The notes beneath the pieces were generated by a model that worked only from the letters and a program-made list of their open reading frames with translations, was not told the DNA's origin and ran no database searches. Shown piece by piece: positions 1 through 64,000 of a DNA stretch of 64,000 bases; the first letter of the stretch is position 1, and each line of letters starts with the position of its first letter. Both the position numbers and the translations under genes were made by a program. This DNA is from Halorientalis persicus. GTDB taxonomy: Archaea > Halobacteriota > Halobacteria > Halobacteriales > Haloarculaceae. The stretch spans positions 1 through 64,000 of the forward strand of contig NZ_FOCX01000013.1 in the NCBI RefSeq assembly GCF_900110215.1. The letters are read 5' to 3'.

Positions 1-204
1 CGATCCTTGCCTGTCCAGAGCATCAAGTAGAGATCGTTGGTCGGTTCCACACAGGTCTTGATATGCAACAGCAGCTAACTGCTTCTCTCGATACGCTACA
101 ATAGGCCTCACATAGTCTGATTTACACGGAACGCTCTTCCGAAGTAGATTGTTGATACAGTTGGAGCGATCACTACGTAGTTTCTGATCGAGATGGTGGT
201 CGGC
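1..204 (-). pseudogene. Partial reading frame at the left edge, ribbon-helix-helix-like
   Basis: The minus strand is open from an in-frame stop at 205-207 to the window edge. The translation has protein-like composition and includes an RSNCINNLLRKSV segment resembling the second helix of small haloarchaeal ribbon-helix-helix regulators, followed by a [14 protein letters not shown] stretch. No ATG, and no well-placed GTG or TTG, lies between the upstream stop and the conserved part, so the 5' end looks broken, or the start lies in another frame through a frameshift. The downstream end is outside the window. The RHH assignment is a visual resemblance only. Confidence 0.3.
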
Positions 205-207
205 TCA

Positions 208-698
208 CGATGCGGATCGCGACGGATCGACGGGAAGAGGCAATCACCAGAAGGCTGTCGATCAACAATGTACTACGCATGAGCGAAAAGATCTTCCACC
301 TACCATCGGGACAGCCGGCTAACGATATGTCTCTCTAGAGCGTGTCATACAATAGTTCTCGACCGGAGCATTTCGGACATTCTCATCTGAATAGAAGCTG
401 AAAGAGGGAGTCATAGAACTCTTCTCACACCGCGATGATCGTACTTCCCAGATTGTCTCCGCGTTCGTAGTTGGTGATTGCGATGACAAGTCGAAGGCAC
501 AGCGCGATGTGCTACTCGTTCTATGACATCCTCACGTTTGGGGGCAAACCAGGGACCCCACCTTGTCCGCTGTTCTTCCTCCACGGTAAGGTGGTCTGAA
601 ATCGAGCGGAGAAGACTGCGATCGTAATCAGAGTTCTGCACCCCACCTTGTCCGCTGTTCTACTGGGTCAAATACGCAAGGAGACAATGCTGAACGCC
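208..698. other. Non-coding flank of orc1 carrying two direct origin boxes
   Basis: I see no convincing gene in this 490-bp stretch. Short frames on both strands run straight through the origin boxes and lack coding character. Two identical 21-bp boxes in the same orientation, at 556-576 and 641-661, lie downstream of the orc1 stop codon. The rest is mixed sequence without clear repeats. Confidence 0.5.
556..661 (+). repeat. Two direct origin recognition boxes downstream of orc1
   Basis: Boxes at 556-576 and 641-661 are identical (CCCCACCTTGTCCGCTGTTC plus T), with start points 85 bp apart. They differ by a base or two from the boxes on the other side of orc1 (core CCCCACCATGTCCGC). Origin boxes next to the initiator gene they serve are the rule in haloarchaea, so these are probably binding sites for the adjacent Orc1. 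Confidence 0.75.
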
Positions 699-1937
699 TC
701 AGGTATATTCCGAGAGGGTCGTCTCCTGATCGACCATCTCAGATACGGATTCGTGGATTCCGACCTGTTCAACTGTCTCTTCGAGCGCCTTCAGAATCAT
801 CCCGACATCCATGTCGGTAGAATACTCGCGGTATGTCCCTCCGCGGCGACCCTCATTGCGTTCGACCGCGGAAATAATTCCCAGCATCGAGAGCTCTCCG
901 AGATGATCCCGCATCCGGCGGGGAACCAGTGGATCAACGCCGACTTGTTCGGCAAAGCTCGTGTACCGCGGTCGGATATCCCGAGAGCGCACCGGTGTCT
1001 CGCCTTGCTGTTCAAGCGTCAGCAGTGCATACAAGACGAGATGCCCGTGTTGGGTCAGTCCAGAAATCCCCTCACGAATCCGCCCGCGTTCGAGTTCTTC
1101 TCGGGCGTCGCGAACGAGATCGTCAGTGACTGTATCCGTATCGTAGTCACGAGCCAAGTCGCCGGTCTTCATCAACAGGTCGAGAGATTGCCGGGCGTCG
1201 CCGGCGTCTTTCGCACCGTATGCGGCACACAGCTCAATGACACCGTCGTCAACGACATCCTCGTGAAAGGCCACCTGTGCTCGTTGTGAAAGGATCTTTA
1301 TGAGTTCGTTTGCATCGTAAGCTGGGAACTGTAGTTCCTCCTCACACAGCGAACTCTTGACCTTCGGAGAGAGGTTATCTCGAAACGAGAAGTCGTTCGA
1401 GATCCCAATAATGCCGATTTTCGCTTCTGACAGGTTGCCATTCGCTCGCGCTCGTGGAAGTTGGTATAGGATGCTGTCGTCTTCGATGTGGTCAACCTCG
1501 TCAAGGACGATGATGACAGTCCCACCACAGTCGTCAAGTTCCGACCAGAGCATATCGTAGACGGTTGCCCGTGGATACCCAGTCGTGGAGATCTGGTTCG
1601 AGTCAGCACGGAACTTGTTGACGAGACGCGTCGCAATTTGATAGCTGCTAGAGAGCCCGTCGCAGTTGAGCATCTTCACAGTAAGATCGATATCTTCGTA
1701 CTGTGCTGCGTCTTCGATGAGATGGTCTAAGAGGAACCGAGTCCCGGCTGTCTTCCCGACTCCAGTCTTGCCGTAGAGAAAGATATTATTCGGTTGCTCC
1801 CCGTTGATCACTGGCTGAAGAGCAGTCTTGTATCGCTCAAGTTCCTCATCGCGACCAACGAGTTCGTCCGGCTGATAATCCTCACGAAGGGCATCACGGT
1901 TTCGGTAGATTTCGGTATCCCGTTCGAACATGCCCAT
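699..1937 (-). CDS. orc1: Orc1/Cdc6 family replication initiator
   Basis: An archaeal initiator of 412 residues, the usual length. The AAA+ part shows a Walker A (YGKTGVGKT, about residues 55-63), a Walker B (VIIVLDEVDH, about 140-150), a sensor 1 region (GIISND-like, about 178) and a sensor 2 (GDARQSLDLL, about 248). The C-terminal third should be the winged helix that binds origin boxes. It binds the boxes, opens the duplex and loads MCM. Two starts compete, ATG at 1937 and ATG at 1931; the second (MFERDTEIY) gives the more typical N terminus. Boxes flank it on both sides, so it probably serves this origin. Haloarchaea carry many Orc1 paralogues, and replicon-specific ones often sit on plasmids or integrated elements. 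Confidence 0.95.
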   Translation of the reverse strand: MGMFERDTEIYRNRDALREDYQPDELVGRDEELERYKTALQPVINGEQPNNIFLYGKTGVGKTAGTRFLLDHLIEDAAQYEDIDLTVKMLNCDGLSSSYQIATRLVNKFRADSNQISTTGYPRATVYDMLWSELDDCGGTVIIVLDEVDHIEDDSILYQLPRARANGNLSEAKIGIIGISNDFSFRDNLSPKVKSSLCEEELQFPAYDANELIKILSQRAQVAFHEDVVDDGVIELCAAYGAKDAGDARQSLDLLMKTGDLARDYDTDTVTDDLVRDAREELERGRIREGISGLTQHGHLVLYALLTLEQQGETPVRSRDIRPRYTSFAEQVGVDPLVPRRMRDHLGELSMLGIISAVERNEGRRGGTYREYSTDMDVGMILKALEETVEQVGIHESVSEMVDQETTLSEYT

Positions 1938-1970
1938 TTGCGGGAGACATGGAAGGGATGGGTGATAAAA

Positions 1971-2061
1971 CCACCCCTGTCCGCAGTGTCCGCCGTTTCC
2001 GCTGTTCTGAACTTATAAGTTCATCCAGGGGACCCTCCCACCCCACTATGTCCGCAGTAAT
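1971..2061 (+). repeat. Degenerate origin box cluster at the orc1 promoter
   Basis: Degenerate boxes lie at 1971-1989 (CCACCCCTGTCCGCAGTGT) and about 1988-2008, and a clearer one at 2041-2059 (CCCCACTATGTCCGCAGTA). They start about 34 bp upstream of the orc1 start, over its probable promoter. Orc1 bound here could repress its own gene. This is inferred from position only. Confidence 0.6.
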
Positions 2062-2233
2062 CGTGAATAGGTGTAGTGGCCCCTTCGCAGCTATCATATA
2101 ATGTTCATTGTGACTAGAATAGATTTATAATAGGAGAGGGAGTAGTCTCCGAACGATTCCTTATCATCAAGAGGAACAATCGAAGATCCGTTCCTCAATG
2201 GGTGTTTCTCTTCCCCCCTCCCCTCTGTTACGC

Positions 2234-2254
2234 AGAACAGCGGACATGGTGGGG
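2234..2254 (-). repeat. Single inverted origin box
   Basis: AGAACAGCGGACATGGTGGG followed by G is the reverse complement of the box core. It stands alone between the orc1 promoter boxes and the two inverted pairs. Confidence 0.7.
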
Positions 2255-2463
2255 TGGGTGTGTCATTTCCTGTATCTTATCGCCTTCTTTCTCCGTTTGC
2301 CCTCTGTGGCTCCTCGTTGGCCGCTAGATCGCTTCCGTCCACGCTTCCTCTCCTAATGATCCTCAGTAGTGCTATTCAACTTTCAGCATTGGTCTTCCTC
2401 TTCTTAACCTGCCTTTCAGCCCTCTTTACCGGCTATTTCTAGCAAAGCCACTGCTAATGAACT

Positions 2464-2532
2464 CCCCACCATGTCCGCTGTTCTTGGCCACTCCGGGCTT
2501 GGGGCCTGTGTAGAACTGCGGACACGGTGGGG
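2464..2532. repeat. Inverted pair of origin boxes, first pair
   Basis: A plus-orientation box at 2464-2484 faces a minus-orientation box at 2512-2532 across a 27-bp gap. The AT-rich stretch starting at 2531 follows directly. The geometry is identical to the pair at 2639-2707. Confidence 0.8.
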
Positions 2533-2638
2533 TGATATATAGGGATATTTTTCTTGACCCCTCGTATTTTCTCGAACGATTGTAAGACGGCTTCTTTGTG
2601 TGAGTTTGCACTTGTGATGTATTGGAGTGGAATCACCA

Positions 2639-2707
2639 CCCCACCATGTCCGCAGTTTTCGATGGGTGCTGAAGGGAGATCACTGAAGAACTGCGGACAT
2701 AGTGGGG
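2639..2707. repeat. Inverted pair of origin boxes, second pair
   Basis: A plus-orientation box at 2639-2659 faces a minus-orientation box at 2687-2707, again with a 27-bp gap. The start-to-start distance from the first pair is 175 bp. Confidence 0.8.
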
Positions 2708-2797
2708 TGCTTGGACCCAGCTGGCACCCGATTGTCGGAGCGTCCCCTTTATACTGGTCAGCGAGGCGAATAATCCGGGGCTTGACCCCGAGGCGAT

Positions 2798-3808
2798 TCA
2801 CTTTTTCCAAGGATATCTTCCATGATCGTCGTAGTAAGAACGCATCACCCGATCGTGAAGCTCGGCTCGACCGTCCTGCCAGCCGTCAACGAAGTCCTCG
2901 ATCACCTCGTCCGGTTTGGAGTCGTCTGGTTCGTGCCCAAACCGGGGCATGTCACACTCTGCACAGACCCACACCGGTAGTCCGTGCTCTCCATCCAACG
3001 CTGACTTCCCTGTGTACCGATGGGCTGTTTCTGCTCCACACTCCTGACACTCAAGAACTTTCGGCTCAGAGTCGGGAATCGAACGATCCGGGCTGAACTT
3101 GTACCGGCGGACGATGCCGGAGATGGTCCAGTACTGCTCGTCACCTCCATTGATCTGCTCCTGGAGAGCGTCGACGTCGTCCTGAGTCACGAGCGGGTTA
3201 CCCTCAGTCAGATAGAGGTGGGTGTTTGCTCCCGAGTCCTGGACTGTCCGCTCGACAGCCGCCTCGAAGAGTCGCTCACCATCATCGCTGTGGAGGGGCG
3301 CGACGTCGACGACATCGACCCAGCCAGCTGTGAGGTGCCTCGCCGGCGAACTCTCGAAGTCGGCCACCGGCTTCACATCGGCGTGGCGAGCGTTCGCGTC
3401 ACCAAGCAGTGCATCACCATCGGCGAGGGTGAACGCCGAGGTGCCAAGCGCGAGCGCTTCGTAGCGCGTTGACGCTTGAACGACCGCAAAGACCACCCGA
3501 CCGAACGTCCAGTCGGGTGTCTCTTGGTCACTCTCAGTCTTGGTGTTTTCATCCTGGGGCCACGGGCGATCCGGCGTCTCACCCGCTTTCCGGGCACAGA
3601 GCCCACAGCGGTCATAGGATTTCGGGATCTCCCTATCGCAGTCCTGGCAGGTATGGCGGTCATATTGTTCGCGTTGGTCTTTCCGATCGGGATAGTAGCC
3701 GCTGGCCGGATCGTGTTCGTCCGGTTCGGCATGTGGGTCGCCAGTCGGGTCAGAGTAGATCGTTCCACGAGGAGCGTCTTCGTCGTAGAGAGGATTTCTA
3801 TCAGACAT
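2798..3808 (-). CDS. Conserved haloarchaeal protein with two zinc-binding Cys clusters
   Basis: A protein of 336 residues starting at ATG 3808 (MSDRNPLYDEDAPRG). The longer frame upstream has out-of-character sequence and is rejected. One Cys cluster lies near residues 57-72 (CQDCD, CGLCA) and a second near 270-300 (CQECG, then CAECD), so it probably binds two zinc ions. The rest is acidic with no motif I recognise. It is the first gene to the right of the origin and reads towards it. Unlike most genes in this block it lacks the GTTTGT leader element. Function unknown; a nucleic-acid or protein adaptor role is possible from the zinc ribbons. Confidence 0.75.
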   Translation of the reverse strand: MSDRNPLYDEDAPRGTIYSDPTGDPHAEPDEHDPASGYYPDRKDQREQYDRHTCQDCDREIPKSYDRCGLCARKAGETPDRPWPQDENTKTESDQETPDWTFGRVVFAVVQASTRYEALALGTSAFTLADGDALLGDANARHADVKPVADFESSPARHLTAGWVDVVDVAPLHSDDGERLFEAAVERTVQDSGANTHLYLTEGNPLVTQDDVDALQEQINGGDEQYWTISGIVRRYKFSPDRSIPDSEPKVLECQECGAETAHRYTGKSALDGEHGLPVWVCAECDMPRFGHEPDDSKPDEVIEDFVDGWQDGRAELHDRVMRSYYDDHGRYPWKK

Positions 3809-3917
3809 CGAGTCGAAAAGAGAGTACGTCGACGGGACTCTTAGTTTTTGTTGAGTGTCAGGATACATTCCGTTTGCTCGAGAGGGAGAGAAAATCTGCC
3901 CAGTACGAACGGTGGGC

Positions 3918-4154
3918 TCAGTCGACGATGTATTCGAGCTCTCGCGGCCGATACTCGTCAGTGCGAAGGTCGACGACGTGGTCGATATCGACGCGCCGGA
4001 TATACACGTCACCGATGCTCGTCCGAACGCGGAGGTTGCGGGCATCCGAACGACTGAACTCGTGGACGGCGACCTGCTCTGCCTCGGTGTCTCCATCCGG
4101 CGTGGTTACGACTGCGTTGTTCTTGAGAACAACAAGGGCAATGGGATCGATCAC
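3918..4154 (-). CDS. Small conserved protein of unknown function
   Basis: A protein of 78 residues rich in beta-prone and charged segments, without cysteines or membrane segments. Its start overlaps the stop of the 4151-4726 gene by 4 nt, which indicates translational coupling in one transcript. I do not recognise a family. Confidence 0.7.
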   Translation of the reverse strand: MIDPIALVVLKNNAVVTTPDGDTEAEQVAVHEFSRSDARNLRVRTSIGDVYIRRVDIDHVVDLRTDEYRPRELEYIVD

Positions 4155-4726
4155 TTGCCGTCACCCACGTCGGTCAGCAGATCGGTCAGTTTCTCGCGAC
4201 GGGTGTCAATGTCGTGCTGGTCGACGAGATCGAGCGCAGCGAGGACGGCGCCGTCGTTGGTCACGCCGTCGGCAGCGAGGTTCCAGAGTCGCCTGACCGC
4301 CGCACCCTCGTCAGTGCTGCGCCGATGGAGATCGGGAACAAGGTCGAGACCCATTTGCTTCCAGTCGGCGGTCGTCCCGCTAATCTCTATCGACCAGTCG
4401 TCCCTGCCGCCGGCGCGTTCGTACCCGTCCATCGCATGGTCGTAGATCAGGTCCTCGATGACCCTGAGTTTGCAGACAGTCGGGCCGTTCCCGTCGAACA
4501 TCGGGTCGATCACTGTCTCGAAGTCGTCGGCTGATTGTAGCTCCCGTTCGATGGAGAGTTCGACGGTGTCGTGTTCGGCGAGAATGGTTGCTTCATCGTC
4601 GCCACTGACCTGGCGGGTGAACGTCGCCGGCCCGGTCGCGACGACCGTCAGCGTCGGTTCCACAGTTGTCGACTCGGACTGCTGTGCTGGCGTGTCGGTC
4701 GAAGAGTCGGATGCTTCGGAGCTCAT
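4151..4726 (-). CDS. Conserved protein of unknown function
   Basis: A protein of 191 residues. The first 25 are Ser/Thr/Glu-rich and probably disordered; the remainder is acidic and mostly helical by eye, with no membrane segment or motif I can name. It is preceded by a GTTTGT leader element (4751-4763) and is translationally coupled to the downstream 78-residue gene, so the two form an operon. Function unknown. Confidence 0.75.
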   Translation of the reverse strand: MSSEASDSSTDTPAQQSESTTVEPTLTVVATGPATFTRQVSGDDEATILAEHDTVELSIERELQSADDFETVIDPMFDGNGPTVCKLRVIEDLIYDHAMDGYERAGGRDDWSIEISGTTADWKQMGLDLVPDLHRRSTDEGAAVRRLWNLAADGVTNDGAVLAALDLVDQHDIDTRREKLTDLLTDVGDGK

Positions 4727-4750
4727 TTTCTTTGAGTCCTCCAGTCAGAT

Positions 4751-4763
4751 GGGGGACACAAAC
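4751..4763 (-). promoter_or_regulatory. GTTTGT leader element, copy 1
   Basis: GTTTGTGTCCCCC on the coding strand, followed by CTGGAGG; 24 nt to the start at 4726. Confidence 0.65.
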
Positions 4764-4833
4764 TCGGGAGAGGCACCCCGCTATCGAATTGTGAACAGTG
4801 GGATGAAGCAGTGTAATGCCGTATTATCGAACA

Positions 4834-4880
4834 TTTACACTGGAAACGTGGGGGGGTGACAAAATATAATTAGGATATTA
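4834..4880 (+). promoter_or_regulatory. Single classical origin box followed by an AT-rich tract
   Basis: TTTACACTGGAAACG (4834-4848) is followed by T and a run of seven G. This matches the canonical archaeal origin box layout, a short dyad around CTGGAAAC plus a G-string, and differs from the boxes near orc1. The next 20 bp (4861-4880) are almost all A and T. It may be an isolated site for the main chromosomal Orc1, or a relic of a second origin. A weaker ACACTGGAAAACG without the G-string is at 6668-6680. Confidence 0.5.
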
Positions 4881-5693
4881 TATATCCTCAGTCTGGAACA
4901 CAGTCAATGACTGCTGTTCGGTTGCAGTGTCGTCGGGGACCGAGCCTGTTTTAGCGACCAGTTTTGCGGGCTCTGACTTCTCCTCGGACGCATCGGTGTC
5001 GTCCTCCGGAGCGAGGTTGTCTCGGAGAGTCTGGATCTGTTCGTCGTCGAGTTCGCGAACAGCGCCGCCCCGAGGGGAGTGGGTCGTCTGCCAGACGCGA
5101 CGATACTCGAGTGTGAGTGAGTCCCCGAGGATCGCATACCCGTCGAGATTAAAGAAACAGAGGTTCAGCGCAGTCATCTTGGCACAGAGGGGGTCTTTGT
5201 CCTGGCCGACGAACACTGCCTCTGGAAGTCTCCGGCCACCGCACAACAGCATCCGCCCGCTCCCACAGGCCGGGTCAGTGACAGCCCGCTGGGTGCCGTC
5301 GTCTCGGGGCTGGTCGTCGACGGTGTGGGTAATCTCGACCAGCATTTCACAGACGTTGTGAGGTGTGAAGTGCTGGCCGAAATTGTCGCTGCTCATGCCG
5401 TACTCCTCGTAGACGGCGCCGAGGATGTCGGCGTCTGTATCGGCCATCTGTTTCTGGAGTTGGCCGAAGGCGTTGGCGAAGAGGTCCATCGTCCGTTCTC
5501 CTTGGGAGTGGTCCATATCTCGGGCCTCGTTGTATTCGTCGACGATCTCCAGGTACGGATCGTCACGGCGCTGGAGGGCATACAGCATGAGGTCGACCCA
5601 GTCCTCGAAAATCGTGTAGGCGCTGTGGCCGCGCTGCTGGATCTGGTTGAGAATCGAAACAATCGGGTCAGTATCGACTTGTGGTGACGCCAT
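4878..5693 (-). CDS. N6-adenine methylase-like protein lacking the NPPY motif
   Basis: A protein of 271 residues starting at ATG 5693 (MASPQVDTD). It carries the HsdM-type signatures FGQHFTPHNV (about residue 101) and the AdoMet-binding motif I DPACGSGRML (about 135), followed by a target region that ends in a variable acidic tail. The catalytic motif IV (NPPY/F), expected after the GDSL segment (about 184), is absent. HsdM subunits are usually near 500 residues, so this is a short form. It probably binds AdoMet, but methylation of DNA is doubtful; a regulatory or decoy role is possible. A leader element lies directly upstream (5702-5719), and the gene is divergent from 5791-6156. Confidence 0.8.
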   Translation of the reverse strand: MASPQVDTDPIVSILNQIQQRGHSAYTIFEDWVDLMLYALQRRDDPYLEIVDEYNEARDMDHSQGERTMDLFANAFGQLQKQMADTDADILGAVYEEYGMSSDNFGQHFTPHNVCEMLVEITHTVDDQPRDDGTQRAVTDPACGSGRMLLCGGRRLPEAVFVGQDKDPLCAKMTALNLCFFNLDGYAILGDSLTLEYRRVWQTTHSPRGGAVRELDDEQIQTLRDNLAPEDDTDASEEKSEPAKLVAKTGSVPDDTATEQQSLTVFQTEDI

Positions 5694-5701
5694 GCTCGCA
5701 C

Positions 5702-5719
5702 CCGGAGAGCGAGACAAAC
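5702..5719 (-). promoter_or_regulatory. GTTTGT leader element, copy 2
   Basis: GTTTGTCTCGCTCTCC, then GGGTGCGAG, 8 nt from the start at 5693. The GGGTG half directly abuts the start region. Confidence 0.65.
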
Positions 5720-5790
5720 TGACCGAGAGTGATCGATTCCGGTAATTTCTTAGCTCTAGATATTGTAACAAGAAATAGTGAGGACTCACG

Positions 5791-6156
5791 ATGAAAACAG
5801 CCGAGTCCACTGCTTCGAACCCCGAAATGTCGACGGCTCGAACCCAAATTAGTCGGATCCCGGACGATGCCGTGGAGGTCGATTTCCACGCCGAGCGCGA
5901 ACAGCGACCGGACATCTGGCAGACTGCACTCGAGTACTCGGTCGAAATTTCTGAAGCGGGCCGCCCGGATCTGTTCCTCGTCGACGCCAGCGGTGAAATT
6001 CCCGCGAATTGCAGTCTTGCGGAACGCGAGGATGGCCACGTCGGGTGGTGCAGCTGCGCTCAGTTCGAGGACCACGGGGTCTGTGTGGACCTCTGTGCAA
6101 TCCGGCAGGCAGCGGTGATCGACGACGTGTCGATTCCCTCGGTCGCTCGTGACTAG
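5791..6156 (+). CDS. Small protein with a degenerate SWIM-like Cys cluster
   Basis: A protein of 121 residues, the only plus-strand gene in block A. Near the C terminus (about 86-102) it has a CSC, then a C, then a C three residues later, in the order of a SWIM finger (CxC...CxH) but with the His missing. A GTGAGG ribosome-binding site precedes the ATG. It is divergent from the methylase-like gene and overlaps the 3' end of 6153-6587 by 4 nt. SWIM fingers bind DNA or proteins; function here is unknown. Confidence 0.6.
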   Translation: MKTAESTASNPEMSTARTQISRIPDDAVEVDFHAEREQRPDIWQTALEYSVEISEAGRPDLFLVDASGEIPANCSLAEREDGHVGWCSCAQFEDHGVCVDLCAIRQAAVIDDVSIPSVARD

Positions 6157-6587
6157 AGCCTCGAAAGGGGGCGGACTGTCAGCGACCCTCGCCCAGCGGA
6201 GTCCGAGCGGCCCAGGTAGGTGAGCAGCTGATCGCGAACGTCTGCCCGTGGCATCGCGACAGTCTGCTGGCCCGCTGCCGAGGTTAGCCGGTGCCGGACG
6301 AACTCGCTTTCCTGATCGCCACTGGCGAACTCGGCGTGGAAGAACAGCGTCCACTCGTCGCGGAATGCCAGCTGTACGGCGACGGGTTCGTGCTCGAGTT
6401 CGACGAGGACGCACTCTGCGAGGGACACCTGGCGCGTTTCTGGAAGCGAATTCGGAATGCTGCAGTTCAGGTCTGACCAGGGAGCGGTTCGATCTGGGTC
6501 GCCGATTCTGGGGGAGATCGGGGCGCCGTGCTGGTCAAAGCGAAGCTGTACGTGGTCGTCGCGAGCGGTGGTTTCGTCGATGGACAT
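6153..6587 (-). CDS. Conserved protein of unknown function
   Basis: A protein of 144 residues starting at ATG 6587 (MSIDETTARDDHV). The longer upstream frame passes through non-coding GC-rich sequence and is rejected. The body is beta-rich and contains a FRDEWTLFFHAEF segment. No family recognised. A leader element lies 45 nt upstream (6633-6645). It is convergent with 5791-6156. Confidence 0.7.
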   Translation of the reverse strand: MSIDETTARDDHVQLRFDQHGAPISPRIGDPDRTAPWSDLNCSIPNSLPETRQVSLAECVLVELEHEPVAVQLAFRDEWTLFFHAEFASGDQESEFVRHRLTSAAGQQTVAMPRADVRDQLLTYLGRSDSAGRGSLTVRPLSRL

Positions 6588-7043
6588 GGTTCGTTCGAGG
6601 ACGCGATCTGAGGTACGTCCCGCACCGCCACTGGGGAGGACAAACAGGGCAACATCGGACGAAATATACACTGGAAAACGCAAATTGGCCACCGTAGCCT
6701 GCACGTCCAGTACGGGAGGCGGGAACACACCCGTCGGCTGCGTGTTTCCAGCGCGGCATAGCGTTCCCACACTGGACTGAGCTACCTGCTGCCGGGGACA
6801 ACCCGAACAAGCGGGACTTGCGGCGATACCAGCACGAGCCCAGGGAGCTAAACCGAACAGCCGCTTTCGACAGTACGCAGCGGCTCTTGCCTCTGCGGGC
6901 GGCACAGAGGGGGACGCTCCCGGATCCGCGCCGAGCAATCCGGCGCGTGAGGGCGGCCAACTGGGAGTGGGCTACGGGAGAAACCCCTGCTGGGGGAAAC
7001 CCTTGGGGCGACCACTCCTAGGGGAGGGTAGCTGACTCAATTC
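6588..7043. other. GC-rich non-coding stretch in block A
   Basis: No gene is supported here; frames on both strands have poor composition. It contains leader element copy 3, a weak origin-box-like ACACTGGAAAACG at 6668-6680, and at 6975-7030 several short complementary runs (CCCC...GGGG, CCTAGGGG) that could fold at the 3' end of the 7044-7868 transcript or act as a terminator. Confidence 0.4.
6633..6645 (-). promoter_or_regulatory. GTTTGT leader element, copy 3
   Basis: GTTTGTCCTCCCC, then GGCGGTGCGGG; 45 nt to the start at 6587, so the unit is not tied to the start codon. Confidence 0.65.
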
Positions 7044-7868
7044 TTACGCGTCAGGGAGTTTCCCGTCTGGCCGCGGGACGGTGCCGGCCTCGATTTCAAG
7101 CGCGACCCGCCGGAGGTGCTTGCACTTGTCGACGGGCGTGTCTGGATCGCTGCAGGTCTGCTCGAAGTCGGGGCAGGTACACTGTTCTGTCACCACGTCG
7201 ACGTCGTAGTAACTCCCAGAGGCCGAGTGGACCTCGTACACACCGGGTTTCTCCTGAAACGAGACGTCGATCTCCTCGCGCTTGGCCCGCTTGGTCCGAG
7301 GTTCGTCGTCGTCGGCGACGGCGAGTGGATCGTCGGCGGGATCGGGAACGGTCCCGTCTGCAATCCGAGCCTGGACGACGCCGCCGTCGGGAACTGCCTC
7401 AGACGGGCCGTCGGTCCAGCGGGTGTCCCGGACGATCACGCTTCGGTCGTCGGCCTCGGCGTCGAGGGGGCCGACCGACAGCTGATCCACGAGGCGGAGG
7501 ATGTCCCACTGAGTCGCGGACTCGGGCAGGGCGATTTCGAATGTGTGTTCGCCGGTCCGGGTAACTGTGTACTGGCCGGCAGGGAACTCGTCGGTGACGA
7601 AGGCGGACAGCCGGTAGACGGACAGGCCGTCTATCGCGTTGCCCTGTCGGCTGTCGAGACGGCGCTGGCAGCGCTCGCTTGGCGCACCGGATTGCTGAAC
7701 GACGGCCGTGGCGCCGATCCGACAGTCGCCACAGGTGTAGATGAGCGTCTCGCGGTTGTCCGCGAGGTGTTGGGAACTGCGCGAGAGCGATGCGTCGCAG
7801 AGGGCGCACTGCTGGGTCGGTTGCTGGTCAGTGTCGGAACTTGCGGATGTGGATTCATCGACGGACAT
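7044..7868 (-). CDS. SWIM zinc finger protein with N-terminal zinc ribbon
   Basis: A protein of 274 residues. An N-terminal ribbon (CALC near 21, CGDC near 46) is followed by a middle domain and a basic-acidic linker, then a C-terminal SWIM finger near 230-252 (CTCPDF...CKHLRR), with the full CxC...CxH pattern. SWIM fingers occur in DNA-binding, helicase and transposase-linked proteins. The leader element lies 44 nt upstream (7913-7925). It is probably a DNA- or protein-binding accessory factor of the element. Confidence 0.75.
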   Translation of the reverse strand: MSVDESTSASSDTDQQPTQQCALCDASLSRSSQHLADNRETLIYTCGDCRIGATAVVQQSGAPSERCQRRLDSRQGNAIDGLSVYRLSAFVTDEFPAGQYTVTRTGEHTFEIALPESATQWDILRLVDQLSVGPLDAEADDRSVIVRDTRWTDGPSEAVPDGGVVQARIADGTVPDPADDPLAVADDDEPRTKRAKREEIDVSFQEKPGVYEVHSASGSYYDVDVVTEQCTCPDFEQTCSDPDTPVDKCKHLRRVALEIEAGTVPRPDGKLPDA

Positions 7869-7912
7869 GGGTACGAGCGGGCCGCGCTCTCGGGCACGAC
7901 CCTCACCCCCAC

Positions 7913-7925
7913 GGGGAAGACAAAC
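7913..7925 (-). promoter_or_regulatory. GTTTGT leader element, copy 4
   Basis: GTTTGTCTTCCCC, GT, then GGGGGTGAGGG: a CCCC/GGGG stem; 44 nt to the start at 7868. Confidence 0.7.
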
Positions 7926-7942
7926 CGCCGTCGACGGTGGAC

Positions 7943-8164
7943 CTACCCTTCTGTGTATCGCTCACCCATCTCCTCGGCTTTTCGGTCGAGTTCGTCCTGA
8001 TGGTCGACTTCCGACATGGAGACTCGCCCGACTCGTTCTTCGAATCCACACTTGGCGGTGCATTCGTAGTAGACTTTCCAGCTGCTGGCTTCCTCTTTCG
8101 TCCCGTACAGCAGTGGCTGGCTACACTCGGGACACGCAGCACTCGGATGCTCAATCATCAACAT
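7943..8164 (-). CDS. Small zinc-ribbon protein
   Basis: A protein of 73 residues with CPEC near residue 11 and a second cluster (CTAKC) near 35, a compact zinc ribbon. The start ATG at 8164 lies 2 nt after the stop of the upstream gene, so both are on one transcript. A second in-frame ATG at 8158 is possible. Function unknown. Confidence 0.7.
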   Translation of the reverse strand: MLMIEHPSAACPECSQPLLYGTKEEASSWKVYYECTAKCGFEERVGRVSMSEVDHQDELDRKAEEMGERYTEG

Positions 8165-8166
8165 GG

Positions 8167-8400
8167 TTAGTCTGTCGGGTGCGTTTCGGGCTTGAGTTCG
8201 ACCTCGATGATCTCGTCGTCAGTTGAGCGGCGCTCGGTCGCAAGCAGGTCAGCCGTCGCGAGTTGCTCGTGGACGAGTGTTCGGAACCAGGGGGCGGCTT
8301 CTGGATCGAACACGATCCGGGCTCTGTTCTCTTCGATCTCGGTACCGAGGGTGTCCGTTGGGGACGACTGTTCGGTCGGTGTCGTGGATTCTTGAGACAT
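8167..8400 (-). CDS. Small conserved protein of unknown function
   Basis: A protein of 77 residues starting at ATG 8400 (MSQESTTP), with a low-complexity N terminus and a helical region (PWFRTLVHEQLATADLLA). First gene of a two-gene unit with 7943-8164. Leader element at 8425-8436. No family recognised. Confidence 0.7.
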   Translation of the reverse strand: MSQESTTPTEQSSPTDTLGTEIEENRARIVFDPEAAPWFRTLVHEQLATADLLATERRSTDDEIIEVELKPETHPTD

Positions 8401-8424
8401 TGGTCTGGATCGCCGCACCCCCTT

Positions 8425-8436
8425 GGCGGAACAAAC
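8425..8436 (-). promoter_or_regulatory. GTTTGT leader element, copy 5
   Basis: GTTTGTTCCGCC, AA, then GGGGGTGCGGCG; 24 nt to the start at 8400. CCGC/GCGG can pair. Confidence 0.6.
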
Positions 8437-8455
8437 TGAGGGCGAGACCGTGAGT

Positions 8456-8674
8456 TCAGTCTTGTTGGCGGAGTTCGCGAGCGCGCATACGGAGCTGTCC
8501 GAGAATACCTGTCCGTGCCTCGTGAGTGTTCTCGTAGGCCACATACTCTCGAACCGTCGACAGAGAGTCCATACATCGGATTCCCGCCCGGATCAACTCT
8601 GGATTGGTCGCCGACAACAGTTTCTCCGGGGGAAGCTGGTCAAGGATCGCATCCCGATCTTCATCGTTGGTCAC
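8456..8674 (-). CDS. Small helical protein of unknown function, GTG start
   Basis: A protein of 72 residues. The start is GTG at 8674, which overlaps the stop of the upstream gene as GTGA and is preceded by a strong GGAGGTG ribosome-binding site 7 nt away. The longer upstream frame is rejected because it lies inside two other genes. The protein is mostly helical (LDQLPPEKLLSATNPELIRA). It is the last gene of the 9528-8456 cluster. Confidence 0.7.
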   Translation of the reverse strand: MTNDEDRDAILDQLPPEKLLSATNPELIRAGIRCMDSLSTVREYVAYENTHEARTGILGQLRMRARELRQQD

Positions 8675-8892
8675 GCAGATGCACCTCCGTTTTCCCCGAA
8701 GTCGCCGAGTGTGACCTGCTGGCCCTGTTTGAATCGACACTCCGGATAGTGCGCGAGGAGAGTGCTGTCGAACACGCTCCAGAACGCGCACTTGTGCGGT
8801 TCGACGGTCTGCCACCAGCGCGCTCGCCGGAGGGCGTCGTCGACGCGTTGACGCTCGATAATCGGCCACTCGTCGCGTTCGATCAGGACCAT
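8671..8892 (-). CDS. Small protein with C-terminal PIP-like motif
   Basis: A protein of 73 residues. The body is Trp- and Arg-rich (RARWWQTVEPHKCAFWSVF). The C terminus ends QQVTLGDFGENGGASA; QxxLxxF matches the archaeal PCNA-interaction box, except that the second aromatic is Gly. The upstream neighbour has the same TLGDFG at its N terminus. Overlaps: 4 nt with the downstream gene and 10 nt with the upstream one. PCNA binding is inferred from the motif only. Confidence 0.7.
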   Translation of the reverse strand: MVLIERDEWPIIERQRVDDALRRARWWQTVEPHKCAFWSVFDSTLLAHYPECRFKQGQQVTLGDFGENGGASA

Positions 8893-9200
8893 CGAGACTC
8901 CCCCTCCGGGTGGTCGCGCATATACGCGGCAGCCAACTCAAGACCGGCAACAAGCGTGTCTTCGGTGCCGACGATTCGGGAGCCTCGCTTCAGGGTCGTC
9001 CCAGTCTCGCCTCGGTGGAGTGCGAGCGTTGCCGTGTCGTCCGGAATATGCCAGCCGATCCGGTTCTCGGTGTGGACGAGATATTCCCACTCGCCGGCGG
9101 TGGCCTCTTTGGCCCGCTGTTCGATGTCGATCCGAGTGTCGCCGGCTCGCGAGCGCTGACCCCCAGCCCCGAAATCGCCGAGCGTGAAGTTCTCAGACAT
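8883..9200 (-). CDS. Conserved protein with N-terminal TLGDFG motif
   Basis: A protein of 105 residues starting at ATG 9200 (MSENFTLGDFG). Residues 5-11 repeat the TLGDFG motif of the next gene. The rest resembles a small alpha/beta domain (EWEYLVHTENRIGWHIPDD) and ends with a helical AAYMRDHPEG region. No catalytic motif is seen. It lies 10 nt after the stop of 9211-9528. Confidence 0.7.
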   Translation of the reverse strand: MSENFTLGDFGAGGQRSRAGDTRIDIEQRAKEATAGEWEYLVHTENRIGWHIPDDTATLALHRGETGTTLKRGSRIVGTEDTLVAGLELAAAYMRDHPEGESRWS

Positions 9201-9210
9201 TGGTTTCTCC

Positions 9211-9528
9211 TTAGAGGTGGTTCCACTCGTCGAGCATCGCGACGGCCGCCTGGAGGACCGTCGTGACCTGGGCGTCGACGGGCGAATCGGCGTCAACGTC
9301 GACGTCGAGACTCACCCGAAGATCGTGAATGTCGGCCACGCCGAGAGCAGGGACCTGCCGGCAGAGCGTCTTGAGGACGTGGTCACGGATCGTCTGCGGC
9401 GAACTGTCGGCGCTGGCCTGCTCGACGACTGAGCGGTGGATCTGGTGGCTGTCGGGCTGGGCGCCGGTGGCCACGAACTGTTCGAGCGCACGCTGCTGGC
9501 CGCTGTGTGCTTCGATCTGGGAAGACAT
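9211..9528 (-). CDS. Conserved protein of unknown function
   Basis: A protein of 105 residues; the N-terminal half is helical and Gln/His-rich, and the C-terminal half alternates hydrophobic and acidic residues (LRVSLDVDVDADSPV). First gene of a four-gene operon down to 8456. Leader element at 9543-9555. No family recognised. Confidence 0.7.
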   Translation of the reverse strand: MSSQIEAHSGQQRALEQFVATGAQPDSHQIHRSVVEQASADSSPQTIRDHVLKTLCRQVPALGVADIHDLRVSLDVDVDADSPVDAQVTTVLQAAVAMLDEWNHL

Positions 9529-9542
9529 ACTCTCACCCGCCC

Positions 9543-9555
9543 GGAGGACACAAAC
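9543..9555 (-). promoter_or_regulatory. GTTTGT leader element, copy 6
   Basis: GTTTGTGTCCTCC, then GGGCGGGTGAGAG; 14 nt to the start at 9528. Confidence 0.65.
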
Positions 9556-9585
9556 TGACGCTGGCGAGCGAGCGGGGCTGAGTCT

Positions 9586-9647
9586 TTAACCAACACATCT
9601 GGCGGAATCCCCGATTTTACGGAGGTGATAGCTCGACTGTTGGTTAA
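9586..9647. repeat. 10-bp inverted repeat with 42-nt spacer, copy 1
   Basis: TTAACCAACA (9586-9595) and TGTTGGTTAA (9638-9647) are perfect inverted arms separated by exactly 42 nt. Here the match extends outward with AGTCT and AGACT, one base out of register. It lies between the leader element of the 9528 gene and the 3' end of the 10245 gene. The same arms with the same spacing recur at 59733-59794. Confidence 0.8.
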
Positions 9648-9678
9648 GACTGCGGACTATCAGTTCCTACTGGAGTCG

Positions 9679-10245
9679 CTACGGGCGAGTCCAGGTATCG
9701 ATCTGGGCCTGTCGGTGTTCGTTGTCCAAGTCTTCGCTCGAGACAGAGCCGTCCTGCTCGAACGGTGGGGACACGAGGACGGTCGCGTCGTCGTCGTACT
9801 CGCGGTCGGGCCGGCGGACACAGTCGACGGGTTGGATCGGACTGCACTCGATACAGGAGCAGACCCCTCCTTCGAAGCCGGCGATTTCGACGGTCCAGCC
9901 GATGACGCCCTGGATCCGGTAGGTCCGGTCGTCGCGAGCGCCGTCGGGTTTCTCGCTGGCCCAGCCACGGACGCTGGCGGAGCGACAGCCAACGGCGCCA
10001 CAGATGTCGCAGGTCCGGAGGTAGTCACGATCACCGGGCCGGAACTGGTCTGCCACGACCGACTCGTTGTCGCGCGTCGACAGCGCACAGTCGTCGCAGA
10101 TAATGAAGTGGTACATTCCATCTTCCTTGGCGACGTCGGCAGGCCAGCGGACGTAGGTATGCGCGCTGCCGAAGAACCGAGCGTCGGCGGTCCCGCAGAA
10201 TCGGCAGTGCTCGGCGTCTGCGGTCTTGGATATCCCTCTAGACAT
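9679..10245 (-). CDS. Multi-cysteine zinc-binding protein
   Basis: A protein of 188 residues starting at ATG 10245 (MSRGISKTAD). It has three or more Cys pairs: CRFCG near 13, CDDC near 50, CDIC near 82 and a CSCIEC cluster near 130, enough for two zinc ions. The C-terminal tail is acidic. Its start overlaps the stop of the upstream gene by 8 nt. The inverted repeat at 9586-9647 lies just past its stop codon. Function unknown. Confidence 0.7.
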   Translation of the reverse strand: MSRGISKTADAEHCRFCGTADARFFGSAHTYVRWPADVAKEDGMYHFIICDDCALSTRDNESVVADQFRPGDRDYLRTCDICGAVGCRSASVRGWASEKPDGARDDRTYRIQGVIGWTVEIAGFEGGVCSCIECSPIQPVDCVRRPDREYDDDATVLVSPPFEQDGSVSSEDLDNEHRQAQIDTWTRP

Positions 10246-10633
10246 CGGTGAACTGTCCGAGGTGGCGCTGTTCGCTTGCCGTTCGCGACGATTGGTAGGC
10301 GTCCTCGTCGTGGTGGTCCTTGCGTTCTCGGAGCTGTTTGTGCTCGAAGACCTGCTGGAGCCGCTCAAGAACGAGTGAACTGAACAGTATCGGCGGGGCC
10401 GGTGTCTCGCGCAGCGGCCCGGCGAACGGATCAACCCCCTGGGTGTCGAAGGTATCAAGCAGGCGGACGCGGGCCAGCGCGGCCGCGTAATCGATGTTCT
10501 CACTTGGGAGGACCACGGCCGGTTGGTCGTGGTCCAGTGGGCAGGTCCAGAACGGCTTCTCGTGGCTCGGATCGCACAGTTCCATCGGCGCACTGCATTG
10601 CGGACAGGGTGGTGTGTCGGATCGGTTGGACAT
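10238..10633 (-). CDS. Zinc-ribbon protein of unknown function
   Basis: A protein of 131 residues. The N terminus has a ribbon (CPQC near 10, WTCPLDH near 29). The remainder is helical, with a charged LERLQQVFEHKQLRERK segment. Leader element 14 nt upstream (10648-10660); it heads a two-gene operon with 9679-10245. Confidence 0.7.
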   Translation of the reverse strand: MSNRSDTPPCPQCSAPMELCDPSHEKPFWTCPLDHDQPAVVLPSENIDYAAALARVRLLDTFDTQGVDPFAGPLRETPAPPILFSSLVLERLQQVFEHKQLRERKDHHDEDAYQSSRTASEQRHLGQFTDV

Positions 10634-10647
10634 CCTTCCAGCCTGCA

Positions 10648-10660
10648 GAGGGGGAAAAAC
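10648..10660 (-). promoter_or_regulatory. GTTTTT variant of the leader element, copy 7
   Basis: GTTTTTCCCCCTC, then GCAGGCTGGAAGG; 14 nt to the start at 10633. Confidence 0.55.
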
Positions 10661-10867
10661 TCACCGTAATGTCGCGGCTAGTGGATCCAGTCGATCTCCT
10701 GTGATCACCACTCCCTAAACTGGTGATGGTTTCCTACTGGCGTGCTAAATACAGAGCGTGCATACAGCAAAGTTGCAGGTCATTAGATTCGCAGAATGTG
10801 TGATTGAAAACATCTTATAAACCTCATTAAATGTTAAATACCCCTGATGTGGATGTCATAGTAGCGA

Positions 10868-11194
10868 ATGGTTGACATACCTGATTTACCCTTCGACAAC
10901 ATTCACAAATTCTTAGCTGCCGTCGGTTTCGTATTGATTATTCCAGCGCTGTTTATTGAACCAGTCTACCTGAATAGTAGAGATATTCTCTACGTCGGGA
11001 TGATGGGCCTCGTTTTCGGCTTGATTGGATGGATTATCGAATCCGTACTCATCCCGTATCTCAATTACATCGAAGAGAACGGAACGTCAATGCAAATAAG
11101 ACGTGTTGTAAATCCAGGTTCTAAATTTCTCCTCGCTGCTCGAGTAGTATTGCCGCTTTTGTTCTTACTCACGCTCTTACTTGTGTTTCTATGA
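10868..11194 (+). CDS. Small integral membrane protein
   Basis: A protein of 108 residues with three predicted membrane segments (about 15-32, 42-60 and 89-107) and a short charged stretch between the second and third. The base composition is clearly more AT-rich than its neighbours. A TTAAATA box at 10834-10840 lies about 28-30 nt from the ATG, which suggests a leaderless transcript. No family recognised. Confidence 0.65.
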   Translation: MVDIPDLPFDNIHKFLAAVGFVLIIPALFIEPVYLNSRDILYVGMMGLVFGLIGWIIESVLIPYLNYIEENGTSMQIRRVVNPGSKFLLAARVVLPLLFLLTLLLVFL

Positions 11195-11329
11195 ACTGTC
11201 TTTCAATTGATATTCATATAGGGATTAGGTTACTTTCTATTGAGATCCTATCTCTCCAGTGGTCGGGTGCTGAATATAGAGGTTGTATACAGCACGACGC
11301 AACAAAATTGCGGGGAAGATGTTAACCAG

Positions 11330-12031
11330 TCAGTAGTGAACTTGTCGTACTGCGTCAGCCGTAGCTGTTCCTGAAATACGAATGTATTTTTGAGCAGTAG
11401 CGAGGTCACTCCAACCCATCAGGGCTTGTAACGGGACGGGGGCAACACCCTTGTACGCGTGATAACTGGCAGCCGTAGCCCGAAGACAGTGCGGATATAC
11501 ACGTCCGCTGAGCGCAGCCTGTTCTGCCGCTTCCTGTACTCGTCTGTTCACGGTCGTCCGAGAATGAGGAAACGACGAATACCGATCGCTAAATCGCTCA
11601 ATACAGAGTTCGACTCTCAGAGAAAGATCGAATGGAATCGCCCGTGCAGACGCGATCGTCTTCGGATGCCATCTAGAAGCGAGCGCATCTTGGACACTGA
11701 GAGTTTCATTGTGTGACGCTTCTTGAGCAGCTTGCCGGTGACAGTAGCCACACGCACATGGTTCGGATTTGGGTATCCGCACTAACTTTCGGTCCCAGTC
11801 CAGCCAGTTCGTATCGAAATGCGCAATCTCTCCTGCACGCAGTCCTAGCCGACCAGCGATCAGACAGATGAAACGTGCTTGAAATCTCCGGGGCTCGGGT
11901 AATTCCGAGCAGGCTTCCACCAGTAACTCAAACTCGCGGTCGGTGAGGACATCTTCGTATGTATGTCTCGTCGTCAGAGATCGCCGATGCCGATCAGCCC
12001 ACTCGTTCGACTCAGTTTGCCACTGTGTCAT
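11330..12031 (-). CDS. Tyrosine recombinase / phage-type integrase
   Basis: A protein of 233 residues starting at ATG 12031 (MTQWQTESNEW). The catalytic set is visible: Arg in GLRAGEI (about residue 65), HCLR giving H-x-x-R (about 181-184), and the Tyr nucleophile in KYIRIS (about 214). A CxCxYC cluster sits between the first Arg and the HxxR. The length is short for an integrase, so the core-binding arm is reduced, as in several haloarchaeal recombinases. It is probably the recombinase of an integrated element, but I cannot place its attachment sites with certainty. Confidence 0.88.
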   Translation of the reverse strand: MTQWQTESNEWADRHRRSLTTRHTYEDVLTDREFELLVEACSELPEPRRFQARFICLIAGRLGLRAGEIAHFDTNWLDWDRKLVRIPKSEPCACGYCHRQAAQEASHNETLSVQDALASRWHPKTIASARAIPFDLSLRVELCIERFSDRYSSFPHSRTTVNRRVQEAAEQAALSGRVYPHCLRATAASYHAYKGVAPVPLQALMGWSDLATAQKYIRISGTATADAVRQVHY

Positions 12032-12137
12032 CGTCCTCTTACACTCGCGGCCGTCACGTGGGTATTTGTATTCTTGAACTGTCAGGAGCAATCGAAACAG
12101 TAACTCATTATTCGCTCCTGGTGCTACCTCAATCTGG

Positions 12138-12989
12138 ATGAAGGGGCAACCCGTCGGAGAATACGAAATTGATCCGGAAGATGGCCTCTCCCGAATCGAA
12201 GAACTGGTTCTGGAGCAATGTCCAAGTGCAGTTGTGAAGCAGGTCCACGAGGCAATATTCGTCACCGATGGACCGGTCGACCACCTCGCATGGGTGGCCT
12301 ACGACGACTACGACCGGCACACGTTCTTCTATCTGGATGACGACCCGGTCGAGCAGGAGATTCAGCGGTATCTCGGCTGGACGCTATCACGTGAGGAGAT
12401 GCCCAAACTCGAGGCCTACCTCGCGAGTACCTACGATGTCTACGAGCCACTGGAACTGGTAACGTTTTTCGAGATCCCCGATCCCTACCTTCCGGGATCG
12501 GACCCACGAGTGCTCGTTACCTACTATCATAACACCCACTACGATCAGTTCAACGTCGGTATAAACGCCTATCCACCCCAACGTGAGCCGGAGATTCTGG
12601 AACACGCCGACAAGATCGTTCCAGCACGGGATCTGGAGAAATTCCTCAAAAATATCATGCTAACGCTGGGAAGCGAAGTCGAAGAAGAAGTCGAAAAACA
12701 CGTGCTGGAGGGCGACGTTCGGGAGTTGCTCCAGCGAGACGAAGACTTCCGAGAGCAGACCGTCCGCCCGCTTCCAGACGACATCCACCCCGAATACACC
12801 GGTAACGAGGCCGTACTCTGGCAGAAACCTGCCTCGAAGGTCGCCCACCTCGACAGCGCCGCCGGATTCGTACAGGTGTGGGTTCCCGTCGACGAGGAGA
12901 ACATCGGATTGCTCTCCATCACGAGCGGTGAGTACGACCGCAAAAGCGTGCTTGACGGAGTTCAGGAGACCCTGCTTGCGGAGCTGTAA
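12138..12989 (+). CDS. Conserved protein of unknown function
   Basis: A protein of 283 residues, acidic and soluble, without membrane segments or recognised motif. Tyr- and Asp-rich stretches (DDYDRHTFFYLDDD) come early and a helical, Glu-rich region (LGSEVEEEVEKHVLEGD) in the middle. It is divergent from the integrase, sharing a 106-bp gap. Function unknown; it may belong to the same element. Confidence 0.7.
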   Translation: MKGQPVGEYEIDPEDGLSRIEELVLEQCPSAVVKQVHEAIFVTDGPVDHLAWVAYDDYDRHTFFYLDDDPVEQEIQRYLGWTLSREEMPKLEAYLASTYDVYEPLELVTFFEIPDPYLPGSDPRVLVTYYHNTHYDQFNVGINAYPPQREPEILEHADKIVPARDLEKFLKNIMLTLGSEVEEEVEKHVLEGDVRELLQRDEDFREQTVRPLPDDIHPEYTGNEAVLWQKPASKVAHLDSAAGFVQVWVPVDEENIGLLSITSGEYDRKSVLDGVQETLLAEL

Positions 12990-13045
12990 CATGGAATAAG
13001 AACGACTTCTCAACCCTTTTGTCGGTACGGGAAAACGCTACAGAT

Positions 13046-13120
13046 AGCGGGATGGGATAGCTCGGAGATTCCGGCGGGCTCATAACCCGCAGATCGGTAG
13101 TTCAAATCTACCTCCCGCTA
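13046..13120 (+). tRNA. Initiator tRNA-Met (CAT)
   Basis: A 75-nt cloverleaf with acceptor stem AGCGGGA / TCCCGCT and A as discriminator, anticodon stem CGGGC-TCATAAC-CCG with anticodon CAT, and T-arm GGTAG TTCAAAT CTACC. The AGCGGGATGGGATAG start and GGG/CCC pairs flanking the anticodon loop are initiator features. CCA is not encoded. No intron. Confidence 0.95.
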
Positions 13121-13140
13121 CTTTTCGATGTGAATAACAC

Positions 13141-13168
13141 GGCGAGCACCGCGTCGCGTGTGCTCGCC
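13141..13168 (+). terminator. Hairpin downstream of tRNA-iMet
   Basis: GGCGAGCAC (13141-13149) and GTGCTCGCC (13160-13168) form a perfect 9-bp stem with a 10-nt loop, 20 nt past the tRNA. It could aid 3' processing or termination. Confidence 0.45.
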
Positions 13169-13234
13169 TCCACGAACGTCAAGAGTCGCTATGTAGATTC
13201 GAAGTCAGGGATGGAGCGAAGTGGAACGACCACG

Positions 13235-13255
13235 GTTCAAATCCACCTCCCGCTA
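13235..13255 (+). repeat. Partial duplicate of the tRNA-iMet 3' end
   Basis: GTTCAAATC, C, then ACCTCCCGCTA repeats the last 21 nt of tRNA-iMet (13100-13120) with one mismatch, 135 bp further on. The 5' side of the T-stem is not preserved, so it is not a second tRNA. Its last three bases are the stop codon of the RNase J gene. Such 3'-end copies are left by integrases that use tRNA genes. Confidence 0.7.
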
Positions 13256-14605
13256 TTCTACGAGTTGGATTGTGTTCCCGTTCGAGGTCACATGCAGATC
13301 GCGACCGAGGTCGTATCCCTTGTTCCCGGCCAGTTCGACGTACCCCGAGAATCCGGCCATGTCCTGATGGGCGGGGATGACGTGTTGAGGCTGGAGGGCG
13401 TCCAGCATCTGGTAGTGGCCCTCCTGACGCAGATGGCCCGAGACGTGCACGTCGTCGTAGATACGCGCGCCCTGCATACTCAGCAGTTTCTCTGACTGGT
13501 AGCGCTGGCCCTCATTGGTTGGCTCCGGAATGACTCGCGCCGAGAAGATGACCTTGTCACCGTCGGTCAGCTCGAATGGCGTTTCGCCGCGGCCCATCCG
13601 GGTGAGCATCGCGCGTGGCTCGCCCTGGTGGCCGGTGACGACCGGGAGGAACTTTTCCTTGCCCTCGTTCATGATTCGCTTGAACGCTCTGTCGACGGAC
13701 TTGCGGTGGCCGTACATCCCGAGATCGTCCGGGAAGCCCACGTCGAGCCCGTCGAGGCGGGCGGCAGTGCCTGAGTATTGCTCCATCGATCGCCCCAGCA
13801 GGACTGGTTCGCGGCCGATATCCTGGGCAAACTCCACGATGCTCTTCACGCGAGCGATATGGGAGGAGAACGTGGTAGCGACGATACCGCCGTCCCAGTC
13901 TTCGATGCTTCGCATCACGTCTCGGAGCTGTCGGCGGGCGACGGCCTCACTCGGTGTCCGGCCCTTCTTGTTCGCGTTCGTGCAGTCCTCGATATAACAG
14001 AGGACGCCTCCGTCCTCGCGTCCGATCTCCCGGAACCGCTTCATGTCGATGGGATCGCCGATGACCGGCGTGTGATCCACCCGCTTGTCCAGCCCATAGA
14101 CGATCGACCCTTCGGGCGTGTGGAGGACCGGATTGATCGCGTCGATAATGGAGTGGGTGACGTTGACGAACTCCAGTTCGCAATGTTCGCCGATCTGCAT
14201 CGTCTCGCCGGCTTCCATCGAGATCAGGTCGTTGTTCACGACGTACTCGCTTTCGTCGTGGACCTCCTCGTCGACGAGTTCGCGGGTGAACGGTGTCGCG
14301 ACGATGGGTGCATCGTAGCGGTGGGCCAGCTTCGAGATGGCCCCGATGTGATCCAGGTGGCCGTGGGTCGGTACGATTGCCTGCACCTCGCCGTCGAGTT
14401 CGGACATGACCCGATCGTCGGGGATCGCACCCATGTCGATCAGGTCGAGCGACCGCATCTCCTCGGTTCGGATGTTGTCGTGGATCAGGACCTTCGAGAG
14501 GTTCAGACCCATGTCGAAGACGACGATGTCGTCGCCCGCTCGTACTGCCGTCATCTGCCGGCCGACTTCCTCGTAACCGCCGATTGTCGCAATTTCGATT
14601 TCCAT
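13253..14605 (-). CDS. rnj: Ribonuclease J (archaeal)
   Basis: A protein of 450 residues starting at ATG 14605 ([15 protein letters not shown]), the length of haloarchaeal RNase J. It has the metallo-beta-lactamase zinc motif THGHLDH (about 80-86), later His/Asp ligands, and the beta-CASP insert, with SGHLRQEGH near the C terminus. It acts as a 5'-3' exoribonuclease in mRNA decay. The stop codon lies within the tRNA 3'-end duplicate. Confidence 0.93.
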
Positions 14606-14879
14606 GATGGGAGTCCGATCAGAGCAGTCCCAGAACTCGAAACAAGTGCGCCTGGTATAGGAGGAGAGGGAGTAACCCGATATCGTCGGCACGGTACGGC
14701 GTTCTGCTGAGAGCACCCGTCGACTGTCACTCCTTCTCCGGGGACAGCGCGTCTTTCGGTTACGTATACTCGAACGCCACGACGTAAATAGTCGGTGGAT
14801 CGCTTTTACGGAACGTGGAGATCGGATAGAGGACTGGCCGCCCGAGGGAACCCCGGTCTGTCGGTGGATTTCACACGGA

Positions 14880-14888
14880 TTTTATATC
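14880..14888 (+). promoter_or_regulatory. TATA box of the cation antiporter gene
   Basis: TTTTATATC lies about 25 nt before a probable transcription start near 14910, which places the in-frame GTG at 14922, rather than the TTG at 14895, inside the transcript. The rest of the 14606-14921 gap shows nothing notable. Confidence 0.5.
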
Positions 14889-14921
14889 GTCGGATTGTTC
14901 GTTGAGGCAGGTGTCGGTATC

Positions 14922-16802
14922 GTGAGTTCCGGGGCCAGTTTGATCCCCCTCGTCGTGACCATCTTAGGGCTGGGTGTCACTGCCCAGGTGTTAGCCGATC
15001 GGCTGGAGATTCCGAGCGTCCTCTTTCTCATCCTTGCCGGGATCGCCGTCGGGCCGGAGGGACTCGACATCGTGAGTCTCGAATCCTTCGGCGGTCCCGG
15101 TCCGCTCTCGGGAATCGTCGGACTCTCGGTCGCGATCATCGTCTTCGAAGGTGCGTTCCACCTGAAACTCTCGAAGCTGCGGCAGACGCCGCGAGAGGCG
15201 TTCCGGTTGGTGACCATTGGGGCCGGGATCACGCTCCTCGGGACAGCACTCGCCGTCCGTTTCGCGCTTGACGCGTCCTGGACGCTGTCGTTCCTCGTCG
15301 GGTCGCTGCTCGTGGCGACGGGACCGACCGTGGTCACGCCGATCCTGAACGTCGTTCCAGTCCGTGACCGGGTCGGTGCCGCGCTGGAAACGGAGGGGAT
15401 CGTCAACGACGTGATGGCGGCGATCATGGCGGTCGCCGTCTTCGAGGTTCTCACATCCACCGGGACCGGACTGAATCTGGTGATCGAGTCGTTCCTGACG
15501 CGCCTCGGGATCGGCGTTTTCGTCGGCGGCCTGTCGGCTGGCGTCCTGTGGTATCTCCTCGCACACGTCGACCTGTCTCCGTCGAACGCAGTCCGGAATA
15601 CCCGACTGATCGTTCTCGTAGGCGCAATTTCGACGTACGGAATCGCCGATGCACTCGCCACGGAAGCTGGGATCGCCGCCGTCGCGACGGCCGGCATCCT
15701 CCTTGGAAATACCGATTTACCGTACGAGGACGAGATCGAGGCGTTCAAAGGCGACATAACGCTGATCGTCCTCTCGTTCGTGTTCATCTCCCTCGCGACA
15801 CTGCTGTCGTTCGACGACCTGCTATCTCTCGGAGTTGGTGGGCTGCTCGTGGTTGTGGTCGTCGTGGTGGTTATCCGGCCACTGGCCGTCCTGCTCTCGA
15901 CGTTCGGCGACCGGTTCTCGTTCCGCGAGCGGTTGTTCATGAGCGCCGTCGGTCCCCGGGGGATTATCCCCGCGAGCGTGGCAACGCTGTTCGCGCTGGA
16001 ACTCCGTGGCTCAAATCCCGAGGCGGCGACCATTCTGGTGGGGACCGTCTTTCTCGTCATTCTGACGACCGTCGTGTTTGAGGGTGGATTCGCTCGACAC
16101 ATCGCCCAAGCACTCAACGTCTTACCCATGCGTGTAATCATCGTTGGCGGCGGCCGCGTCGGTCGCGGCCTCGCCGAACGGCTGGAGGATCGCGGCGAAA
16201 ACGTCATCATCGTCGACAACGACCAGCAGCAGGTCGAACAGGCCCGGAACGCGGGCTTCACCGCGCATTTCGGAGACGGAACCGACACGGACGTTCTCAG
16301 GTCGGCCGGCGTCGGCAACGCGAAGATCGTCGCGGCGGCGACCGGCGACGACGACGCGAACCTGCTGGTCGCCCAACTCACCCAATCGAAGTTCGACGTC
16401 GAAACTGTGCTGGCCAGGGTGAACACGCCCGGCAACGCCGAGGCCTTCGAAGAACTCGGTGTCCGGGCCATCTCGGCCGACGACTCCATCGCACAGTCGA
16501 TGGACAACGCCATCGAGCGCCCGGCACTCTCGGAGTGGATGTCGGAACTCGGTCGCGCCGGTGACGTGCAGGAGATCGAGGTCACCGCGGAGACCCTCGT
16601 CGGCACGTCGATCAGCGACCTCGACGGCGAACTGCCGGACGGCGTCCTCGTCGCGCTGGTCAGCCGGGACGGTGAGTCACAGATTCCGGAGCCGGAGTGG
16701 ACACTCCAGCATGGCGACCACCTCACCTTCGTCGGCCGTCGCGACGCCGTCCACCGTGCGCTCGAACAGTGCCATCCGGACCTCCACGCCGATACCGCCT
16801 GA
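14922..16802 (+). CDS. Cation:proton antiporter (CPA1/NhaP type) with TrkA domains
   Basis: About 626 residues. The first 390 or so form about 11-12 membrane segments typical of the Na+(K+)/H+ exchanger family. They are followed by a TrkA-N domain (VIIVGGGRVGRGLA, a Rossmann GxGxxG nucleotide site, near 406) and a C-terminal TrkA-C domain. NAD(H) or nucleotide binding to the soluble part should gate transport, for K+ or Na+ homeostasis in high salt. An upstream TTG at 14895 is formally possible but lies too close to the TATA box. Confidence 0.88.
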   Translation: MSSGASLIPLVVTILGLGVTAQVLADRLEIPSVLFLILAGIAVGPEGLDIVSLESFGGPGPLSGIVGLSVAIIVFEGAFHLKLSKLRQTPREAFRLVTIGAGITLLGTALAVRFALDASWTLSFLVGSLLVATGPTVVTPILNVVPVRDRVGAALETEGIVNDVMAAIMAVAVFEVLTSTGTGLNLVIESFLTRLGIGVFVGGLSAGVLWYLLAHVDLSPSNAVRNTRLIVLVGAISTYGIADALATEAGIAAVATAGILLGNTDLPYEDEIEAFKGDITLIVLSFVFISLATLLSFDDLLSLGVGGLLVVVVVVVVIRPLAVLLSTFGDRFSFRERLFMSAVGPRGIIPASVATLFALELRGSNPEAATILVGTVFLVILTTVVFEGGFARHIAQALNVLPMRVIIVGGGRVGRGLAERLEDRGENVIIVDNDQQQVEQARNAGFTAHFGDGTDTDVLRSAGVGNAKIVAAATGDDDANLLVAQLTQSKFDVETVLARVNTPGNAEAFEELGVRAISADDSIAQSMDNAIERPALSEWMSELGRAGDVQEIEVTAETLVGTSISDLDGELPDGVLVALVSRDGESQIPEPEWTLQHGDHLTFVGRRDAVHRALEQCHPDLHADTA

Positions 16803-16817
16803 GGTCTTGTCTCGGCG

Positions 16818-18056
16818 CTACCACCGCAGGAGTTCGCGTGGGCCGTATCGCATCGCGACGATGCCAGCGAACGTCAGCACACCGGTGAGAGCGGTCACAC
16901 CGCCGACGACGAACACCCAGGCCATTCCCGCTGTGTCCATGAGATAGCCGCCCAGGAGCGGAGCGAGAAGCGCGCCCGGCCGCCAGACGAGGCCGCGAAT
17001 ACCGAAACTGCTCGCGATACCGTTGTCCTTCCCCTCGTCGGCGAAAAGCGCCATGCTCGCGGGTTCCCGGACGGCGTCGGCCACCCCAAGGAGTCCGTTC
17101 AATCCGACCACGACGAAAAACACGGCCGGGACCGTCCCGAGGATCGGAACCGCCGCCGAGAATCCCAGTCGTGTTCCAAACGCCGGTGCCAGGGGGATCG
17201 CCAGTGCGATCAAGCCGTACGCACCACCACCGAGCGTGATGAATAGACCCCGGCCGAACCGGTCGGACCACCTGCCGCTGATCGGCTGACAGAGCATATT
17301 GGTAAACTTCTCCGCGGCGACGGCGACCCCGACGGCGGCCGCGGACAGCGCCAGTCCGCCGCGAGCGACCGACACGCCAACGAAGATCGGGACCCAGTTA
17401 CGCACGAGCGTCACAGAGACGGCGTACTGTGCCCGGAAACTCGTGATGGTGAGGATACGCTCGTTGAGGGCAAGATCGAAGAAGGCGAACCCCTCGACCT
17501 GCGTCTCGTCGGCCTCGACGAACACCCAGACGCCGAGCGTCGCGAGAACGAACAGCGCGACGAGCGCCGCGAAGATGGGGTCGAACCCGAAGGCGTCGTA
17601 GAGTGCGCCGGCACCGAGCGTCCCGACCACGCCGGCGGCCATCCGCCATGCGTTGTACTTCCCGATCTGGTTGGCACGTTCGTCCGGTCCAGCGATGTCG
17701 CCGACCAATGCCAGGCTGATCATCCCGGTTCCGACGATGCTCAGCCCCTGGAGCGTCCGTGCGACGATGAACCCGGCCGGCGTCTCCACGACGGTGAACG
17801 AAGCGTACGCGAGGACGCTCAGGGCCAGCGACACGAGCAGTATCGTGCGCTTGCTGTACCGGTCGGCGGCCCATCCGATCGGCACGATCGCGATGGCCCG
17901 TCCGAGGCTGAGCGCCGTGACGAACAGGCCGACGACGACGCCGGTCGCCCCGAGCTGTTCGATGTAGGTCGGCAGCAGGGTCAACAGCGTGATGAACCCG
18001 AGGCTGCCGACGAACCGGGTCAGGTAGAGCGGGTAGAACTGCCGACGACTCGACAT
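16818..18056 (-). CDS. Major facilitator superfamily transporter
   Basis: A protein of 412 residues with about 12 membrane segments and the MFS signature between segments 2 and 3 (GWAADRYSKRT, about 58-68), repeated in the second half (GRWSDRFGRG). The substrate cannot be told; drug efflux or metabolite export is typical. It is convergent with the antiporter gene, with 15 bp between the stops. Confidence 0.88.
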   Translation of the reverse strand: MSSRRQFYPLYLTRFVGSLGFITLLTLLPTYIEQLGATGVVVGLFVTALSLGRAIAIVPIGWAADRYSKRTILLVSLALSVLAYASFTVVETPAGFIVARTLQGLSIVGTGMISLALVGDIAGPDERANQIGKYNAWRMAAGVVGTLGAGALYDAFGFDPIFAALVALFVLATLGVWVFVEADETQVEGFAFFDLALNERILTITSFRAQYAVSVTLVRNWVPIFVGVSVARGGLALSAAAVGVAVAAEKFTNMLCQPISGRWSDRFGRGLFITLGGGAYGLIALAIPLAPAFGTRLGFSAAVPILGTVPAVFFVVVGLNGLLGVADAVREPASMALFADEGKDNGIASSFGIRGLVWRPGALLAPLLGGYLMDTAGMAWVFVVGGVTALTGVLTFAGIVAMRYGPRELLRW

Positions 18057-18159
18057 ACTCGGTGCCAGTCAGGGCGGACAGGTAAGCCGCTCGGCTCGGG
18101 CTGTCACTGTGGGGTAGTACCACTCACCGACGAACGGGACTCGAAGACAGTGACGGGCC

Positions 18160-18828
18160 TCACTCGCCGGTGAGCTGCCCGAAATCCGCCCGCGTCGATC
18201 GCAGATCCATCTCGAAGCCTCCGTCAGGCTGTTCGGTAATCCAGAGGACGCGGTCGGCGGTCTCCGCGATCGCGGTCACCGTCTCTTCGTCGTGGGCCGT
18301 GTAATCGAGCCCGAAGACCGCTAGACCGTCCGGGGTCCGCAGCCCGGAGATTCGCTCGACGACGTCGCTTACGTTTGCCCTCGATGTCGCGGAGAGCATC
18401 GGGGAGAGTGATCGGACTACCAGGTGTCGATTGCCACCCGCTGGGATCTTTGTGGTCAAGTCGGAGAGTCCGATGACCAGTCGCTCGGTATCTCCCTGTG
18501 ACGGGGTGTACACCGTGGGCACCTCACCGTAAGCCGCCGAAATCGACTGCCCTTCCGACACCATATCGACGACCCCGATTGACGCGCCCTGCGCGGAACC
18601 GGTCAACGACGAAAATGTGTCGCTCGTTTCCGAAACTCCCTGGTTCGTCGTCACGACGATGGCACTGTCGTCCGTCGATCCGAACTGTGCGAGACACCGG
18701 AGTCCGAGCGCGTACTCCGTGGGGTCGAATCCACACAGCAGGACCGTCGCCCCGTCGGTCAATGCTTCCGGGAAGGTTAGGGTCTCTCGCCGGTCGTGTT
18801 CGGAATCGGATTCGGGGACAGAGTCCAT
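18160..18828 (-). CDS. DUF7504-type, degenerate RecA-like protein
   Basis: A protein of 222 residues with the pattern of haloarchaeal HTR-like/DUF7504 proteins: a TVLLCGFDPTEYALGLRCL start resembling a P-loop without the GKT, then VVTTNQG, LVIGLSDLTT and AVFGLDYTAHDEE strands in RecA order. It probably has no ATPase activity and may act in signalling. The zinc-ribbon gene 3 nt upstream is in the same operon. A distant paralogue lies at 56728-57381. Confidence 0.7.
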   Translation of the reverse strand: MDSVPESDSEHDRRETLTFPEALTDGATVLLCGFDPTEYALGLRCLAQFGSTDDSAIVVTTNQGVSETSDTFSSLTGSAQGASIGVVDMVSEGQSISAAYGEVPTVYTPSQGDTERLVIGLSDLTTKIPAGGNRHLVVRSLSPMLSATSRANVSDVVERISGLRTPDGLAVFGLDYTAHDEETVTAIAETADRVLWITEQPDGGFEMDLRSTRADFGQLTGE

Positions 18829-18831
18829 CGA

Positions 18832-19041
18832 TTAGCTCCCCCCTGGAGATGTGTTGGCCGCTGATCGGCCCAGCAATGCGAGTGTTTGCTCTGGATAGAA
18901 ACGCGCGCCACAGCGCGGGCACTCGGCGACGGTCACCGCTTCACGTGCTGCTGACGCAAACGGGAGGTCCTGTACGTCGATCGTCCGTTCGAAAAGGCCT
19001 GCACCGCAGTCCGAGCAGGGGAGGTCTGTTTCATGTGTCAT
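18832..19041 (-). CDS. Small zinc-ribbon protein
   Basis: A protein of 69 residues starting at ATG 19041 (MTHETDLPCSDCG), with CSDCG near 9 and CPRCG near 41, a classical zinc ribbon. Its stop is 3 nt before the start of the DUF7504 gene. Possibly a protein-interaction partner of that product. Confidence 0.75.
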   Translation of the reverse strand: MTHETDLPCSDCGAGLFERTIDVQDLPFASAAREAVTVAECPRCGARFYPEQTLALLGRSAANTSPGGS

Positions 19042-19266
19042 GGCTATTCGAGGGGCGGTCGCGGTAGCGTCCCACGAGGCGGACCGGTGGCCGCCGGAAC
19101 ACACGGACACCCGGCACGCGTTCGATAGCAGTGCCGTCACGGGTCCGCGACGGCGGGCCAAACGGCAAGCGCAAAAAGGACGGGACCGATCGCCCAGTTA
19201 CCTCACAAATCACGGCGCGGAGATAAATACTCTTCGCCCCCGATTCGATTCAGGCGATGTCGACGT

Positions 19267-19273
19267 GTTTTTA
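19267..19273 (+). promoter_or_regulatory. TATA-like box of the DUF2298 gene
   Basis: TTTTTAT lies about 33 nt before the GTG start at 19304, allowing a very short leader. Confidence 0.4.
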
Positions 19274-19303
19274 TCCGGTGACCAGTAGCCACCAACCACA
19301 ACG

Positions 19304-21595
19304 GTGGTCGACGTCTCCGTCGTCACCGTCTGGCTGCTCCTCTGTGTGGGACTCGGGCTAGCCGGTGGCTCGATAGCGCTCGGCGGACTCCCGCAGCTCG
19401 GACGCTACGCGCCTGCGTTCGGGCTGCCGATAGCCCTGTCTCTCCTGGGCATCGTCGGGCTGTGGGTCGGCCACATTTCGATCGCACTCGGTCTCTGGGT
19501 CGGTCTCGGACTCCTGGCGTTAGGGGCAGTTGTCGCGACAAGACAGGGGAACTGGTGGCATCAGTTCCGGGCTGGACTGCCGGCCTACGCGCTGTTCACC
19601 GTCGCTTTTCTGTTTATGATTTCACTCCGGGCCATGGACCCAGCGGTCAATCCATCCAGTGGCGAGAAGTTCCTGAACTTCGGCCTCCTCACGGCGCACC
19701 TCGAAGCGGACGTGCTCCCGGCCGAGGATATCTGGTTCGCCGGCGAACCGTTCAGCTACTACTACGGCGGGCACTTCGTCGCGTCGCTGCTCGCCAGGCT
19801 CACCGGAACGCCCGCTCGCTTCGCCTACAACCTCTCACTGGCGACGTTCTACGCGACCCTCGTGACCGCGGCCTACGGGCTGGCCGGCGCCATCGGACGG
19901 CGGTGGAAGGTCGGCCGCACGGCCGCGTTGCTGGGCGCATTCTTCGTCGGATTCGCCAGCAATCTGCTGACGGTCGCTCGGCTCGGGGCCTGGATGCTCC
20001 CGGATCTGCTCGTGTCAGCGTTCGTTCCTCAAACGTCGGCCGAAGTCGGGCTCGCGCCCGGTTCGTTCGACTACTGGCCGGCCAGCAGAATCGTGCCGGG
20101 GATGATCTCCGAATTTCCGCTGTTCGCCTATCTCAACGGCGATCTGCACGCCCACATGCTCGCGATGCCGTTCCAACTGCTCGTTATTGCGATTCTCTAC
20201 GTCTACTTCTGGCTCCCTGCTGACCGACGACGGTACCGGATCGTACTGCTGTTCGGTGTCGTTCCCGCGATTTCGGGGTTCGTCACGGCCACGAACGCGT
20301 GGGCCTTACCTGTTCTCGCTGGACTGGTCTGGTTGACGCTGTATTTCGCGCCTGCACCACCGGTGACACTCGGCTTCGATCGACTCTGGTCGGTCGCACC
20401 AGTGGACGGGCTGTCGATCCCTGCGTGGACAACTGCTGCCAGGCGAGTGATCGCCTCGACGCTCGCGGTCGCCGTCGTGATGATGCTCTCGGTCGGTTGG
20501 TCGCTTCCGTTCTGGACCGTCACCGCAACGTCTGGGATGTCACTCGCGTTCTTCCCGTCTCGGAGCCCGCTATCCGGGCTGTTACTCGTTCACGGTGGGT
20601 TTCTGATCGTACTCGTCCCGTATCTCGTCAGGCGGCTCTCTCCCGACGCTTCCGCACGCACGCGTGTCGCTCTCGTCGGTGGTGCCGTAGTCACACCCGG
20701 TGTACTCTTCCCCGATTTCGCCGGTGTCGTCCTATTTGGCGTCCTCGCCGTCGTCGCCTGGTTCGTTCTCCGCCGGACTCGTAGCGTCGATCTCGACTCC
20801 ACGGGCTACGAGGCCATTCTCGCGTTCGGTGGCTTGAGTCTCGTCGTGTTGGTCGAACTCGTATATCTCCAGGAACCGGCCGTGCCCGGTCGATTCAATA
20901 CGTTCTTCAAAACCTACGCCCAGATCTGGCTCCTGTTCGGTGTCGCCGCCGGCGTCGTCGTCGCCCGGTACCTCGCCAGTAACTGGTCGCGATCCATTCC
21001 GACCATCTCCGGGCGCGCCACTCGGGGCGTGCTGGTGTCCATGCTCCTCCTTTCGACGGGCGTGTACGGGGCTGGCGCCGTTCATCAATGGACGACAGCC
21101 GACAGCGATGGTGTCAGAACACCCGACGATCCGACGCTCAATGCCTTGTCGTTCGCCGAGCAACGGTATCCCGATCAGATGGCCGGGATCAACTGGCTCG
21201 ACGATCGGTCGGGAACCCCGACCATCGCGAGTGCGCCTGGTGCGTACATCTGGAAGGGATACCACTGGGTCAACGCACCCTCCAGTCTCACTGGGCTTCC
21301 GACCGCCGCTGGCTGGGCACACCAAGCCGGCTATCGAGGCTCCGATACGTACTGGGGTCGCGTGGACGACGTCGGACTCATATTCAACGGGAGCCGGCAG
21401 GAACGGTATCGTCAGCTGGAGCGATATGACGTCAGGTACGTCTTCTACGGGCCGATCGAGCGTGACCGATATGGAACTGGGCTCTTTCGAAACGAGTCCG
21501 CTATGACCCCGGTATTCGAGGCCGATAACGTGACGATATTCCGCGTAAATCAGTCAGCAATCGACCGACGCGAGTTTTCGACCAGACCAGCCTGA
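19304..21595 (+). CDS. DUF2298 (YYY) multi-pass membrane protein
   Basis: A protein of 763 residues with a GTG start and about 14 or more membrane segments. It carries the hallmark FSYYYGGH motif (about 148-155) and an LNGDLHAHM segment (about 278) of the DUF2298/Chlor_Arch_YYY family, which resembles GT-C glycosyltransferases. A C-terminal soluble domain with several NxS/T sites follows. It is likely involved in surface glycan or lipid-linked sugar transfer, but no member I know of has a proven reaction. Confidence 0.85.
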   Translation: MVDVSVVTVWLLLCVGLGLAGGSIALGGLPQLGRYAPAFGLPIALSLLGIVGLWVGHISIALGLWVGLGLLALGAVVATRQGNWWHQFRAGLPAYALFTVAFLFMISLRAMDPAVNPSSGEKFLNFGLLTAHLEADVLPAEDIWFAGEPFSYYYGGHFVASLLARLTGTPARFAYNLSLATFYATLVTAAYGLAGAIGRRWKVGRTAALLGAFFVGFASNLLTVARLGAWMLPDLLVSAFVPQTSAEVGLAPGSFDYWPASRIVPGMISEFPLFAYLNGDLHAHMLAMPFQLLVIAILYVYFWLPADRRRYRIVLLFGVVPAISGFVTATNAWALPVLAGLVWLTLYFAPAPPVTLGFDRLWSVAPVDGLSIPAWTTAARRVIASTLAVAVVMMLSVGWSLPFWTVTATSGMSLAFFPSRSPLSGLLLVHGGFLIVLVPYLVRRLSPDASARTRVALVGGAVVTPGVLFPDFAGVVLFGVLAVVAWFVLRRTRSVDLDSTGYEAILAFGGLSLVVLVELVYLQEPAVPGRFNTFFKTYAQIWLLFGVAAGVVVARYLASNWSRSIPTISGRATRGVLVSMLLLSTGVYGAGAVHQWTTADSDGVRTPDDPTLNALSFAEQRYPDQMAGINWLDDRSGTPTIASAPGAYIWKGYHWVNAPSSLTGLPTAAGWAHQAGYRGSDTYWGRVDDVGLIFNGSRQERYRQLERYDVRYVFYGPIERDRYGTGLFRNESAMTPVFEADNVTIFRVNQSAIDRREFSTRPA

Positions 21596-21667
21596 CCCCC
21601 CGGTCTACACCGGGGTCGCTCGTGTTCCCACACCACGTTTTTCGGTCTGGCAGACCCAGCTAACCGT

Positions 21668-21787
21668 GTGAGTGACTCATCCCCTCATCAGTGTCCAGTC
21701 TGTGGGTGGACTGGCCCCAAATCAGCGCTCGAGACGGGAAATAACGAGCCGAACTGCCCAGCGTGCGGGGAGTCAGTTCCGGTGTAA
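21668..21787 (+). CDS. Micro-protein with two CPxCG motifs
   Basis: A gene of 39 codons with a GTG start (MSDSSPHQCPVCGW), with CPVCG at 9-13 and CPACG at 30-34, a minimal zinc ribbon. Haloarchaea contain many such C(P)XCG micro-proteins, some affecting biofilm, swarming and stress responses in Haloferax. It stands alone between the DUF2298 gene and the amphi-Trp gene. Confidence 0.7.
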   Translation: MSDSSPHQCPVCGWTGPKSALETGNNEPNCPACGESVPV

Positions 21788-21939
21788 CATGCCAGTGCCG
21801 CCCGCTGTGTGTTGATCGTCTTTGTAATCGAATCGGGGTTTGGGACGAAAGAGCCCGGCACTCTTTGGCATGATCGACTACTGGAGGCGCTGCCGGAACA
21901 ACAGCGGGTAATTCTCGAATCCCAATTCCTTGGGGCAAA

Positions 21940-22182
21940 TTACTCGGTCCAAGAGATTTCGTATTCGAGTTCGTATCGCTGTTCGCCGGTTTCGGAGTCC
22001 GTCAGCCGTTCCAGTTCCACCTCCAGGGTCGGCTCCTCCGGGACAGTGACCTCCCGTTCCTGCTCCGGACCCGACAGTTGCACCGTCCCAGATTCGATCT
22101 CCTCCGCGGCAACGGCGAGCGTCTCGGCAATCGCCGACCGGGTCTGTGGATTCTCGGTCTTGAAGAGTTGTTCTTCGGGCAT
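21940..22182 (-). CDS. Amphi-Trp domain protein
   Basis: A protein of 80 residues starting at ATG 22182 (MPEEQLFKTENPQTR). It has the family pattern: an LF-K-S/T-E start, a helical R-IAETLAVAAEEIESG segment, two beta strands (TVQLSG, EVTVPEEPTLEVELE) and a final ELEYEISW ending in the conserved Trp. The role of the family is unknown. Confidence 0.8.
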   Translation of the reverse strand: MPEEQLFKTENPQTRSAIAETLAVAAEEIESGTVQLSGPEQEREVTVPEEPTLEVELERLTDSETGEQRYELEYEISWTE

Positions 22183-22322
22183 CGATCGGGACCACACCGT
22201 CCAGTCCGATAGGTGTGTGGCAAGTTCTCACGAACTTGGAAACGCGGTTCCCGTCGATCCGAAACCGACGAGGCGGTCGCTCCGACCTGTACCCCTTTCA
22301 TGGAGTCGCACTATCGTTTGGT

Positions 22323-22715
22323 ATGGGCGACGTACGAGCGCTCACCACCGACGCAGTGATCGAACTGGACGGCGAGGTACTCCTGCTAGAGCGGAACCAC
22401 CCGCCCTTCGAGGGTCATTGGGTGTTACCAGGAGGCTACGTCGAACCAGACGAAACTGCCCGAGCGGCCTGCGTTCGCGAGGTGAGCGAGGAAGTGGGCC
22501 TCGACGTCACAGTGGAGGAGTTCGTCGGACTCTACGACGATCCCGACCGTGACGAACGCGGCAACGTCAGCGCGGCGTATCTGTGCGCACCGGTTGGCGA
22601 CGGATCGCCGACTGCCCGAGAGGAGGCTCGTCAGGTGGAGACGTTCGACCCGTCTGATCTGCCACCGCTCGGATTCGATCACGAGCGGATCGTCACCGAC
22701 GCACTGCCCCAGTGA
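22323..22715 (+). CDS. NUDIX hydrolase
   Basis: A protein of 130 residues starting at ATG 22323 (MGDVRALTTDAV). The Nudix box GX5EX7REVXEEXGL is complete, beginning at GGYVEPDE (about residue 38) with REVSEEVGL following. It hydrolyses a nucleoside diphosphate linked to another group; ADP-ribose is plausible because the next gene is a macrodomain, 52 bp downstream on the same strand. Confidence 0.9.
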   Translation: MGDVRALTTDAVIELDGEVLLLERNHPPFEGHWVLPGGYVEPDETARAACVREVSEEVGLDVTVEEFVGLYDDPDRDERGNVSAAYLCAPVGDGSPTAREEARQVETFDPSDLPPLGFDHERIVTDALPQ

Positions 22716-22767
22716 TCGAGCCCGACGCTCCTGAGAATTTTACTGTGGCGACGGCGTACGGAACCAC

Positions 22768-23292
22768 ATGGAGTTCACAGTGATCGAAGGCGACATCGCC
22801 GATCAGAGCGCCGATGCACTCGTGAACGCGGCCGGAACGAGCCTCCAGATGGGCAGCGGCGTGGCGGGCGCGCTCCGTCGAGGCGCACACGGACCGATCA
22901 ACGACGAAGCGGTTTCGAAGGGACCCGTCGATCTCGGGGCAGTCGCCGTCACCGACGCATACGAACTTGACGCCGAACACGTCATTCACGCCGCCGCGAT
23001 GCCCCACTACGGCGACGGACTGGCGACCACGGAGAGTATCCGCGAGGCGACGGAGAACACGTTGGAGAGAGCCGACGAACTTGGCTGTGAATCACTTGTC
23101 GTTCCGATTCTCGGCACCGGCGCAGCCGGGTTCGACTTCGAGACCGGTGCCCAGATCGTCTGTGAGGCAATCTGGCAGTACGGACCCGACACGCTAGACG
23201 ACGTTCGCGTGATCGCGTACTCAAGGCCAGAGTACGAGACTGTCCAGGAGATCGCGGATCGACTTGAGTCGAACGACGACCAGCAGGAGTGA
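22768..23292 (+). CDS. Macrodomain protein (ADP-ribose binding)
   Basis: A protein of 174 residues covering one macrodomain: GDIADQSADALVNAAG (about 8-23) and the glycine-rich PILGTGAAGFD loop (about 112-122). Likely O-acetyl-ADP-ribose or ADP-ribosyl-protein hydrolase. With the preceding NUDIX gene it forms a probable ADP-ribose turnover pair. Confidence 0.9.
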   Translation: MEFTVIEGDIADQSADALVNAAGTSLQMGSGVAGALRRGAHGPINDEAVSKGPVDLGAVAVTDAYELDAEHVIHAAAMPHYGDGLATTESIREATENTLERADELGCESLVVPILGTGAAGFDFETGAQIVCEAIWQYGPDTLDDVRVIAYSRPEYETVQEIADRLESNDDQQE

Positions 23293-23304
23293 CGAAACGC
23301 TCGT

Positions 23305-25215
23305 TCACCTGAGTCTGAAAGTCTCCAGATTCTTCGGCGCGTACGTCCGGCAGTTGAGTTTCTGGTACAGAGCCGAGGAGAACTGGTCGGTGGCAGTCTC
23401 GTCGCCGTGGACACAGAGGACCTCCTCGGGCTGGGGGTGCATCGTGCGGACGAAGTTCTCCAGTCCGTTCCGGTCGGCGTGACCCGAGAATCCGCTGACG
23501 GACTTGATATCGAACCGGAGTTGCAGGCGGTCGGAACCCCTGCCGTCGTCGAGGGATATTTCCCGCCGCCCGCCCTGGATCTGGCGACCGAGGGTACCTT
23601 CTGCCTGATAGCCGACGAAGATCAGCGCGTTGTCCGGGTCCGGCCCGAGCAGTTCCAGCCAGGAGAGGATCGGCCCACCGTTGACCATCCCGGCAGTCGA
23701 GAGGATGATACAGGGCTCGCCGTCGGCAATATCCTGGCGCATTTCCGAACCGCCGTCGACCTGCTGGAACTGCTCGGCCATGAAGGGGTTATCATCCTGG
23801 TGGAGGATTCGGTCGGTCAGGCCGTCCCGAAGGAACTCGGGGTAAGCGGTGTGGATCGCCGTCGCCTCCCGGATCATCCCGTCCAGATACACGGGCATCG
23901 TCGGGAGCCGTCCCTCGCGCATCGCCTCCTCGAAGACGAGCATCATCTCTTGGGAGCGCCCCACCGCGAACGCCGGGATCACGACTTTGCCGCCGTCCTC
24001 GTAAGTCTCGGAGATCAGGTCGACCAGCTTCCGTTCGGAGTCCTCCTGATCGGTCTGGTAATCGCCCTCCCGTCCGTACGTCGACTCCATCAAGAGCGTC
24101 TCGGCGCGTGGGAAGTCGTTCTCGGCACCGTTGAACAGGCGCGTGTCCGTGTGGTGGATGTCACCCGAGAACACGACGTTGTGGAAGCCACTGCCGATGT
24201 GGAAGTGCGCGACTGCACTCCCGAGGATGTGTCCTGCGTTGTGGAGGGTCAGTTTGATATTTGGCGCGATATCGGTGACGTCGCCGTAGTCAACTGGGAT
24301 CGTGTGCTTGAGCGTCTCCCGGACCATCTCGCTCTCGTAGGGCGGCGTCCGGCCCTGCTTCGCGGCCACGTTCAGGTAGTCCAGCTGGAGCAGTCCCATC
24401 AGGTCTCGCGTCGGTGCAGTCGTGTAGATCGGCCCGTCGTAGCCGTACTTGAAGAGTAGCGGGAGGAGGGCGCTGTGATCGAGGTGGGCGTGTGTCAGGA
24501 CGACGGCGTCCAGATCGGCGATCGGATTCGCCTCGGGCATCTGGAGGTACGGAACCTCGCCCTCGGCACCGGGTTTGTCGCCGCAGTCGATCAAAACGCG
24601 GGTATTCGGTGTACTCAGAATGAAACTCGCCCGTCCGACCTCACGGCAACACCCTAAAGTCGTGATCCGGACCCACTCCGGCTCGTCGGGCGACGGGCCG
24701 TAGATGTTTGACCCGATATCTTCGAGCAACTCCCGGCGCTCGGCTCGCTCCTGCACGAGGAAGTTCCGGACGTTCGCGACCGTGGAGGACTCCATCGGCG
24801 GTGTCCGCAGGACCTCCGGTGTCCAGCCGATCTCCTGGGTGATCTCGTCGAGTTTGCTCGCCTGCCGACCGATGACCAATCCGGGCTTTTCGGCCTCGAT
24901 GAGGACTTCACCGGTTTCGGGATAGAACTCCAGTTCGCTTACGCCGGCCTCGTCAGGGAGGAGGTCGTGGAGATGACTCTTGGCGTCGGCTGGCGGTGTT
25001 CGACTCTCCGGCGACGGTCGAACGGTGATTCGCTTCCTGAGTGTACTCGCCAGTTGGGGGATGACGCTGTCTGCTTCGGCGAACTTTCTGGGTGTATCCG
25101 TATAGATGACGAGCCGTGGCCCCTCGTAGGCGACGCGAGTGACCGACAGGTCGGTAGGTATCTCCGACGTGATCTTCTCCCGGAGGGTATCGAAGTCGGG
25201 GTCGTTCGTGCTCAT
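23305..25215 (-). CDS. fttA: aCPSF1/FttA beta-CASP ribonuclease with KH domains
   Basis: A protein of 636 residues, the full family length. The N-terminal KH-like domains (to about 140, with IVIGRQASKLDEI-like text) precede a metallo-beta-lactamase core with THAHLDHS (about 239-246), the SGDIHHTD segment and a beta-CASP domain ending in SGFSGHADRNGL (about 585). aCPSF1 is the conserved archaeal endo/exonuclease that carries out factor-dependent transcription termination on RNA polymerase. Convergent with the macrodomain gene. Confidence 0.93.
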   Translation of the reverse strand: MSTNDPDFDTLREKITSEIPTDLSVTRVAYEGPRLVIYTDTPRKFAEADSVIPQLASTLRKRITVRPSPESRTPPADAKSHLHDLLPDEAGVSELEFYPETGEVLIEAEKPGLVIGRQASKLDEITQEIGWTPEVLRTPPMESSTVANVRNFLVQERAERRELLEDIGSNIYGPSPDEPEWVRITTLGCCREVGRASFILSTPNTRVLIDCGDKPGAEGEVPYLQMPEANPIADLDAVVLTHAHLDHSALLPLLFKYGYDGPIYTTAPTRDLMGLLQLDYLNVAAKQGRTPPYESEMVRETLKHTIPVDYGDVTDIAPNIKLTLHNAGHILGSAVAHFHIGSGFHNVVFSGDIHHTDTRLFNGAENDFPRAETLLMESTYGREGDYQTDQEDSERKLVDLISETYEDGGKVVIPAFAVGRSQEMMLVFEEAMREGRLPTMPVYLDGMIREATAIHTAYPEFLRDGLTDRILHQDDNPFMAEQFQQVDGGSEMRQDIADGEPCIILSTAGMVNGGPILSWLELLGPDPDNALIFVGYQAEGTLGRQIQGGRREISLDDGRGSDRLQLRFDIKSVSGFSGHADRNGLENFVRTMHPQPEEVLCVHGDETATDQFSSALYQKLNCRTYAPKNLETFRLR

Positions 25216-25624
25216 GAATTCTCAGACTCGTGGCGTAACGGTGGTCGAATTGGCATGGACTGTCCGTTGGTGTGTTCGGACGGCGGTGACTGCGGAAGAA
25301 CGAAAACCGTTCGCCGCGATCTGATTAGGAATTCCAGTCAACGGTTATATGAGTTTTGTTAGATGAGGATGATATTTTGATACGATGGATGAACAGTGGT
25401 AGTAGTCCTGTGCAGCCATCCTGTCATCAGTCTAGGCGGGGGAGACTGACTGCCTGTTACTTTCCACGAAGACGGGTGATGCCCTCAGCCCGGTTGGCCT
25501 CATCGGGCCGGTGAATTTCGCTGCCCAACCTGATTAATAACCGCTATGTGAGGCGCGGTGTGTGACTGTGTGACGAGGCGGCGATGAATAAGAGTTGGGA
25601 CCAGGGTCGAAAAAAGGAGTCCAC
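25216..25624. other. Non-coding gap with a repeat-like hairpin
   Basis: No gene is seen in 409 bp. At about 25480-25509 a GCCCTCAGCCCGGTTGGCCT segment continues into CATCGGGC and can form a stem around TTGGCCTCAT; a related sequence is at about 26436-26463. The rest has no notable structure. Confidence 0.4.
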
Positions 25625-25882
25625 TCATTCGGCAGCCGTTTCAGTTGCATTCTCTATCGTCAAGAGCGGGTGTTCACTCGCCATATCGTGTTTCAGTGTC
25701 GCCACCGATGCCGAGTTAGAGTCTGATTTCGGAATCGTAATTTCCGTTTGCTTGGTCCCGTCTTCGAGCGTCCGATATTCGATCGTCACTTCGCCTGGAT
25801 AGTCGAACTGGCTCACGATCGTATCCACCGCTTCCTGTAGCTGCTCCGGAGAAACGCTTTCGTCCGACGAATCAGACTCCAT
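25625..25882 (-). CDS. HalOD1-like small output-domain protein
   Basis: A protein of 85 residues starting at ATG 25882 (MESDSSDESVSPEQ). Helical N terminus (LQEAVDTIVSQF), then two strand segments (EVTIEYRTLEDG, TEITIPKSD) and a helical end. The layout resembles small haloarchaeal output-domain proteins, but the match is weak. Monocistronic. Confidence 0.5.
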   Translation of the reverse strand: MESDSSDESVSPEQLQEAVDTIVSQFDYPGEVTIEYRTLEDGTKQTEITIPKSDSNSASVATLKHDMASEHPLLTIENATETAAE

Positions 25883-26087
25883 GTGGAACCACTCAATGAA
25901 GAGGAAGGAGTGCTTTGGGGTCGCCGCAACCCTCTCGCTTACTGGGAACACCAGAACGCTCAACTTCCCGGTTTGTATACCACCCAATGGCGGCTATGAC
26001 GATTGAGTTACCCCGCTGAGCCCCTTGTGATGACGCGACCTGACCGAGCCGCCCTTTGGATTTCACCGGAAATTCGGTCTCCAGTGG

Positions 26088-26264
26088 TTACTCGGAGTCT
26101 TTCATCTGCTGGAGCTGATCGACGAGTTCGTCCGTCGATTTCTCCGTCTCGAACTCGATATCGCCCTCGTGGTCCGTCTCGTGGACGTTGACTGCTTCCT
26201 CTTCCGAATCTGTATCCACTTCCTGATTCTGCTGCTCGGACTCGTCGTAGCTACCAAACCCCAT
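26088..26264 (-). CDS. DUF5786 family protein
   Basis: A protein of 58 residues starting at ATG 26264 with the family signature MGFGSYDESEQQNQE, an acidic middle and a VDQLQQMKD end. A few upstream codons are possible, but the signature Met is the family start. Function unknown. A second copy lies 0.3 kb away on the other strand. Confidence 0.8.
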   Translation of the reverse strand: MGFGSYDESEQQNQEVDTDSEEEAVNVHETDHEGDIEFETEKSTDELVDQLQQMKDSE

Positions 26265-26435
26265 GTTAGAGACCAGTCTTTCGGTCGTCAAAACGATTGT
26301 GACTACGGCTTCTGTCGGTCAATCGGTGGATTCCCGACTGGAAGTAGGCTGATTCAGCGGTCGAAAGATCGCACTACCCGCCGTCTGCGGGTGTCCTGGT
26401 CGCGTCTTGCAGAACGAACGGTCCGAGACTACCGA

Positions 26436-26463
26436 TTGCCCTCGGCCGATTTGGCCTCATTAG
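26436..26463. repeat. Second copy of the TTGGCCTCAT hairpin-like sequence
   Basis: GCCCTCGGCCGATTTGGCCT continues into CATTAGGC. It matches the segment at about 25482-25509 at 22 of 28 positions, with the loop TTGGCCTCAT intact. Confidence 0.4.
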
Positions 26464-26585
26464 GCTGTACCCCTACGGTGTCCCGGGGGTAGCTATCTAA
26501 TGTCGTCGCATAAGCATTGTGGCCCCAGAAGTCAAGTTCCAATTTCGCCGTACGAGTTTAGTGCTTGGAAGGTATGTGATACCAT

Positions 26586-26777
26586 ATGGGTTTTGGGAGC
26601 TACGATGAGTCGGAACAGCAGAACCAGGAGATCGAGACAGATGATGGCGACTCTGAAAGCGTCAGTGTCCATGAACACGAGCACGATGGCAATGTCGAAT
26701 ACGAGATAGGGGCGTCGACTGACACGCTCCTCGACGAACTACAGAAAATCAAAGACCAAAATGAGACCACCGAGTAG
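26586..26777 (+). CDS. DUF5786 family protein, paralogue
   Basis: A protein of 63 residues with the same MGFGSYDESEQQNQE start as the minus-strand copy, then a diverged acidic middle and an LLDELQKIKD end. The two genes are divergent and differ mainly in the middle, so they are paralogues rather than a recent exact duplication. Confidence 0.8.
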   Translation: MGFGSYDESEQQNQEIETDDGDSESVSVHEHEHDGNVEYEIGASTDTLLDELQKIKDQNETTE

Positions 26778-26873
26778 GTCGCATCCTGGTACTCAGCTAT
26801 TCCTCCATTAGGACTGGCACAAAAGACAAGCGATTTATTGACGGCGCGGCGATTATTCTATATCCAGAGCCCG

Positions 26874-27000
26874 ATGAAGCCACTCGGCCGAGGGCTCCAT
26901 GCAATGCCCGTGTTCGTCACCAACGCACGCGGGTTCGCGTGGTAGCGTGGGTATCCCCAAAATATCCACTGCTGTTTCGCCATCCCCCGCAAGGGGGTTT
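26874..27000 (+). ncRNA. Candidate structured RNA of unknown type
   Basis: A TTCTATATCC box (about 26855-26864) precedes a GC-rich stretch with a series of short stems: CTCGGCCGAG, GGGC...GCCC, CACGCG GGTT CGCGTG, GGG TAT CCCC, and finally CCCCC GCAA GGGGG with TTT after it, a GNRA-capped hairpin like a 3' end. A 23-codon frame from the ATG at 26874 is also open, so a micro-protein is an alternative. No known RNA family recognised. Confidence 0.3.
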
Positions 27001-27180
27001 ACGTGAAACCTGCATCCAGAATTGGTGACCTATGGGGTCTTGTACAGAGATTGTTGATAGTTTTAAGACCGTTGTTGGAGTCGGTGGGTAGCTCCACTTT
27101 GAAACGAGTACTCGCGAGAGTTGGGAGCCCGATGTGGCGGTCTGTACACATAGAAGCGACGGGGGTCGCGAGATGCGCCT
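27001..27180. other. Non-coding stretch before the TFS paralogue stop codon
   Basis: Open frames exist on both strands but neither has haloarchaeal coding character. I see no gene or repeat here. Confidence 0.35.
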
Positions 27181-27498
27181 TCAGGACTCGCGCCATTTGT
27201 GGCCGCACTCGACGCAGGTGAACAGCCGAACCTCGTAAGAGCCGCCCGGCTTGGGCAGCATCTCGTAGTAGGCTTGGTCGCTGTCACAGTCCTCGGCCGG
27301 ACAGGGTTCCTGCATCGTTTCGTTGGCGTCCTGAGTCGCGTCGGCCACGTCGGGTGCCCCGTCGTCCCGCTGCCCCTCCTGGGTCGTCATCGCCGCTTCC
27401 GCCTTCGAGTCCCGTGGTTCCTCGTTCTCACAGGAGCGACACACCCACGTGTCTCCCTCCGTGTGCATCAGCGACCCACACTCGTCACAGAATTGCAT
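27181..27498 (-). CDS. tfs: TFS-type transcript cleavage factor paralogue lacking the acidic tip
   Basis: A protein of 105 residues starting at ATG 27498 (MQFCDECGSLM). The N-terminal ribbon (CDECG...CRSCE) and C-terminal ribbon (CPAEDC...CVECGHKWRE) match archaeal TFS, the homologue of TFIIS. In working TFS the hairpin between the last Cys pairs carries RSADE, whose Asp-Glu reaches the polymerase active site. Here the tip reads LPKPGGSYEVRLF, without the Asp-Glu. In Sulfolobus the virus-induced paralogue TFS4 also lacks the acids and inhibits RNA polymerase. An inhibitory or modulating role is therefore possible here. The main tfs gene should be elsewhere. Confidence 0.85.
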   Translation of the reverse strand: MQFCDECGSLMHTEGDTWVCRSCENEEPRDSKAEAAMTTQEGQRDDGAPDVADATQDANETMQEPCPAEDCDSDQAYYEMLPKPGGSYEVRLFTCVECGHKWRES

Positions 27499-27635
27499 AT
27501 GAGTACAATAGACGGGTGTCGGAATATATGTGTTAACTTCCGATTTGTGGTGGACCCCGTGCAACTGCTCATATGACTGTACCGCGTTCTCGAAGATGCT
27601 GCATACGCGCCCCTGTATTCAGCAGACCACTCCTA

Positions 27636-28253
27636 TCAGCCGACAGATGTTAGAATAGATCTAATTCCCTCTAAGTCCAGACGGGGATCTGGCGTACAAA
27701 TCAGCGAATCCACAGGTGTTCCGAACAGACGAATCGACGCAAAGCCGTGCTGGAGGGTCGTCTCCCGGTCGCGTTCGGGACAAGCCAAACCATCGTACCC
27801 ACTGTGGACGCGACGCTTGTCGCCCCGCTCCCGATCAGCCATGTGGATGCTCAGCGACGACCAGCGAACACCAGAGTGGAAGCCGACGACAGGCTCGATG
27901 TCGTCGCACACGGCAGTGATCGCGTCCCAGGCCGCTTCTACCGCTTCGCGGAGCTGTGCATCCGAGGCGGCGACTTCGCTGGGCGCATCCTGGAAATCGG
28001 CGTTCGCGTTGTGCCAGAGATAGACACCCGGCGAGAGTGGTTCGTCGCGAGGGCCGCTCTCGTCGTAGTGGCTTGGATCGAGGACCACGTGGAAGCGTCC
28101 GGATGGAATCGGGGACCCACAGAGGGTCGGTGACGTATCGGGATCGGCCTCGTAGGCGTGGGCGTCGTCGACGCGATACTCTGCGACTGCACGGATGCTG
28201 TCGTTGGATTCTGCCTCGGTCGAGAAGTCAGTTAGGTCGGTCTGTTGGGTCAT
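27636..28253 (-). CDS. Unknown protein with N-terminal PIP-like motif
   Basis: A protein of 205 residues. The start ATG at 28253 overlaps the stop of the upstream gene as ATGA. It begins MTQQTDLTDFSTE, in which QTDLTDF fits QxxLxxF. The middle has YEADPDTSPTLCGSPIPSG and a HYDESGPRDEPLSPG stretch; there is no family I recognise. Coupled to the Mom-like gene. Confidence 0.7.
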   Translation of the reverse strand: MTQQTDLTDFSTEAESNDSIRAVAEYRVDDAHAYEADPDTSPTLCGSPIPSGRFHVVLDPSHYDESGPRDEPLSPGVYLWHNANADFQDAPSEVAASDAQLREAVEAAWDAITAVCDDIEPVVGFHSGVRWSSLSIHMADRERGDKRRVHSGYDGLACPERDRETTLQHGFASIRLFGTPVDSLICTPDPRLDLEGIRSILTSVG

Positions 28254-29023
28254 GCCCATGAGTCGAGCGTGGATTGCTCTTTCACCTCCTCGACGGGACA
28301 GAGAAACCGCCACTTCCAGCGCTGGCGAATGGCTTTGTCCTCGCGGTTGCTGGCCTCGCTCGGTTTGGCGAACCCAGTGCAGGTCCAGCCCTTGTCTCGG
28401 AGGGCTCGGATCATCGCGCCGTCGTAGTCGGCACGCACCCAGGTGAGCAGGAACCGGATCCCCTCTCGTTCAGCGTAGTCAGCGACGAACCGCTCTTGGG
28501 ACCGCGCGAGCGCCGCCGAGGCGAGGTTGGGCATCCGAACACCGAGACAGATTCGGGCGGCCTCGACGAGCGTGTCGCCGGCGACGACCTCATCGTCGAC
28601 GATCTGGTTGGGCTCGATCTCGTCGAGGACCCTCCGTGCGGTCGGGCGTAGCTCGCGAGGGAGATCATCGTCGATAGTCACAGGTTCGGGTGCCAGCTGG
28701 CCGCCAGTCCGGTAGCGAATCCTCTTTTTCGAGATCAGGGGGTATCGGTAGGTGATTGACCCGACTAGATTCCCCTGGAAGCGGACGCCGTGGTGAACGA
28801 GATTCACCGACGGCAACGAATCCATGTAGGAGTGGTGCGCGTCGTAAATTGCGGCTGCTGTCTCGCGCGGGATCGGCTCGACAGTGACGTGGTCGGCGAA
28901 CCGGAGGCCGAGGGGGGCAGTGAAGGGCTCGCCGTCAGCGTGGATTGGACACTCGCAGGTGGGACGATGTCGGTGCTGGAACGATTCTGTCGGGCTCGTG
29001 GTTGTGCGTGTCTGGTGGGTCAT
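28250..29023 (-). CDS. Mom-like GNAT-fold protein with C-terminal PIP box
   Basis: A protein of 257 residues starting at ATG 29023 (MTHQTRTTTSPTE). Mom-like proteins of phage Mu modify adenine using an acyltransferase fold. Here the resembling parts are IYDAHHSYMDSLPSV, GVRFQGNLVGSITYRYP, ARICLGVRMPNLASAALARS and LTWVRADYDGAMIRALRDKGW, in GNAT order. The C terminus ends EEVKEQSTLDSWA, and QSTLDSW is a textbook archaeal PIP box. The leader element is 14 nt upstream. Mom assignment is by resemblance and could be another GNAT-fold enzyme. Confidence 0.6.
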   Translation of the reverse strand: MTHQTRTTTSPTESFQHRHRPTCECPIHADGEPFTAPLGLRFADHVTVEPIPRETAAAIYDAHHSYMDSLPSVNLVHHGVRFQGNLVGSITYRYPLISKKRIRYRTGGQLAPEPVTIDDDLPRELRPTARRVLDEIEPNQIVDDEVVAGDTLVEAARICLGVRMPNLASAALARSQERFVADYAEREGIRFLLTWVRADYDGAMIRALRDKGWTCTGFAKPSEASNREDKAIRQRWKWRFLCPVEEVKEQSTLDSWA

Positions 29024-29037
29024 CCCTCGCCCGACTG

Positions 29038-29050
29038 GGAAGAGACAAAC
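29038..29050 (-). promoter_or_regulatory. GTTTGT leader element, copy 8
   Basis: GTTTGTCTCTTCC, then CAGTCGGGCGAGGG: a CCC-AGTC-GGG stem; 14 nt to the start at 29023. Confidence 0.65.
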
Positions 29051-29067
29051 TGTCGGTGGCGCCGCTG

Positions 29068-29739
29068 CTAGAAGTCGTTGTTTTCTAGGTGAGCAACGAC
29101 GATGCCGGTCCCGGCTCCTTCGATGAACAGCCCTCGTTGCCCACGGCAGTGGATCGTGTACCGCGCTGGTTCGTAGTCTGCCGACGGAGCTATGGCTCCA
29201 AGAGCGCGCCGAAGGCAGCGGGAGCGGAACAGGGGGCTCCCATCCCCCCAGGTGAGGCGGCCGTCGATGAGTGGGTCCCAGTTTTCGAACTGGAACCGTT
29301 CGGGTGGGTGATACGCTTCCCGGGCTGTGGCGACCAAGTAGTCGGCTCCTTTGACGACTTTTCCGAGAGCTTTGGATCGGTTTGGGACGACTTCCACTTC
29401 CACGGGCCCGTTGTGTATTTTTGTCCGTTCGTCTCTCCACGTGACCGCTCGTGGAATGTCGAGCGGAGGGATACTGAGTGTTCCAACCTGTTTGAGGTGA
29501 GTCCGTCCTTCTTCGACAGAGTCGAACTCTTCGCCGCAGGAGCACTGCACGGCGTCGTTGCCGTCCTCTGCGGGATACCCGTCCGTATCCTGACTCCGCT
29601 TGATGCCATCTTCGGTGACGTATAGCGAGTCGACGTACCGCCAATTATACGCAACCGTAACGTCGTGGTCGGATTCAGGATTTCCGAAATCGAAGCCACT
29701 GTTCTGTTCGCTGTCGCTGGTTGGCTCTGTTGTTGCCAT
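29068..29739 (-). CDS. Unknown protein with a single zinc-finger-like pair
   Basis: A protein of 223 residues starting at ATG 29739 (MATTEPTSDSEQN). A CSCGEEFDSVEEGRTH segment near 65-80 could hold a C2H-like site. The C-terminal part is mixed alpha/beta with ARYTIHCRGQRGLFIEGAG. No family recognised. Leader element 14 nt upstream. Confidence 0.65.
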   Translation of the reverse strand: MATTEPTSDSEQNSGFDFGNPESDHDVTVAYNWRYVDSLYVTEDGIKRSQDTDGYPAEDGNDAVQCSCGEEFDSVEEGRTHLKQVGTLSIPPLDIPRAVTWRDERTKIHNGPVEVEVVPNRSKALGKVVKGADYLVATAREAYHPPERFQFENWDPLIDGRLTWGDGSPLFRSRCLRRALGAIAPSADYEPARYTIHCRGQRGLFIEGAGTGIVVAHLENNDF

Positions 29740-29753
29740 CCTTCCACCCATTC

Positions 29754-29767
29754 GGGGGTAGAAAAAC
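29754..29767 (-). promoter_or_regulatory. GTTTTT variant of the leader element, copy 9
   Basis: GTTTTTCTACCCCC, GAAT, then GGGTGGAAGG: an ACCC/GGGT stem; 14 nt to the start at 29739. Confidence 0.6.
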
Positions 29768-29863
29768 AGACGCTACGAGTTCTCTTCCTCATGACTCACT
29801 TTCTAGACTAACACAGTGATATGGAGAATGAATGAAATAAATTACTGGAAGTGACCGGTCCAA

Positions 29864-29872
29864 CGCTTATAT
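29864..29872 (+). promoter_or_regulatory. TATA box of the plus-strand block B gene
   Basis: CGCTTATAT lies about 28 nt before the ATG at 29897, a typical leaderless haloarchaeal promoter and quite different from the GTTTGT elements around it. Confidence 0.55.
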
Positions 29873-29896
29873 GTTGGTTATTCGCAGTACTGCTTG

Positions 29897-30823
29897 ATGG
29901 CTACGGAACCCGAAACGAGAGCCATATCTCTGCCTGATAATTGTACATGGCGGGATCCCAAGGATCCACCTTGGCCGACTCCAGAAGACCCAGATCAAAT
30001 TCTCACTCACACCACGGCGCGAAAAGCGATTGTCTGCTGCCCGCAGTTGCAGATTCCATCTATCGAACGGGGCTCCCCCCACTTCACAACGTGTACGACA
30101 TCAACTACGGCAACTGAGAGCGGGATCGCCGATGTCCTCGACGCTATCAGAACCCACTGTGATCCGGTGGCTCCCTGTTACTACGGGGTTCGCCACAAGT
30201 ATGTACAGGCCTACGGCCGTGGTGCTCGACAATTCAAGCGGACACTCACTGACCCACTTGATGATGCTCCTGCGCTGACGCCGCCACCACAGCAGACACC
30301 GGCTCCTGACCACGTTGGGAGCTGTTGCTGGCAGACTGAATCCGGCTGGATCATCGTCGAAGCACACCGTGATAGCGTCACCGACGATGCAACATTCCAG
30401 ATACGGGTAGGACTGATGATGCTGGGCCCACTGACCCGTCCTGAAACAGTCGAGCCGGTGTTTAATACCGTCGGCGAGTCACTGCCCGGAATGCAAAAAA
30501 CGTGGCCACTTCGCCAGCTCATTCTCACTCGAGATCGGCGTCCGCCGACGGAGCCGGTGGCTGAAGAGACGCTCGGAACCGCTGGCGATACTCGCCGATT
30601 GCAGATCCACGGTGGGAATCCACTCTATGGAACGCAGTCTGATGACCTCCAAGCACTACCGACCACGCTCAGGGATACCATGTTTACTCCCCTTTCTCGA
30701 GTGAGTACGCTGGTATACACGACAGAGGGACGGACATCTCCGCATAGATCCACTCTGACAGTCGTCGAACCACCACTAATGCGAACGCTGTTTGTCGCCG
30801 GAACCGTTCAGAGAACCACCTGA
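29897..30823 (+). CDS. Unknown protein, plus-strand gene in block B
   Basis: A protein of 308 residues starting at ATG 29897 (MATEPETRAIS). It has scattered Cys pairs (CCPQ, CTT, CYY, CCW), Pro/Thr-rich linkers and no membrane segment. It has no leader element but a clear TATA box. It is divergent from the 29739 gene and convergent with dcm. I do not recognise a family. Confidence 0.6.
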   Translation: MATEPETRAISLPDNCTWRDPKDPPWPTPEDPDQILTHTTARKAIVCCPQLQIPSIERGSPHFTTCTTSTTATESGIADVLDAIRTHCDPVAPCYYGVRHKYVQAYGRGARQFKRTLTDPLDDAPALTPPPQQTPAPDHVGSCCWQTESGWIIVEAHRDSVTDDATFQIRVGLMMLGPLTRPETVEPVFNTVGESLPGMQKTWPLRQLILTRDRRPPTEPVAEETLGTAGDTRRLQIHGGNPLYGTQSDDLQALPTTLRDTMFTPLSRVSTLVYTTEGRTSPHRSTLTVVEPPLMRTLFVAGTVQRTT

Positions 30824-30872
30824 GGAGAGCGCTTTTGCCCCTTGTCATCAAGGAATAGCGAAAACCTCCGGG

Positions 30873-32627
30873 CTAATCCGCTGAATTGACTTCTTCGTAA
30901 TCGGGTACCTCTGCGTTAGGCTCTTCAGAGATACCGCCCCCATAGGTCGAGAGACTCGGGTTCTCACTGGCCAGCACATACTGACACAGGGCCGTCGCGA
31001 GATGGACGGGGACGGCGTTGCCGATCTGCTCGGTGACGGCCTTCTTTGTTGACCCACAGATGTCGTACTCCGCCGGGAAGCCCTGCGCTTGCTTCAACTC
31101 TTGGGGGTTGAGCATTCGGTAGCGGACATCTAGCCCCCACGGCCACGCTTCGGGGACACAGAGGGCGAAGCGATCACGGGTTTCCACAGCCCCGAGTGGC
31201 TCGTCGACGGCGCCGGCGTCGGACTGTCCGTGGTAGTCCACGAGGAACGGGCTTGCCACCCCAGCCGGGCTCTTCGACGCCGGGACAGTCATCAGCGGCC
31301 GCTCGATTGAGCGCGTTCGTGGCTGCTGGCCGCTGCGACCGTTGTAGAGCGGACAGAGGTATGACTGGCCAAGGCCGAACACGCCGCCTTTGGCTGTCGT
31401 GATTGTGGGGAGTGGCTTCTCGATATCGAGCGTTGCCCCACCGTGGGAGTACCGAAGCAGCGTCGGCGAAACGCGGTAGCCGTCCGTGTTTTTCGCGGTG
31501 ACCGTGTGCAGCGGTCGCGCTCCCGGCCGATAGAGTGGATTCGAGTGCAGGCCGCGCTGGAAACCGTTCCGAGGCATCACAAGCGGGCGGGCTTCGACCT
31601 TCTGATGACCGCCTCGGGTCGCGATCGTCGGGACTGGCTCATTGGTCGTCACTGGACTCGCGCCGTCCTGCTGTCGAAGGAGGTAGGAGGCTGAGAGGCC
31701 GACGCCACCGGTAGTGGGACACCGCACGAGGAACGGTTCGTCGACGGCCTGGGCCACAGTCGCCGCCTCCTCTAGAGAGACGACTCGGTTGCTCCGTAGC
31801 TCCCGGACGTCGTCGCGACCGAGAGTGGCCAGCGCGTCGGCCAGCGGCTCGTAGCGGTCGGGACAGTGTTGGCGGATCCCCTCTGCGATCCGCTGCATCG
31901 TCGAGTTCTTCAGCGGCTTCTTCCGGGGGGCATCGATATCCCGGGTAAAGATCGACCCACCGGGATCCGCCCAGTCGATGATCTCGGCTGCGGGCCGATG
32001 ATCGGCGAGGTCGTCGTCGTCCTCTGCGGAGTGGGTCGGCTGGGGGAACGTCGGCTGCTTGGTCCGGCTCGCGACGATGAACAGCCGCTCGCGGCTGGTG
32101 GGATCGCCGTAGTCAGCAGCGTTCAGCGTTCGGTACTCGACGGTGTAGCCGAGGGCCTCGAACATCCCGACCCACTGCTCGAAGATCGACCCGTCCCGTG
32201 TGGGTTGCCCGTCGACGACAGGTCCCCAATCGCGGAACGGTGGGACGTTCTCGAGGAGGACGTTCTCCGGACGGAGTTTCTCGACCCAGTCGAGAACGTG
32301 CCACGCAGAGGCACGCTTCTGCTCGCGAACGGGCTTGCCGCCCCGCGCGCGGCTGAAGTGGACGCACTCGGGACCGCCGACCAGGAGGTCGACAGTGCCC
32401 GGCTCGACGACGTCGGGCGGATGGAGTTCCTCGATCTTGGCGTGGTAGTGCTCGGCCCACGAATGGTTAGTTTCGTGTGTTTCGATCGCTGGCTCCCAGT
32501 GGTTGATCGCGTGGATTTCGACATCATCGCCGGGTGTCTGCCCCAGCTGCTCACAAGCGAGAGCAACGCCAGTCGAAAATCCCCCGGCACCACAGAACAG
32601 GTCGACAACGGTCGTTGCGCTAGCCAT
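30873..32627 (-). CDS. dcm: C5 cytosine-specific DNA methyltransferase
   Basis: A protein of 584 residues starting at ATG 32627 (MASATTVVDLFCG). Motif I DLFCGAGGFSTG (8-19), motif IV with the catalytic Cys in GGPECVHFS (PEC in place of the usual PPCQ), motif VI LLENVPPF, motif VIII SRERLF and motif X QIGNAVP are all present. A long target-recognition part (about 230-520) contains repeated T-x-x-x-x-G-G/K-x elements (TIATRGGHQ, TVTAKNTDG, TITTAKGGV). It methylates cytosine at an unknown site. No restriction endonuclease is seen nearby, so it looks like an orphan methylase. Its start overlaps the stop of the small gene upstream by 8 nt. Confidence 0.9.
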   Translation of the reverse strand: MASATTVVDLFCGAGGFSTGVALACEQLGQTPGDDVEIHAINHWEPAIETHETNHSWAEHYHAKIEELHPPDVVEPGTVDLLVGGPECVHFSRARGGKPVREQKRASAWHVLDWVEKLRPENVLLENVPPFRDWGPVVDGQPTRDGSIFEQWVGMFEALGYTVEYRTLNAADYGDPTSRERLFIVASRTKQPTFPQPTHSAEDDDDLADHRPAAEIIDWADPGGSIFTRDIDAPRKKPLKNSTMQRIAEGIRQHCPDRYEPLADALATLGRDDVRELRSNRVVSLEEAATVAQAVDEPFLVRCPTTGGVGLSASYLLRQQDGASPVTTNEPVPTIATRGGHQKVEARPLVMPRNGFQRGLHSNPLYRPGARPLHTVTAKNTDGYRVSPTLLRYSHGGATLDIEKPLPTITTAKGGVFGLGQSYLCPLYNGRSGQQPRTRSIERPLMTVPASKSPAGVASPFLVDYHGQSDAGAVDEPLGAVETRDRFALCVPEAWPWGLDVRYRMLNPQELKQAQGFPAEYDICGSTKKAVTEQIGNAVPVHLATALCQYVLASENPSLSTYGGGISEEPNAEVPDYEEVNSAD

Positions 32628-32799
32628 CCGACTCACCCGCCGTGTGGTGGCACTCCTCGCAGCGGTCCGCGTTCGGAAGGACTTCGCGCTGGCCACAGTC
32701 CGCGCAGGGTGGCGCGATACCCGCGAGGTCCTGGACGGTGGCGTCTTCTGGTTCGCCGACGTGCGGTGCTTCTTCTCGGTGGATGTCGCTGAACGTCAT
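32620..32799 (-). CDS. Small zinc-ribbon protein upstream of dcm
   Basis: A gene of 59 codons starting at ATG 32799 (MTFSDIHREEAPHVGE), with CADCG near 32 and CEECHH near 47. It overlaps the dcm start by 8 nt, so both are translated from one transcript. The leader element and a GGGTGGAGG ribosome-binding region precede it. Confidence 0.7.
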   Translation of the reverse strand: MTFSDIHREEAPHVGEPEDATVQDLAGIAPPCADCGQREVLPNADRCEECHHTAGESDG

Positions 32800-32819
32800 C
32801 TTACCTCCACCCTACTCGA

Positions 32820-32830
32820 GGGGAACAAAC
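32820..32830 (-). promoter_or_regulatory. GTTTGT leader element, copy 10
   Basis: GTTTGTTCCCC, TCGAGT, then AGGGTGGAGG: a CCCT/AGGG stem; 20 nt to the start at 32799. Confidence 0.7.
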
Positions 32831-32860
32831 TCTGGGCGCTGACCGGAATGTCTTCCCGGA

Positions 32861-33010
32861 CTAAGCCCCTCCTCCGAAATCCGCAAGGGTCGCGTTCGGG
32901 GAATTCTCGCAGTACGGGCGCGGACACTCCCCTTCGTCGTAGACTGCTGCGTCGAACTGCTCAAGGCAGCCGCGGCAGCACCACCACTCGTCGGCATCGG
33001 CGACGTTCAC
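32861..33010 (-). CDS. Micro-protein with zinc ribbon and C-terminal TLADFG
   Basis: A gene of 49 codons. The start is GTG at 33010, overlapping the upstream stop as GTGA. A WWCCRGC cluster (9-15) and a CPRPYC cluster (29-34) can bind zinc. The C terminus ends NATLADFGGGA, matching the TLGDFG ends of the genes at 8671 and 8883. Coupled to 33007-33336. Confidence 0.65.
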   Translation of the reverse strand: MNVADADEWWCCRGCLEQFDAAVYDEGECPRPYCENSPNATLADFGGGA

Positions 33011-33336
33011 GTCGACTCACTCTCGATGTGCTTCGGATCGCCGGCGAAGGTCACTTCGATATCGATCTCACCCTGGAGAACGACAAAATCGCCCCAGTCG
33101 CACTGCTTGCAGAGCCCGATGAGTGTCGCTTCTGCCTGATCCCCGTCGCGCTTAGGGTGCTTGACCTGTAGGTCAAGCGTCGACGTATCGGCGTGACAGT
33201 CGTGTTTTCGGAACTTATCCCGAAGCCGTTCAACTCGTCCTCGACTGGGTGACACGCTGACGATTTCGCGAGCAAGGACAGCCGAGAGCTCGTTTTGTTC
33301 GTCGACAGACTGACCGTCTCTGGATGGATTGGGCAT
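33007..33336 (-). CDS. Conserved protein of unknown function
   Basis: A protein of 109 residues starting at ATG 33336 (MPNPSRDGQSVDEQN). The first half is helical and basic (RGRVERLRDKFRKHDC), the second half strand-rich with a CKQCDWGDFVVLQG segment. It heads the pair with 32861-33010. Leader element at 33358-33370. Confidence 0.7.
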   Translation of the reverse strand: MPNPSRDGQSVDEQNELSAVLAREIVSVSPSRGRVERLRDKFRKHDCHADTSTLDLQVKHPKRDGDQAEATLIGLCKQCDWGDFVVLQGEIDIEVTFAGDPKHIESEST

Positions 33337-33357
33337 TCTGTGTACCCTCAGTCCGAA

Positions 33358-33370
33358 GGGTGAGACAAAC
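33358..33370 (-). promoter_or_regulatory. GTTTGT leader element, copy 11
   Basis: GTTTGTCTCACCC, TTCGGACTG, then AGGGT: an ACCCT/AGGGT stem; 21 nt to the start at 33336. Confidence 0.7.
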
Positions 33371-33393
33371 ACGCCAGCACGGCATCTCTGGCA

Positions 33394-34233
33394 CTATCTT
33401 TGACTCACTACCTGGCTCACGGAGAGCGCCCCCAGCTGTTGTTGCTCGGTCGCGATGTACTGGTCGGGGACCTCTTCAAAGTCGTCGAGGCCAGCCTGCT
33501 CAGTCGCTTCGACGTCGACACTGGGGCGATCGAGCTGCCAATGCGCTTGGTCACGCTCGTAGCCGGCATCGAACGCGGAAAGTTCACGGGTTCGGGCCGG
33601 CGCTGCGACGGCTTCCAGTTCCTCAGCGCGATCGCCCAACCAACCCATCTGCTCGAACATTCCATCGAAGTCCTGCTCCTGGAACGGGAAGCGCACGGAC
33701 GCCTTCGGCGGGAGAGCCGTGTGTGTCTCCCGCCCAGTTTCCAGCGCTGTCGGTCGACCCTCGAAGATCCCCCGCTCACGGAGGGCGTCAACATAGTCGC
33801 TCCCGGCGAGGACGACCAACTCCCGGCAGGGGGACTTCGCCTGATCGGCACAGAACGGTCGGCGAAGCCAGTCGGCCAGCCCAGAGTGGACCCTTCGGGC
33901 CCAGCTGTCCAGTTTCGTCGTGACGGGATCGCCCGAGGGCAGTTCGAATCGCGGCTCGCCCTCGATTGGCACGTCACGAAGGTCGTCGATCGTCGTGTCG
34001 TAGGGCTCGATCTCCATTCGGGCCGGCAAAATCCCGTGTTCGGCCGAGAGAACAGCCCAGGCGTTCGTCCGCCTGTCGGCTGTTCTGGCCCACTGGACGG
34101 CGGCCTCGGCGTAGCGACGTTTGAGCACAAAGTATGACGATGTATACAAGTCGCGAGCCTCGACGGGCTCGTCGGTTTTTGCGTCGCCACAGCCCACGAG
34201 GACGAACCGTCCTCTCGTTCGCTCAGTTTCCAT
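33394..34233 (-). CDS. DUF6884 domain protein
   Basis: A protein of 279 residues starting at ATG 34233 (METERTRGRFVLVGC). The N-terminal DUF6884 pattern is clear: VLVGCGDAKTDEPVEARDLY, then YAEAAVQWARTAD, WAVLSAEHGILP and EPYDTTIDDL. DUF6884 is common in phages and mobile elements; it is related by sequence pattern to DUF4433/YaaA-like nucleotide-associated domains, but its activity is unknown. The C-terminal third has a FPFQEQDFDGMFEQMG segment and a Gln-rich tail. Overlaps the upstream gene by 11 nt. Confidence 0.8.
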   Translation of the reverse strand: METERTRGRFVLVGCGDAKTDEPVEARDLYTSSYFVLKRRYAEAAVQWARTADRRTNAWAVLSAEHGILPARMEIEPYDTTIDDLRDVPIEGEPRFELPSGDPVTTKLDSWARRVHSGLADWLRRPFCADQAKSPCRELVVLAGSDYVDALRERGIFEGRPTALETGRETHTALPPKASVRFPFQEQDFDGMFEQMGWLGDRAEELEAVAAPARTRELSAFDAGYERDQAHWQLDRPSVDVEATEQAGLDDFEEVPDQYIATEQQQLGALSVSQVVSQR

Positions 34234-34477
34234 CGGTGGCTTCCCACCGTTCGGCGGGATCGAGCTTCCGAACCTCGGCGACGCGGCGATTCCGCTCGGG
34301 GGCGAGGAACTCTGCGGTACAACTGGGACACGCCTGGACCTGCTGGACGCCGGCGTTGAAGACGAGTGCCTCGAATTCGTACTGTGCCGGTCCCGTACAG
34401 GCCCGGTAGAATTCGCACTCGACTGATTTGATCTCGATCTGTTCGTCGGTCGCCTCTGCCGAGTCGTGGATGGACAT
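34223..34477 (-). CDS. Small zinc-binding protein of unknown function
   Basis: A protein of 84 residues starting at ATG 34477 (MSIHDSAEATDEQ). A CEFYRAC pair near 21-27 and CPSC near 49 may form one zinc site. The end is basic. Coupled to the DUF6884 gene; leader element and a GGTGGAGGA ribosome-binding region upstream. Confidence 0.7.
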   Translation of the reverse strand: MSIHDSAEATDEQIEIKSVECEFYRACTGPAQYEFEALVFNAGVQQVQACPSCTAEFLAPERNRRVAEVRKLDPAERWEATDGN

Positions 34478-34500
34478 GAACAAATTCCTCCACCCACCTC

Positions 34501-34513
34501 GGGGAGAACAAAC
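34501..34513 (-). promoter_or_regulatory. GTTTGT leader element, copy 12
   Basis: GTTTGTTCTCCCC, GAGG, then TGGGTGGAGG; CTCC/GGAG or CCC/GGG can pair; 23 nt to the start at 34477. Confidence 0.7.
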
Positions 34514-34530
34514 AGACTGCGGTAGGACCG

Positions 34531-35223
34531 CTAGACCCAATCGAGTGCGACAGTGAACGGGCCGTCCCACTCTCTAGCTTGATCTGGCGCGTTATCGTGA
34601 GCCCAGAGCTGTTTGGCTTTGCAGGAGCCGTCGTCGAACAAGTCTCCGTTGTCGTCGGTCGCATCCTCGGCTGGGACGACGAAGTGTTCGCGATTTTTCG
34701 CGGGGACGAGACGGCCCTTGTGCCAGGTCTGGGGGACGAAGGTCACGCGCACCCGGCTGGACCCGTCACACTCTGGCGGATCTGGAACCAGATCGAGCAG
34801 GTCCAACCGCCCTGCGATGTCGGTGTGCTGGCTGAGCCACTGGCGGCCCTCGGTGGCGGCCTCGTCGATATGCTCCTGATCGAGCGAATCGCTCCGGCCC
34901 CACTCGGCGCCGTCTTCGATCACGGTCGCACAGGCTCGCGCGATGATCTCGCTGACCCGGGAGTCCTCCGCGTAGCCGGCGACCCCATTCTGGGTGGTTT
35001 CCAGTTCGCGGTACAGCATCGACTCGGTGCCGGTCTCCTGCTCACGCTCGTGGACGGCACAGCGCAGGTGGGCGACGGCGTCCAGCAGGTGTCCCAGCTG
35101 GGAGTCGTTCCGGATGTCGTCTCGGACCTGCTTCCGGAGCGGGATTGAATTGAACTCACGGGCGGCTCGGCGGGCGAAATCTGCCTGCTTCTCGGCCCCG
35201 AACGGTGTCTCCGCGACGGTTAT
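34531..35223 (-). CDS. Unknown protein, possible ATA start
   Basis: About 230 residues. The body is helical at first (DFARRAAREFNSIPLRKQ) with a later strand-rich segment (SSRVRVTFVPQTWHKGRL). The only classical starts are a GTG at 35265, which would overlap the upstream gene by 46 nt, or none. A GGAGGGGG ribosome-binding site lies 7 nt before an ATA at 35223 that overlaps the upstream TAA as ATAA, the same geometry as the ATGA and GTGA junctions elsewhere in the block. I chose the ATA; it may be a mutated ATG. Confidence 0.65.
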   Translation of the reverse strand: MTVAETPFGAEKQADFARRAAREFNSIPLRKQVRDDIRNDSQLGHLLDAVAHLRCAVHEREQETGTESMLYRELETTQNGVAGYAEDSRVSEIIARACATVIEDGAEWGRSDSLDQEHIDEAATEGRQWLSQHTDIAGRLDLLDLVPDPPECDGSSRVRVTFVPQTWHKGRLVPAKNREHFVVPAEDATDDNGDLFDDGSCKAKQLWAHDNAPDQAREWDGPFTVALDWV

Positions 35224-35384
35224 CGCTGTTCCCCCTCCTGCATGACTGGGCGGGTTTCGACCCACTGCTGTCCGGCGAAAATAGCGCCGGACTGTTGCGC
35301 GTTTCGATGTTCGGATACAATGTCACTTTCTGTGTTGTCGGTATGCTCTGGCGATGCGTGACTGCGTTGCTTGTCGGTACTCAT
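35220..35384 (-). CDS. Short protein of unknown function
   Basis: A gene of 54 codons starting at ATG 35384 (MSTDKQRSHASPEHTD), hydrophilic, with a GAIFAGQQWVETRPV end. It is preceded by a leader element and GGTGGAGGAG, so it is the first gene of a unit with 34531-35223. Function unknown. Confidence 0.6.
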   Translation of the reverse strand: MSTDKQRSHASPEHTDNTESDIVSEHRNAQQSGAIFAGQQWVETRPVMQEGEQR

Positions 35385-35407
35385 GGGAAAACTCCTCCAC
35401 CCAGCAT

Positions 35408-35419
35408 GGGGAGACAAAC
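35408..35419 (-). promoter_or_regulatory. GTTTGT leader element, copy 13
   Basis: GTTTGTCTCCCC, ATGC, then TGGGTGGAGG: a CCCA/TGGG stem; 23 nt to the start at 35384. An AAATTATC box lies about 35 bp further upstream. Confidence 0.7.
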
Positions 35420-35552
35420 TCACGGGGCTCTGGATCTCAGCCGATAATTTGAGACCCTGTGCTGAATAGAGGGCGCAAATCTTGCATGGAGTTACCTTCC
35501 GATCACGGGTGGTTAGATCGCTCAGTACAGAAGCGGTACTGAACAATCACAG

Positions 35553-35759
35553 CTAGGATTTGTTGATGTGGATGTCAACGGTGTCAGGGTGAAATTTGGT
35601 GGCGTAGTACTGAATAAAAACACCAACCATCAACCCAACCGCCGAGGTCGTCACACCCTGCATCATACCACCGATCCCGGCTACAGCCATCGCAATTGCC
35701 ATCAGTGCGAACCGGATGTTGTCAATCGCTACGTCGCTTACTTCTTCCATTTCCGCCAT
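35553..35759 (-). CDS. Small membrane protein
   Basis: A protein of 68 residues with two membrane segments (about 16-34 and 38-54) and glycine-rich packing (AVAGIGGMMQG). No leader element. Function unknown. Confidence 0.65.
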   Translation of the reverse strand: MAEMEEVSDVAIDNIRFALMAIAMAVAGIGGMMQGVTTSAVGLMVGVFIQYYATKFHPDTVDIHINKS

Positions 35760-35929
35760 ATATCTGGGTATTATGAACTGATTGTTAACGGTTTGCCAAA
35801 ATCAGGGCTTAATTTCACGGAGAATCGGTAGTATGTCCGGCACTGATCGCTACCGCGTCGGTGACGCGCTGTCCGAACAGTGCTCGCTTGACGTGGCCGC
35901 GGACGGCGGTCGCTCAGTGCGTGCGGGGA

Positions 35930-36118
35930 CTACTCGGAGTCAGGCGAGAGGAACGGTAAGTCTGAGTCGTCATCTTGATCTCCCCAACGGTCACCGTTGC
36001 GGCCTCTCCGTTCGCCACAGTTACGACAATAGTAGGTCCCCTTTCCCTGCAACACTAGCCCATTATTGCACACGGAGCAACGTGGTGGACTGCTTGGGAG
36101 GTCATCTGCGAACATCAT
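35930..36118 (-). CDS. Small zinc-ribbon protein
   Basis: A protein of 62 residues with CSVC near 14 and CRNCG near 31, then an acidic tail. Two ATG codons (36118, 36115) are in frame. The TTTAAA box at 36144-36149 is centred 28 nt from the first, consistent with a leaderless transcript. It is divergent from another zinc-ribbon gene that shares the box. Confidence 0.7.
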   Translation of the reverse strand: MMFADDLPSSPPRCSVCNNGLVLQGKGTYYCRNCGERRGRNGDRWGDQDDDSDLPFLSPDSE

Positions 36119-36143
36119 ATGAATTAGATTTCAGATCATACCA

Positions 36144-36149
36144 TTTAAA
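36144..36149. promoter_or_regulatory. Palindromic TATA box between two divergent zinc-ribbon genes
   Basis: TTTAAA is centred about 28.5 nt from the minus-strand start at 36118 and 29.5 nt from the plus-strand TTG at 36176. As a perfect palindrome it could serve both directions. Confidence 0.5.
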
Positions 36150-36175
36150 ACCTGTATCAGTAGGGGGTGATTTCG

Positions 36176-36331
36176 TTGACGAGTGGGTCGGTTGACAGTG
36201 GTACAGCGCGCTGTCCGAACTGCAACCAGTTGAGCGAGACGAAGTATTATGACCATCACTGGCTCTGCTACAACGAAAATTGCAGAGTCAGAGCCTTCGA
36301 ACCGGCTGAAAACTCCAGCACGGCCTTCTAG
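36176..36331 (+). CDS. Micro-protein with zinc ribbon
   Basis: A gene of 51 codons from TTG 36176 (LTSGSVDSGTARCPNC), or a GTG 9 nt upstream. CPNC near 13 and CYNENC near 31 make a zinc ribbon. The TTG fits the leaderless distance from the shared TTTAAA box, and a GGTGA lies just upstream. The 3' end is 63 nt from that of the convergent PCNA paralogue. Confidence 0.6.
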   Translation: MTSGSVDSGTARCPNCNQLSETKYYDHHWLCYNENCRVRAFEPAENSSTAF

Positions 36332-36394
36332 CGGATGGTTCGGCTAAAGGGTGAAAGCAAGATCGTGGCGGTGTTCTCACGCGCTCCCCCGAGG

Positions 36395-37255
36395 CTAATC
36401 GTCGGTCCGAGGAGCCAGAAGGAACTGGACTGTCCCATCAGCGCCGGGAAGCGGAGCGCGAACAACAAGTGGGATCGTGTTTCCGATCTGGAGGTGCCGA
36501 GTCGGCCCACTCGGGAGCGCGCGGTTGATCTCGCTGAGATGATCGAGACTAAATTTCGAAGCCGCTTCCGCCGGCTCGAACGCGACCAGATCTCCCGGTT
36601 CACGTCTGTAGGTGACGCTATCTGTGTCGCCACGGGCGTCGAACCGGAGTTCTGGGTTATCCTCGTCGACGACGACATAGAGATGGTCGCTCACCTTCTT
36701 GCCGGCGGTAACAGCTAGATCGAGATCGTCTTCATCGAGCTGGCACACCGCTGGGTACTCCAGATCCGGGTGGCTTGGGGCCTGACGAATTGATCTCGGG
36801 TCGATCAGCGAGAGCGTACACGTCATCTCGTCCGAGCTAACCTGGAGTGTGTTCGTCTGGGGGTCCAGCACGAGTCGGACTAGCTCCTCGTCGACGACTG
36901 ACAGCACTTCGTCCAACCGGTTGACGTTCACGCCGAGAACGCCAGTCGTGCTCTCGAACTGCGTGAACGACTGGGCATCGACCTGCAGGTCGACCATTGC
37001 GACCTGTGACGGATCCGACGCCTGAATTTGGATGCCGCTGTCGTCGACGGCGATTCGACACTCGTCGACGATTGGATCGACCGCGCTCACCACCGTTTGG
37101 AGTGTGCTGACCGTCGACGTGAGCTTGAAAACGGCAGGCGGAGAGTCGCGGGCAGGAGAATCGTCATCTTGTTCAGATTCGGCGGCGGACTGAGCCTGCG
37201 TGTCCTGTTCGGGTGTCGGTTCGACTTCGTCTGCGGAGTCTGCTTCGGTCGACAT
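36395..37255 (-). CDS. PCNA paralogue (sliding clamp) with acidic N-terminal extension
   Basis: A protein of 286 residues starting at ATG 37255 (MSTEADSADEVEPTPEQ). The first 41 or so are acidic and disordered. The rest aligns by eye with haloarchaeal PCNA throughout: VDECRIAVDDSGIQIQASDP, the MVDLQVDA strand, GVLGVNVNRLDEVL, the LSLIDPRSIRQAPSHPDL interdomain segment and the VQFLLAPR C-terminal strand. The chromosomal clamp is near 247 residues without such an extension. It may form its own ring or mixed rings with host PCNA. Leader element at 37275-37287. Several block proteins carry PIP-like termini, so a clamp-based partnership is possible. Confidence 0.9.
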   Translation of the reverse strand: MSTEADSADEVEPTPEQDTQAQSAAESEQDDDSPARDSPPAVFKLTSTVSTLQTVVSAVDPIVDECRIAVDDSGIQIQASDPSQVAMVDLQVDAQSFTQFESTTGVLGVNVNRLDEVLSVVDEELVRLVLDPQTNTLQVSSDEMTCTLSLIDPRSIRQAPSHPDLEYPAVCQLDEDDLDLAVTAGKKVSDHLYVVVDEDNPELRFDARGDTDSVTYRREPGDLVAFEPAEAASKFSLDHLSEINRALPSGPTRHLQIGNTIPLVVRAPLPGADGTVQFLLAPRTDD

Positions 37256-37274
37256 TGATGGCCTCCACTCGACT

Positions 37275-37287
37275 GGGGTGAACAAAC
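37275..37287 (-). promoter_or_regulatory. GTTTGT leader element, copy 14
   Basis: GTTTGTTCACCCC, AGTC, then GAGTGGAGG; 19 nt to the start at 37255 of the PCNA paralogue. Confidence 0.7.
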
Positions 37288-37306
37288 TGCCCCTGTATCC
37301 TCTCGC

Positions 37307-38356
37307 TTAGGGGAGAACGGTCACAAGCCGGGCGGACCAGTAATTGAGTCGGAAACTGCTGTAGCCTTCAGAGAGCCAGTAGGTCCTGACAGTCGCGATA
37401 CGCTCTAGCGAATCGGCCGGATCCTCCCAGGCAAACTCGTAGCCAGCAATAATTCGATCGTCGACGACGTCGCCCACCTCGTGTTCGGGCCCGTCCCAAT
37501 TGATCGCGACCGTGTGGTCGCCGTTGGGCGGCTTGATCCGACCTCGATCCGCGACTTCGACACTGGATGGCGTCTTTGCCAGCGTGCCCAGCGTCGCGAG
37601 GTCCGCCGCCTCCATGCTGAACGACTCGCCGTCTGTCGAGTGGACACTGTGTTTCACGTCGCCGCGAACGGTGTGGTACTTGGCTCGTTCGATCTCGATA
37701 TCCTTCGCTTCCTCGAGCAGACGCACGAAGTGGGCGAGGCCGTGGAGGATCTGGTCGTTTTCCTCTTCGACGCTAAACCGCGTGTCGCCGGCCTGGATCT
37801 CGCTACTGCGTCGACCCTGCCCTGCATCTGGACGATCGACGGGCATACAGCTGCACAGCAGGGAACCTTCTGGCCCGGTCAGGATCCACGGGAACGGGCC
37901 ACAGGGAATAACGGTGTAGTCCGTCGCTGAGTACCTGCCGCCGCCAGTGAGCACCCGCAGGGCTTTCTCCAGGGCGGTCCCATCGATACCGTAGCCGTAT
38001 GCCTCGCAACAGCCGTCGACGTGCGTCACGAGCGGATCGATCCCGTCGAAGCCACCGTAGGTGTCCGGGATCCCCCAGATCTCGCCGCTGCCGTATTCCT
38101 CGACGTACTCGGCGACGTCACCGTCGACGATCCAGCGGGTTTGCTGAGGACTGACGTGGCCAGCACTGGTCTGGATCGGCGAGGCTGGTCGCCGCGTCTG
38201 AAGGCCCCACTCAGTGTCAGGAGACTCCCAGTCCGGAAACTCGGATCGGTCGGGAGCCGCAGTCAGGCGGGCACACCGGGCGACGCTAGTCGGGGCCGGA
38301 TCGAGGTCTTCTTCTGTGCTTCCGAACGCGCTCAGAGACGTGCGAGAGTCGGTCAT
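37307..38356 (-). CDS. Unknown protein with N-terminal PIP-like motif
   Basis: A protein of 349 residues starting at ATG 38356 (MTDSRTSLSAFGSTEE). TSLSAFG near the N terminus resembles the TLGDFG group. The body is mixed alpha/beta, with a CCEAYGYGIDG segment, CSCMPVDRP, a helical ILHGLAHFVRLLEEA region and a strand-rich end. No family recognised. Leader element 33 nt upstream; next to the PCNA paralogue. Confidence 0.7.
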   Translation of the reverse strand: MTDSRTSLSAFGSTEEDLDPAPTSVARCARLTAAPDRSEFPDWESPDTEWGLQTRRPASPIQTSAGHVSPQQTRWIVDGDVAEYVEEYGSGEIWGIPDTYGGFDGIDPLVTHVDGCCEAYGYGIDGTALEKALRVLTGGGRYSATDYTVIPCGPFPWILTGPEGSLLCSCMPVDRPDAGQGRRSSEIQAGDTRFSVEEENDQILHGLAHFVRLLEEAKDIEIERAKYHTVRGDVKHSVHSTDGESFSMEAADLATLGTLAKTPSSVEVADRGRIKPPNGDHTVAINWDGPEHEVGDVVDDRIIAGYEFAWEDPADSLERIATVRTYWLSEGYSSFRLNYWSARLVTVLP

Positions 38357-38389
38357 GGTAGTCTTGGGAGGATCAGTTCTCCCACCCCT

Positions 38390-38405
38390 CTGGAAGACAA
38401 AAAAC
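38390..38405 (-). promoter_or_regulatory. Variant leader element, copy 15
   Basis: GTTTTTTGTCTTCCAG, then AGGGGTGGGAG; the GTTTGT has three extra T. 33 nt to the start at 38356. Confidence 0.55.
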
Positions 38406-38419
38406 AAGCCGCGAGACGG

Positions 38420-38794
38420 TCAGGACTCGTTAGTCTCGAGGACGAGGGTGACGGTCTTGGTCGCCAGGTCTGCGAACCTGTCGGCGATGTTGTCACGACC
38501 GCTGCGCCGGAGCGAGTGTGCAGTCACCGTGTGCGCGAACGCCAGAAGCACGAGCTCTTGGTCAGCAAGCTCGATTTCGGGATTGACGCTGTCGGCGATT
38601 TCAGCTAAAGATGCTGCGGCGTCGAACGCCCGAGCGAGGTCGTCCAGATCGCCGGCGGTGGGATCAACCGTGTACTGGGCTGCTGTCCGGAGTGCTTCGC
38701 GGTGAGAGAGCGACTCGCCGACCGAGGGTTCGATCGTCGGTGCGCTGTTCGTCGATTGTGCTGGTCCTGCAGCTGGAGAATTCTTTGTCGACAT
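38420..38794 (-). CDS. Helical protein of unknown function
   Basis: A protein of 124 residues starting at ATG 38794 (MSTKNSPAAGPAQST). The first 35 are low-complexity; the rest is all helical (DDLARAFDAAASLAEIADS, ELVLLAFAHTVTAHSLRR). Leader element 52 nt upstream (38847-38859). No family recognised. Confidence 0.65.
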   Translation of the reverse strand: MSTKNSPAAGPAQSTNSAPTIEPSVGESLSHREALRTAAQYTVDPTAGDLDDLARAFDAAASLAEIADSVNPEIELADQELVLLAFAHTVTAHSLRRSGRDNIADRFADLATKTVTLVLETNES

Positions 38795-38846
38795 GGATTT
38801 GTGGAATTGCACTGCGGTTGGTTTTCGATTCGATCTTCAGCCTCGT

Positions 38847-38859
38847 GAGAGGGACAAAC
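38847..38859 (-). promoter_or_regulatory. GTTTGT leader element, copy 16
   Basis: GTTTGTCCCTCTC, ACGAGGCTGAAG; 52 nt to the start at 38794. The GGGTG half is weak here. Confidence 0.5.
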
Positions 38860-38900
38860 GACGCTGTTTGCTCGAGAGGACGAAAGGGGAGAGAACGTTG

Positions 38901-39215
38901 CTAGACGAGATCCTCGGCATCAAGTTCGTCGTCGTGGTACTCTTGGCCAGCCTTGTAGAACACGGGCAGGGCAGTCAGGGCGTAGACAGTCATGACCCCG
39001 ACCATGAGCCAGTAGTCGCTGTAGAAGGCGCCGAGGCCGGCCAGGAGCATCGAGACAGCAAATGAATAGATGATGAAGTAGGCGATGAACCGCTGGTTTT
39101 TCCAGTAGTTGACGAAGTTTTCAGCCATTTCTGGGAGTGCGTCGACGAACTCGTTGCCGAAGGTTTTCAGCGAGTCGGTCGATCCCCGGACGCTGGAAAG
39201 GAACCGTCTGATCAT
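38901..39215 (-). CDS. Small membrane protein
   Basis: A protein of 104 residues with an N-terminal amphipathic region, two membrane segments (about 43-62 and 69-86) and an acidic C-terminal tail. The start ATG overlaps the stop of the 49-codon gene upstream as ATGA. Function unknown. Confidence 0.7.
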   Translation of the reverse strand: MIRRFLSSVRGSTDSLKTFGNEFVDALPEMAENFVNYWKNQRFIAYFIIYSFAVSMLLAGLGAFYSDYWLMVGVMTVYALTALPVFYKAGQEYHDDELDAEDLV

Positions 39216-39361
39216 CCCAGGACGGGAACAGCCTCGTGGTCTTCTCCGTGGCGACCGATCGCTAGGAGTTCCGTCCCCTGCAGTTCGAAGGAGACGGTAT
39301 CGCCGTCACGGGAGAGCGATACATTTGATTTCTGGATGAGATGGTCGTCACTGTCAGTCAT
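39212..39361 (-). CDS. Micro-protein coupled to a membrane protein gene
   Basis: A gene of 49 codons from ATG 39361 (MTDSDDHLIQKSNVSLS), strand-rich (VSLSRDGDTVSFELQGTE), ending four bases inside the next gene (ATGA). The layout resembles a minimal all-beta or AbrB-like fold, but no call can be made. It marks the right end of block B. Confidence 0.6.
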   Translation of the reverse strand: MTDSDDHLIQKSNVSLSRDGDTVSFELQGTELLAIGRHGEDHEAVPVLG

Positions 39362-39574
39362 CGATATATTCTTTCTTTCCTGCCAACAAAATTGTTGTGG
39401 AACATTATCCCCTCGAATTTCGAAATGACGATTTCAAAAATCACAATTTCCAGAATTGGGATGCTGACTGCCTGGCTGTGCTGTCGCTCACACACCCCTG
39501 AGGGGTCCAATCCAGACCGAAAACTATGGTGGTTGAGGCTAGCCCCTTTTTAGAGAGGCTAATTGAGATGCAGT

Positions 39575-40486
39575 ATGAAATTTGAGCGGCAAAAGGTCCC
39601 GCAACCGGTCTACGGGACAGTCAACATCTACCGAATCGGGGACACGCTCATTGATACCGGCCACGTCACCGAGGACTCCCGGATGGCGATGGCTGATGCG
39701 CTCGATAGCGGGGGCCTTGCTGATGTCGAGCGTGTGGTTCTGACCCACCCCCACATCGATCACGTCGGCGGGAGTCAGACACTGCCCGAACTTGCGGCGC
39801 TTCCTCACGTTGTCTTCGAGGGCGTCCCGTCGATTATCACCGACTTTCGGCGGTACCTCAAGCGCGTTCACGAAGAGATTCAGGAACGGAGTATCGGGCT
39901 TGCCGCGGATCGAAGCGCCATCGATGAATCCTACTTTCCGATCGACGATTACGCCGAAGACGACATCCAGATCGGTCGCGTCGTCGGGGACGGCGATACG
40001 GTTCGATTGGGGGAGTATTCGTGTGAAGTCATCCATACCCCGGGCCACTCCAGACAGCATATGGCACTCTGGCATGCCGACAGCAAAACAATGTTCTCGG
40101 CGGATCTCGTATCGACGAACGGCCACTTCATGTACGGCCCGCTCTATGGAGATGTCGGCTCCTATATCGATTCCCTGCAACGACTGCGGACCTACGATGC
40201 GAATTATTTGGTGCCGGGCCACGGTCCAGTCATTTCGGATCCAACGAAACGGATCGAGGAGGCACTCGGAAAGACTCGGAGAGCCATGAGTGGTATCAAG
40301 ACAGCTGTGGAAACCACCAACGACCGGATCGCAGCCGGCCAACTCGCCAGAGAGGTGTTCGAAGCGACGGAGGAGACGATCGGGTTCCTCACGCTTGTCG
40401 TGTGTGAGTACTTGGAGTATCTCGAAGACGAAAATGAAGTCGTCATTTCGTACGCAGAGGACGGTATTTTTGCAGCATCAAGTTGA
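39575..40486 (+). CDS. MBL-fold metallo-hydrolase
   Basis: A protein of 303 residues starting at ATG 39575 (MKFERQKVPQPVYG). Zinc ligands are in place: THPHIDHVGG (HxHxDH, about 71-80), HTPGHSRQH (about 151-159) and VPGHGPV near 221, the glyoxalase-II type pattern. The substrate is unknown. It leads towards the UbiD pair, 0.6 kb downstream on the same strand. Confidence 0.88.
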   Translation: MKFERQKVPQPVYGTVNIYRIGDTLIDTGHVTEDSRMAMADALDSGGLADVERVVLTHPHIDHVGGSQTLPELAALPHVVFEGVPSIITDFRRYLKRVHEEIQERSIGLAADRSAIDESYFPIDDYAEDDIQIGRVVGDGDTVRLGEYSCEVIHTPGHSRQHMALWHADSKTMFSADLVSTNGHFMYGPLYGDVGSYIDSLQRLRTYDANYLVPGHGPVISDPTKRIEEALGKTRRAMSGIKTAVETTNDRIAAGQLAREVFEATEETIGFLTLVVCEYLEYLEDENEVVISYAEDGIFAASS

Positions 40487-40620
40487 GCCGGGACACCGGT
40501 TCCATTGACACAGTAGGAGGTGACCGCGGAGAAAGTCGCTTCGGAGTGCGTTGACGGTACATATTTTACAGTGGCGCTAGAGACTCCTAGGAACATCCAC
40601 GAAACAATCGGGGCCCTGTA

Positions 40621-41115
40621 ATGTCGAGCCACTACATCACATCAGCAGACCATCTACCCGAGGAGTCACAGGCTGAAACCACGCTTCAGATCACAGACGC
40701 CCAGACAAAACGGATCTTCGAGGCACGCGTACGGATCGCACAGGACCCGGACAAACTCACCGATCCGGAGCCGGTGACAGTCGTCGCTGGCCCACATGAG
40801 AACGTCAGCGAAACCAGATATATCGAGCTCCTCGATGAAACCGAAGCGTCGGGCTTCGACCGAGAGTTGTTGACCCAGTTAGCGACCGAACAGGAGACCC
40901 GCTCGAATATCCTCAACACTCGGTCCGACGACCTGAGCGTACTACTCCGATATCTCGTCGAAACCGGCGAGTACGAATCAACTGCCAACGCTCTCCGCGA
41001 AATCGCCTTTAGTTACCTCGCAGCAGAACATCCGGCCCTCATCGACACCTACGCCGAGGTCCGTGAGGAGTTGGACGACGATCCGCTCGGGCGTGCTCTC
41101 GAGCAACGAGAGTGA
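40621..41115 (+). CDS. Unknown protein upstream of the UbiD pair
   Basis: A protein of 164 residues, acidic. A beta-prone half (EARVRIAQDPDKLTDPEPVTV) is followed by a helical half (LLRYLVETGEYESTANALREI). It lies 3 nt from the first UbiD gene, so it is co-transcribed and may assist it. No family recognised. Confidence 0.7.
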   Translation: MSSHYITSADHLPEESQAETTLQITDAQTKRIFEARVRIAQDPDKLTDPEPVTVVAGPHENVSETRYIELLDETEASGFDRELLTQLATEQETRSNILNTRSDDLSVLLRYLVETGEYESTANALREIAFSYLAAEHPALIDTYAEVREELDDDPLGRALEQRE

Positions 41116-41118
41116 CCA

Positions 41119-42624
41119 ATGGCTGCCAACTCGTTTCGCGACTATCTCGACCTGCTCGATGCGGATGGCTGGATTCGGACGTTCGAGGAGTCGGTATCAT
41201 GGGACCTCGAAGCCAGTGCAGTGACGATGCTCGCTAATGTCCGTGATGGGCCGATTCCCTTTTTCCAGTCGATCGCAGGGCTGGAAACGGAGACGAAGCT
41301 GGTCGGTGATCCGTACCGCGGCCCCCGTTCCCGTCCGTGGGACCACTTTGCTCGTGCGCTGGGGTTTTCAGCGGGACTCTCGGGGCGCACGTACTACGAC
41401 CGTGTCATCGACCGACTCCACACACCGGCGGAGCCGCGACTCGTCGACCGACAGGACGCCCCCTGTAAAACGACGATCCGGACGGGCGGTGACGTCGACC
41501 TCCTCTCGTTTCCGTGGCCGTACATTCACGAGGGTGACGGGGGGCGATACTCGAACCTCCACACGATCGTCGCACCGGATCCCGACACGGAGTGGGGGCG
41601 CTGGTCGAGCCATCGGATGATGCTCCACGACGATTCGCAGGCCAGTCTGCTGTTACTGGCCGGCGAGCAGGTCCCTAACCGGTACTACTATGACTACGAA
41701 CCACGGGACGAACCGATGCCGATCGCAGTCGTCATCGGCGCGGAACCCACTGTCGAGTGCACTGCGGATATGTGGATTCCGTCCGGTCGGAGTGAAGCTG
41801 CCTTCGCGGGTGGACTCAAGGACGGGCCCGTAACTCTCGTCGAGTGCGAGACGAGTGACCTATACGTCCCGGCGACGGCCGAGTTGGTGCTCGAAGGGCA
41901 CGTTCGCCCCGCGGATCGTCTTGACGAGGGCCCGTTCGGGGACTACTTCGGGTACATGAACGGGCCACGTCGGTCCATGCCGGTGTTCGAGGTTGACGCG
42001 ATTACGCACCGACGAGAACCACGTCTCCCCTTCTGCGTCGAGGGAACCGGCGTCGGATATGGGCAAAACTCTTCGAGCACACTCCGAGTCGCGGCGGCCG
42101 GGCCCGACGCGACGGTCGGGCTCAGGGCCGCCGGTTTCGATGTCGAAATGGCGGTTCCGTGGCAGTTTACGTCACGAACCGTCTGGGTTATTTCGACGGA
42201 CTGTCCCTACCCGGGATACCTCCACGAGCTCGCGAACTTTATTTTCACGACGTGGGGAATGCTCCATATCGACTTCTTTGTGTTCGTCGATGCCGATGTT
42301 GATCCGCACAACCCACGAGCGGTGCTTTCGACAATCGCACTCGACGCCGATCCGGATGCCGATTTCCACCAATTCGGTGTCGAACGGATGCCAAAAGTCC
42401 CGCTCAACATCTACCAGACGCCCGACGAGAAAGGGAGCGCAGATGTGGGAACCTCGAAGGCCAAGACTGCCAAAGCTTACATCGATGCGACAACCGATGG
42501 TGACCCGAAGGAATCGACTTCGGCCGCCGAAACCCGGAAACAAGCCCAGGAACGCCTGGTCGAGGCCGGACTAGACGCTGGACGCTTCGACCGCCTCGAC
42601 GAGCGGGAGGGCGAGTCACGATGA
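41119..42624 (+). CDS. UbiD-family decarboxylase
   Basis: A protein of 501 residues, the family length. The active-site region reads LEGHVRPADRLDEGPFGDYFGYM (about 256-278), with the Arg and EGPFGD that define prenylated-FMN UbiD enzymes. These enzymes interconvert aryl or alpha,beta-unsaturated acids and CO2. No UbiX prenyltransferase is in the window. The following gene overlaps by 4 nt (ATGA) and encodes a degenerate partner. Confidence 0.9.
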   Translation: MAANSFRDYLDLLDADGWIRTFEESVSWDLEASAVTMLANVRDGPIPFFQSIAGLETETKLVGDPYRGPRSRPWDHFARALGFSAGLSGRTYYDRVIDRLHTPAEPRLVDRQDAPCKTTIRTGGDVDLLSFPWPYIHEGDGGRYSNLHTIVAPDPDTEWGRWSSHRMMLHDDSQASLLLLAGEQVPNRYYYDYEPRDEPMPIAVVIGAEPTVECTADMWIPSGRSEAAFAGGLKDGPVTLVECETSDLYVPATAELVLEGHVRPADRLDEGPFGDYFGYMNGPRRSMPVFEVDAITHRREPRLPFCVEGTGVGYGQNSSSTLRVAAAGPDATVGLRAAGFDVEMAVPWQFTSRTVWVISTDCPYPGYLHELANFIFTTWGMLHIDFFVFVDADVDPHNPRAVLSTIALDADPDADFHQFGVERMPKVPLNIYQTPDEKGSADVGTSKAKTAKAYIDATTDGDPKESTSAAETRKQAQERLVEAGLDAGRFDRLDEREGESR

Positions 42625-43991
42625 TTCCGTTTGCGCAGTACGTACAGGGACTGGCCGGCGACGACGATCTCGTGCACCTCGACGGGCCATTCGACGTTCC
42701 GGTCGATGTCCTCGCTGGTGAGGCGCTTCGTGCGAGCGGCCCGGCCCTCCAGTTCGAGCGCTCCAACGGGGTCGATCTGGTCAGTGGAGTGTTCAGTGGC
42801 GCGGATCTGATGCAGCAACGCGACGCTCAACCGTGGTCACGACTCTCGCTCGGACTCGGGTTGGATCCCGACGCGACACTCGTCGACCTCCTGGAGCGGA
42901 TCAGCGATCTCGGACCGGGCGCCGTGGACCCGGGCCCGACCTATACGGGGCAGTCGGCGTCGGGGACAGATACAGACGTACAGGAAGTACAATTGCCACA
43001 GGGGGAGGCCGACACGTGGCCCGCGCTGACACTCGGTGTTGCGTCGGTTGCAACGGCTGACGGGACACATTGGGCGCCGATCCATGGCTCGGTTGTGAGT
43101 GGCGAAAAACTCAGGGTCCGCGTGCCCGATTCCTTACAGTCGCTCCTAAGCGACGACGCAACGATCACGATCGCCCTCGGCGTCCCGCCGGCAGCTATCA
43201 CGGCTGCGTACCTGCTTGCCGTCACCGAGCGCGTCGACACGCCGATTCAATCCTGTGGGGTGGCCAGCGCTGTCCCGCTCGTGCCGACGAACGGCGGACT
43301 CGTCCCGAGTACGACGGAGATCGTCGTCGAGACGAAGATTACCGACCGAAAGCCGGACTTCCGGTCCGACCGTCGAGAAGCCTGGGAGTACGTTACCGAA
43401 AGTGAGTCGCTCTCGCTGTCAGTCGAGCGTGTCCTCACCACCGACGATCCGGTCGTTCCCGTCACCCCAGTCGGCCGGCCGCTCGCTGACGATCTCCAGC
43501 TCACGGGGGTGACGACGGCTGCGGCACTTTACCACCGAGTCAACAACTACTGGGGCATCTCGCCCGTGGAGTGGATTCTCGTGCCGGCGGAAGCCGAACT
43601 TGGCGTCTGTTTCGTGGCCAGCGATGTCCTCTATGCTGGGTTTGAGTGGCAACTTGCGAATATTCTCTTCTCGTTCTCGTCGCTGTTCGATACCGTCGTC
43701 ATCGTCGACGAGGACGTCCCGCCACAGGACTTCGGCCGTGTTCTGGCCGACATCTGGCTGAAGGCCCACCCCGCTCGCGACTGGATTTTTAGCGACCCGG
43801 ACGCGCCTGCGGCGACACGCCCCCGGTACAGACGGGACGGCGAGACGGGATCTCGCGTGTACGTCAATGCAGCCTGGGATCCGCGCTGGGAGGATACGTA
43901 CATCGCACCACGTGTCACGTTCGAGAACTCGTTCCCGAGCGTCGTCCGCGATACGGCATTGGCGCTGTGGAACGAAGAAACTACCAGCTGA
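42621..43991 (+). CDS. Degenerate UbiD-family protein, probable second subunit
   Basis: A protein of 456 residues coupled to the first UbiD. The fold markers remain (a RVNNYWGISPVEWILVPAE stretch, GFEWQLANILFSFSSLFD and DIWLKAHPARDW, matching the family C terminus), but the EGPFGD active-site motif is missing. It is probably a non-catalytic partner forming a hetero-oligomer. Confidence 0.8.
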   Translation: MIPFAQYVQGLAGDDDLVHLDGPFDVPVDVLAGEALRASGPALQFERSNGVDLVSGVFSGADLMQQRDAQPWSRLSLGLGLDPDATLVDLLERISDLGPGAVDPGPTYTGQSASGTDTDVQEVQLPQGEADTWPALTLGVASVATADGTHWAPIHGSVVSGEKLRVRVPDSLQSLLSDDATITIALGVPPAAITAAYLLAVTERVDTPIQSCGVASAVPLVPTNGGLVPSTTEIVVETKITDRKPDFRSDRREAWEYVTESESLSLSVERVLTTDDPVVPVTPVGRPLADDLQLTGVTTAAALYHRVNNYWGISPVEWILVPAEAELGVCFVASDVLYAGFEWQLANILFSFSSLFDTVVIVDEDVPPQDFGRVLADIWLKAHPARDWIFSDPDAPAATRPRYRRDGETGSRVYVNAAWDPRWEDTYIAPRVTFENSFPSVVRDTALALWNEETTS

Positions 43992-44027
43992 GTCCCGTTA
44001 CCTGCCTTCATCGAGGGTCAACTGCCA

Positions 44028-44049
44028 CCCCGCGCACGGTGGCGCGGGG
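44028..44049 (+). terminator. GC-rich hairpin downstream of the UbiD pair
   Basis: CCCCGCGC and GCGCGGGG form a perfect 8-bp stem with a 6-nt ACGGTG loop, 36 nt after the UbiD stop. It may be a terminator. The surrounding CAACTGCCA...CTTGAATGG also recalls the ends of IS200/IS605-type elements, but no transposase is here. Confidence 0.45.
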
Positions 44050-44220
44050 CTTGAATGGCTTGTCAGTGAACTCGGCCGTTAGTATTAACTCTGAGAAACA
44101 AAATTATAAGTATAAATCGAAAACGATCCTGTTTACGCAATACTCCAGTCTATTATTTCCTTCAAAGGTCAATTACTTATATTTCTTCCAATGATTATAA
44201 TAATAAAATTTTACAGTACA

Positions 44221-44230
44221 TTTATATAAG
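44221..44230 (+). promoter_or_regulatory. TATA box of the acyl-CoA operon
   Basis: TTTATATAAG is centred about 28 nt before the ATG at 44253, a strong leaderless promoter. The 43992-44252 gap is otherwise unusually AT-rich and has no gene. Confidence 0.65.
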
Positions 44231-44252
44231 GGGCCACTATTCCGAGCGGTGT

Positions 44253-45935
44253 ATGGTGACCAGCCACAACCTCACGGATTACGAAACGGTTCGAGAAGAG
44301 TTCTCGTGGGACGACATCTACGCGGAAGCCGACTGGGATGCGCCGAACGAACTGAACATCGGGCACGAGGTCGCCGACCGCCACGCGACCGACCGTGGAC
44401 AGGTCGCGCTCTATCAGGTCGGAACCGACGGGGAACTGACCACGATGACGTTCTGGGAACTCGCCGACCGATCGAGCCAGTTCGCCAACGTCCTCGCGGA
44501 CCTCGGCGTCGAGCAGGGGGAACGTGTCTTCTCGTATATGCCCCGAATCCCCGAACACTACGTGGCGCTGGTCGGGACACTCAAGCACGGCGCCGTCTGG
44601 GGGAGCGTCAACGAACGATTTGGCCCCGACGGGATCTCTTATCGGCTGGACGACTGCGACGCGAAGGTTGTCGTCACAACGACGGACAATCGCGATACGG
44701 TCGAAGACGCGCTAGACGACGCGCCAGCAGTCGAACACGTGATCACCGTCGACCGCGGCGGTGGTGCACCGGCCGACGACGTGGTCTTCAACACCGCGCT
44801 GGACGAGGCGAGTACTGAGTACGAGGTTGCCGAGACCGGCGGTGAAGACGATGCTCTGCTGTACTACACGTCTGGAACGACCGGCCTCGCCAAGGGCGTC
44901 CTCCACAAACAGCGCTGGATCGCCGGCGTCGCGGCGACCCAGAAGTACGCCGTCGACCTCCAAGACGGGGACCTCTACTGGTCGACCGGCGACCTTGGCT
45001 GGCTGACGGGTGCGATCAACACGCTCGGCGCGTGGTTCTGGGGCACCTCACTGTTCACCTACGAGGGCGAGTTCGACCCCGAAGAGTGGGCCGACTTACT
45101 CGACGAGTACCCGATCAACGTCCTGTTCTCGGTCCCGACGGCCTACCGGATGCTTCGGGAGAACGAAGAGGTACTCGACGACGCCAATCTTGACCTGCGA
45201 CATGCCCTCTCGATCGGTGAACCACTCAGCGCCGGCGTCGTCGAGTGGGGCGAGGAGGAACTCGGCGTCACCATCCTCGATACGTACGGCCAGACCGAGA
45301 CCGGGAATATGATTATCAACAACTATCCGACGATGGATCTCCGGCCGGGGTCGATGGGGAAGCCACTCCCGGGTATCGAAGCCGACATCGTCGATCCCGA
45401 GACGGGCGAGGTCATGGAACCTGGCGAAACCGGCGAGATCGCCCAGCGTGGGGACTACCCGTGTTTCTTCGCCGAGTTCTGGGAGAAACCCGAGAAGACC
45501 CGGAAGGCCTTCGTCGACGGCCCCGATGGCGAGTGGTATCTCTCAGGCGACCTGGCACACAAAGACGAAGACGGCTACTTCTGGTTCGAGGGGCGGGCCG
45601 ACGACGTGATCCTCTCGTCGGGCTACCGGATTGGTCCCTTTGAAGTCGAGAGTTCGCTGGGCGAACACGAGGCCGTTGCCGAGGCAGCGGTCGTCCCCAA
45701 ACCCCACGAAGAACGGGGCAACATCGTCAAGGCCTATGTCGTTCCGAGCGAGGGGTCGGAGCCGTCCGATAGTCTCGCGGAGGACATCCAGAACCACGTA
45801 AAAGAGGAACTCTCGGCACACGAGTATCCACGCGAGATCGAGTTCCGTGATGAACTGCCCAAGACGGTGACGGGCAAGATCCGCCGGACCGAACTCCAGG
45901 ACGAAGCCGAGGAAGAAGCCGACGTTGAGCCCTGA
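44253..45935 (+). CDS. Acyl-CoA synthetase (AMP-forming)
   Basis: A protein of 560 residues. Adenylation motifs are present: YYTSGTTGLAKGV (A3, about 209-221), DTYGQTETG (A5, about 346), YLSGDLA (A7, about 429) and PKTVTGKIRR (A10, with the catalytic Lys, about 537). It activates a carboxylic acid to its CoA thioester; medium-chain or short acyl substrates are typical of this subgroup. First gene of an operon with acyl-CoA dehydrogenase, PccA, PccB and MaoC. Confidence 0.93.
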   Translation: MVTSHNLTDYETVREEFSWDDIYAEADWDAPNELNIGHEVADRHATDRGQVALYQVGTDGELTTMTFWELADRSSQFANVLADLGVEQGERVFSYMPRIPEHYVALVGTLKHGAVWGSVNERFGPDGISYRLDDCDAKVVVTTTDNRDTVEDALDDAPAVEHVITVDRGGGAPADDVVFNTALDEASTEYEVAETGGEDDALLYYTSGTTGLAKGVLHKQRWIAGVAATQKYAVDLQDGDLYWSTGDLGWLTGAINTLGAWFWGTSLFTYEGEFDPEEWADLLDEYPINVLFSVPTAYRMLRENEEVLDDANLDLRHALSIGEPLSAGVVEWGEEELGVTILDTYGQTETGNMIINNYPTMDLRPGSMGKPLPGIEADIVDPETGEVMEPGETGEIAQRGDYPCFFAEFWEKPEKTRKAFVDGPDGEWYLSGDLAHKDEDGYFWFEGRADDVILSSGYRIGPFEVESSLGEHEAVAEAAVVPKPHEERGNIVKAYVVPSEGSEPSDSLAEDIQNHVKEELSAHEYPREIEFRDELPKTVTGKIRRTELQDEAEEEADVEP

Positions 45936-45969
45936 CGCTTGCTGAGCAGAGCCACAATATTATATATCA

Positions 45970-47136
45970 ATGAATTTCGAATCCACCGACGAACGTTCGA
46001 TGATTCGGTCGACCGCGGCGGACGTGGCGGCCAAGTACGGACCGGAGTACTGGCGCGAGAAAGAAGAGGCCGGGGAGTTCGCCCACGAGTTTTGGGACGA
46101 ACTGGCCGAGGCTGGCTTCCACGGCTTGTTGGTTCCTGAAGAGTACGAGGGCGCTAGCATGGGTATGCAAGAGATGGGGCTGGCTATGGAGACCCTCTGT
46201 GCAGAGGGGTGTGGCATGGCCGGTACCTGGTACCTCGTACTAACTGCGGGTATGGCCGCCGTCGGTATCCGCGAGAATGGGACCGAAGCGCAGAAAGAGA
46301 CCTATTTGCCGGACATCGCCAATGGAGAGCGGAACTTCTCGATCGGGATCACCGAACCCGAAGCCGGGACGAACACGCTGAACGTCGCGACCCGGGCCGA
46401 GAAAGACGGCGACGAGTATGTCCTCAACGGGAACAAGGCCTGGATCACCTTCTCGGACAGGGCCGACAACATGATCCTCGTCACGCGCACCACGCCACGC
46501 GAGGAGGTTGAGCGCGGGACCGACGGAATCAGCCTATTCATCGTCGACATGGATGATCCCGGGATCGATGTGTCGCCAATCCCCAAGCACGGTATCAACT
46601 ACTCGAAGTCCTGTGAGGTCTTCATTGAGGACGTTCGCGTCCCTGCGGAGAACTTGCTGGGCGAAGAAGACGAGGGCTGGTGGGCGCTGGTCGATATGCT
46701 GAATCCGGAGCGGATCGGCTTCGCGGCCGCCGGGACCGGCATCGGCAAACTGGCTGCGGACACGGCTATCGAGTACACCAACGACCGTGAGGTGTTCGGT
46801 GCGCCCGTGGGCAGCCATCAGGCCGTCTCGTTCCCCATCACGCAGGCCTACGCGAAGATGGAGACGGCCGCGCTGATGCGTGAAAAGGCATCCTGGCTCT
46901 ACGACCAGGGTGAGGAGTGTGGCTACGAGACCAACGTGGCCAAGGCCACCGCCGTCAGCGCCGGCATCGAGGCCGTCAAGCAGTCGATGCAGGCCTTCGG
47001 CGGCTGGGGCTACGCCAAGGAGTACGACGTCGAGCGCTGGTGGCGCGAGGTCAACCTCACGCGTTTGGCACCAGTCTCCCAACAGATGGCCTACAACCAC
47101 ATCAGCCAGGAACTCGGCTTCCCCAAATCCTACTAA
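45970..47136 (+). CDS. Acyl-CoA dehydrogenase
   Basis: A protein of 388 residues with the family signature ITEPEAGTN (about 130) and the C-terminal [19 protein letters not shown] segment (about 340-358). The flavin enzyme forms trans-2-enoyl-CoA. Its TAA overlaps the ATG of the next gene by one base. It should work with the synthetase upstream. Confidence 0.93.
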
Positions 47137-48902
47137 TGTTCGGGAAAGTTCTCGTCGCCAACCGCGGCGAAATCGCCGTCCGCGTGATGGCCGCCTGCGA
47201 AGAGTTGGGCATCGAGACGGTCGCCGTTTACAGCGACGCCGACCGCAATAGCGGCCACGTCGACTACGCCGACGAAGCCTACAACGTCGGTCCCGCACCC
47301 GCCAGCGACTCCTACCTCGATCAGGAAGAGATCGTCGACGTCGCCCAGCGGGCCGGCGCGGACGCGATCCACCCCGGCTACGGCTTCCTCGCCGAAAACG
47401 CCGAGTTCGCCGCCCGAGTCGAAGCCGCCGACGACCTCACCTGGGTCGGCCCGCCAAGCGACGCCATGGAGACGCTGGGCGAGAAGACGAAAGCCCGGAC
47501 GGTGATGCAGGAGGCCGACGTGCCGGTCGTCCCCGGGACGACCGATCCTGTCGACGATCCTGCGGAAGTACGCGAACTCGGCGAAGAGTACGGCTATCCC
47601 ATCGCCATCAAGGCCGAGGGTGGCGGTGGCGGCCGCGGCATGAAGATCGTCCGCAGTGAGTCCGAGGTCGACGACGCGCTCGAAAGCGCCCAGCGCGAGG
47701 GCGAAGCGTACTTCGACAACGATTCGGTCTACGTCGAGAAGTACCTCGAAGCTCCCAAACACATCGAAGTGCAGGTGCTCGCGGACGAACACGGCAACGT
47801 TCGCCACCTAGGCGAGCGTGACTGCTCGCTCCAGCGCCGCCACCAGAAAGTTATCGAGGAAGCACCCAGTCCGGCACTGGACGCTGAGTTGCGCGAGGAG
47901 ATCGGCGAGGCTGCTCGCCAGGGCGTCAGTGAAGCCGGCTACACCAACGCCGGCACGGTGGAGTTCCTCGTCGAGGACGGCGAGTTCTACTTCATGGAGG
48001 TCAACACCCGCATCCAGGTCGAACACACCGTCACCGAAGAGGTGACCGGCATCGACATCGTACGCTGGCAGCTCCGGGTCGCCGCGGGCGAGGAACTGGA
48101 CTTCGCACAAGAGGACGTGTCGATCGATGGCCACTCCGTCGAGTACCGCATCAACGCCGAGAATCCGGCCGACGACTTCGCACCCACGCCGGGCCCGCTG
48201 AATACGTACAGGCCGCCCGCGAGTATCGGCGTTCGCCTCGACCACGCGGTCGGACAGGGCGACGACATCGGCGGCGACTACGACTCGATGATCGCGAAAC
48301 TCATCGTCGACGGTGAGGACCGCGAGCACTGTCTCGAACGCTCCAAGCGCGCACTCGAACACTTCCAGGTCGAGGGCGTCCACACGACGATCCCCTTCCA
48401 CCGGCTGATGCTCGACGACGAGACGTTCGTCAGTGGTGAACATACCACGAAGTACCTCGATCAGGACCTCGACGAGGCGGACCTCGACGACGCTGTCGAG
48501 CAGTGGGGGTCCGAGCCGGACGCCGTCACTACCGGAAACGCAGCCGAGACAGCTGCACTCGCAGTCGAAGTCGACGGCAAACGGTTCGACGTCGTCGTCG
48601 AAGACGGACTCCCGCAAGCTCCAGCTGGCGGGTCCAGCGGCGGAAGTTCCGGCGGGTCCTCCGGCGGCGGCAGTCCGGACGTGGCAGCGGCCGGTGCGAT
48701 CACCGCCGAGATGCAGGGCACCATCCTCTCGGTCGAAGTCGCGGAAGGCGACGAGATCGCACAGGGCGACGTCGTTTGCGTACTGGAAGCGATGAAGATG
48801 GAAAACGACGTGGTCGCGTCCACGAGCGGGACCGTCTCGTCGGTCCCGATCGCGGAGGGTGAAAGCGTCGACATGGGTGACACCCTCGTTACACTGGAGT
48901 GA
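47136..48902 (+). CDS. pccA: Acetyl/propionyl-CoA carboxylase alpha subunit (biotin carboxylase + BCCP)
   Basis: A protein of 588 residues starting at ATG 47136 ([16 protein letters not shown]). An ATP-grasp biotin carboxylase domain (with GGGGGRGMK, about 165) is followed by a Gly/Ser linker ([15 protein letters not shown], about 504) and a biotinyl domain with the EAMKM biotin site (about 551). It carboxylates biotin and passes CO2 to the beta subunit. In haloarchaea propionyl-CoA is the usual substrate. Confidence 0.94.
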
Positions 48903-48908
48903 ATACAG

Positions 48909-50627
48909 ATGCGAATCAAAGTCTCAGACGACACGACGGAATCGGAAGCCCAGGCCATCGCCGAAGCACTGGCGACGCACTTCGAGGACGACGTGATCCT
49001 CGTGGTCGACAGCGGCGAAGAGGTTGGCAGCGCAACCTACGACGGTGACGAGCGTGACGTGGCCACAGCGCGGGCAGAGGACGATCTGGGCCCGACCGAG
49101 CGCGAGGAGAGCCTGATTGAGGAGATCGAGGAGATCCTCGAAGGTGGTCCCGAGAAGTATAAGGAACAGTTGCCCGAGGAGGGCAAACTCTTCGTTCGGG
49201 ACCGGGTCGACCTGTGGTTCGGCGACGACTTCCTGTTCGAGGACGGAACGTTCGCGGAGTTCGACTCCGACGACCAGCTCCCGGCCGACGGGCTCATCAC
49301 CGGGGCCGCGGAGTTCGAGGGCCGGGACCTGCACTTCATGGCCAACGACTACACGGTCAAACGCGGGTCGATGGCCTCCAAGGGCGTCGAGAAGTTCCTG
49401 CGGATGCAACAACGGGCTCTGAAAACGGGACGGCCCGTCCTCTACCTGATGGATTCTTCGGGCGGCCGGATCGACCAGCAGACGGGCTTTTTCGCCAACC
49501 GCGAGGGCATCGGGAAGTATTACTACAACCACTCAATGCTCTCGGGTCGGGTGCCACAGATCTGTGTGCTGTACGGGCCATCTATTGCCGGTGCGGCCTA
49601 CACCCCAGTGTTCGCGGACTTCACCGTCATGGTCCGAGGTATGAGCGCGATGGCGATCGCCAGTCCCCGGATGGTCGAAATGGTCACCGGCGAGGAGATC
49701 AGCCTCGAAGACTTGGGTGGCCCTGATGTCCACGCCCAGTATTCAGGGAGCGCGGACCTCGTCGCCGACGACGAAGAACACGCACGCGAACTCGTCGCCA
49801 AACTCATCGGCTACCTGCCCGACAACGCCGACGAGGACCCACCACAGACCAGCGGCGCTGCGCCGAAGCTCTCCCCGGAGGGTATCGATGCCGTCGTTCC
49901 CCAGGAGCCGAACAAGGGTTACGATATGTTCGACGTGATCGACCGGGTCGTCGACGCCGGGTCCACGCTCGAACTGCGACCCGAATACGGCAAGGAGATC
50001 ATCACCTCGTTTGCCCGGATCGACGGCCGACCCATAGGGATCGTCGCGAACCAGCCCAACCACCGGGCCGGTGCGATCTTCCCTGACGCCGCCGAGAAGG
50101 CGGCTCAGTTCATCTGGACCTGCGACGCCTACAACATCCCGCTGTTGTATCTCTGTGACACCCCCGGCTTCATGGCCGGCTCCGGCGTCGAGAAGGAGGG
50201 GATCCTCGAACAGGGCAAGAAGATGATCTACGCCACGTCCTCAGCGACGGTTCCCAAACAGTCCGTCGTCGTCAGGAAGGCCTACGGCGCGGGCATCTAC
50301 GCGATGTCCGGCCCGGCCTACGACCCCGAATCGACCCTCGGCCTGCCCAGCGGCGAGATCGCGATCATGGGGCCGGAAGCGGCGATCAACGCCGTCTACG
50401 CCCGGAAGCTCTCGGAGATCGATGACGAAGAAGAACGCGCAAAACGCGAACAGGAACTCCGCGAGGAGTACCGCGAGGACATCGACATCCACCGAATGGC
50501 CAGCGAGGTCGTCATTGACGAGATCGTCCCGCCAAGCGATCTCCGAGAAGAGCTGTCGAACCGCTTCGCGTTCTACGAGACCGTCGAGAAGGACCTGCCG
50601 GACAAGAAACACGGCACGATTCTCTAA
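48909..50627 (+). CDS. pccB: Carboxyltransferase beta subunit with a PccX-like N-terminal extension
   Basis: A protein of 572 residues. From about residue 75 it is a standard acyl-CoA carboxyltransferase: a KLFVRDRVDLWFGDD start, MDSSGGRIDQQTG, the AGAAYTPVFADFTVMV segment and GPEAAINAVYARKL. The first 70 or so residues are extra: RIKVSDDTTESEAQAIAEAL then an acidic region. This resembles the small PccX/acc-operon subunit that haloarchaeal PCC needs and that is normally a separate gene. The fusion is inferred by resemblance. Together with PccA it should form the complete carboxylase. Confidence 0.9.
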   Translation: MRIKVSDDTTESEAQAIAEALATHFEDDVILVVDSGEEVGSATYDGDERDVATARAEDDLGPTEREESLIEEIEEILEGGPEKYKEQLPEEGKLFVRDRVDLWFGDDFLFEDGTFAEFDSDDQLPADGLITGAAEFEGRDLHFMANDYTVKRGSMASKGVEKFLRMQQRALKTGRPVLYLMDSSGGRIDQQTGFFANREGIGKYYYNHSMLSGRVPQICVLYGPSIAGAAYTPVFADFTVMVRGMSAMAIASPRMVEMVTGEEISLEDLGGPDVHAQYSGSADLVADDEEHARELVAKLIGYLPDNADEDPPQTSGAAPKLSPEGIDAVVPQEPNKGYDMFDVIDRVVDAGSTLELRPEYGKEIITSFARIDGRPIGIVANQPNHRAGAIFPDAAEKAAQFIWTCDAYNIPLLYLCDTPGFMAGSGVEKEGILEQGKKMIYATSSATVPKQSVVVRKAYGAGIYAMSGPAYDPESTLGLPSGEIAIMGPEAAINAVYARKLSEIDDEEERAKREQELREEYREDIDIHRMASEVVIDEIVPPSDLREELSNRFAFYETVEKDLPDKKHGTIL

Positions 50628-50642
50628 CACACGAGAGAGACA

Positions 50643-51107
50643 ATGACAGGGAAGTACTACGAGGAGTTCGAGGTCGGCGAGACCATCGAACACGGGAAAC
50701 GCCGGACGGTTAGCGAGAGCGACAACCAGCAGTTCTGCGACATGACGATGAACCAGCAGCCGCTGCACCTTGACGCCGAGTTCGCGGCCGACACCGAGTT
50801 CGGCGAGCGACTGGTCAACGGCCTCTACACGATGAGTCTGGCCGTCGGGCTGACGATTCCGGACACAACCGACGGGACCATCGTCGCGAACCTCTCGTAC
50901 GACAACGTCGAACACCCGAATCCCCTCTTCCACGGCGACACGATCCGCGTCCAGTCGACCGTGACCGACAAGCGCGAGACCAGCGACGGCGAACGCGGCA
51001 TCGTCACAATGCACGTCGAGGTGTATAAGGTGAACAGCGACGAGGAACAACTCGTCTGTGAGTTCGACCGCACCGCACTCTCACTGAAACGCGAACACAC
51101 CGAGTAA
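50643..51107 (+). CDS. MaoC-family dehydratase
   Basis: A protein of 154 residues, one hot-dog domain. It has the MaoC pattern: YYEEFEVGETIEHG, then DMTMNQQPLHLD near 34-45 with the Asp-His dyad, and the HPNPLFHGDTIRV segment. It hydrates an enoyl-CoA. In Haloarcula the related mesaconyl-CoA hydratase acts in the methylaspartate cycle, and a CitE-like lyase lies nearby, so that pathway is a candidate. Confidence 0.88.
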   Translation: MTGKYYEEFEVGETIEHGKRRTVSESDNQQFCDMTMNQQPLHLDAEFAADTEFGERLVNGLYTMSLAVGLTIPDTTDGTIVANLSYDNVEHPNPLFHGDTIRVQSTVTDKRETSDGERGIVTMHVEVYKVNSDEEQLVCEFDRTALSLKREHTE

Positions 51108-51136
51108 CAGCTTCCCGAATTCAGAATTTTAGTATC

Positions 51137-53151
51137 ATGACAGACTCGATTGCGGAGATGGACGAGATCGTCCACGAGCCGAGCCAGGAGTTCGTCGAAT
51201 CGACGAACGTCTGGGAGTTCATGCAGACCCACGACATCGATGACTACGAGGTACTGATCGAGCGGACCACGACCGATATTGACGGCGTGCCCGAGTCCGG
51301 CGTCGACTGGTTCTGGGACGAACTTGTCGACTACCTCGGGATCGAGTTCTACGAGGACTACGACCAGATTCGTAATGACACGGACGGCCCGCAGTTCACC
51401 GACTGGTACCCCGGCGGGAAGCTCAACATCGCCCACAACGTCGTGGACCGCCACGCCGCCCCGGACAACGAGCGCCGGAACAAGGTCGCCACCATCTGGG
51501 AGGGCGAAGACGGCGAGATTCGAGAGGTCACCTACCACGAACTCCAGCGACAGGCCAACCAGGTCGCCAACGCGCTCGAAGCACGCGGCATCGAGACCGG
51601 CGACACCGTCGGCCTCTACATGCCGATGGTCCCCGAGGTCGTCTCGATCCTCTACGGCTGTTTCAAGATCGGTGCCATCGCCGTCCCCATCTTCTCGGGC
51701 TTCGGCGTCGACGCCACCGCCACCCGTATCGAGGACCCCGAGTGTTCGGTTCTGGTGACCGGCGACGGCTTCCTCCGGCGGGGCGATCCGGTCACGCTCA
51801 AAGAGACCGCCGACGAGGCCATCGCGCAGGCCGACACTGACGTGGAGTCGGTGATCGTCTACGACCGTCTGGGGGCGAGCGACCCGGACACGGACCTCTC
51901 GATTCCGATGACCGACGGCCGCGACGAGTGGTGGGCCGACGCCGTCGCCACCCAGTCCGACGAGTACGACACCAAATCCCTCCCCAGCGACCAGGAGTCG
52001 ATGCTGCTGTATTCGTCGGGGACCACCGGCAAACCGAAGGGGATCGTCCACACGCACGCCGGCGTCCAGACGCAAACGGCCAAGGAACTCTACTTCGGGT
52101 TCGACGTGAAACCCGCCGACCGCTTCTTCTGGGTCTCGGATATCGGCTGGATGATGGGGCCGTGGACTCTGATCGGGAACCACACCTTCGGCGGGACCAT
52201 CTTCATGTACGAGGGCGCACCGGACTACCCCGAGCCCGACCGGTTCTGGGAGATGATCGACCGCCACGACCTCACCCAGTTCGGCATCTCGCCCACCGCC
52301 ATCCGCGCGCTCCGCAAGCAGGGCGACGAGTGGGTCGAGGGCCACGACCTCTCCAGCCTGCGTCTGCTGGGCTCGACGGGCGAGCCCTGGGACCCCGAGT
52401 CCTGGCAGTGGTTCCACGAGACCGTCGGCGGCGGCGACACCCCCATCATCAACATCTCCGGCGGGACCGAGATCTGTGGCTGCTTTCTCATGCCGATGCC
52501 GATCAACGATCTCAAGCCCTGCACCCTCGGCGGGCCGGGGCTGGGCATGGACATCGACATCGTCGATTCCGACGGGAACTCGATCGAAGACACCCACGAA
52601 CGGGGCTATCTGGTCGCCCGGGACTCCTGTCCCTGATGACCAAATCCCTCTGGAGCGGCGACGAACGCTACCTCAACGAGTACTGGTCGACCTGGGACGA
52701 TCTGTGGGACCACGGCGACTGGGCCCAGAAGGACGAAGACGGCTTCTGGTTCCTCCACGGCCGCGCCGACGACGCGCTGAACGTGGCCGGCCGGAAGGTC
52801 GGCCCCGCCGAGGTCGAGGGGGCGGCGATGGACCACGCCGCCGTCAACCAGGCCGCCGCCATCGGGGCCGACGACGACACCACCGGCACCGCCGTCGTCC
52901 TCTACGTGATCGTCGAAGACGGGTTCGAGGCCGGTGACGACCTCCGCGAGGAGATCCGCGAGCAGGTCGGCGCTGAACTCGGCAAGCCGTTCCGCCCCCG
53001 GGAGGTCCTGTTCGTCGAGGCGTTCCCGAAGACCCAGTCGGGCAAGATCATCCGCCGGGCCGTCCAGGCGACCTACGAGGGCGAAGACCTGGGTGACATG
53101 AGTAGCATCGAGAACCCCGCGGCGCTGGAGGCCATCGAGAACGCGCGGTAG
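51137..53151 (+). pseudogene. Acyl-CoA synthetase split by a single-base deletion
   Basis: The first 499 codons (51137-52636) encode an AMP-forming synthetase through LLYSSGTTGKPKGIVH (A3) and INISGGTEICG (A5). The frame then stops at TGA 52634. The next frame, from ATG 52636, continues the same protein (MTKSLWSGDERYLNEYW), including HGRADDALNVAGRK and FPKTQSGKIIRR (A10), to 53151. Restoring one C in CCCTGATG (CCCTCGATG) rejoins the frames as DSCPSMTKSL. It is a frameshifted gene, a sequencing error, or a pair translated by re-initiation at TGATG. Expected length about 671 residues. Confidence 0.9.
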
Positions 53152-53159
53152 GTGTATCC

Positions 53160-53993
53160 CTACTGCCGATCGGCTTCGCGGGCACGTTCGAGGATGCGTT
53201 CGGCCTGCGAGATGAGCGGCGCGTCGATCATCTCCCCGTCGACCTTGAAAACGCCGGCATCGGTCTCGTTATCGGCCTTGACGACGCGTTCGGCCCATTC
53301 GATCTCCTCATCACTGGGCGTGAACGCATCGTTGATGACCGGGACCTGATCGGGGTGGATCGCCATCTTCCCGTCGTAGCCGAGCTGGGCGGCGAACTCC
53401 GTCGCTTCGCGGAGCCCCTCCTGATCGCCGTAGTCCGGGTAAATCGTGTCGATCGCGTCGATACCGGCGGCGCTAGCTGCGACGACGACTCGCTCGCGTG
53501 CATAGAGCACCTCGGTCCCGTCACTAGTGCGACTCGCACCGAGGTCTGCTGCCAGATCCTCCGCTCCAAATAGGAGTGCATCGGTGGGATCGGCGGCAGC
53601 AATCTCGTCGGCATTGAGGACGCCTGCAGCGGATTCGACCAGCGCGAGCACAGGGAGCTCTACGTCGCGCTCTTCGAGCTGTTGTGCCAGCGAGGAGACG
53701 TCTCCAGCGGAACCTGTCTTCGGTAGCATAACACTGTCTGGAATCGATCCGGATAGTACCACGTCAAGGTCGGTGGCGGCTCCGGATCCCGCAGGATTGA
53801 CGCGAACACAGATGTGATTCTCTGACCGAACATCTGCGAGTACCGTCCGGACGGATTCACGCGCCTGCTGCTTATCGTTTGGTGCAACCGCATCCTCGAG
53901 ATCGAAGACCACGACATCCGCCGTACTACCGGCCGCTTTACGCATTAGCTTTGGTTCGTCACCCGGTGCGAACAGAACACTTCGTCGGACCAT
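53160..53993 (-). CDS. HpcH/HpaI aldolase, CitE-like CoA lyase
   Basis: A protein of 277 residues starting at ATG 53993 (MVRRSVLFAPGDEPK). CitE signatures are clear: FAPGDEPKLMRKA, VVVFDLEDAVAPNDK (about 27-41), VRVNPAG and MLPKTGSAGD. The family splits malyl-CoA, citramalyl-CoA or beta-methylmalyl-CoA; the last would fit the neighbouring MaoC and PCC in the haloarchaeal methylaspartate cycle. Convergent with the split synthetase. Confidence 0.88.
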   Translation of the reverse strand: MVRRSVLFAPGDEPKLMRKAAGSTADVVVFDLEDAVAPNDKQQARESVRTVLADVRSENHICVRVNPAGSGAATDLDVVLSGSIPDSVMLPKTGSAGDVSSLAQQLEERDVELPVLALVESAAGVLNADEIAAADPTDALLFGAEDLAADLGASRTSDGTEVLYARERVVVAASAAGIDAIDTIYPDYGDQEGLREATEFAAQLGYDGKMAIHPDQVPVINDAFTPSDEEIEWAERVVKADNETDAGVFKVDGEMIDAPLISQAERILERAREADRQ

Positions 53994-54096
53994 ATCCGAC
54001 CTTCTATCGCCTGACGATAAGAGGTTATGACACGTGGCGAGCGGACGCCCCACTCCTTCTCAGTAGTTGCTGATAGTAGCCAAGATAGTCTGTGAC

Positions 54097-55926
54097 TTAG
54101 GCAACAGCTTCCGTTTGATCCGAGACCACGTCCCAGTCATCGGGCGAAAGAACTGTGCCACCGAAGTCGCCTGCTTCGGGGTAGGCCGTCGTCACGACGT
54201 ACTCGGTCCGGTCGCTGAGGTAGTCCACGAGCGTCTGGAGATGTTCGCTGGCGAGACCCCCAATATCGTCCAGCAACATACACGGCACTCGGTCGGCGAC
54301 GCTGAAGGCTTCATAGCCAGCGAGGGCAGCGATGAAGCCGACGAGCTCGACCTCACCCTCGGACATGGCGTCGACGGTGATTTCCCGGCCATCGCGAGCA
54401 ATGATGAGTTCGAGGTCAGATGTTTCGCCGGTGTCTGGGTCAACGTGCTTTTCGAGCCGTGCACTCTCGAAGCTGGGATCGAATTTCTCGACGACATCTT
54501 CGAGCGCGTGATCGAACGCCTCGCGAGCGGTTGCGATCACATGCTCGCGACGGGCTCGCAGCGATTGGATTTCCTGGCTCAACTCATCGATCTGAGCCTG
54601 CAGGTCATCACGCTGAGCGGCCTCGTCTTCGAGCTCTGACTTCACTGTGCGACGCTGTTCGAGCGTTGCCTCCGTTCGGGCGATCTCCTGTTCCAGCGTA
54701 CTGCGGCGGTCGTCCGTTTCCTCGACCTGCGATTCCAGTTCGTCGACTCGGTCCATCACCTCTTCAAGATCCGAGCGAGCCTCTTCGAGTTCGTCTTGAG
54801 ATTCACTGAGCGTCGACCGAAGCGAGGACAGGTCCTCTTCGAGTGATTGCTTTTCCTGGCGCTGCTGTCGGATCTCCTTCTGTCGCTCCTTGAGGTCGCT
54901 GACCTCAGTTTTGAGCGTCGACCGTTGCTCCCGTCGCTCAGAAATGGCCTCGCTCAGTGCATCGATCTGGGCCTGAATATCGTCGCGTGTCGTCTCGTGG
55001 CCACAGACCCAGCAGGAGAGCTGGTCGGTGTCGATCTGGCGGTCGACGTCGGCTACAAGGTCGAGATGACCTTCCTCTAACACTCGCTCGTTCGTATTGT
55101 ACAGTGTTTCGAGCGTCTCGATTTCCCCGGAGAGTTCGCGAACACTCTGTTGCTTGTCCTTGAGTTGGACTTTCAAATCGGGGGCTGATGGTACGTCGAT
55201 GGCGTCCAGTGCTGCCTCTTTGTCTTCGATCTGAGATTCCAGTGACTCGATTTTGGCTTCGAGCCGGGACACCCGCTGTTGGGCGCGTTCTCGCTGACGA
55301 CGGGCGTCTGCGAGGTCGTCTTCCAGTGCCTCTTGGTCACCGGAGTCGGACTCGTCGCCATCGATTTCGGCGAGTTCATCTTCTAGTTCCTCGAGTTTGG
55401 ATTCGAGTGACGTGATCTCCTCGGTTTTGGCGGTCAGTTTCTCGGCCGCCCGTTCAGCGTCTTCGAGGTCCGATTCGGCGGCTCGACGCTGTTCCTGGAG
55501 TGACTGGATCTGCTCGCTGATGTTCTCCTGTTCGAGTGGCCGAATCAGATGTGGCGTGAGGTCTGCACCATCGCGGACAGCAGTCCGGATGGCGTTGTCC
55601 TCATCGAGAAACGCGAACAGTTCGGCACAGATCTGGTCCTGTTCATCGGTTAGATACGGCGTCCCTGACCGAGAGACGGTCCCTGCACTCTGTTGGAGCG
55701 TGACTTGATATTCGTCATCGGGTGTCTGCAGGTGGACGGAGCCCTTTGACTCTCCGTCAGTGAGCGTGGTCGCGGAGACCTCGCCCCCGAGGACCGTCCG
55801 GATCGCAGTAATCAGGGATGTTTTGCCCTGCCAGTTCGAGGCCTGGACTGCGTTGATTCCTGGGTGGATCATTGCTGTCCCGTCGCGAATCCCCGCGATA
55901 TTGGATATCTCCAGCTGCCACGTCAT
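54097..55926 (-). CDS. Archaea-specific SMC-related protein (ASRP)
   Basis: A protein of 609 residues. An N-terminal Walker A variant (SNWQGKTS, about 31-38) and a C-terminal Walker B-type region (VPCMLLDDIGG, about 545) bracket a coiled coil (about 130-500) with a CWVCG zinc hook (about 313) as in Rad50. Such ASRPs are haloarchaeal and sit next to RdfA. A role in chromosome structure or shape control is likely. Confidence 0.9.
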   Translation of the reverse strand: MTWQLEISNIAGIRDGTAMIHPGINAVQASNWQGKTSLITAIRTVLGGEVSATTLTDGESKGSVHLQTPDDEYQVTLQQSAGTVSRSGTPYLTDEQDQICAELFAFLDEDNAIRTAVRDGADLTPHLIRPLEQENISEQIQSLQEQRRAAESDLEDAERAAEKLTAKTEEITSLESKLEELEDELAEIDGDESDSGDQEALEDDLADARRQRERAQQRVSRLEAKIESLESQIEDKEAALDAIDVPSAPDLKVQLKDKQQSVRELSGEIETLETLYNTNERVLEEGHLDLVADVDRQIDTDQLSCWVCGHETTRDDIQAQIDALSEAISERREQRSTLKTEVSDLKERQKEIRQQRQEKQSLEEDLSSLRSTLSESQDELEEARSDLEEVMDRVDELESQVEETDDRRSTLEQEIARTEATLEQRRTVKSELEDEAAQRDDLQAQIDELSQEIQSLRARREHVIATAREAFDHALEDVVEKFDPSFESARLEKHVDPDTGETSDLELIIARDGREITVDAMSEGEVELVGFIAALAGYEAFSVADRVPCMLLDDIGGLASEHLQTLVDYLSDRTEYVVTTAYPEAGDFGGTVLSPDDWDVVSDQTEAVA

Positions 55927-55993
55927 CTACTTCAGTAGAACGTGGTGTGGGTTCTTAACTTCTGTAGGATTATCATCGGCTAGGGGACTGGGT

Positions 55994-56671
55994 TCACGCT
56001 AAGAAGCTGGAGACGACTTCGACAGAACTCGCGTCCGGTGCAATATCGAGATCGTTGTGAGTGGCACAGACATAGCCCTGTTCAACAGCAGTCTCCACAG
56101 GGACACGCGTGGGACAGTGATCACAGCGGAGGGAGGCCGAGAATTCGAGTTCGGCGTTCTCGTAGCCGGCCAGCCGGTCTTTGTTACTGAGCGTTCGGAG
56201 TGATTTGGTCACGCGGTCCCGGAAGTTCTCTTTGGCGAGGTCGATCCCGTCGCGCTCCCAGTCGGTGTCGGTATTATCGTCATCGTCGCTGCCTTTCTCG
56301 GCGTCAATACACTCGCTGAAATGCCGATAAATCGTGCTGTAGGAGACGAAATCGTCAGTCATCGTCTCGACGTCAATCCCCTCGGCTTCGAGTTCGCTCA
56401 CGAGCTCGGCGCGTTTGTGGTCAGGAATGTCGTCGTCAGCAAGCACTTCGTATTCGGCGTCGATTTTGTACTCGGGATCCGGCCGCCCGTTCCTCTGATA
56501 GTAGAGCGTGAGAATCTGCTTGTTGAACCAGTGTTCAAGGTCGTTGATGCCGAGTTCGTCGTGGCCGTTCTCGCCACGCCACTTCGCGACGAGTGTGCTG
56601 TCCATCTCCTCTTTGTCGAACTCGTACTTGTTGATCATCTCGCCGGTCTTGCAGCAGAATCTCTGTCGCAT
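55994..56671 (-). CDS. rdfA: Rod-determining factor RdfA
   Basis: A protein of 225 residues starting at ATG 56671 (MRQRFCCKTGEMINKY). RdfA features are visible: an N-terminal CKTGEMINKYEF segment, the VAKWRG and NDLEHWFNKQIL helices, DFVSYSTIYRHF near 134-145, and a C-terminal zinc ribbon (CDHCPTRVPVETAVEQGYVC). RdfA is needed for rod shape in Haloferax and is typically encoded beside an ASRP. Confidence 0.85.
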   Translation of the reverse strand: MRQRFCCKTGEMINKYEFDKEEMDSTLVAKWRGENGHDELGINDLEHWFNKQILTLYYQRNGRPDPEYKIDAEYEVLADDDIPDHKRAELVSELEAEGIDVETMTDDFVSYSTIYRHFSECIDAEKGSDDDDNTDTDWERDGIDLAKENFRDRVTKSLRTLSNKDRLAGYENAELEFSASLRCDHCPTRVPVETAVEQGYVCATHNDLDIAPDASSVEVVSSFLA

Positions 56672-56727
56672 GAGTAGGAAGCCTGTAGGGAATCGATTGA
56701 ATTCCGAGAAGTATAAATTCGACTCTC

Positions 56728-57381
56728 TCACCGGTTGACGACCGACGAGGGGTCGATCCAGTCGCTGGTACAGTTCTGTTCGAGGAGAACCCACTGCTGT
56801 TCTGGATTCTCTTCTCCTGTGTCACGAAGGCGAACGATGATGTCAAACGCAGTCTCCAGTTGACCGTCGTCGAACCTATCGAGTAGCGTTTCCAGTGAAT
56901 TCCGGTAGATCAAGTGTGTCATGGCGTGGAATTCCTTGCTGAGGTTACGAATTGGGGTGAGAGTCTCGACCACTGTGTCGGGATCCGTTGTCTCGAGAAG
57001 GGAAGTAATCTCGATACCGACCCGGATGGTTCCGGGGTCAGCGTTGTTTGGACTGGCGTTCAGCCACAGCGCGCGACTGAGCCGATTGCGGACTGTCTCG
57101 AGATCTGGATCGCCGAGCCCGAGCGAGTGATGGCTCATATTATCTGCTGGATCGAAGCCAGCATCAGCAAGGCGGTCCTCAAATGCGGGTTCGCCGTCGG
57201 GACTACCGACGACTGGCGTCCGACCGAGCGCTGGGTCGCCAAATAACTGCGAGCTCATGTGAGCAAACGAGCTGTCGTCGACGGCGCCGACAACGAGAAT
57301 CGCACTGCCGTCCGTTTCGAGACTGGTGAGCCCACTTCGAAACTCGTCCTGCGAACAGGGGTCAAAGTCATTCAAAAGCAT
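56728..57381 (-). CDS. DUF7504-type, degenerate RecA-like protein
   Basis: A protein of 217 residues with the same plan as 18160-18828: AILVVGAVDDSSFAHMSS, DLETVRNRLSRALWLN, IRVGIEITSLLE and AMTHLIYRNSLETLLDRF. The P-loop is absent. It is the first gene of the RdfA-ASRP cluster, so this family is probably linked to that system. Confidence 0.75.
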   Translation of the reverse strand: MLLNDFDPCSQDEFRSGLTSLETDGSAILVVGAVDDSSFAHMSSQLFGDPALGRTPVVGSPDGEPAFEDRLADAGFDPADNMSHHSLGLGDPDLETVRNRLSRALWLNASPNNADPGTIRVGIEITSLLETTDPDTVVETLTPIRNLSKEFHAMTHLIYRNSLETLLDRFDDGQLETAFDIIVRLRDTGEENPEQQWVLLEQNCTSDWIDPSSVVNR

Positions 57382-57719
57382 AGGCCAGTAGATTGATGAT
57401 TTTCTCTGCCCGTCCCAGTGCGTTCTGGGAGTTCTCTACCCACCTATGCAGATGCGATCTACTTACTATTTTTTCTTCCTAGGCACCTTCACACTCAATT
57501 GTTGTGCGGGACCGCGCGCAGCGACGCGAGCACGGTGGACCGCCGCGAGGCGCGTGCGCCGCGCCGAGCGCAGCGCCCCGTCGGCGCGTGGATCTGGTCC
57601 GTGCGCGCGGTGAGGCGGCCCCGCCGCCGGCGCGTGCGCTGAGGTCCTTTCTGTGGATAGCAGAGAGGCACCGGTGAAAACCCTCTCGCCGCTACGGCTA
57701 GCGATTCTGTCGCCGAGCC
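57382..57719. other. GC-rich intergenic region with repeat copy
   Basis: No gene is supported. The left part has the DUF7504 gene promoter region with a T-rich TACTATTTTTT stretch; the right part is the GC-rich repeat described separately and a CGCCGGCGCGTGCG-type run. Confidence 0.5.
57508..57585 (+). repeat. GC-rich repeat, left copy
   Basis: GGGACCGCGCGCAGCGACGC begins a stretch of about 75 bp that recurs at 62288-62363 with few differences; the first 38 bp are identical. It precedes block C. Confidence 0.8.
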
Positions 57720-58067
57720 TCAGAACGTCCCGCGGAAGCGGGCGTTAGCATCGTCAGCCAGATCGAACGTCTGAACGTCGCCGAGCGAACGCACTCGCGC
57801 AGGTTGCCCACGCCGGGCCCGGATCAGCGTCGCGCCGTAGGCTTCACAGCGGGCACACACATGTCGTTCGACGGTCGTGTCGTACTCCCGGCGGGACTTC
57901 GAGACGACGGCGTCACCGCGGCCACAGGCGCGACAGGCAGCGCCGTCGTGACGTGAGGCATCGCGCGGCTCGGCCTGCTGTTCAAGTAGGGTGAGAATCA
58001 GTCGAAATTCGAGATCCGACTCGAGACTGGCGGGCAGTGCGTCCGTCTGCTGGGTGTCGCTGGACAT
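57720..58067 (-). CDS. Zinc-ribbon protein of unknown function
   Basis: A protein of 115 residues with CRACGRG near 45 and CARCEAYG near 70, a zinc ribbon in a basic context, then a strand-rich end (VRSLGDVQTFDLADD). Leader element 23 nt upstream. Confidence 0.75.
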   Translation of the reverse strand: MSSDTQQTDALPASLESDLEFRLILTLLEQQAEPRDASRHDGAACRACGRGDAVVSKSRREYDTTVERHVCARCEAYGATLIRARRGQPARVRSLGDVQTFDLADDANARFRGTF

Positions 58068-58090
58068 GGTTGAACTCCTCCACTCTGCTT

Positions 58091-58103
58091 GGGGGACACA
58101 AAC
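58091..58103 (-). promoter_or_regulatory. GTTTGT leader element, copy 17
   Basis: GTTTGTGTCCCCC, AAGC, then AGAGTGGAGG; 23 nt to the start at 58067. Confidence 0.7.
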
Positions 58104-58147
58104 GAACGCTTACGATCTGTTGGATCGCAGCTACTCGTCGACGGCAA

Positions 58148-58486
58148 TTATGGATCCAGATACACTGTACACTCGGAGATCATTCGATCAGTGAATGTCG
58201 TCGTGATTTCACCTTGCGGATTGACGACCGCTCGATCTTTGATCGTCGCCACGACCCACGGTGAACAGTACGAAGTCTTCTGTGGGTTCTGTCCGGTAAT
58301 CCAACCGCTACCGACTTCGTAATTAGCTGGCAGATCACTCGTCGTCAACGCTGCACAAATGTACTCCTGCCCCGGATACGGGAGTGAATCTGCAGCCAGC
58401 ACGAGCCACAGGCGTGGATTCGATCCTTGTCTGAACGGGTCCGGTGCCCAGAAAACGTCTCCCTTCTGGAAGGCGCTACTACTCAC
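58148..58486 (-). CDS. PemK/MazF-like toxin
   Basis: A protein of 112 residues from GTG 58486 (VSSSAFQKGDVFWAPD). The MazF/PemK pattern is present: KGDVFWAPDPFRQG, then PRLWLVLAADSLP, YICAALTTSD, and the CSPWVVATIKDRAV segment. MazF toxins cut mRNA. The gene overlaps the antitoxin stop by 8 nt. The upstream winged-helix protein is its probable antitoxin, an unusual partner for MazF. Confidence 0.8.
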   Translation of the reverse strand: MSSSAFQKGDVFWAPDPFRQGSNPRLWLVLAADSLPYPGQEYICAALTTSDLPANYEVGSGWITGQNPQKTSYCSPWVVATIKDRAVVNPQGEITTTFTDRMISECTVYLDP

Positions 58487-58841
58487 GATCTTGTCGTGGA
58501 TCGACCGCGTGGGCCTGCCACTCGTCGTAGTCGAAAGCCTCCTCTTCGTAACTGGCTGCGACGGCACCCGCGTGGTCAGCTGCATCATCAAGGCTCTGGG
58601 TGTGATCGCTTATTCGCCAGTATTTGCCCCGGTGGTCAACCCGTCCCGACTTCCGCAGTCGGACGAGTGTCGGGCCGACAGAGCCCCGGGTCACATCTGT
58701 CTCTTCAGCGATCTCGCTCTGTGTGAATGCCTGATCAGGATTTGCTTCCAAAAACGAGAGAATCTTGTGCGGATTTGTCCCGGGGGTAGGCTCGTCGGCC
58801 TCCTCATCAATATTCTCGAAGCGATCTGTGCTGATGGGCAT
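58479..58841 (-). CDS. Winged-helix antitoxin / repressor
   Basis: A protein of 120 residues with a winged-helix core at about 25-78 (ILSFLEANPDQAFTQSEIAE, then VTRGSVGPTLVRLRKSGRVD) and an acidic C terminus that may bind the toxin. Direct repeats of the TACAT/ATACAT type lie just upstream of its start, a plausible operator for autoregulation. Confidence 0.75.
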   Translation of the reverse strand: MPISTDRFENIDEEADEPTPGTNPHKILSFLEANPDQAFTQSEIAEETDVTRGSVGPTLVRLRKSGRVDHRGKYWRISDHTQSLDDAADHAGAVAASYEEEAFDYDEWQAHAVDPRQDRE

Positions 58842-58868
58842 ATGTATTAGTATGTATTGGATGTACTA
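58842..58868 (-). promoter_or_regulatory. Repeated ATACAT operator-like site of the toxin-antitoxin pair
   Basis: On the coding strand AGTACAT, AATACAT and AATACAT occur at about 9-bp steps directly before the antitoxin start. Tandem half-sites next to the start suggest binding by the antitoxin. Confidence 0.5.
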
Positions 58869-58879
58869 AGCCGTTGTGT

Positions 58880-59038
58880 TCAGAGTTCGAGTTCCTCTTC
58901 AACTGTCACCCACGTTTCGCCGGTAAGCATACAGTCGGCACACTTGCTGTGGCGCTGGTACTCTTCAAGAGTGTCGAACAGGTCTCGACATCCGAAACAT
59001 CGGATCTTGCTCCTCGACGTCGACGTGCTGGTACTCAT
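58880..59038 (-). CDS. Small C2HC-type zinc protein
   Basis: A gene of 52 codons starting at ATG 59038 (MSTSTSTSRSKIRC). CFGC near 14 and H..CADC near 30-35 can bind zinc. Leader element 17 nt upstream. Confidence 0.7.
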   Translation of the reverse strand: MSTSTSTSRSKIRCFGCRDLFDTLEEYQRHSKCADCMLTGETWVTVEEELEL

Positions 59039-59055
59039 AGTTCCCTCGCCCGTCT

Positions 59056-59068
59056 GGGAAGGACAAAC
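59056..59068 (-). promoter_or_regulatory. GTTTGT leader element, copy 18
   Basis: GTTTGTCCTTCCC, AGAC, then GGGCGAGGG: a CCC-AGAC-GGG stem; 17 nt to the start at 59038. Confidence 0.7.
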
Positions 59069-59096
59069 GTCGGGAGGCAACACCCGGCCAACCGGG

Positions 59097-59351
59097 TCAA
59101 CAGTGCCGGTCAATCCAGGCGCAGAACGCCTCGAAGTCGTTTGCGCCTGCTTGGTCTGCGATCTGTCGGAGCGTGCCGATGTTCACCCGATCGTGGGCGG
59201 GTACGACCACCGTTCGCGGTTCGGTGTCGTGGTTGTCTGGCGGTTGCCACCGAAGGATGAGGTGGTCACCGTTCGTCCGAACGTGAGTGAAATTCCCCTC
59301 GTTAACCAGAACGCTGTAGATGTCTCTCCCGGAGAAGTCACGTGTCACCAT
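59097..59351 (-). CDS. hicA: HicA-type toxin
   Basis: A protein of 84 residues starting at ATG 59351 (MVTRDFSGRDIYSVL), preceded by GGTGA. The HicA pattern is clear: FTHVRTNGDHLILRW, with the catalytic His, then TVVVPAHD and GTLRQIADQAG. HicA is an mRNA interferase. The gene follows hicB by 15 nt. Confidence 0.85.
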   Translation of the reverse strand: MVTRDFSGRDIYSVLVNEGNFTHVRTNGDHLILRWQPPDNHDTEPRTVVVPAHDRVNIGTLRQIADQAGANDFEAFCAWIDRHC

Positions 59352-59366
59352 CGAACTCACCAAATC

Positions 59367-59633
59367 TTACTGCAGAACCGAGGGAAGGTCACCGCTCGAT
59401 TCGTTCTCTGCCGGATCGACACCAAGGGCTCGAAGTTCGTCATCGGACGGTTCCTCGCCGGCGCCGTGGTAACCGGCGAGGGCTTCGTCCAAGTTCTCGA
59501 GGGCTTCCTCACGGGTGCGACCCTGGCTGGCGACGCCAGTCGCGATGTCGACAGCCGTCCAGCCGTCCTGACCTTCGGGTCGGGTCAGCCTGATCTCCTC
59601 GCTATCGTCGCCGGAACTCATGTGAATAGACAT
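59367..59633 (-). CDS. hicB: HicB-type antitoxin
   Basis: A protein of 88 residues. The start is ATG 59633, supported by a GGAGGA ribosome-binding site 8 nt upstream. The HicB partial RNase H fold shows as WTAVDIATGVASQGRTREEALENLDEALAGYHG. No DNA-binding domain follows, so regulation must come from elsewhere. The leader element is 57 nt upstream. Confidence 0.85.
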   Translation of the reverse strand: MSIHMSSGDDSEEIRLTRPEGQDGWTAVDIATGVASQGRTREEALENLDEALAGYHGAGEEPSDDELRALGVDPAENESSGDLPSVLQ

Positions 59634-59690
59634 TCGTTGGTCCTCCGTAAGTGTTTGTTGCAGGTCCCAGAAGGGGGACTCGCACCCCCT

Positions 59691-59703
59691 GGAGAGAACA
59701 AAC
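59691..59703 (-). promoter_or_regulatory. GTTTGT leader element, copy 19
   Basis: GTTTGTTCTCTCC, AG, then GGGGGTGCGAG; 57 nt to the start at 59633, the longest gap. Confidence 0.65.
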
Positions 59704-59732
59704 GCTCCCCGAGAGTCGGTTCGCGGAAGCCG

Positions 59733-59794
59733 TTAACCAACACCGCGACCTAACACGTCCGAAAATGCGGTTCTGCGTGCCAAATGTTGGTTAA
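59733..59794. repeat. 10-bp inverted repeat with 42-nt spacer, copy 2
   Basis: TTAACCAACA (59733-59742) and TGTTGGTTAA (59785-59794), spacer exactly 42 nt, as in the copy at 9586-9647. The position is also the same: behind a leader element and just past the stop codon of the next minus-strand gene. Confidence 0.8.
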
Positions 59795-59797
59795 ACG

Positions 59798-60277
59798 CTA
59801 CTGATTTGGATCAACCGGATCGATCAGCTGCAGGTCCGGATCTGCATCACCGATCCCACGGAGGGCGATCTGATCGTCGCCAAGGACTGCTCGGGCCTTC
59901 GCAAGGGTGTCACGCGTTCCGGGAGATGTTCCGTTCCAAAACGCGAGGACTGCGTCTGCACGCTGGACGATCCTCGTGTTCCGCCGAGGGCCAGCAGCCT
60001 CGCCGTAGGTGTCCCAGTCTGGTTCGAGGACGGTCAGGGGAATGTTCCCGACGTCGGCCAGCGCTGCGGCGGCGGTGTCGACACCATCGGCGCCACCGGA
60101 GACGACTTCAGCGACTGGCCAGCCGGTGTCCAGAAGTGCTTGGCCGACGGCTTCGACACAGCGGACGGGTGCTTGCTCGAACGGGAACGACCGCGAACCG
60201 ACGATGGCGACCGACAGGCCGTCTTGTTCGGTGATCTGGACGCCGTGCCACGACCGAGAAGGTGCTGTTGTAGACAT
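59798..60277 (-). CDS. SLOG-family (DUF2493/YpsA-like) protein
   Basis: A protein of 159 residues starting at ATG 60277 (MSTTAPSRSWHGVQ). The nucleotide-binding fold shows as VAIVGSRSF (about 23-31), VVSGGADGVDTAAAALA, then PDWDTYGEAAGPRRNTRIVQ and FWNGTSPGTRDTL. SLOG proteins bind nucleotide derivatives and appear in phage-defence and mobile loci. The inverted repeat lies 3 nt past its stop. Leader element 42 nt upstream. Confidence 0.88.
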   Translation of the reverse strand: MSTTAPSRSWHGVQITEQDGLSVAIVGSRSFPFEQAPVRCVEAVGQALLDTGWPVAEVVSGGADGVDTAAAALADVGNIPLTVLEPDWDTYGEAAGPRRNTRIVQRADAVLAFWNGTSPGTRDTLAKARAVLGDDQIALRGIGDADPDLQLIDPVDPNQ

Positions 60278-60319
60278 ACCTTGTTGCTCCGAGCGGGACC
60301 GACTCCCCCTCACTTTCCC

Positions 60320-60332
60320 GGGGGACACAAAC
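60320..60332 (-). promoter_or_regulatory. GTTTGT leader element, copy 20
   Basis: GTTTGTGTCCCCC, then GGGAAAGTGAGGGGG; 42 nt to the start at 60277. Confidence 0.65.
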
Positions 60333-60340
60333 CCGCGCGG

Positions 60341-60739
60341 TCAGGAATCGAGGGATTTGATATCGACGAGTGGCTGCATCGACAGCGAGAGTGCTTCGAT
60401 GACGGCGGTCTGGATCTCGTCGGTGAAGCACTTCAGCGCCGGACCAGTCCGAACGGTCCAGGTGGGTGTTTCGTACTCGACGGGGACGATGTCGAGCGTC
60501 AAGAGCTCCTGCGTCCCTTCGGTCACGACGACGGTGACGGTGGTGCCTTCACAGAAAGCCTCGTCGAGTGGCCAGCTATACTTGGCTTCTGCCTCGAACG
60601 GCGGCGTTGCGTCCGGGCCAGTGTCAGTCAGACACTCGTCGCGAACGGGAACATCGTCGAGGTCATCGATGTCCTGAGGCCAAGCCGGGTCGAACTGGTC
60701 AGCGGGCGACACGCGCGCTTCGTCGGGAGCCTCAGTCAT
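60341..60739 (-). CDS. Conserved protein of unknown function
   Basis: A protein of 132 residues, very acidic in the first third, then strand-rich (TTVTVVVTEGTQELLTLDIV) with a helical end (IQTAVIEALSLSMQP). No family recognised. Leader element 22 nt upstream. Confidence 0.7.
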   Translation of the reverse strand: MTEAPDEARVSPADQFDPAWPQDIDDLDDVPVRDECLTDTGPDATPPFEAEAKYSWPLDEAFCEGTTVTVVVTEGTQELLTLDIVPVEYETPTWTVRTGPALKCFTDEIQTAVIEALSLSMQPLVDIKSLDS

Positions 60740-60761
60740 TCAAGAACTCCTCCAGCCAGCT

Positions 60762-60774
60762 GGAAAAGACAAAC
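60762..60774 (-). promoter_or_regulatory. GTTTGT leader element, copy 21
   Basis: GTTTGTCTTTTCC, AGCTGGC, then TGGAGG: a TCCAG/CTGGA stem; 22 nt to the start at 60739. Confidence 0.65.
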
Positions 60775-61124
60775 ACACCTGACGACCGCTTTCAGGCTGT
60801 CATTGAACAGTTCCCACGGTAATTGATTTCAAGAGCACGGAGGGCGAATCTCCTGCTCAGTGTAGCCACCTTTTTCATCGTCGGGTAACCTCGCTCCGCT
60901 CGGTCACCACTCCTCGAAAAACGTGGGCGAAAAAGGCTGAAGCCTCACTCCGTTCGCGCGGATGCTCGTGTTCAGTTCGCACTCTCTACTGAGCGAATCG
61001 GGGGTGCGGAGAAAAGCTATGTGAACCGTTGTAAGACGCCCTCAAGTACTACAGTTGGTAGTCGGGAAAGGTTCTTATGCGGGAACCCCCTCAGTTAGAA
61101 CAGAATCAACTGGAGGCACCTACG
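60775..61124. other. Non-coding gap upstream of the Fic module
   Basis: No gene is seen. It contains haloarchaeal extragenic text of the CTCGCTCCGCTCGG type, an imperfect direct repeat at 61018-61050 (partner at 62209-62241), and a GGTTCTTATGC box that may be a promoter for the 34-codon gene. Confidence 0.45.
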
Positions 61125-61229
61125 ATGACATTTCAAGAACAACTCCGCTCGATAGAAGAGCGGTACGACGTAAGTGAGAGCGAACATGCCCGGGAGCTTG
61201 GGCGCATTGTCGCGGACCTTCAGGATTAG
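61125..61229 (+). CDS. Micro-protein facing the Fic/Doc-like gene
   Basis: A gene of 34 codons (MTFQEQLRSIEERYDVSES), fully helical and charged, with a GGAGG ribosome-binding site 10 nt upstream and a possible TTCTTAT box. Its stop is 5 nt from the stop of the Fic/Doc-like gene, tail to tail. It might be a small regulator, or the remnant of a longer gene. Confidence 0.45.
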   Translation: MTFQEQLRSIEERYDVSESEHARELGRIVADLQD

Positions 61230-61234
61230 CGCGG

Positions 61235-62083
61235 TTATTCTGCCTCTTCTAAGAACGAGACGAACTCACCTTTCCCATTACCGTCGGTACTGACCAGTTC
61301 GTCGTGTCCGGCACGTGTGACGGATTCAGTGAGGAAGTCCGTACAGAGTTCGGTGTGCGCATCCCCATAGTGCGCCAACGCTTCTGAACGCGTGAAATCG
61401 AGGTCATACTCTGCAAGACTGATCTCGATGCCATTCTTCCGTACAACGGTGTCACATCCCCACTCAGAGAGTAACGAGAACGCCGTCGTATTCCGGCGAA
61501 CCGTGAGAAGCCGCTTCGATTCGGAAATATACTCGTTGACCCACGTCTTCCAGTCGTACGCTTCGGTCGCAAAGTCTGGAAATGAGAACCCGGTTTCGAT
61601 GCTTTCCAGGTACCACTGTGCCATACTGATTGAAGTCCGGTGGTTCGCATTAGGTAGGGCGTGTTTCAGAATCAGCGTGGACATCAGCTGCCCTGCGACA
61701 TCGACAGCAGTGCCGGTCCAGTCGACGCGAGCGATAGCATCGGGGATCCGGTCTAGTTCAATCTGCTTGTAGATCTCGAGCTTCGCTTCCTCTTCCAACT
61801 CTTTTTCCTCGACAATCTCCTCGAATATCTGGAGCAACCGCACTGTAATCGTCCGATCCTGCGGTGACATCTCATCAAGTACGTCTTCAAACTCCCCGTC
61901 AAGATCCTCGACAGTACCGCTCGCCCCACGATTTGTATACAGCACAAAGAATTCCTCACCGAGATCGTGGTGCTCGATAATCGCGTCTTTCCCAGCAGTC
62001 GTTATCTCATCCCTGTCTTGCGCGACATACGCGAGGGAATAGTGAGAATCATCGGGATGATGGTAATAGACACGGGCAGTCAT
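61235..62083 (-). CDS. Fic/Doc-like protein with degenerate motif
   Basis: A protein of 282 residues. HALPNANHRTSISMAQWYL (about 142-160) resembles the Fic/Doc core HxFx(D/A)GN(G/K)R: the leading His, the Asn and the Arg remain but the middle differs. The helices around it fit the family. The N-terminal 90 residues are extra (YYHHPDDSHYSLAYV). A TTTTAATT box about 30 nt upstream suggests a leaderless start. Activity, kinase or AMP-transfer, is uncertain. Confidence 0.65.
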   Translation of the reverse strand: MTARVYYHHPDDSHYSLAYVAQDRDEITTAGKDAIIEHHDLGEEFFVLYTNRGASGTVEDLDGEFEDVLDEMSPQDRTITVRLLQIFEEIVEEKELEEEAKLEIYKQIELDRIPDAIARVDWTGTAVDVAGQLMSTLILKHALPNANHRTSISMAQWYLESIETGFSFPDFATEAYDWKTWVNEYISESKRLLTVRRNTTAFSLLSEWGCDTVVRKNGIEISLAEYDLDFTRSEALAHYGDAHTELCTDFLTESVTRAGHDELVSTDGNGKGEFVSFLEEAE

Positions 62084-62496
62084 CCAATCAAGGTAGGCAA
62101 CAGACCGAATTAAAACACACTACATCCAGTGGTGGTCGAACACGTTCAGCAGGACTACTGACACGCGCATTATCTATACTGTCCAAATGTATATGGCGGA
62201 AGATGAGTATGAGAACCGGTGAATGACGCCTTAGACTGCTTAGAAATGGACGTTGAGATGTTCCCGGCACCCCCTCTTGTGCTGTTAGGGACCGCGCGCA
62301 GCGACGCGAGCACGGTGGACCGCCGTGAGGCGCGCGATGCGCCGAGCGCAGCGCTCCGTCGTCCCCGCGAGTGACGCCTGGAGCGAGCGGGGGCTCGACA
62401 GACGCCTGCGTCTGTCGGTGGCGCCGCGCGCTGTACGAGACGCCTGTCCAGCCGGCCAGCCACCACGGGTGACGGCAAAAAAAGGGCGGCGGGTCG
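62084..62496. other. GC-rich intergenic region with repeat copy and hairpin
   Basis: No gene is supported. It holds an imperfect direct repeat (62209-62241), the right copy of the GC-rich repeat (62288-62363) and a perfect 10-bp stem CGACAGACGC / GCGTCTGTCG with a 2-nt loop (62396-62417). Confidence 0.5.
62288..62363 (+). repeat. GC-rich repeat, right copy
   Basis: Matches 57508-57585, with the first 38 bp identical and a few changes after. The two copies are direct and bracket 4.8 kb of block C. Confidence 0.8.
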
Positions 62497-63603
62497 TCAG
62501 CCGTCGAACCGTTCAAGCGCTCGGTCGACGTCCACCGTTTCGACCCACGCGTGGGTGTCTGATTCGACATCCCAGGGTGCCACCGACGGATCGTCGCTTG
62601 CCTGCCCCGTCCGGTGCATCGGCCCATCACCGCGTTCCTCGATGGTGATGTCCGTGTGCTGACCAGTGATGGCCAGGCAGGCCTTCCCGTTCCACTCGTT
62701 GACCATCACCTCTTCCAGCCGGACTCGGTCACCCACGCGGAGGGTGGGCATCCCGTTGGACTGGTGGGACTTCGACCAGTAGACGAACTTCCGCCGTTCG
62801 CCTTCGTCGTCTTCCAGGTATCCCGCCTGGAACTGGCCGACCGCCGGCGTCTCGAAGAGGTAGTCGACCTCGGCTTCGACCGTCGTCTTCCAGGTGGTGA
62901 AGACGTCGATTTCATCGAACGTTTCTGCCACATCGAACAGCCGCTGGAGCGCCCGTTTGACCCCGAGTGCTCCGTCGAAGGCGTCAGCCCCATCGAGGAC
63001 GCGCTGTGCAACCAGCTTCGCGAGGCCAGCCCGCCCCAGCTGGATGTCGTCGCCCATCTCGTCTGCCAGTGAGGACGCCACCTGGTTGACCGCCGCGAGT
63101 TCGTCTTGTTGCAGCCACCCACGGGGATCGGCCTGCTCCTGGGGATCCACGTCGGGACGCTCGTCGGCCGTCGTCTGCTGGTAGGTCGTGTCAACCCCAC
63201 TCTGCACTCTGGAGGATGCCGCCCGCTCGAGGCCGGCCGCATCTGCATCACGAGCGACCTCGCGATGGCGCTCCATTTCGGCTTCCCGGCTGACCCGCCG
63301 TTCCTGCTGGGCGAGCGTTTCACCGTGTCGGCGATCCCGACCAACCGCCGGATCACGCGTCCAGTCGTAGTCGTTCTGACGCTCGTAGTAGTTTCCACGC
63401 GAGTCGATCCCTTTGTTCGGTCTGAAGTCCAGCTCGTCGCCAGCCTGCGTTTCGGCGACGTCTTCCAGAATGTGTTCCGGCCCACTGACCTTGTCGGCCA
63501 GCGACACCGTCATCTGTTCCTCACGCGGATCGCGCTCCTTCTCCGCCAGTGCGCCTTTTTCAGTCGTCGATGCCTTTTTGTGCGAATGGTTGTTACCGTA
63601 CAT
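62497..63603 (-). CDS. OB-fold nucleic-acid-binding protein
   Basis: A protein of 368 residues starting at ATG 63603 (MYGNNHSHKKASTTE). The first half is charged and probably disordered (ERQNDYDWTRD, RRVSREAEMERHREVARDAD). A helical region (about 170-230) precedes an OB-fold-like C-terminal part: EAEVDYLFETPAVGQFQAGY, KFVYWSKSHQSNGMPTLRVG and LEEVMVNEWNGKACLAIT. Single-strand binding is plausible from the fold. No leader element. Confidence 0.65.
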   Translation of the reverse strand: MYGNNHSHKKASTTEKGALAEKERDPREEQMTVSLADKVSGPEHILEDVAETQAGDELDFRPNKGIDSRGNYYERQNDYDWTRDPAVGRDRRHGETLAQQERRVSREAEMERHREVARDADAAGLERAASSRVQSGVDTTYQQTTADERPDVDPQEQADPRGWLQQDELAAVNQVASSLADEMGDDIQLGRAGLAKLVAQRVLDGADAFDGALGVKRALQRLFDVAETFDEIDVFTTWKTTVEAEVDYLFETPAVGQFQAGYLEDDEGERRKFVYWSKSHQSNGMPTLRVGDRVRLEEVMVNEWNGKACLAITGQHTDITIEERGDGPMHRTGQASDDPSVAPWDVESDTHAWVETVDVDRALERFDG

Positions 63604-64000
63604 TGTAGTAACCCTGAAGGCGCTCACGCGCCCGACACCGCGATGCTACTACATCGCGGATTTCCTCGACGTCACGTCCAACAGACCCATCTGTGCGCTC
63701 TCGCTCGCGCCTTCGCGAGCGCCCCCTGGGCGCGAGCGAGAGCGCGCCTGAGAAGCGGACCCCTTTCCAGCACCGCGCGCCGTCCTGCCGAGCGGTGCGT
63801 GGCCGACCGTGGGGAGGCCACGGGCTAGCGAGCGGGGAGCACCGCGACCCGCGAGCAGCGAGGCAGGGCTCGGAAGACGAACGGAGTGAGTCTTCCGGCG
63901 ACCTGGCCGGAGCGAGCGTCCATCGGGATAAGCCCGCTCGTGTCCGGCCCGGACTGCAGGTCCGTGTCCAGTGTGACTGTCGTCGAGGCAAACTCGCGTC
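63604..64000. other. GC-rich non-coding end with inverted repeats
   Basis: No gene is supported; frames here follow the GC pattern. A perfect 17-bp inverted repeat lies at 63695-63711 and 63729-63745 with a 17-nt loop, and a GGAAGAC / GTCTTCC stem at about 63870-63896. The window ends before any further gene becomes visible. Confidence 0.5.

Follow-up and report, generated by a model that had tools for sequence, protein, structure and literature searches.

Unrelated accessory proteins of a haloarchaeal plasmid array very probably carry clamp-docking peptides at their termini

Introduction

Clamp-docking peptides are already known from polymerases, repair enzymes and some transposases. Archaeal PIP boxes sit at extreme protein termini, and those of the Haloferax polymerases lack the second aromatic residue (PMC2737543), while the consensus for the bacterial beta-clamp is Q-phi-x-[L/M][F/L] (PMC11139829). 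In bacteria, transposases of the IS1634 family bear motifs for the beta-clamp; their euryarchaeal counterparts have PIP-type ones (PMC4549789). The plasmid methyltransferases M.EcoGIX and M.BceJIII are replication-associated, with the sliding clamp suggested as a possible intermediary (PMC7736820), and anti-defence genes have been described in the leading region of conjugative plasmids (PMC11541004). Finally, some haloarchaeal genomes contain duplicate PCNAs, whose function a 2012 study leaves open (PMC3404096).

Here we analysed the window, which is the first 64,000 nucleotides of contig NZ_FOCX01000013.1 of Halorientalis persicus. It encodes an array of accessory proteins whose candidate docking motifs resemble the PIP boxes of PolB, PolD DP2, FEN1 and RNase HII in lying at extreme termini, in following Q-x-x-[LIM]-x-x-[FW] and in lacking, as in this host, a second aromatic; the carriers, however, are plasmid accessory proteins with unrelated bodies, and some motifs have no Gln. 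The bacterial QLxLF beta-clamp motif (PMC11139829) occupies the same C-terminal place in homologues of a methylase-like array protein, but the clamp and the peptide differ and homology is restricted to the enzyme body. IS1634 likewise offers mobile-element proteins with one clamp motif in bacteria and another in archaea, although these are transposases of a single family. M.EcoGIX and M.BceJIII are, as the array is, plasmid-borne and tied to entry and replication; they have the catalytic DPPY that the methylase-like family lacks, which on this evidence makes it a separate family. The leading-region genes resemble the array in being co-directional and in including methyltransferase-like and ArdC-like genes on plasmids with a T4SS, but in that paper, unlike here, the sliding clamp goes unmentioned. 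As for the duplicate PCNAs, the extra copy is paralleled in the window, and the accessible part of the 2012 paper draws no link to PIP-bearing neighbours. What appears to be new is that seven or more unrelated families of a single plasmid array bear such peptides: in the open-licence literature searched we found no earlier account of clamp motifs in the methyltransferases or the gene arrays of plasmids.

Results

Terminal motifs in the array

The original prediction was that six accessory proteins share a similar short motif near a terminus. Translation placed all six where it had put them, and also revealed several that it had missed: terminal or near-terminal motifs in an N6_Mtase-like protein, a DUF6884 protein and two small proteins (9679-10116 and 10238-10585), and weaker ones in a C5 methyltransferase and in Orc1/Cdc6. 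The relevant features are listed below.

699-1937, minus strand: Orc1/Cdc6 initiator (NCBIfam TIGR02928, 1e-131), C-terminal ETTLSEYT at 705-725, a weak candidate
4878-5693, minus strand: N6_Mtase-like protein (Pfam N6_Mtase, 8e-12), C-terminal EQQSLTVF, with QQSLTVF at 4896-4916, 5 residues from the C-end
8671-8892, minus strand: 73-aa protein, QVTLGDFG at 8695-8718, 7 residues from the C-end
8883-9200, minus strand: 105-aa protein, N-terminal NFTLGDFG (residues 4-11) at 9168-9191
9679-10116, minus strand: 145-aa protein, C-terminal QAQIDTWTRP, with QAQIDTW at 9691-9711, 3 residues from the end
10238-10585, minus strand: 115-aa protein, C-terminal QRHLGQFTDV, with QRHLGQF at 10250-10270, 3 residues from the end
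27636-28259, minus strand: 207-aa protein, N-terminal QTDLTDFS (residues 6-13) at 28221-28244
28250-29023, minus strand: Mom-like protein, QSTLDSWA as its last 8 residues at 28253-28276, a classical PIP box
30873-32627, minus strand: C5 cytosine DNA methyltransferase (Pfam DNA_methylase, 1.5e-38), degenerate NPSLSTY near the C-end at 30942-30962, a weak candidate that has no Gln
32861-33010, minus strand: cysteine-rich small ORF of 49-51 aa, NATLADFG at 32873-32896, 3 residues from the C-end
33394-34233, minus strand: DUF6884 protein (Pfam DUF6884, 2e-19), QAGLDDF at 33478-33498, 27 residues from the C-end
36395-37255, minus strand: PCNA paralogue (Pfam PCNA_N, 6e-11) with a D/E-rich disordered N-terminal extension of ~40 residues
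37307-38356, minus strand: 349-aa protein adjoining the PCNA paralogue, N-terminal RTSLSAFG (residues 5-12) at 38321-38344

We defined a strict motif as Q..[ILM]..[FWY] lying at most 18 residues from a protein end and took as chromosomal background the 397 proteins of a 545-kb sample of other contigs. The strict motif was present in 7/32 array proteins and in 4/397 chromosomal ones, a rate of 1% (Fisher P=1.8e-6), was absent from all 210 windows of 18 aa taken from inside the array proteins, and appeared on average 0.18 times, and at most 3, in 5000 rounds of shuffled termini. The seven include the 9211 protein, and DUF6884, with its motif 27 residues from the end, comes on top of them; most motifs lie 1-8 residues from the end. 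The QRALEQF at the end of 9211 is not conserved as such and was dropped from the list above.

Congruently with the prediction that the carriers are unrelated, an all-vs-all BLAST of the array proteins returned matches over the 12-residue motif only, and shared ancestry of their bodies was rejected accordingly. NCBIfam and PHROGs family searches left most motif proteins without a functional assignment, and the match of the 28250-29023 protein to Pfam Mom (0.0014, 18.8 bits) falls below the cut-off of 27.1.

In the array motifs the second aromatic or bulky residue is absent, its place being taken by Gly, Ser, Thr, Ala or Gln. This had been noted as a departure from the PIP box for all motifs but QSTLDSW; the observation is correct, but as a caveat it falls because PolB (QTGLGNFM), PolD (QSGIGDFM), FEN1 (QTGLDRWT) and RNase HII (QSALSEF) of the host carry the same one-aromatic form at their ends. 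Variants without Gln (e.g. TLGDFG, LTLGTFG) occur in the 37307 and 8883 families and in the Haloarcula members of the 8671 family, and host PolB-family paralogues also have Gln-less ends (DASLSAFGR, EPELTDFQ).

Conservation of the motifs

In orthologues encoded on Haloarcula conjugative-type plasmids the key residues of the motifs are invariant or nearly so while the flanks diverge, and in four families positions 1, 4 and 7 are 100% identical. The Q, L and F of the N6_Mtase-like protein are 100% identical in 12 sequences, compared with 35% for the preceding linker; the same three residues are invariant in 15 DUF6884 sequences, as are Q, L and W in 15 Mom-like sequences and Q, I and W in 11 sequences of the 9679 family (QVEIGGW in relatives). 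Among the proteins of other form, TLGDFG recurs in 16/16 sequences of the 8883 family, TTLDDF-type or QVSLADF motifs in 13 of the 8671 family, and the N-terminal L/I..F, with F11 invariant, in 15 orthologues of the 37307 protein. The copy of the 27636 protein on contig C67 (91% identical) has QTDLTAFS, and C5 methyltransferase homologues show TPSLSTF, DPTLFDF or DPTLQAF near the C-end. Orthologues whose bodies have diverged also retain the motif: a Natronosalvus homologue of 8883 with a 25% identical body keeps QLMLSKFGAG.

Orthologues lacking the motif were sought as well. Retention was the rule; the exceptions were a second, visibly decayed copy in Halorientalis marina and the Orc1 motif, shared only with the 97%-identical H. 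marina orthologue. An orthologue search found none for the 10238-10585 protein, nor was one found for the 32861 small ORF among the fetched loci.

The PCNA paralogue

The predicted PCNA paralogue with an acidic extension proved to be one. Its AF2 model (pLDDT 84.5, residues 1-34 disordered) matched best, in a Foldseek search of the PDB, Haloferax PCNA (HvPCNA, 3IFV; TM 0.97, rmsd 1.3), and the predicted structure and pocket columns indicate a two-domain clamp fold with the connector loop and the C-terminal pocket. The equivalent of HvPCNA Met46 is invariant in 19/19 sequences and the IDCL and C-terminal AP are retained; that of Met239 is Leu, Val or Ile in most paralogues. A Natronosalvus plasmid with motif proteins encodes a PCNA too, whereas pNG600 and pMBLA003601 have none and yet encode Mom-like proteins with a perfect PIP box. 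The model of the adjoining 37307 protein was poor (pLDDT 56) and was set aside.

A beta-clamp motif in bacterial homologues

Bacterial homologues of the N6_Mtase-like protein, including relatives from plasmids, end in a beta-clamp motif of the QLxLF type (QLSLF, QLALF, QMTLF). Searched as Q-phi-x-[LM]-F in the C-terminal tail, it was found in 66/79 homologues; among control ORFs the figure was 3/1237, and among internal windows 0/1344. The homologues from enterobacteria, Acinetobacter and phages have no such motif at the C-end; QLSLL of Klebsiella and E. coli was rejected, the match sitting in the conserved core and outside the tail.

Catalytic motif IV, [DNS]PP[FYW], was absent from all 93 sequences of the family (0/13 haloarchaeal, 0/80 bacterial), so that these proteins may not be DNA methylators. 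SAM motif I is DPACGSG-like in the haloarchaeal and several bacterial members, and the pattern goes unmatched in some others. An identification with M.EcoGIX was not adopted, since DPPY is absent.

Discussion

Taken together, terminal enrichment, conservation, the host-like form and the switch to a beta-clamp motif in bacterial homologues indicate that the terminal motifs are very probably functional clamp-docking tags. That they are real and selected is almost certain. Such a motif is short and was picked after reading the sequence, and chance or the compositional bias of acidic haloarchaeal termini could in principle produce it, but with a 1% chromosomal rate, a shuffle mean of 0.18 against seven observed and conservation across genera we regard this explanation as negligible. 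The Gln-less N-terminal forms would also suit another short linear motif (a degron, or an RPA- or ATPase-docking peptide) that is PIP-like by resemblance. This is very unlikely, given that host PolB-family paralogues have the same Gln-less ends, that the key residues sit where a PIP box has them and that bacterial homologues carry a beta-clamp motif at the same place. Binding to a clamp, the identity of that clamp and an anti-restriction purpose are what we infer here, and to judge from the sequences the motifs in all likelihood bind a sliding clamp.

The original prediction also had the element recruiting its factors to a clamp, perhaps preferring its own. Recruitment is strongly, if indirectly, supported by the evidence above; the preference is unsupported, because the array motifs have the form of the host's PIP boxes and, in one family, the box persists on plasmids without a PCNA. 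If the boxes were tuned to the plasmid's paralogue, a private clamp would mark plasmid DNA and recruit only the plasmid's own factors. The paralogue does adjoin a motif protein, in the window and in orthologous loci, its pocket is kept but altered at the Met239 position, and the Natronosalvus motif-protein plasmid encodes a PCNA. We nevertheless consider such tuning unlikely: the Mom-like PIP box is the same on pNG600 and pMBLA003601, the array motifs are indistinguishable from those of the host, and the bacterial homologues presumably use the host clamp. Host PCNA is probably a main partner. Several motif proteins are tiny (49, 73, 105 and 115 aa) and have little beyond the motif, and one could imagine them occupying host PCNA and slowing or redirecting host replication in the manner of p21-type inhibitors; this seems improbable, as the larger motif proteins resemble DNA-modifying or DNA-processing proteins, which favours tethering over blocking.

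Most likely, then, these are accessory, probably anti-restriction, proteins held on plasmid DNA by a tether to the replication clamp. The terminal PIP boxes would dock the array proteins on the PCNA ring, most likely that of the host and possibly the plasmid paralogue as well. The docked set would comprise the Mom-like, DUF6884, methylase-like and small proteins, and perhaps the C5 methyltransferase; in relatives, an ArdC-like factor would belong to the same array. Docking could hold them on plasmid DNA during its conversion to double strand or its replication, and modification or protection would thereby keep pace with synthesis. Whether the purpose is indeed to protect or modify plasmid DNA in step with replication we judge to be evenly balanced. 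The best overall explanation, and in our view a likely one, is that this is the accessory-gene array of a pHH126-like element of the haloarchaeal conjugative-plasmid type, and that seven or more unrelated families in it have a terminal or near-terminal PIP box and dock on PCNA to guard or modify plasmid DNA.

Plasmids of both domains thus seem to attach accessory proteins to the replication clamp, and tethering coupled to replication may be a strategy that plasmids use generally. More tentatively, archaeal and bacterial conjugative plasmids may have independently tagged establishment proteins with the local clamp peptide, so that modification or shielding would take place at the replisome during complementary-strand synthesis, the haloarchaeal plasmid adding its own PCNA as a dedicated platform. 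Protein tails could predict clamp clients among the many uncharacterised plasmid genes, and the array provides a testable context for haloarchaeal PCNA duplicates. A point against the docking explanation is a Halococcus element with two PCNA paralogues, whose motifs are weak (QAEFAAF, PTLQAF).

Regarding the element itself, pHH126 has T4SS and ArdC-like genes, and the contig of the window encodes a VirB4/TraG-like ATPase. The term leading region would apply to the array by analogy only. In the window, an insertion of other genes splits the accessory-gene array.

Probable clamp-docking motifs at the termini of unrelated array proteins

Translation of the window recovered all six PIP-box-like motifs of the original prediction, at genes 8671, 8883, 27636, 28250 (Mom-like), 32861 and 37307. 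Our codon-based gene map revealed further ones in these proteins:

4878-5693, N6_Mtase-like (methylase-like) protein, terminal motif ...EQQSLTVFQTEDI
9679-10116, protein with C-terminal ...QAQIDTWTRP
10238-10585, protein with C-terminal ...QRHLGQFTDV
33394-34233, DUF6884 protein, QAGLDDF 27 residues from the end
C5 methyltransferase and Orc1/Cdc6, one weaker terminal motif each

The bodies of the motif proteins are unrelated, since an all-versus-all BLAST returned no similarity except 12-residue matches over the motif. When the strict motif (Q..[ILM]..[FWY], ≤18 residues from either end) was counted, it appeared in 7 of the 32 array proteins but only in 4/397 proteins from a 545-kb sample of contigs elsewhere in the genome, taken as chromosomal (Fisher 1.8e-6); PolD DP2 (QSGIGDFM; Pfam-identified) is one of these four. 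Internal 18-residue windows of the array proteins gave 0/210 matches, and shuffling the terminal segments gave 0.18 expected matches, with a maximum of 3 in 5000 trials. QRALEQF of gene 9211, one of the seven, lacks conservation among orthologues, and we make no claim for it.

We then compared orthologues from many elements. The aromatic at position 7 was invariant in the 7/7 families examined, with L or I at position 4. The methylase-like, Mom-like, 9679 and DUF6884 families show 100% identity at positions 1, 4 and 7. In the methylase-like protein, identity is just 35% over the 18 residues preceding the motif, and there is variation among synonymous codons. As a case of the motif persisting where the body has diverged, a Natronosalvus homologue of 8883, with a body 25% identical, retains MTNDDQLMLSKFGAG. 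Orthologues without the motif had been named as contrary evidence; it is mostly kept across the families examined and lost in a visibly decayed second H. marina copy (8883 gene split, methylase-like gene truncated).

Host PolB ends in QTGLGNFM, two PolB-family paralogues in DASLSAFGR and EPELTDFQ, FEN1 in QTGLDRWT and RNase HII in QSALSEF; motifs with a single aromatic, or even without Gln, are thus nothing unusual in this host. According to the paper on the Haloferax PCNA structure, polymerase PIP boxes have the second aromatic replaced and the pocket is shallower (PMC2737543). Three PolB-family paralogues of the genome (L207, L208, L209) have degenerate terminal motifs. Contig C41, which holds L208, also encodes an Orc1 (C-terminus NAQIDDFFEGN) with 97% identity to the pHH126 one and a Mom-like protein ending in EQTSLARWFG.

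Choice of clamp

The H. persicus genome has three PCNA genes. The paralogue in the window is, as originally proposed, predicted to be a genuine PCNA; it retains the Met46 column, the connector-loop prolines and the C-terminal AP. At the Met239 column, most have Leu, Val or Ile. No PCNA was found on pNG600 or Haloplanus pMBLA003601, both searched whole, and their Mom-like proteins end in REQTSLGRWTP and EREQTSLGRWTP, respectively. The PIP box is therefore independent of a same-plasmid clamp, and the proposed preference of the element for its own is not supported. Judging from these sequences, host PCNA would be the parsimonious partner of the PIP-tagged proteins.

The third PCNA (locus L058, 15921-17084 on contig C67) has a long, very acidic N-terminal extension; the array has a second, partial copy (L057) ~30 kb away. 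A Halococcus dombrowskii plasmid carries two PCNA paralogues side by side (L120, 27188-29201).

Bacterial homologues of the methylase-like protein

More than 1000 bacterial plasmids, many of them conjugative, code for a homologue of the methylase-like protein. Of the first four inspected, three end in QLALF or QLRLF. In a larger sample of 80 homologues from genome contigs, 79 with complete ends, Q[LIMVF].[LM]F was present in the last 18 residues of 66/79, versus 3/1237 other ORFs of the same loci and 0/1344 internal windows. The motif takes the forms QLSLF (19), QLALF (11), QLTLF (11), QLRLF (10), QMTLF (6) and others; the tails comprise 66 distinct sequences, 53 of them with the motif. It is the bacterial beta-clamp motif (PMC11139829), and therefore one body bears the domain-appropriate clamp-docking peptide. 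A precedent is published for IS1634 transposases, whose clamp motif likewise switches between bacteria and archaea (PMC4549789). The tail is not universal: within the sample, it is absent from Klebsiella, E. coli, Serratia, Citrobacter, Acinetobacter and two phage members, and present in a Phaeobacter plasmid member.

Because the catalytic motif [DNS]PP[FYW] is missing from all 93/93 sequences of the family (4878-5693 and L123-L202 included), catalysis appears doubtful, and these proteins are possibly not methyltransferases despite being widely annotated as such on plasmids.

Likely role and plasmid context

Clamp tethering of plasmid accessory proteins is the best supported reading of the motifs, in agreement with the recruitment part of the original prediction; its own-clamp preference is not supported. 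The tethered proteins would protect or modify plasmid DNA as synthesis proceeds, a role suggested by the associated C5 methyltransferase, ArdC-like, Mom-like and DUF6884 genes; the Mom assignment of 28250 scores below cut-off. Fomenkov et al. reported that other plasmid methyltransferases act with replication upon entry and proposed the sliding clamp as a possible mediator (PMC7736820). Those enzymes have DPPY, unlike the methylase-like family, and we do not claim that they belong to it. PIP boxes and beta-clamp motifs are already known, as are extra haloarchaeal PCNAs (PMC3404096). In the openly licensed literature searched, we found no earlier description of a plasmid array in which many unrelated proteins carry clamp tags, nor of a domain-matched clamp-motif switch in a plasmid methylase-like family.

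With tblastn, relatives were found in Halorientalis marina as well as on plasmids of Haloarcula. One of them, pHH126 (Haloarcula hispanica N601), carries T4SS genes and Orc1/Cdc6; its array is largely co-directional and includes the 37307 orthologue, PCNA, ArdC-like, DUF6884, Mom-like, small and methylase-like genes. The window has the same gene order, with chromosomal-looking genes (12138-25215) sitting within, and its contig encodes a VirB4/TraG-like ATPase. The inserted block comprises RNase J-like, Na+/H+ antiporter, MFS, DUF2298, macro domain and FttA-like beta-CASP genes; the genome has three FttA-type genes.

An SMC/Rad50-like ATPase of a Haloplanus plasmid (L122, 2777-4900) ends in GQADLTQYEG and is another candidate clamp client. 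Two small genes on opposite strands (26088-26264 and 26586-26777) have near-identical starts (MGFGSYDESEQQNQ). Another conserved C-terminal peptide, PRPDGKLPD, marks the diverging family of 7044-7868, also found in L006, L121, L122 and L224; a MarR-like protein in L122 (28247-28660) has the comparable C-terminus APRPDGV.
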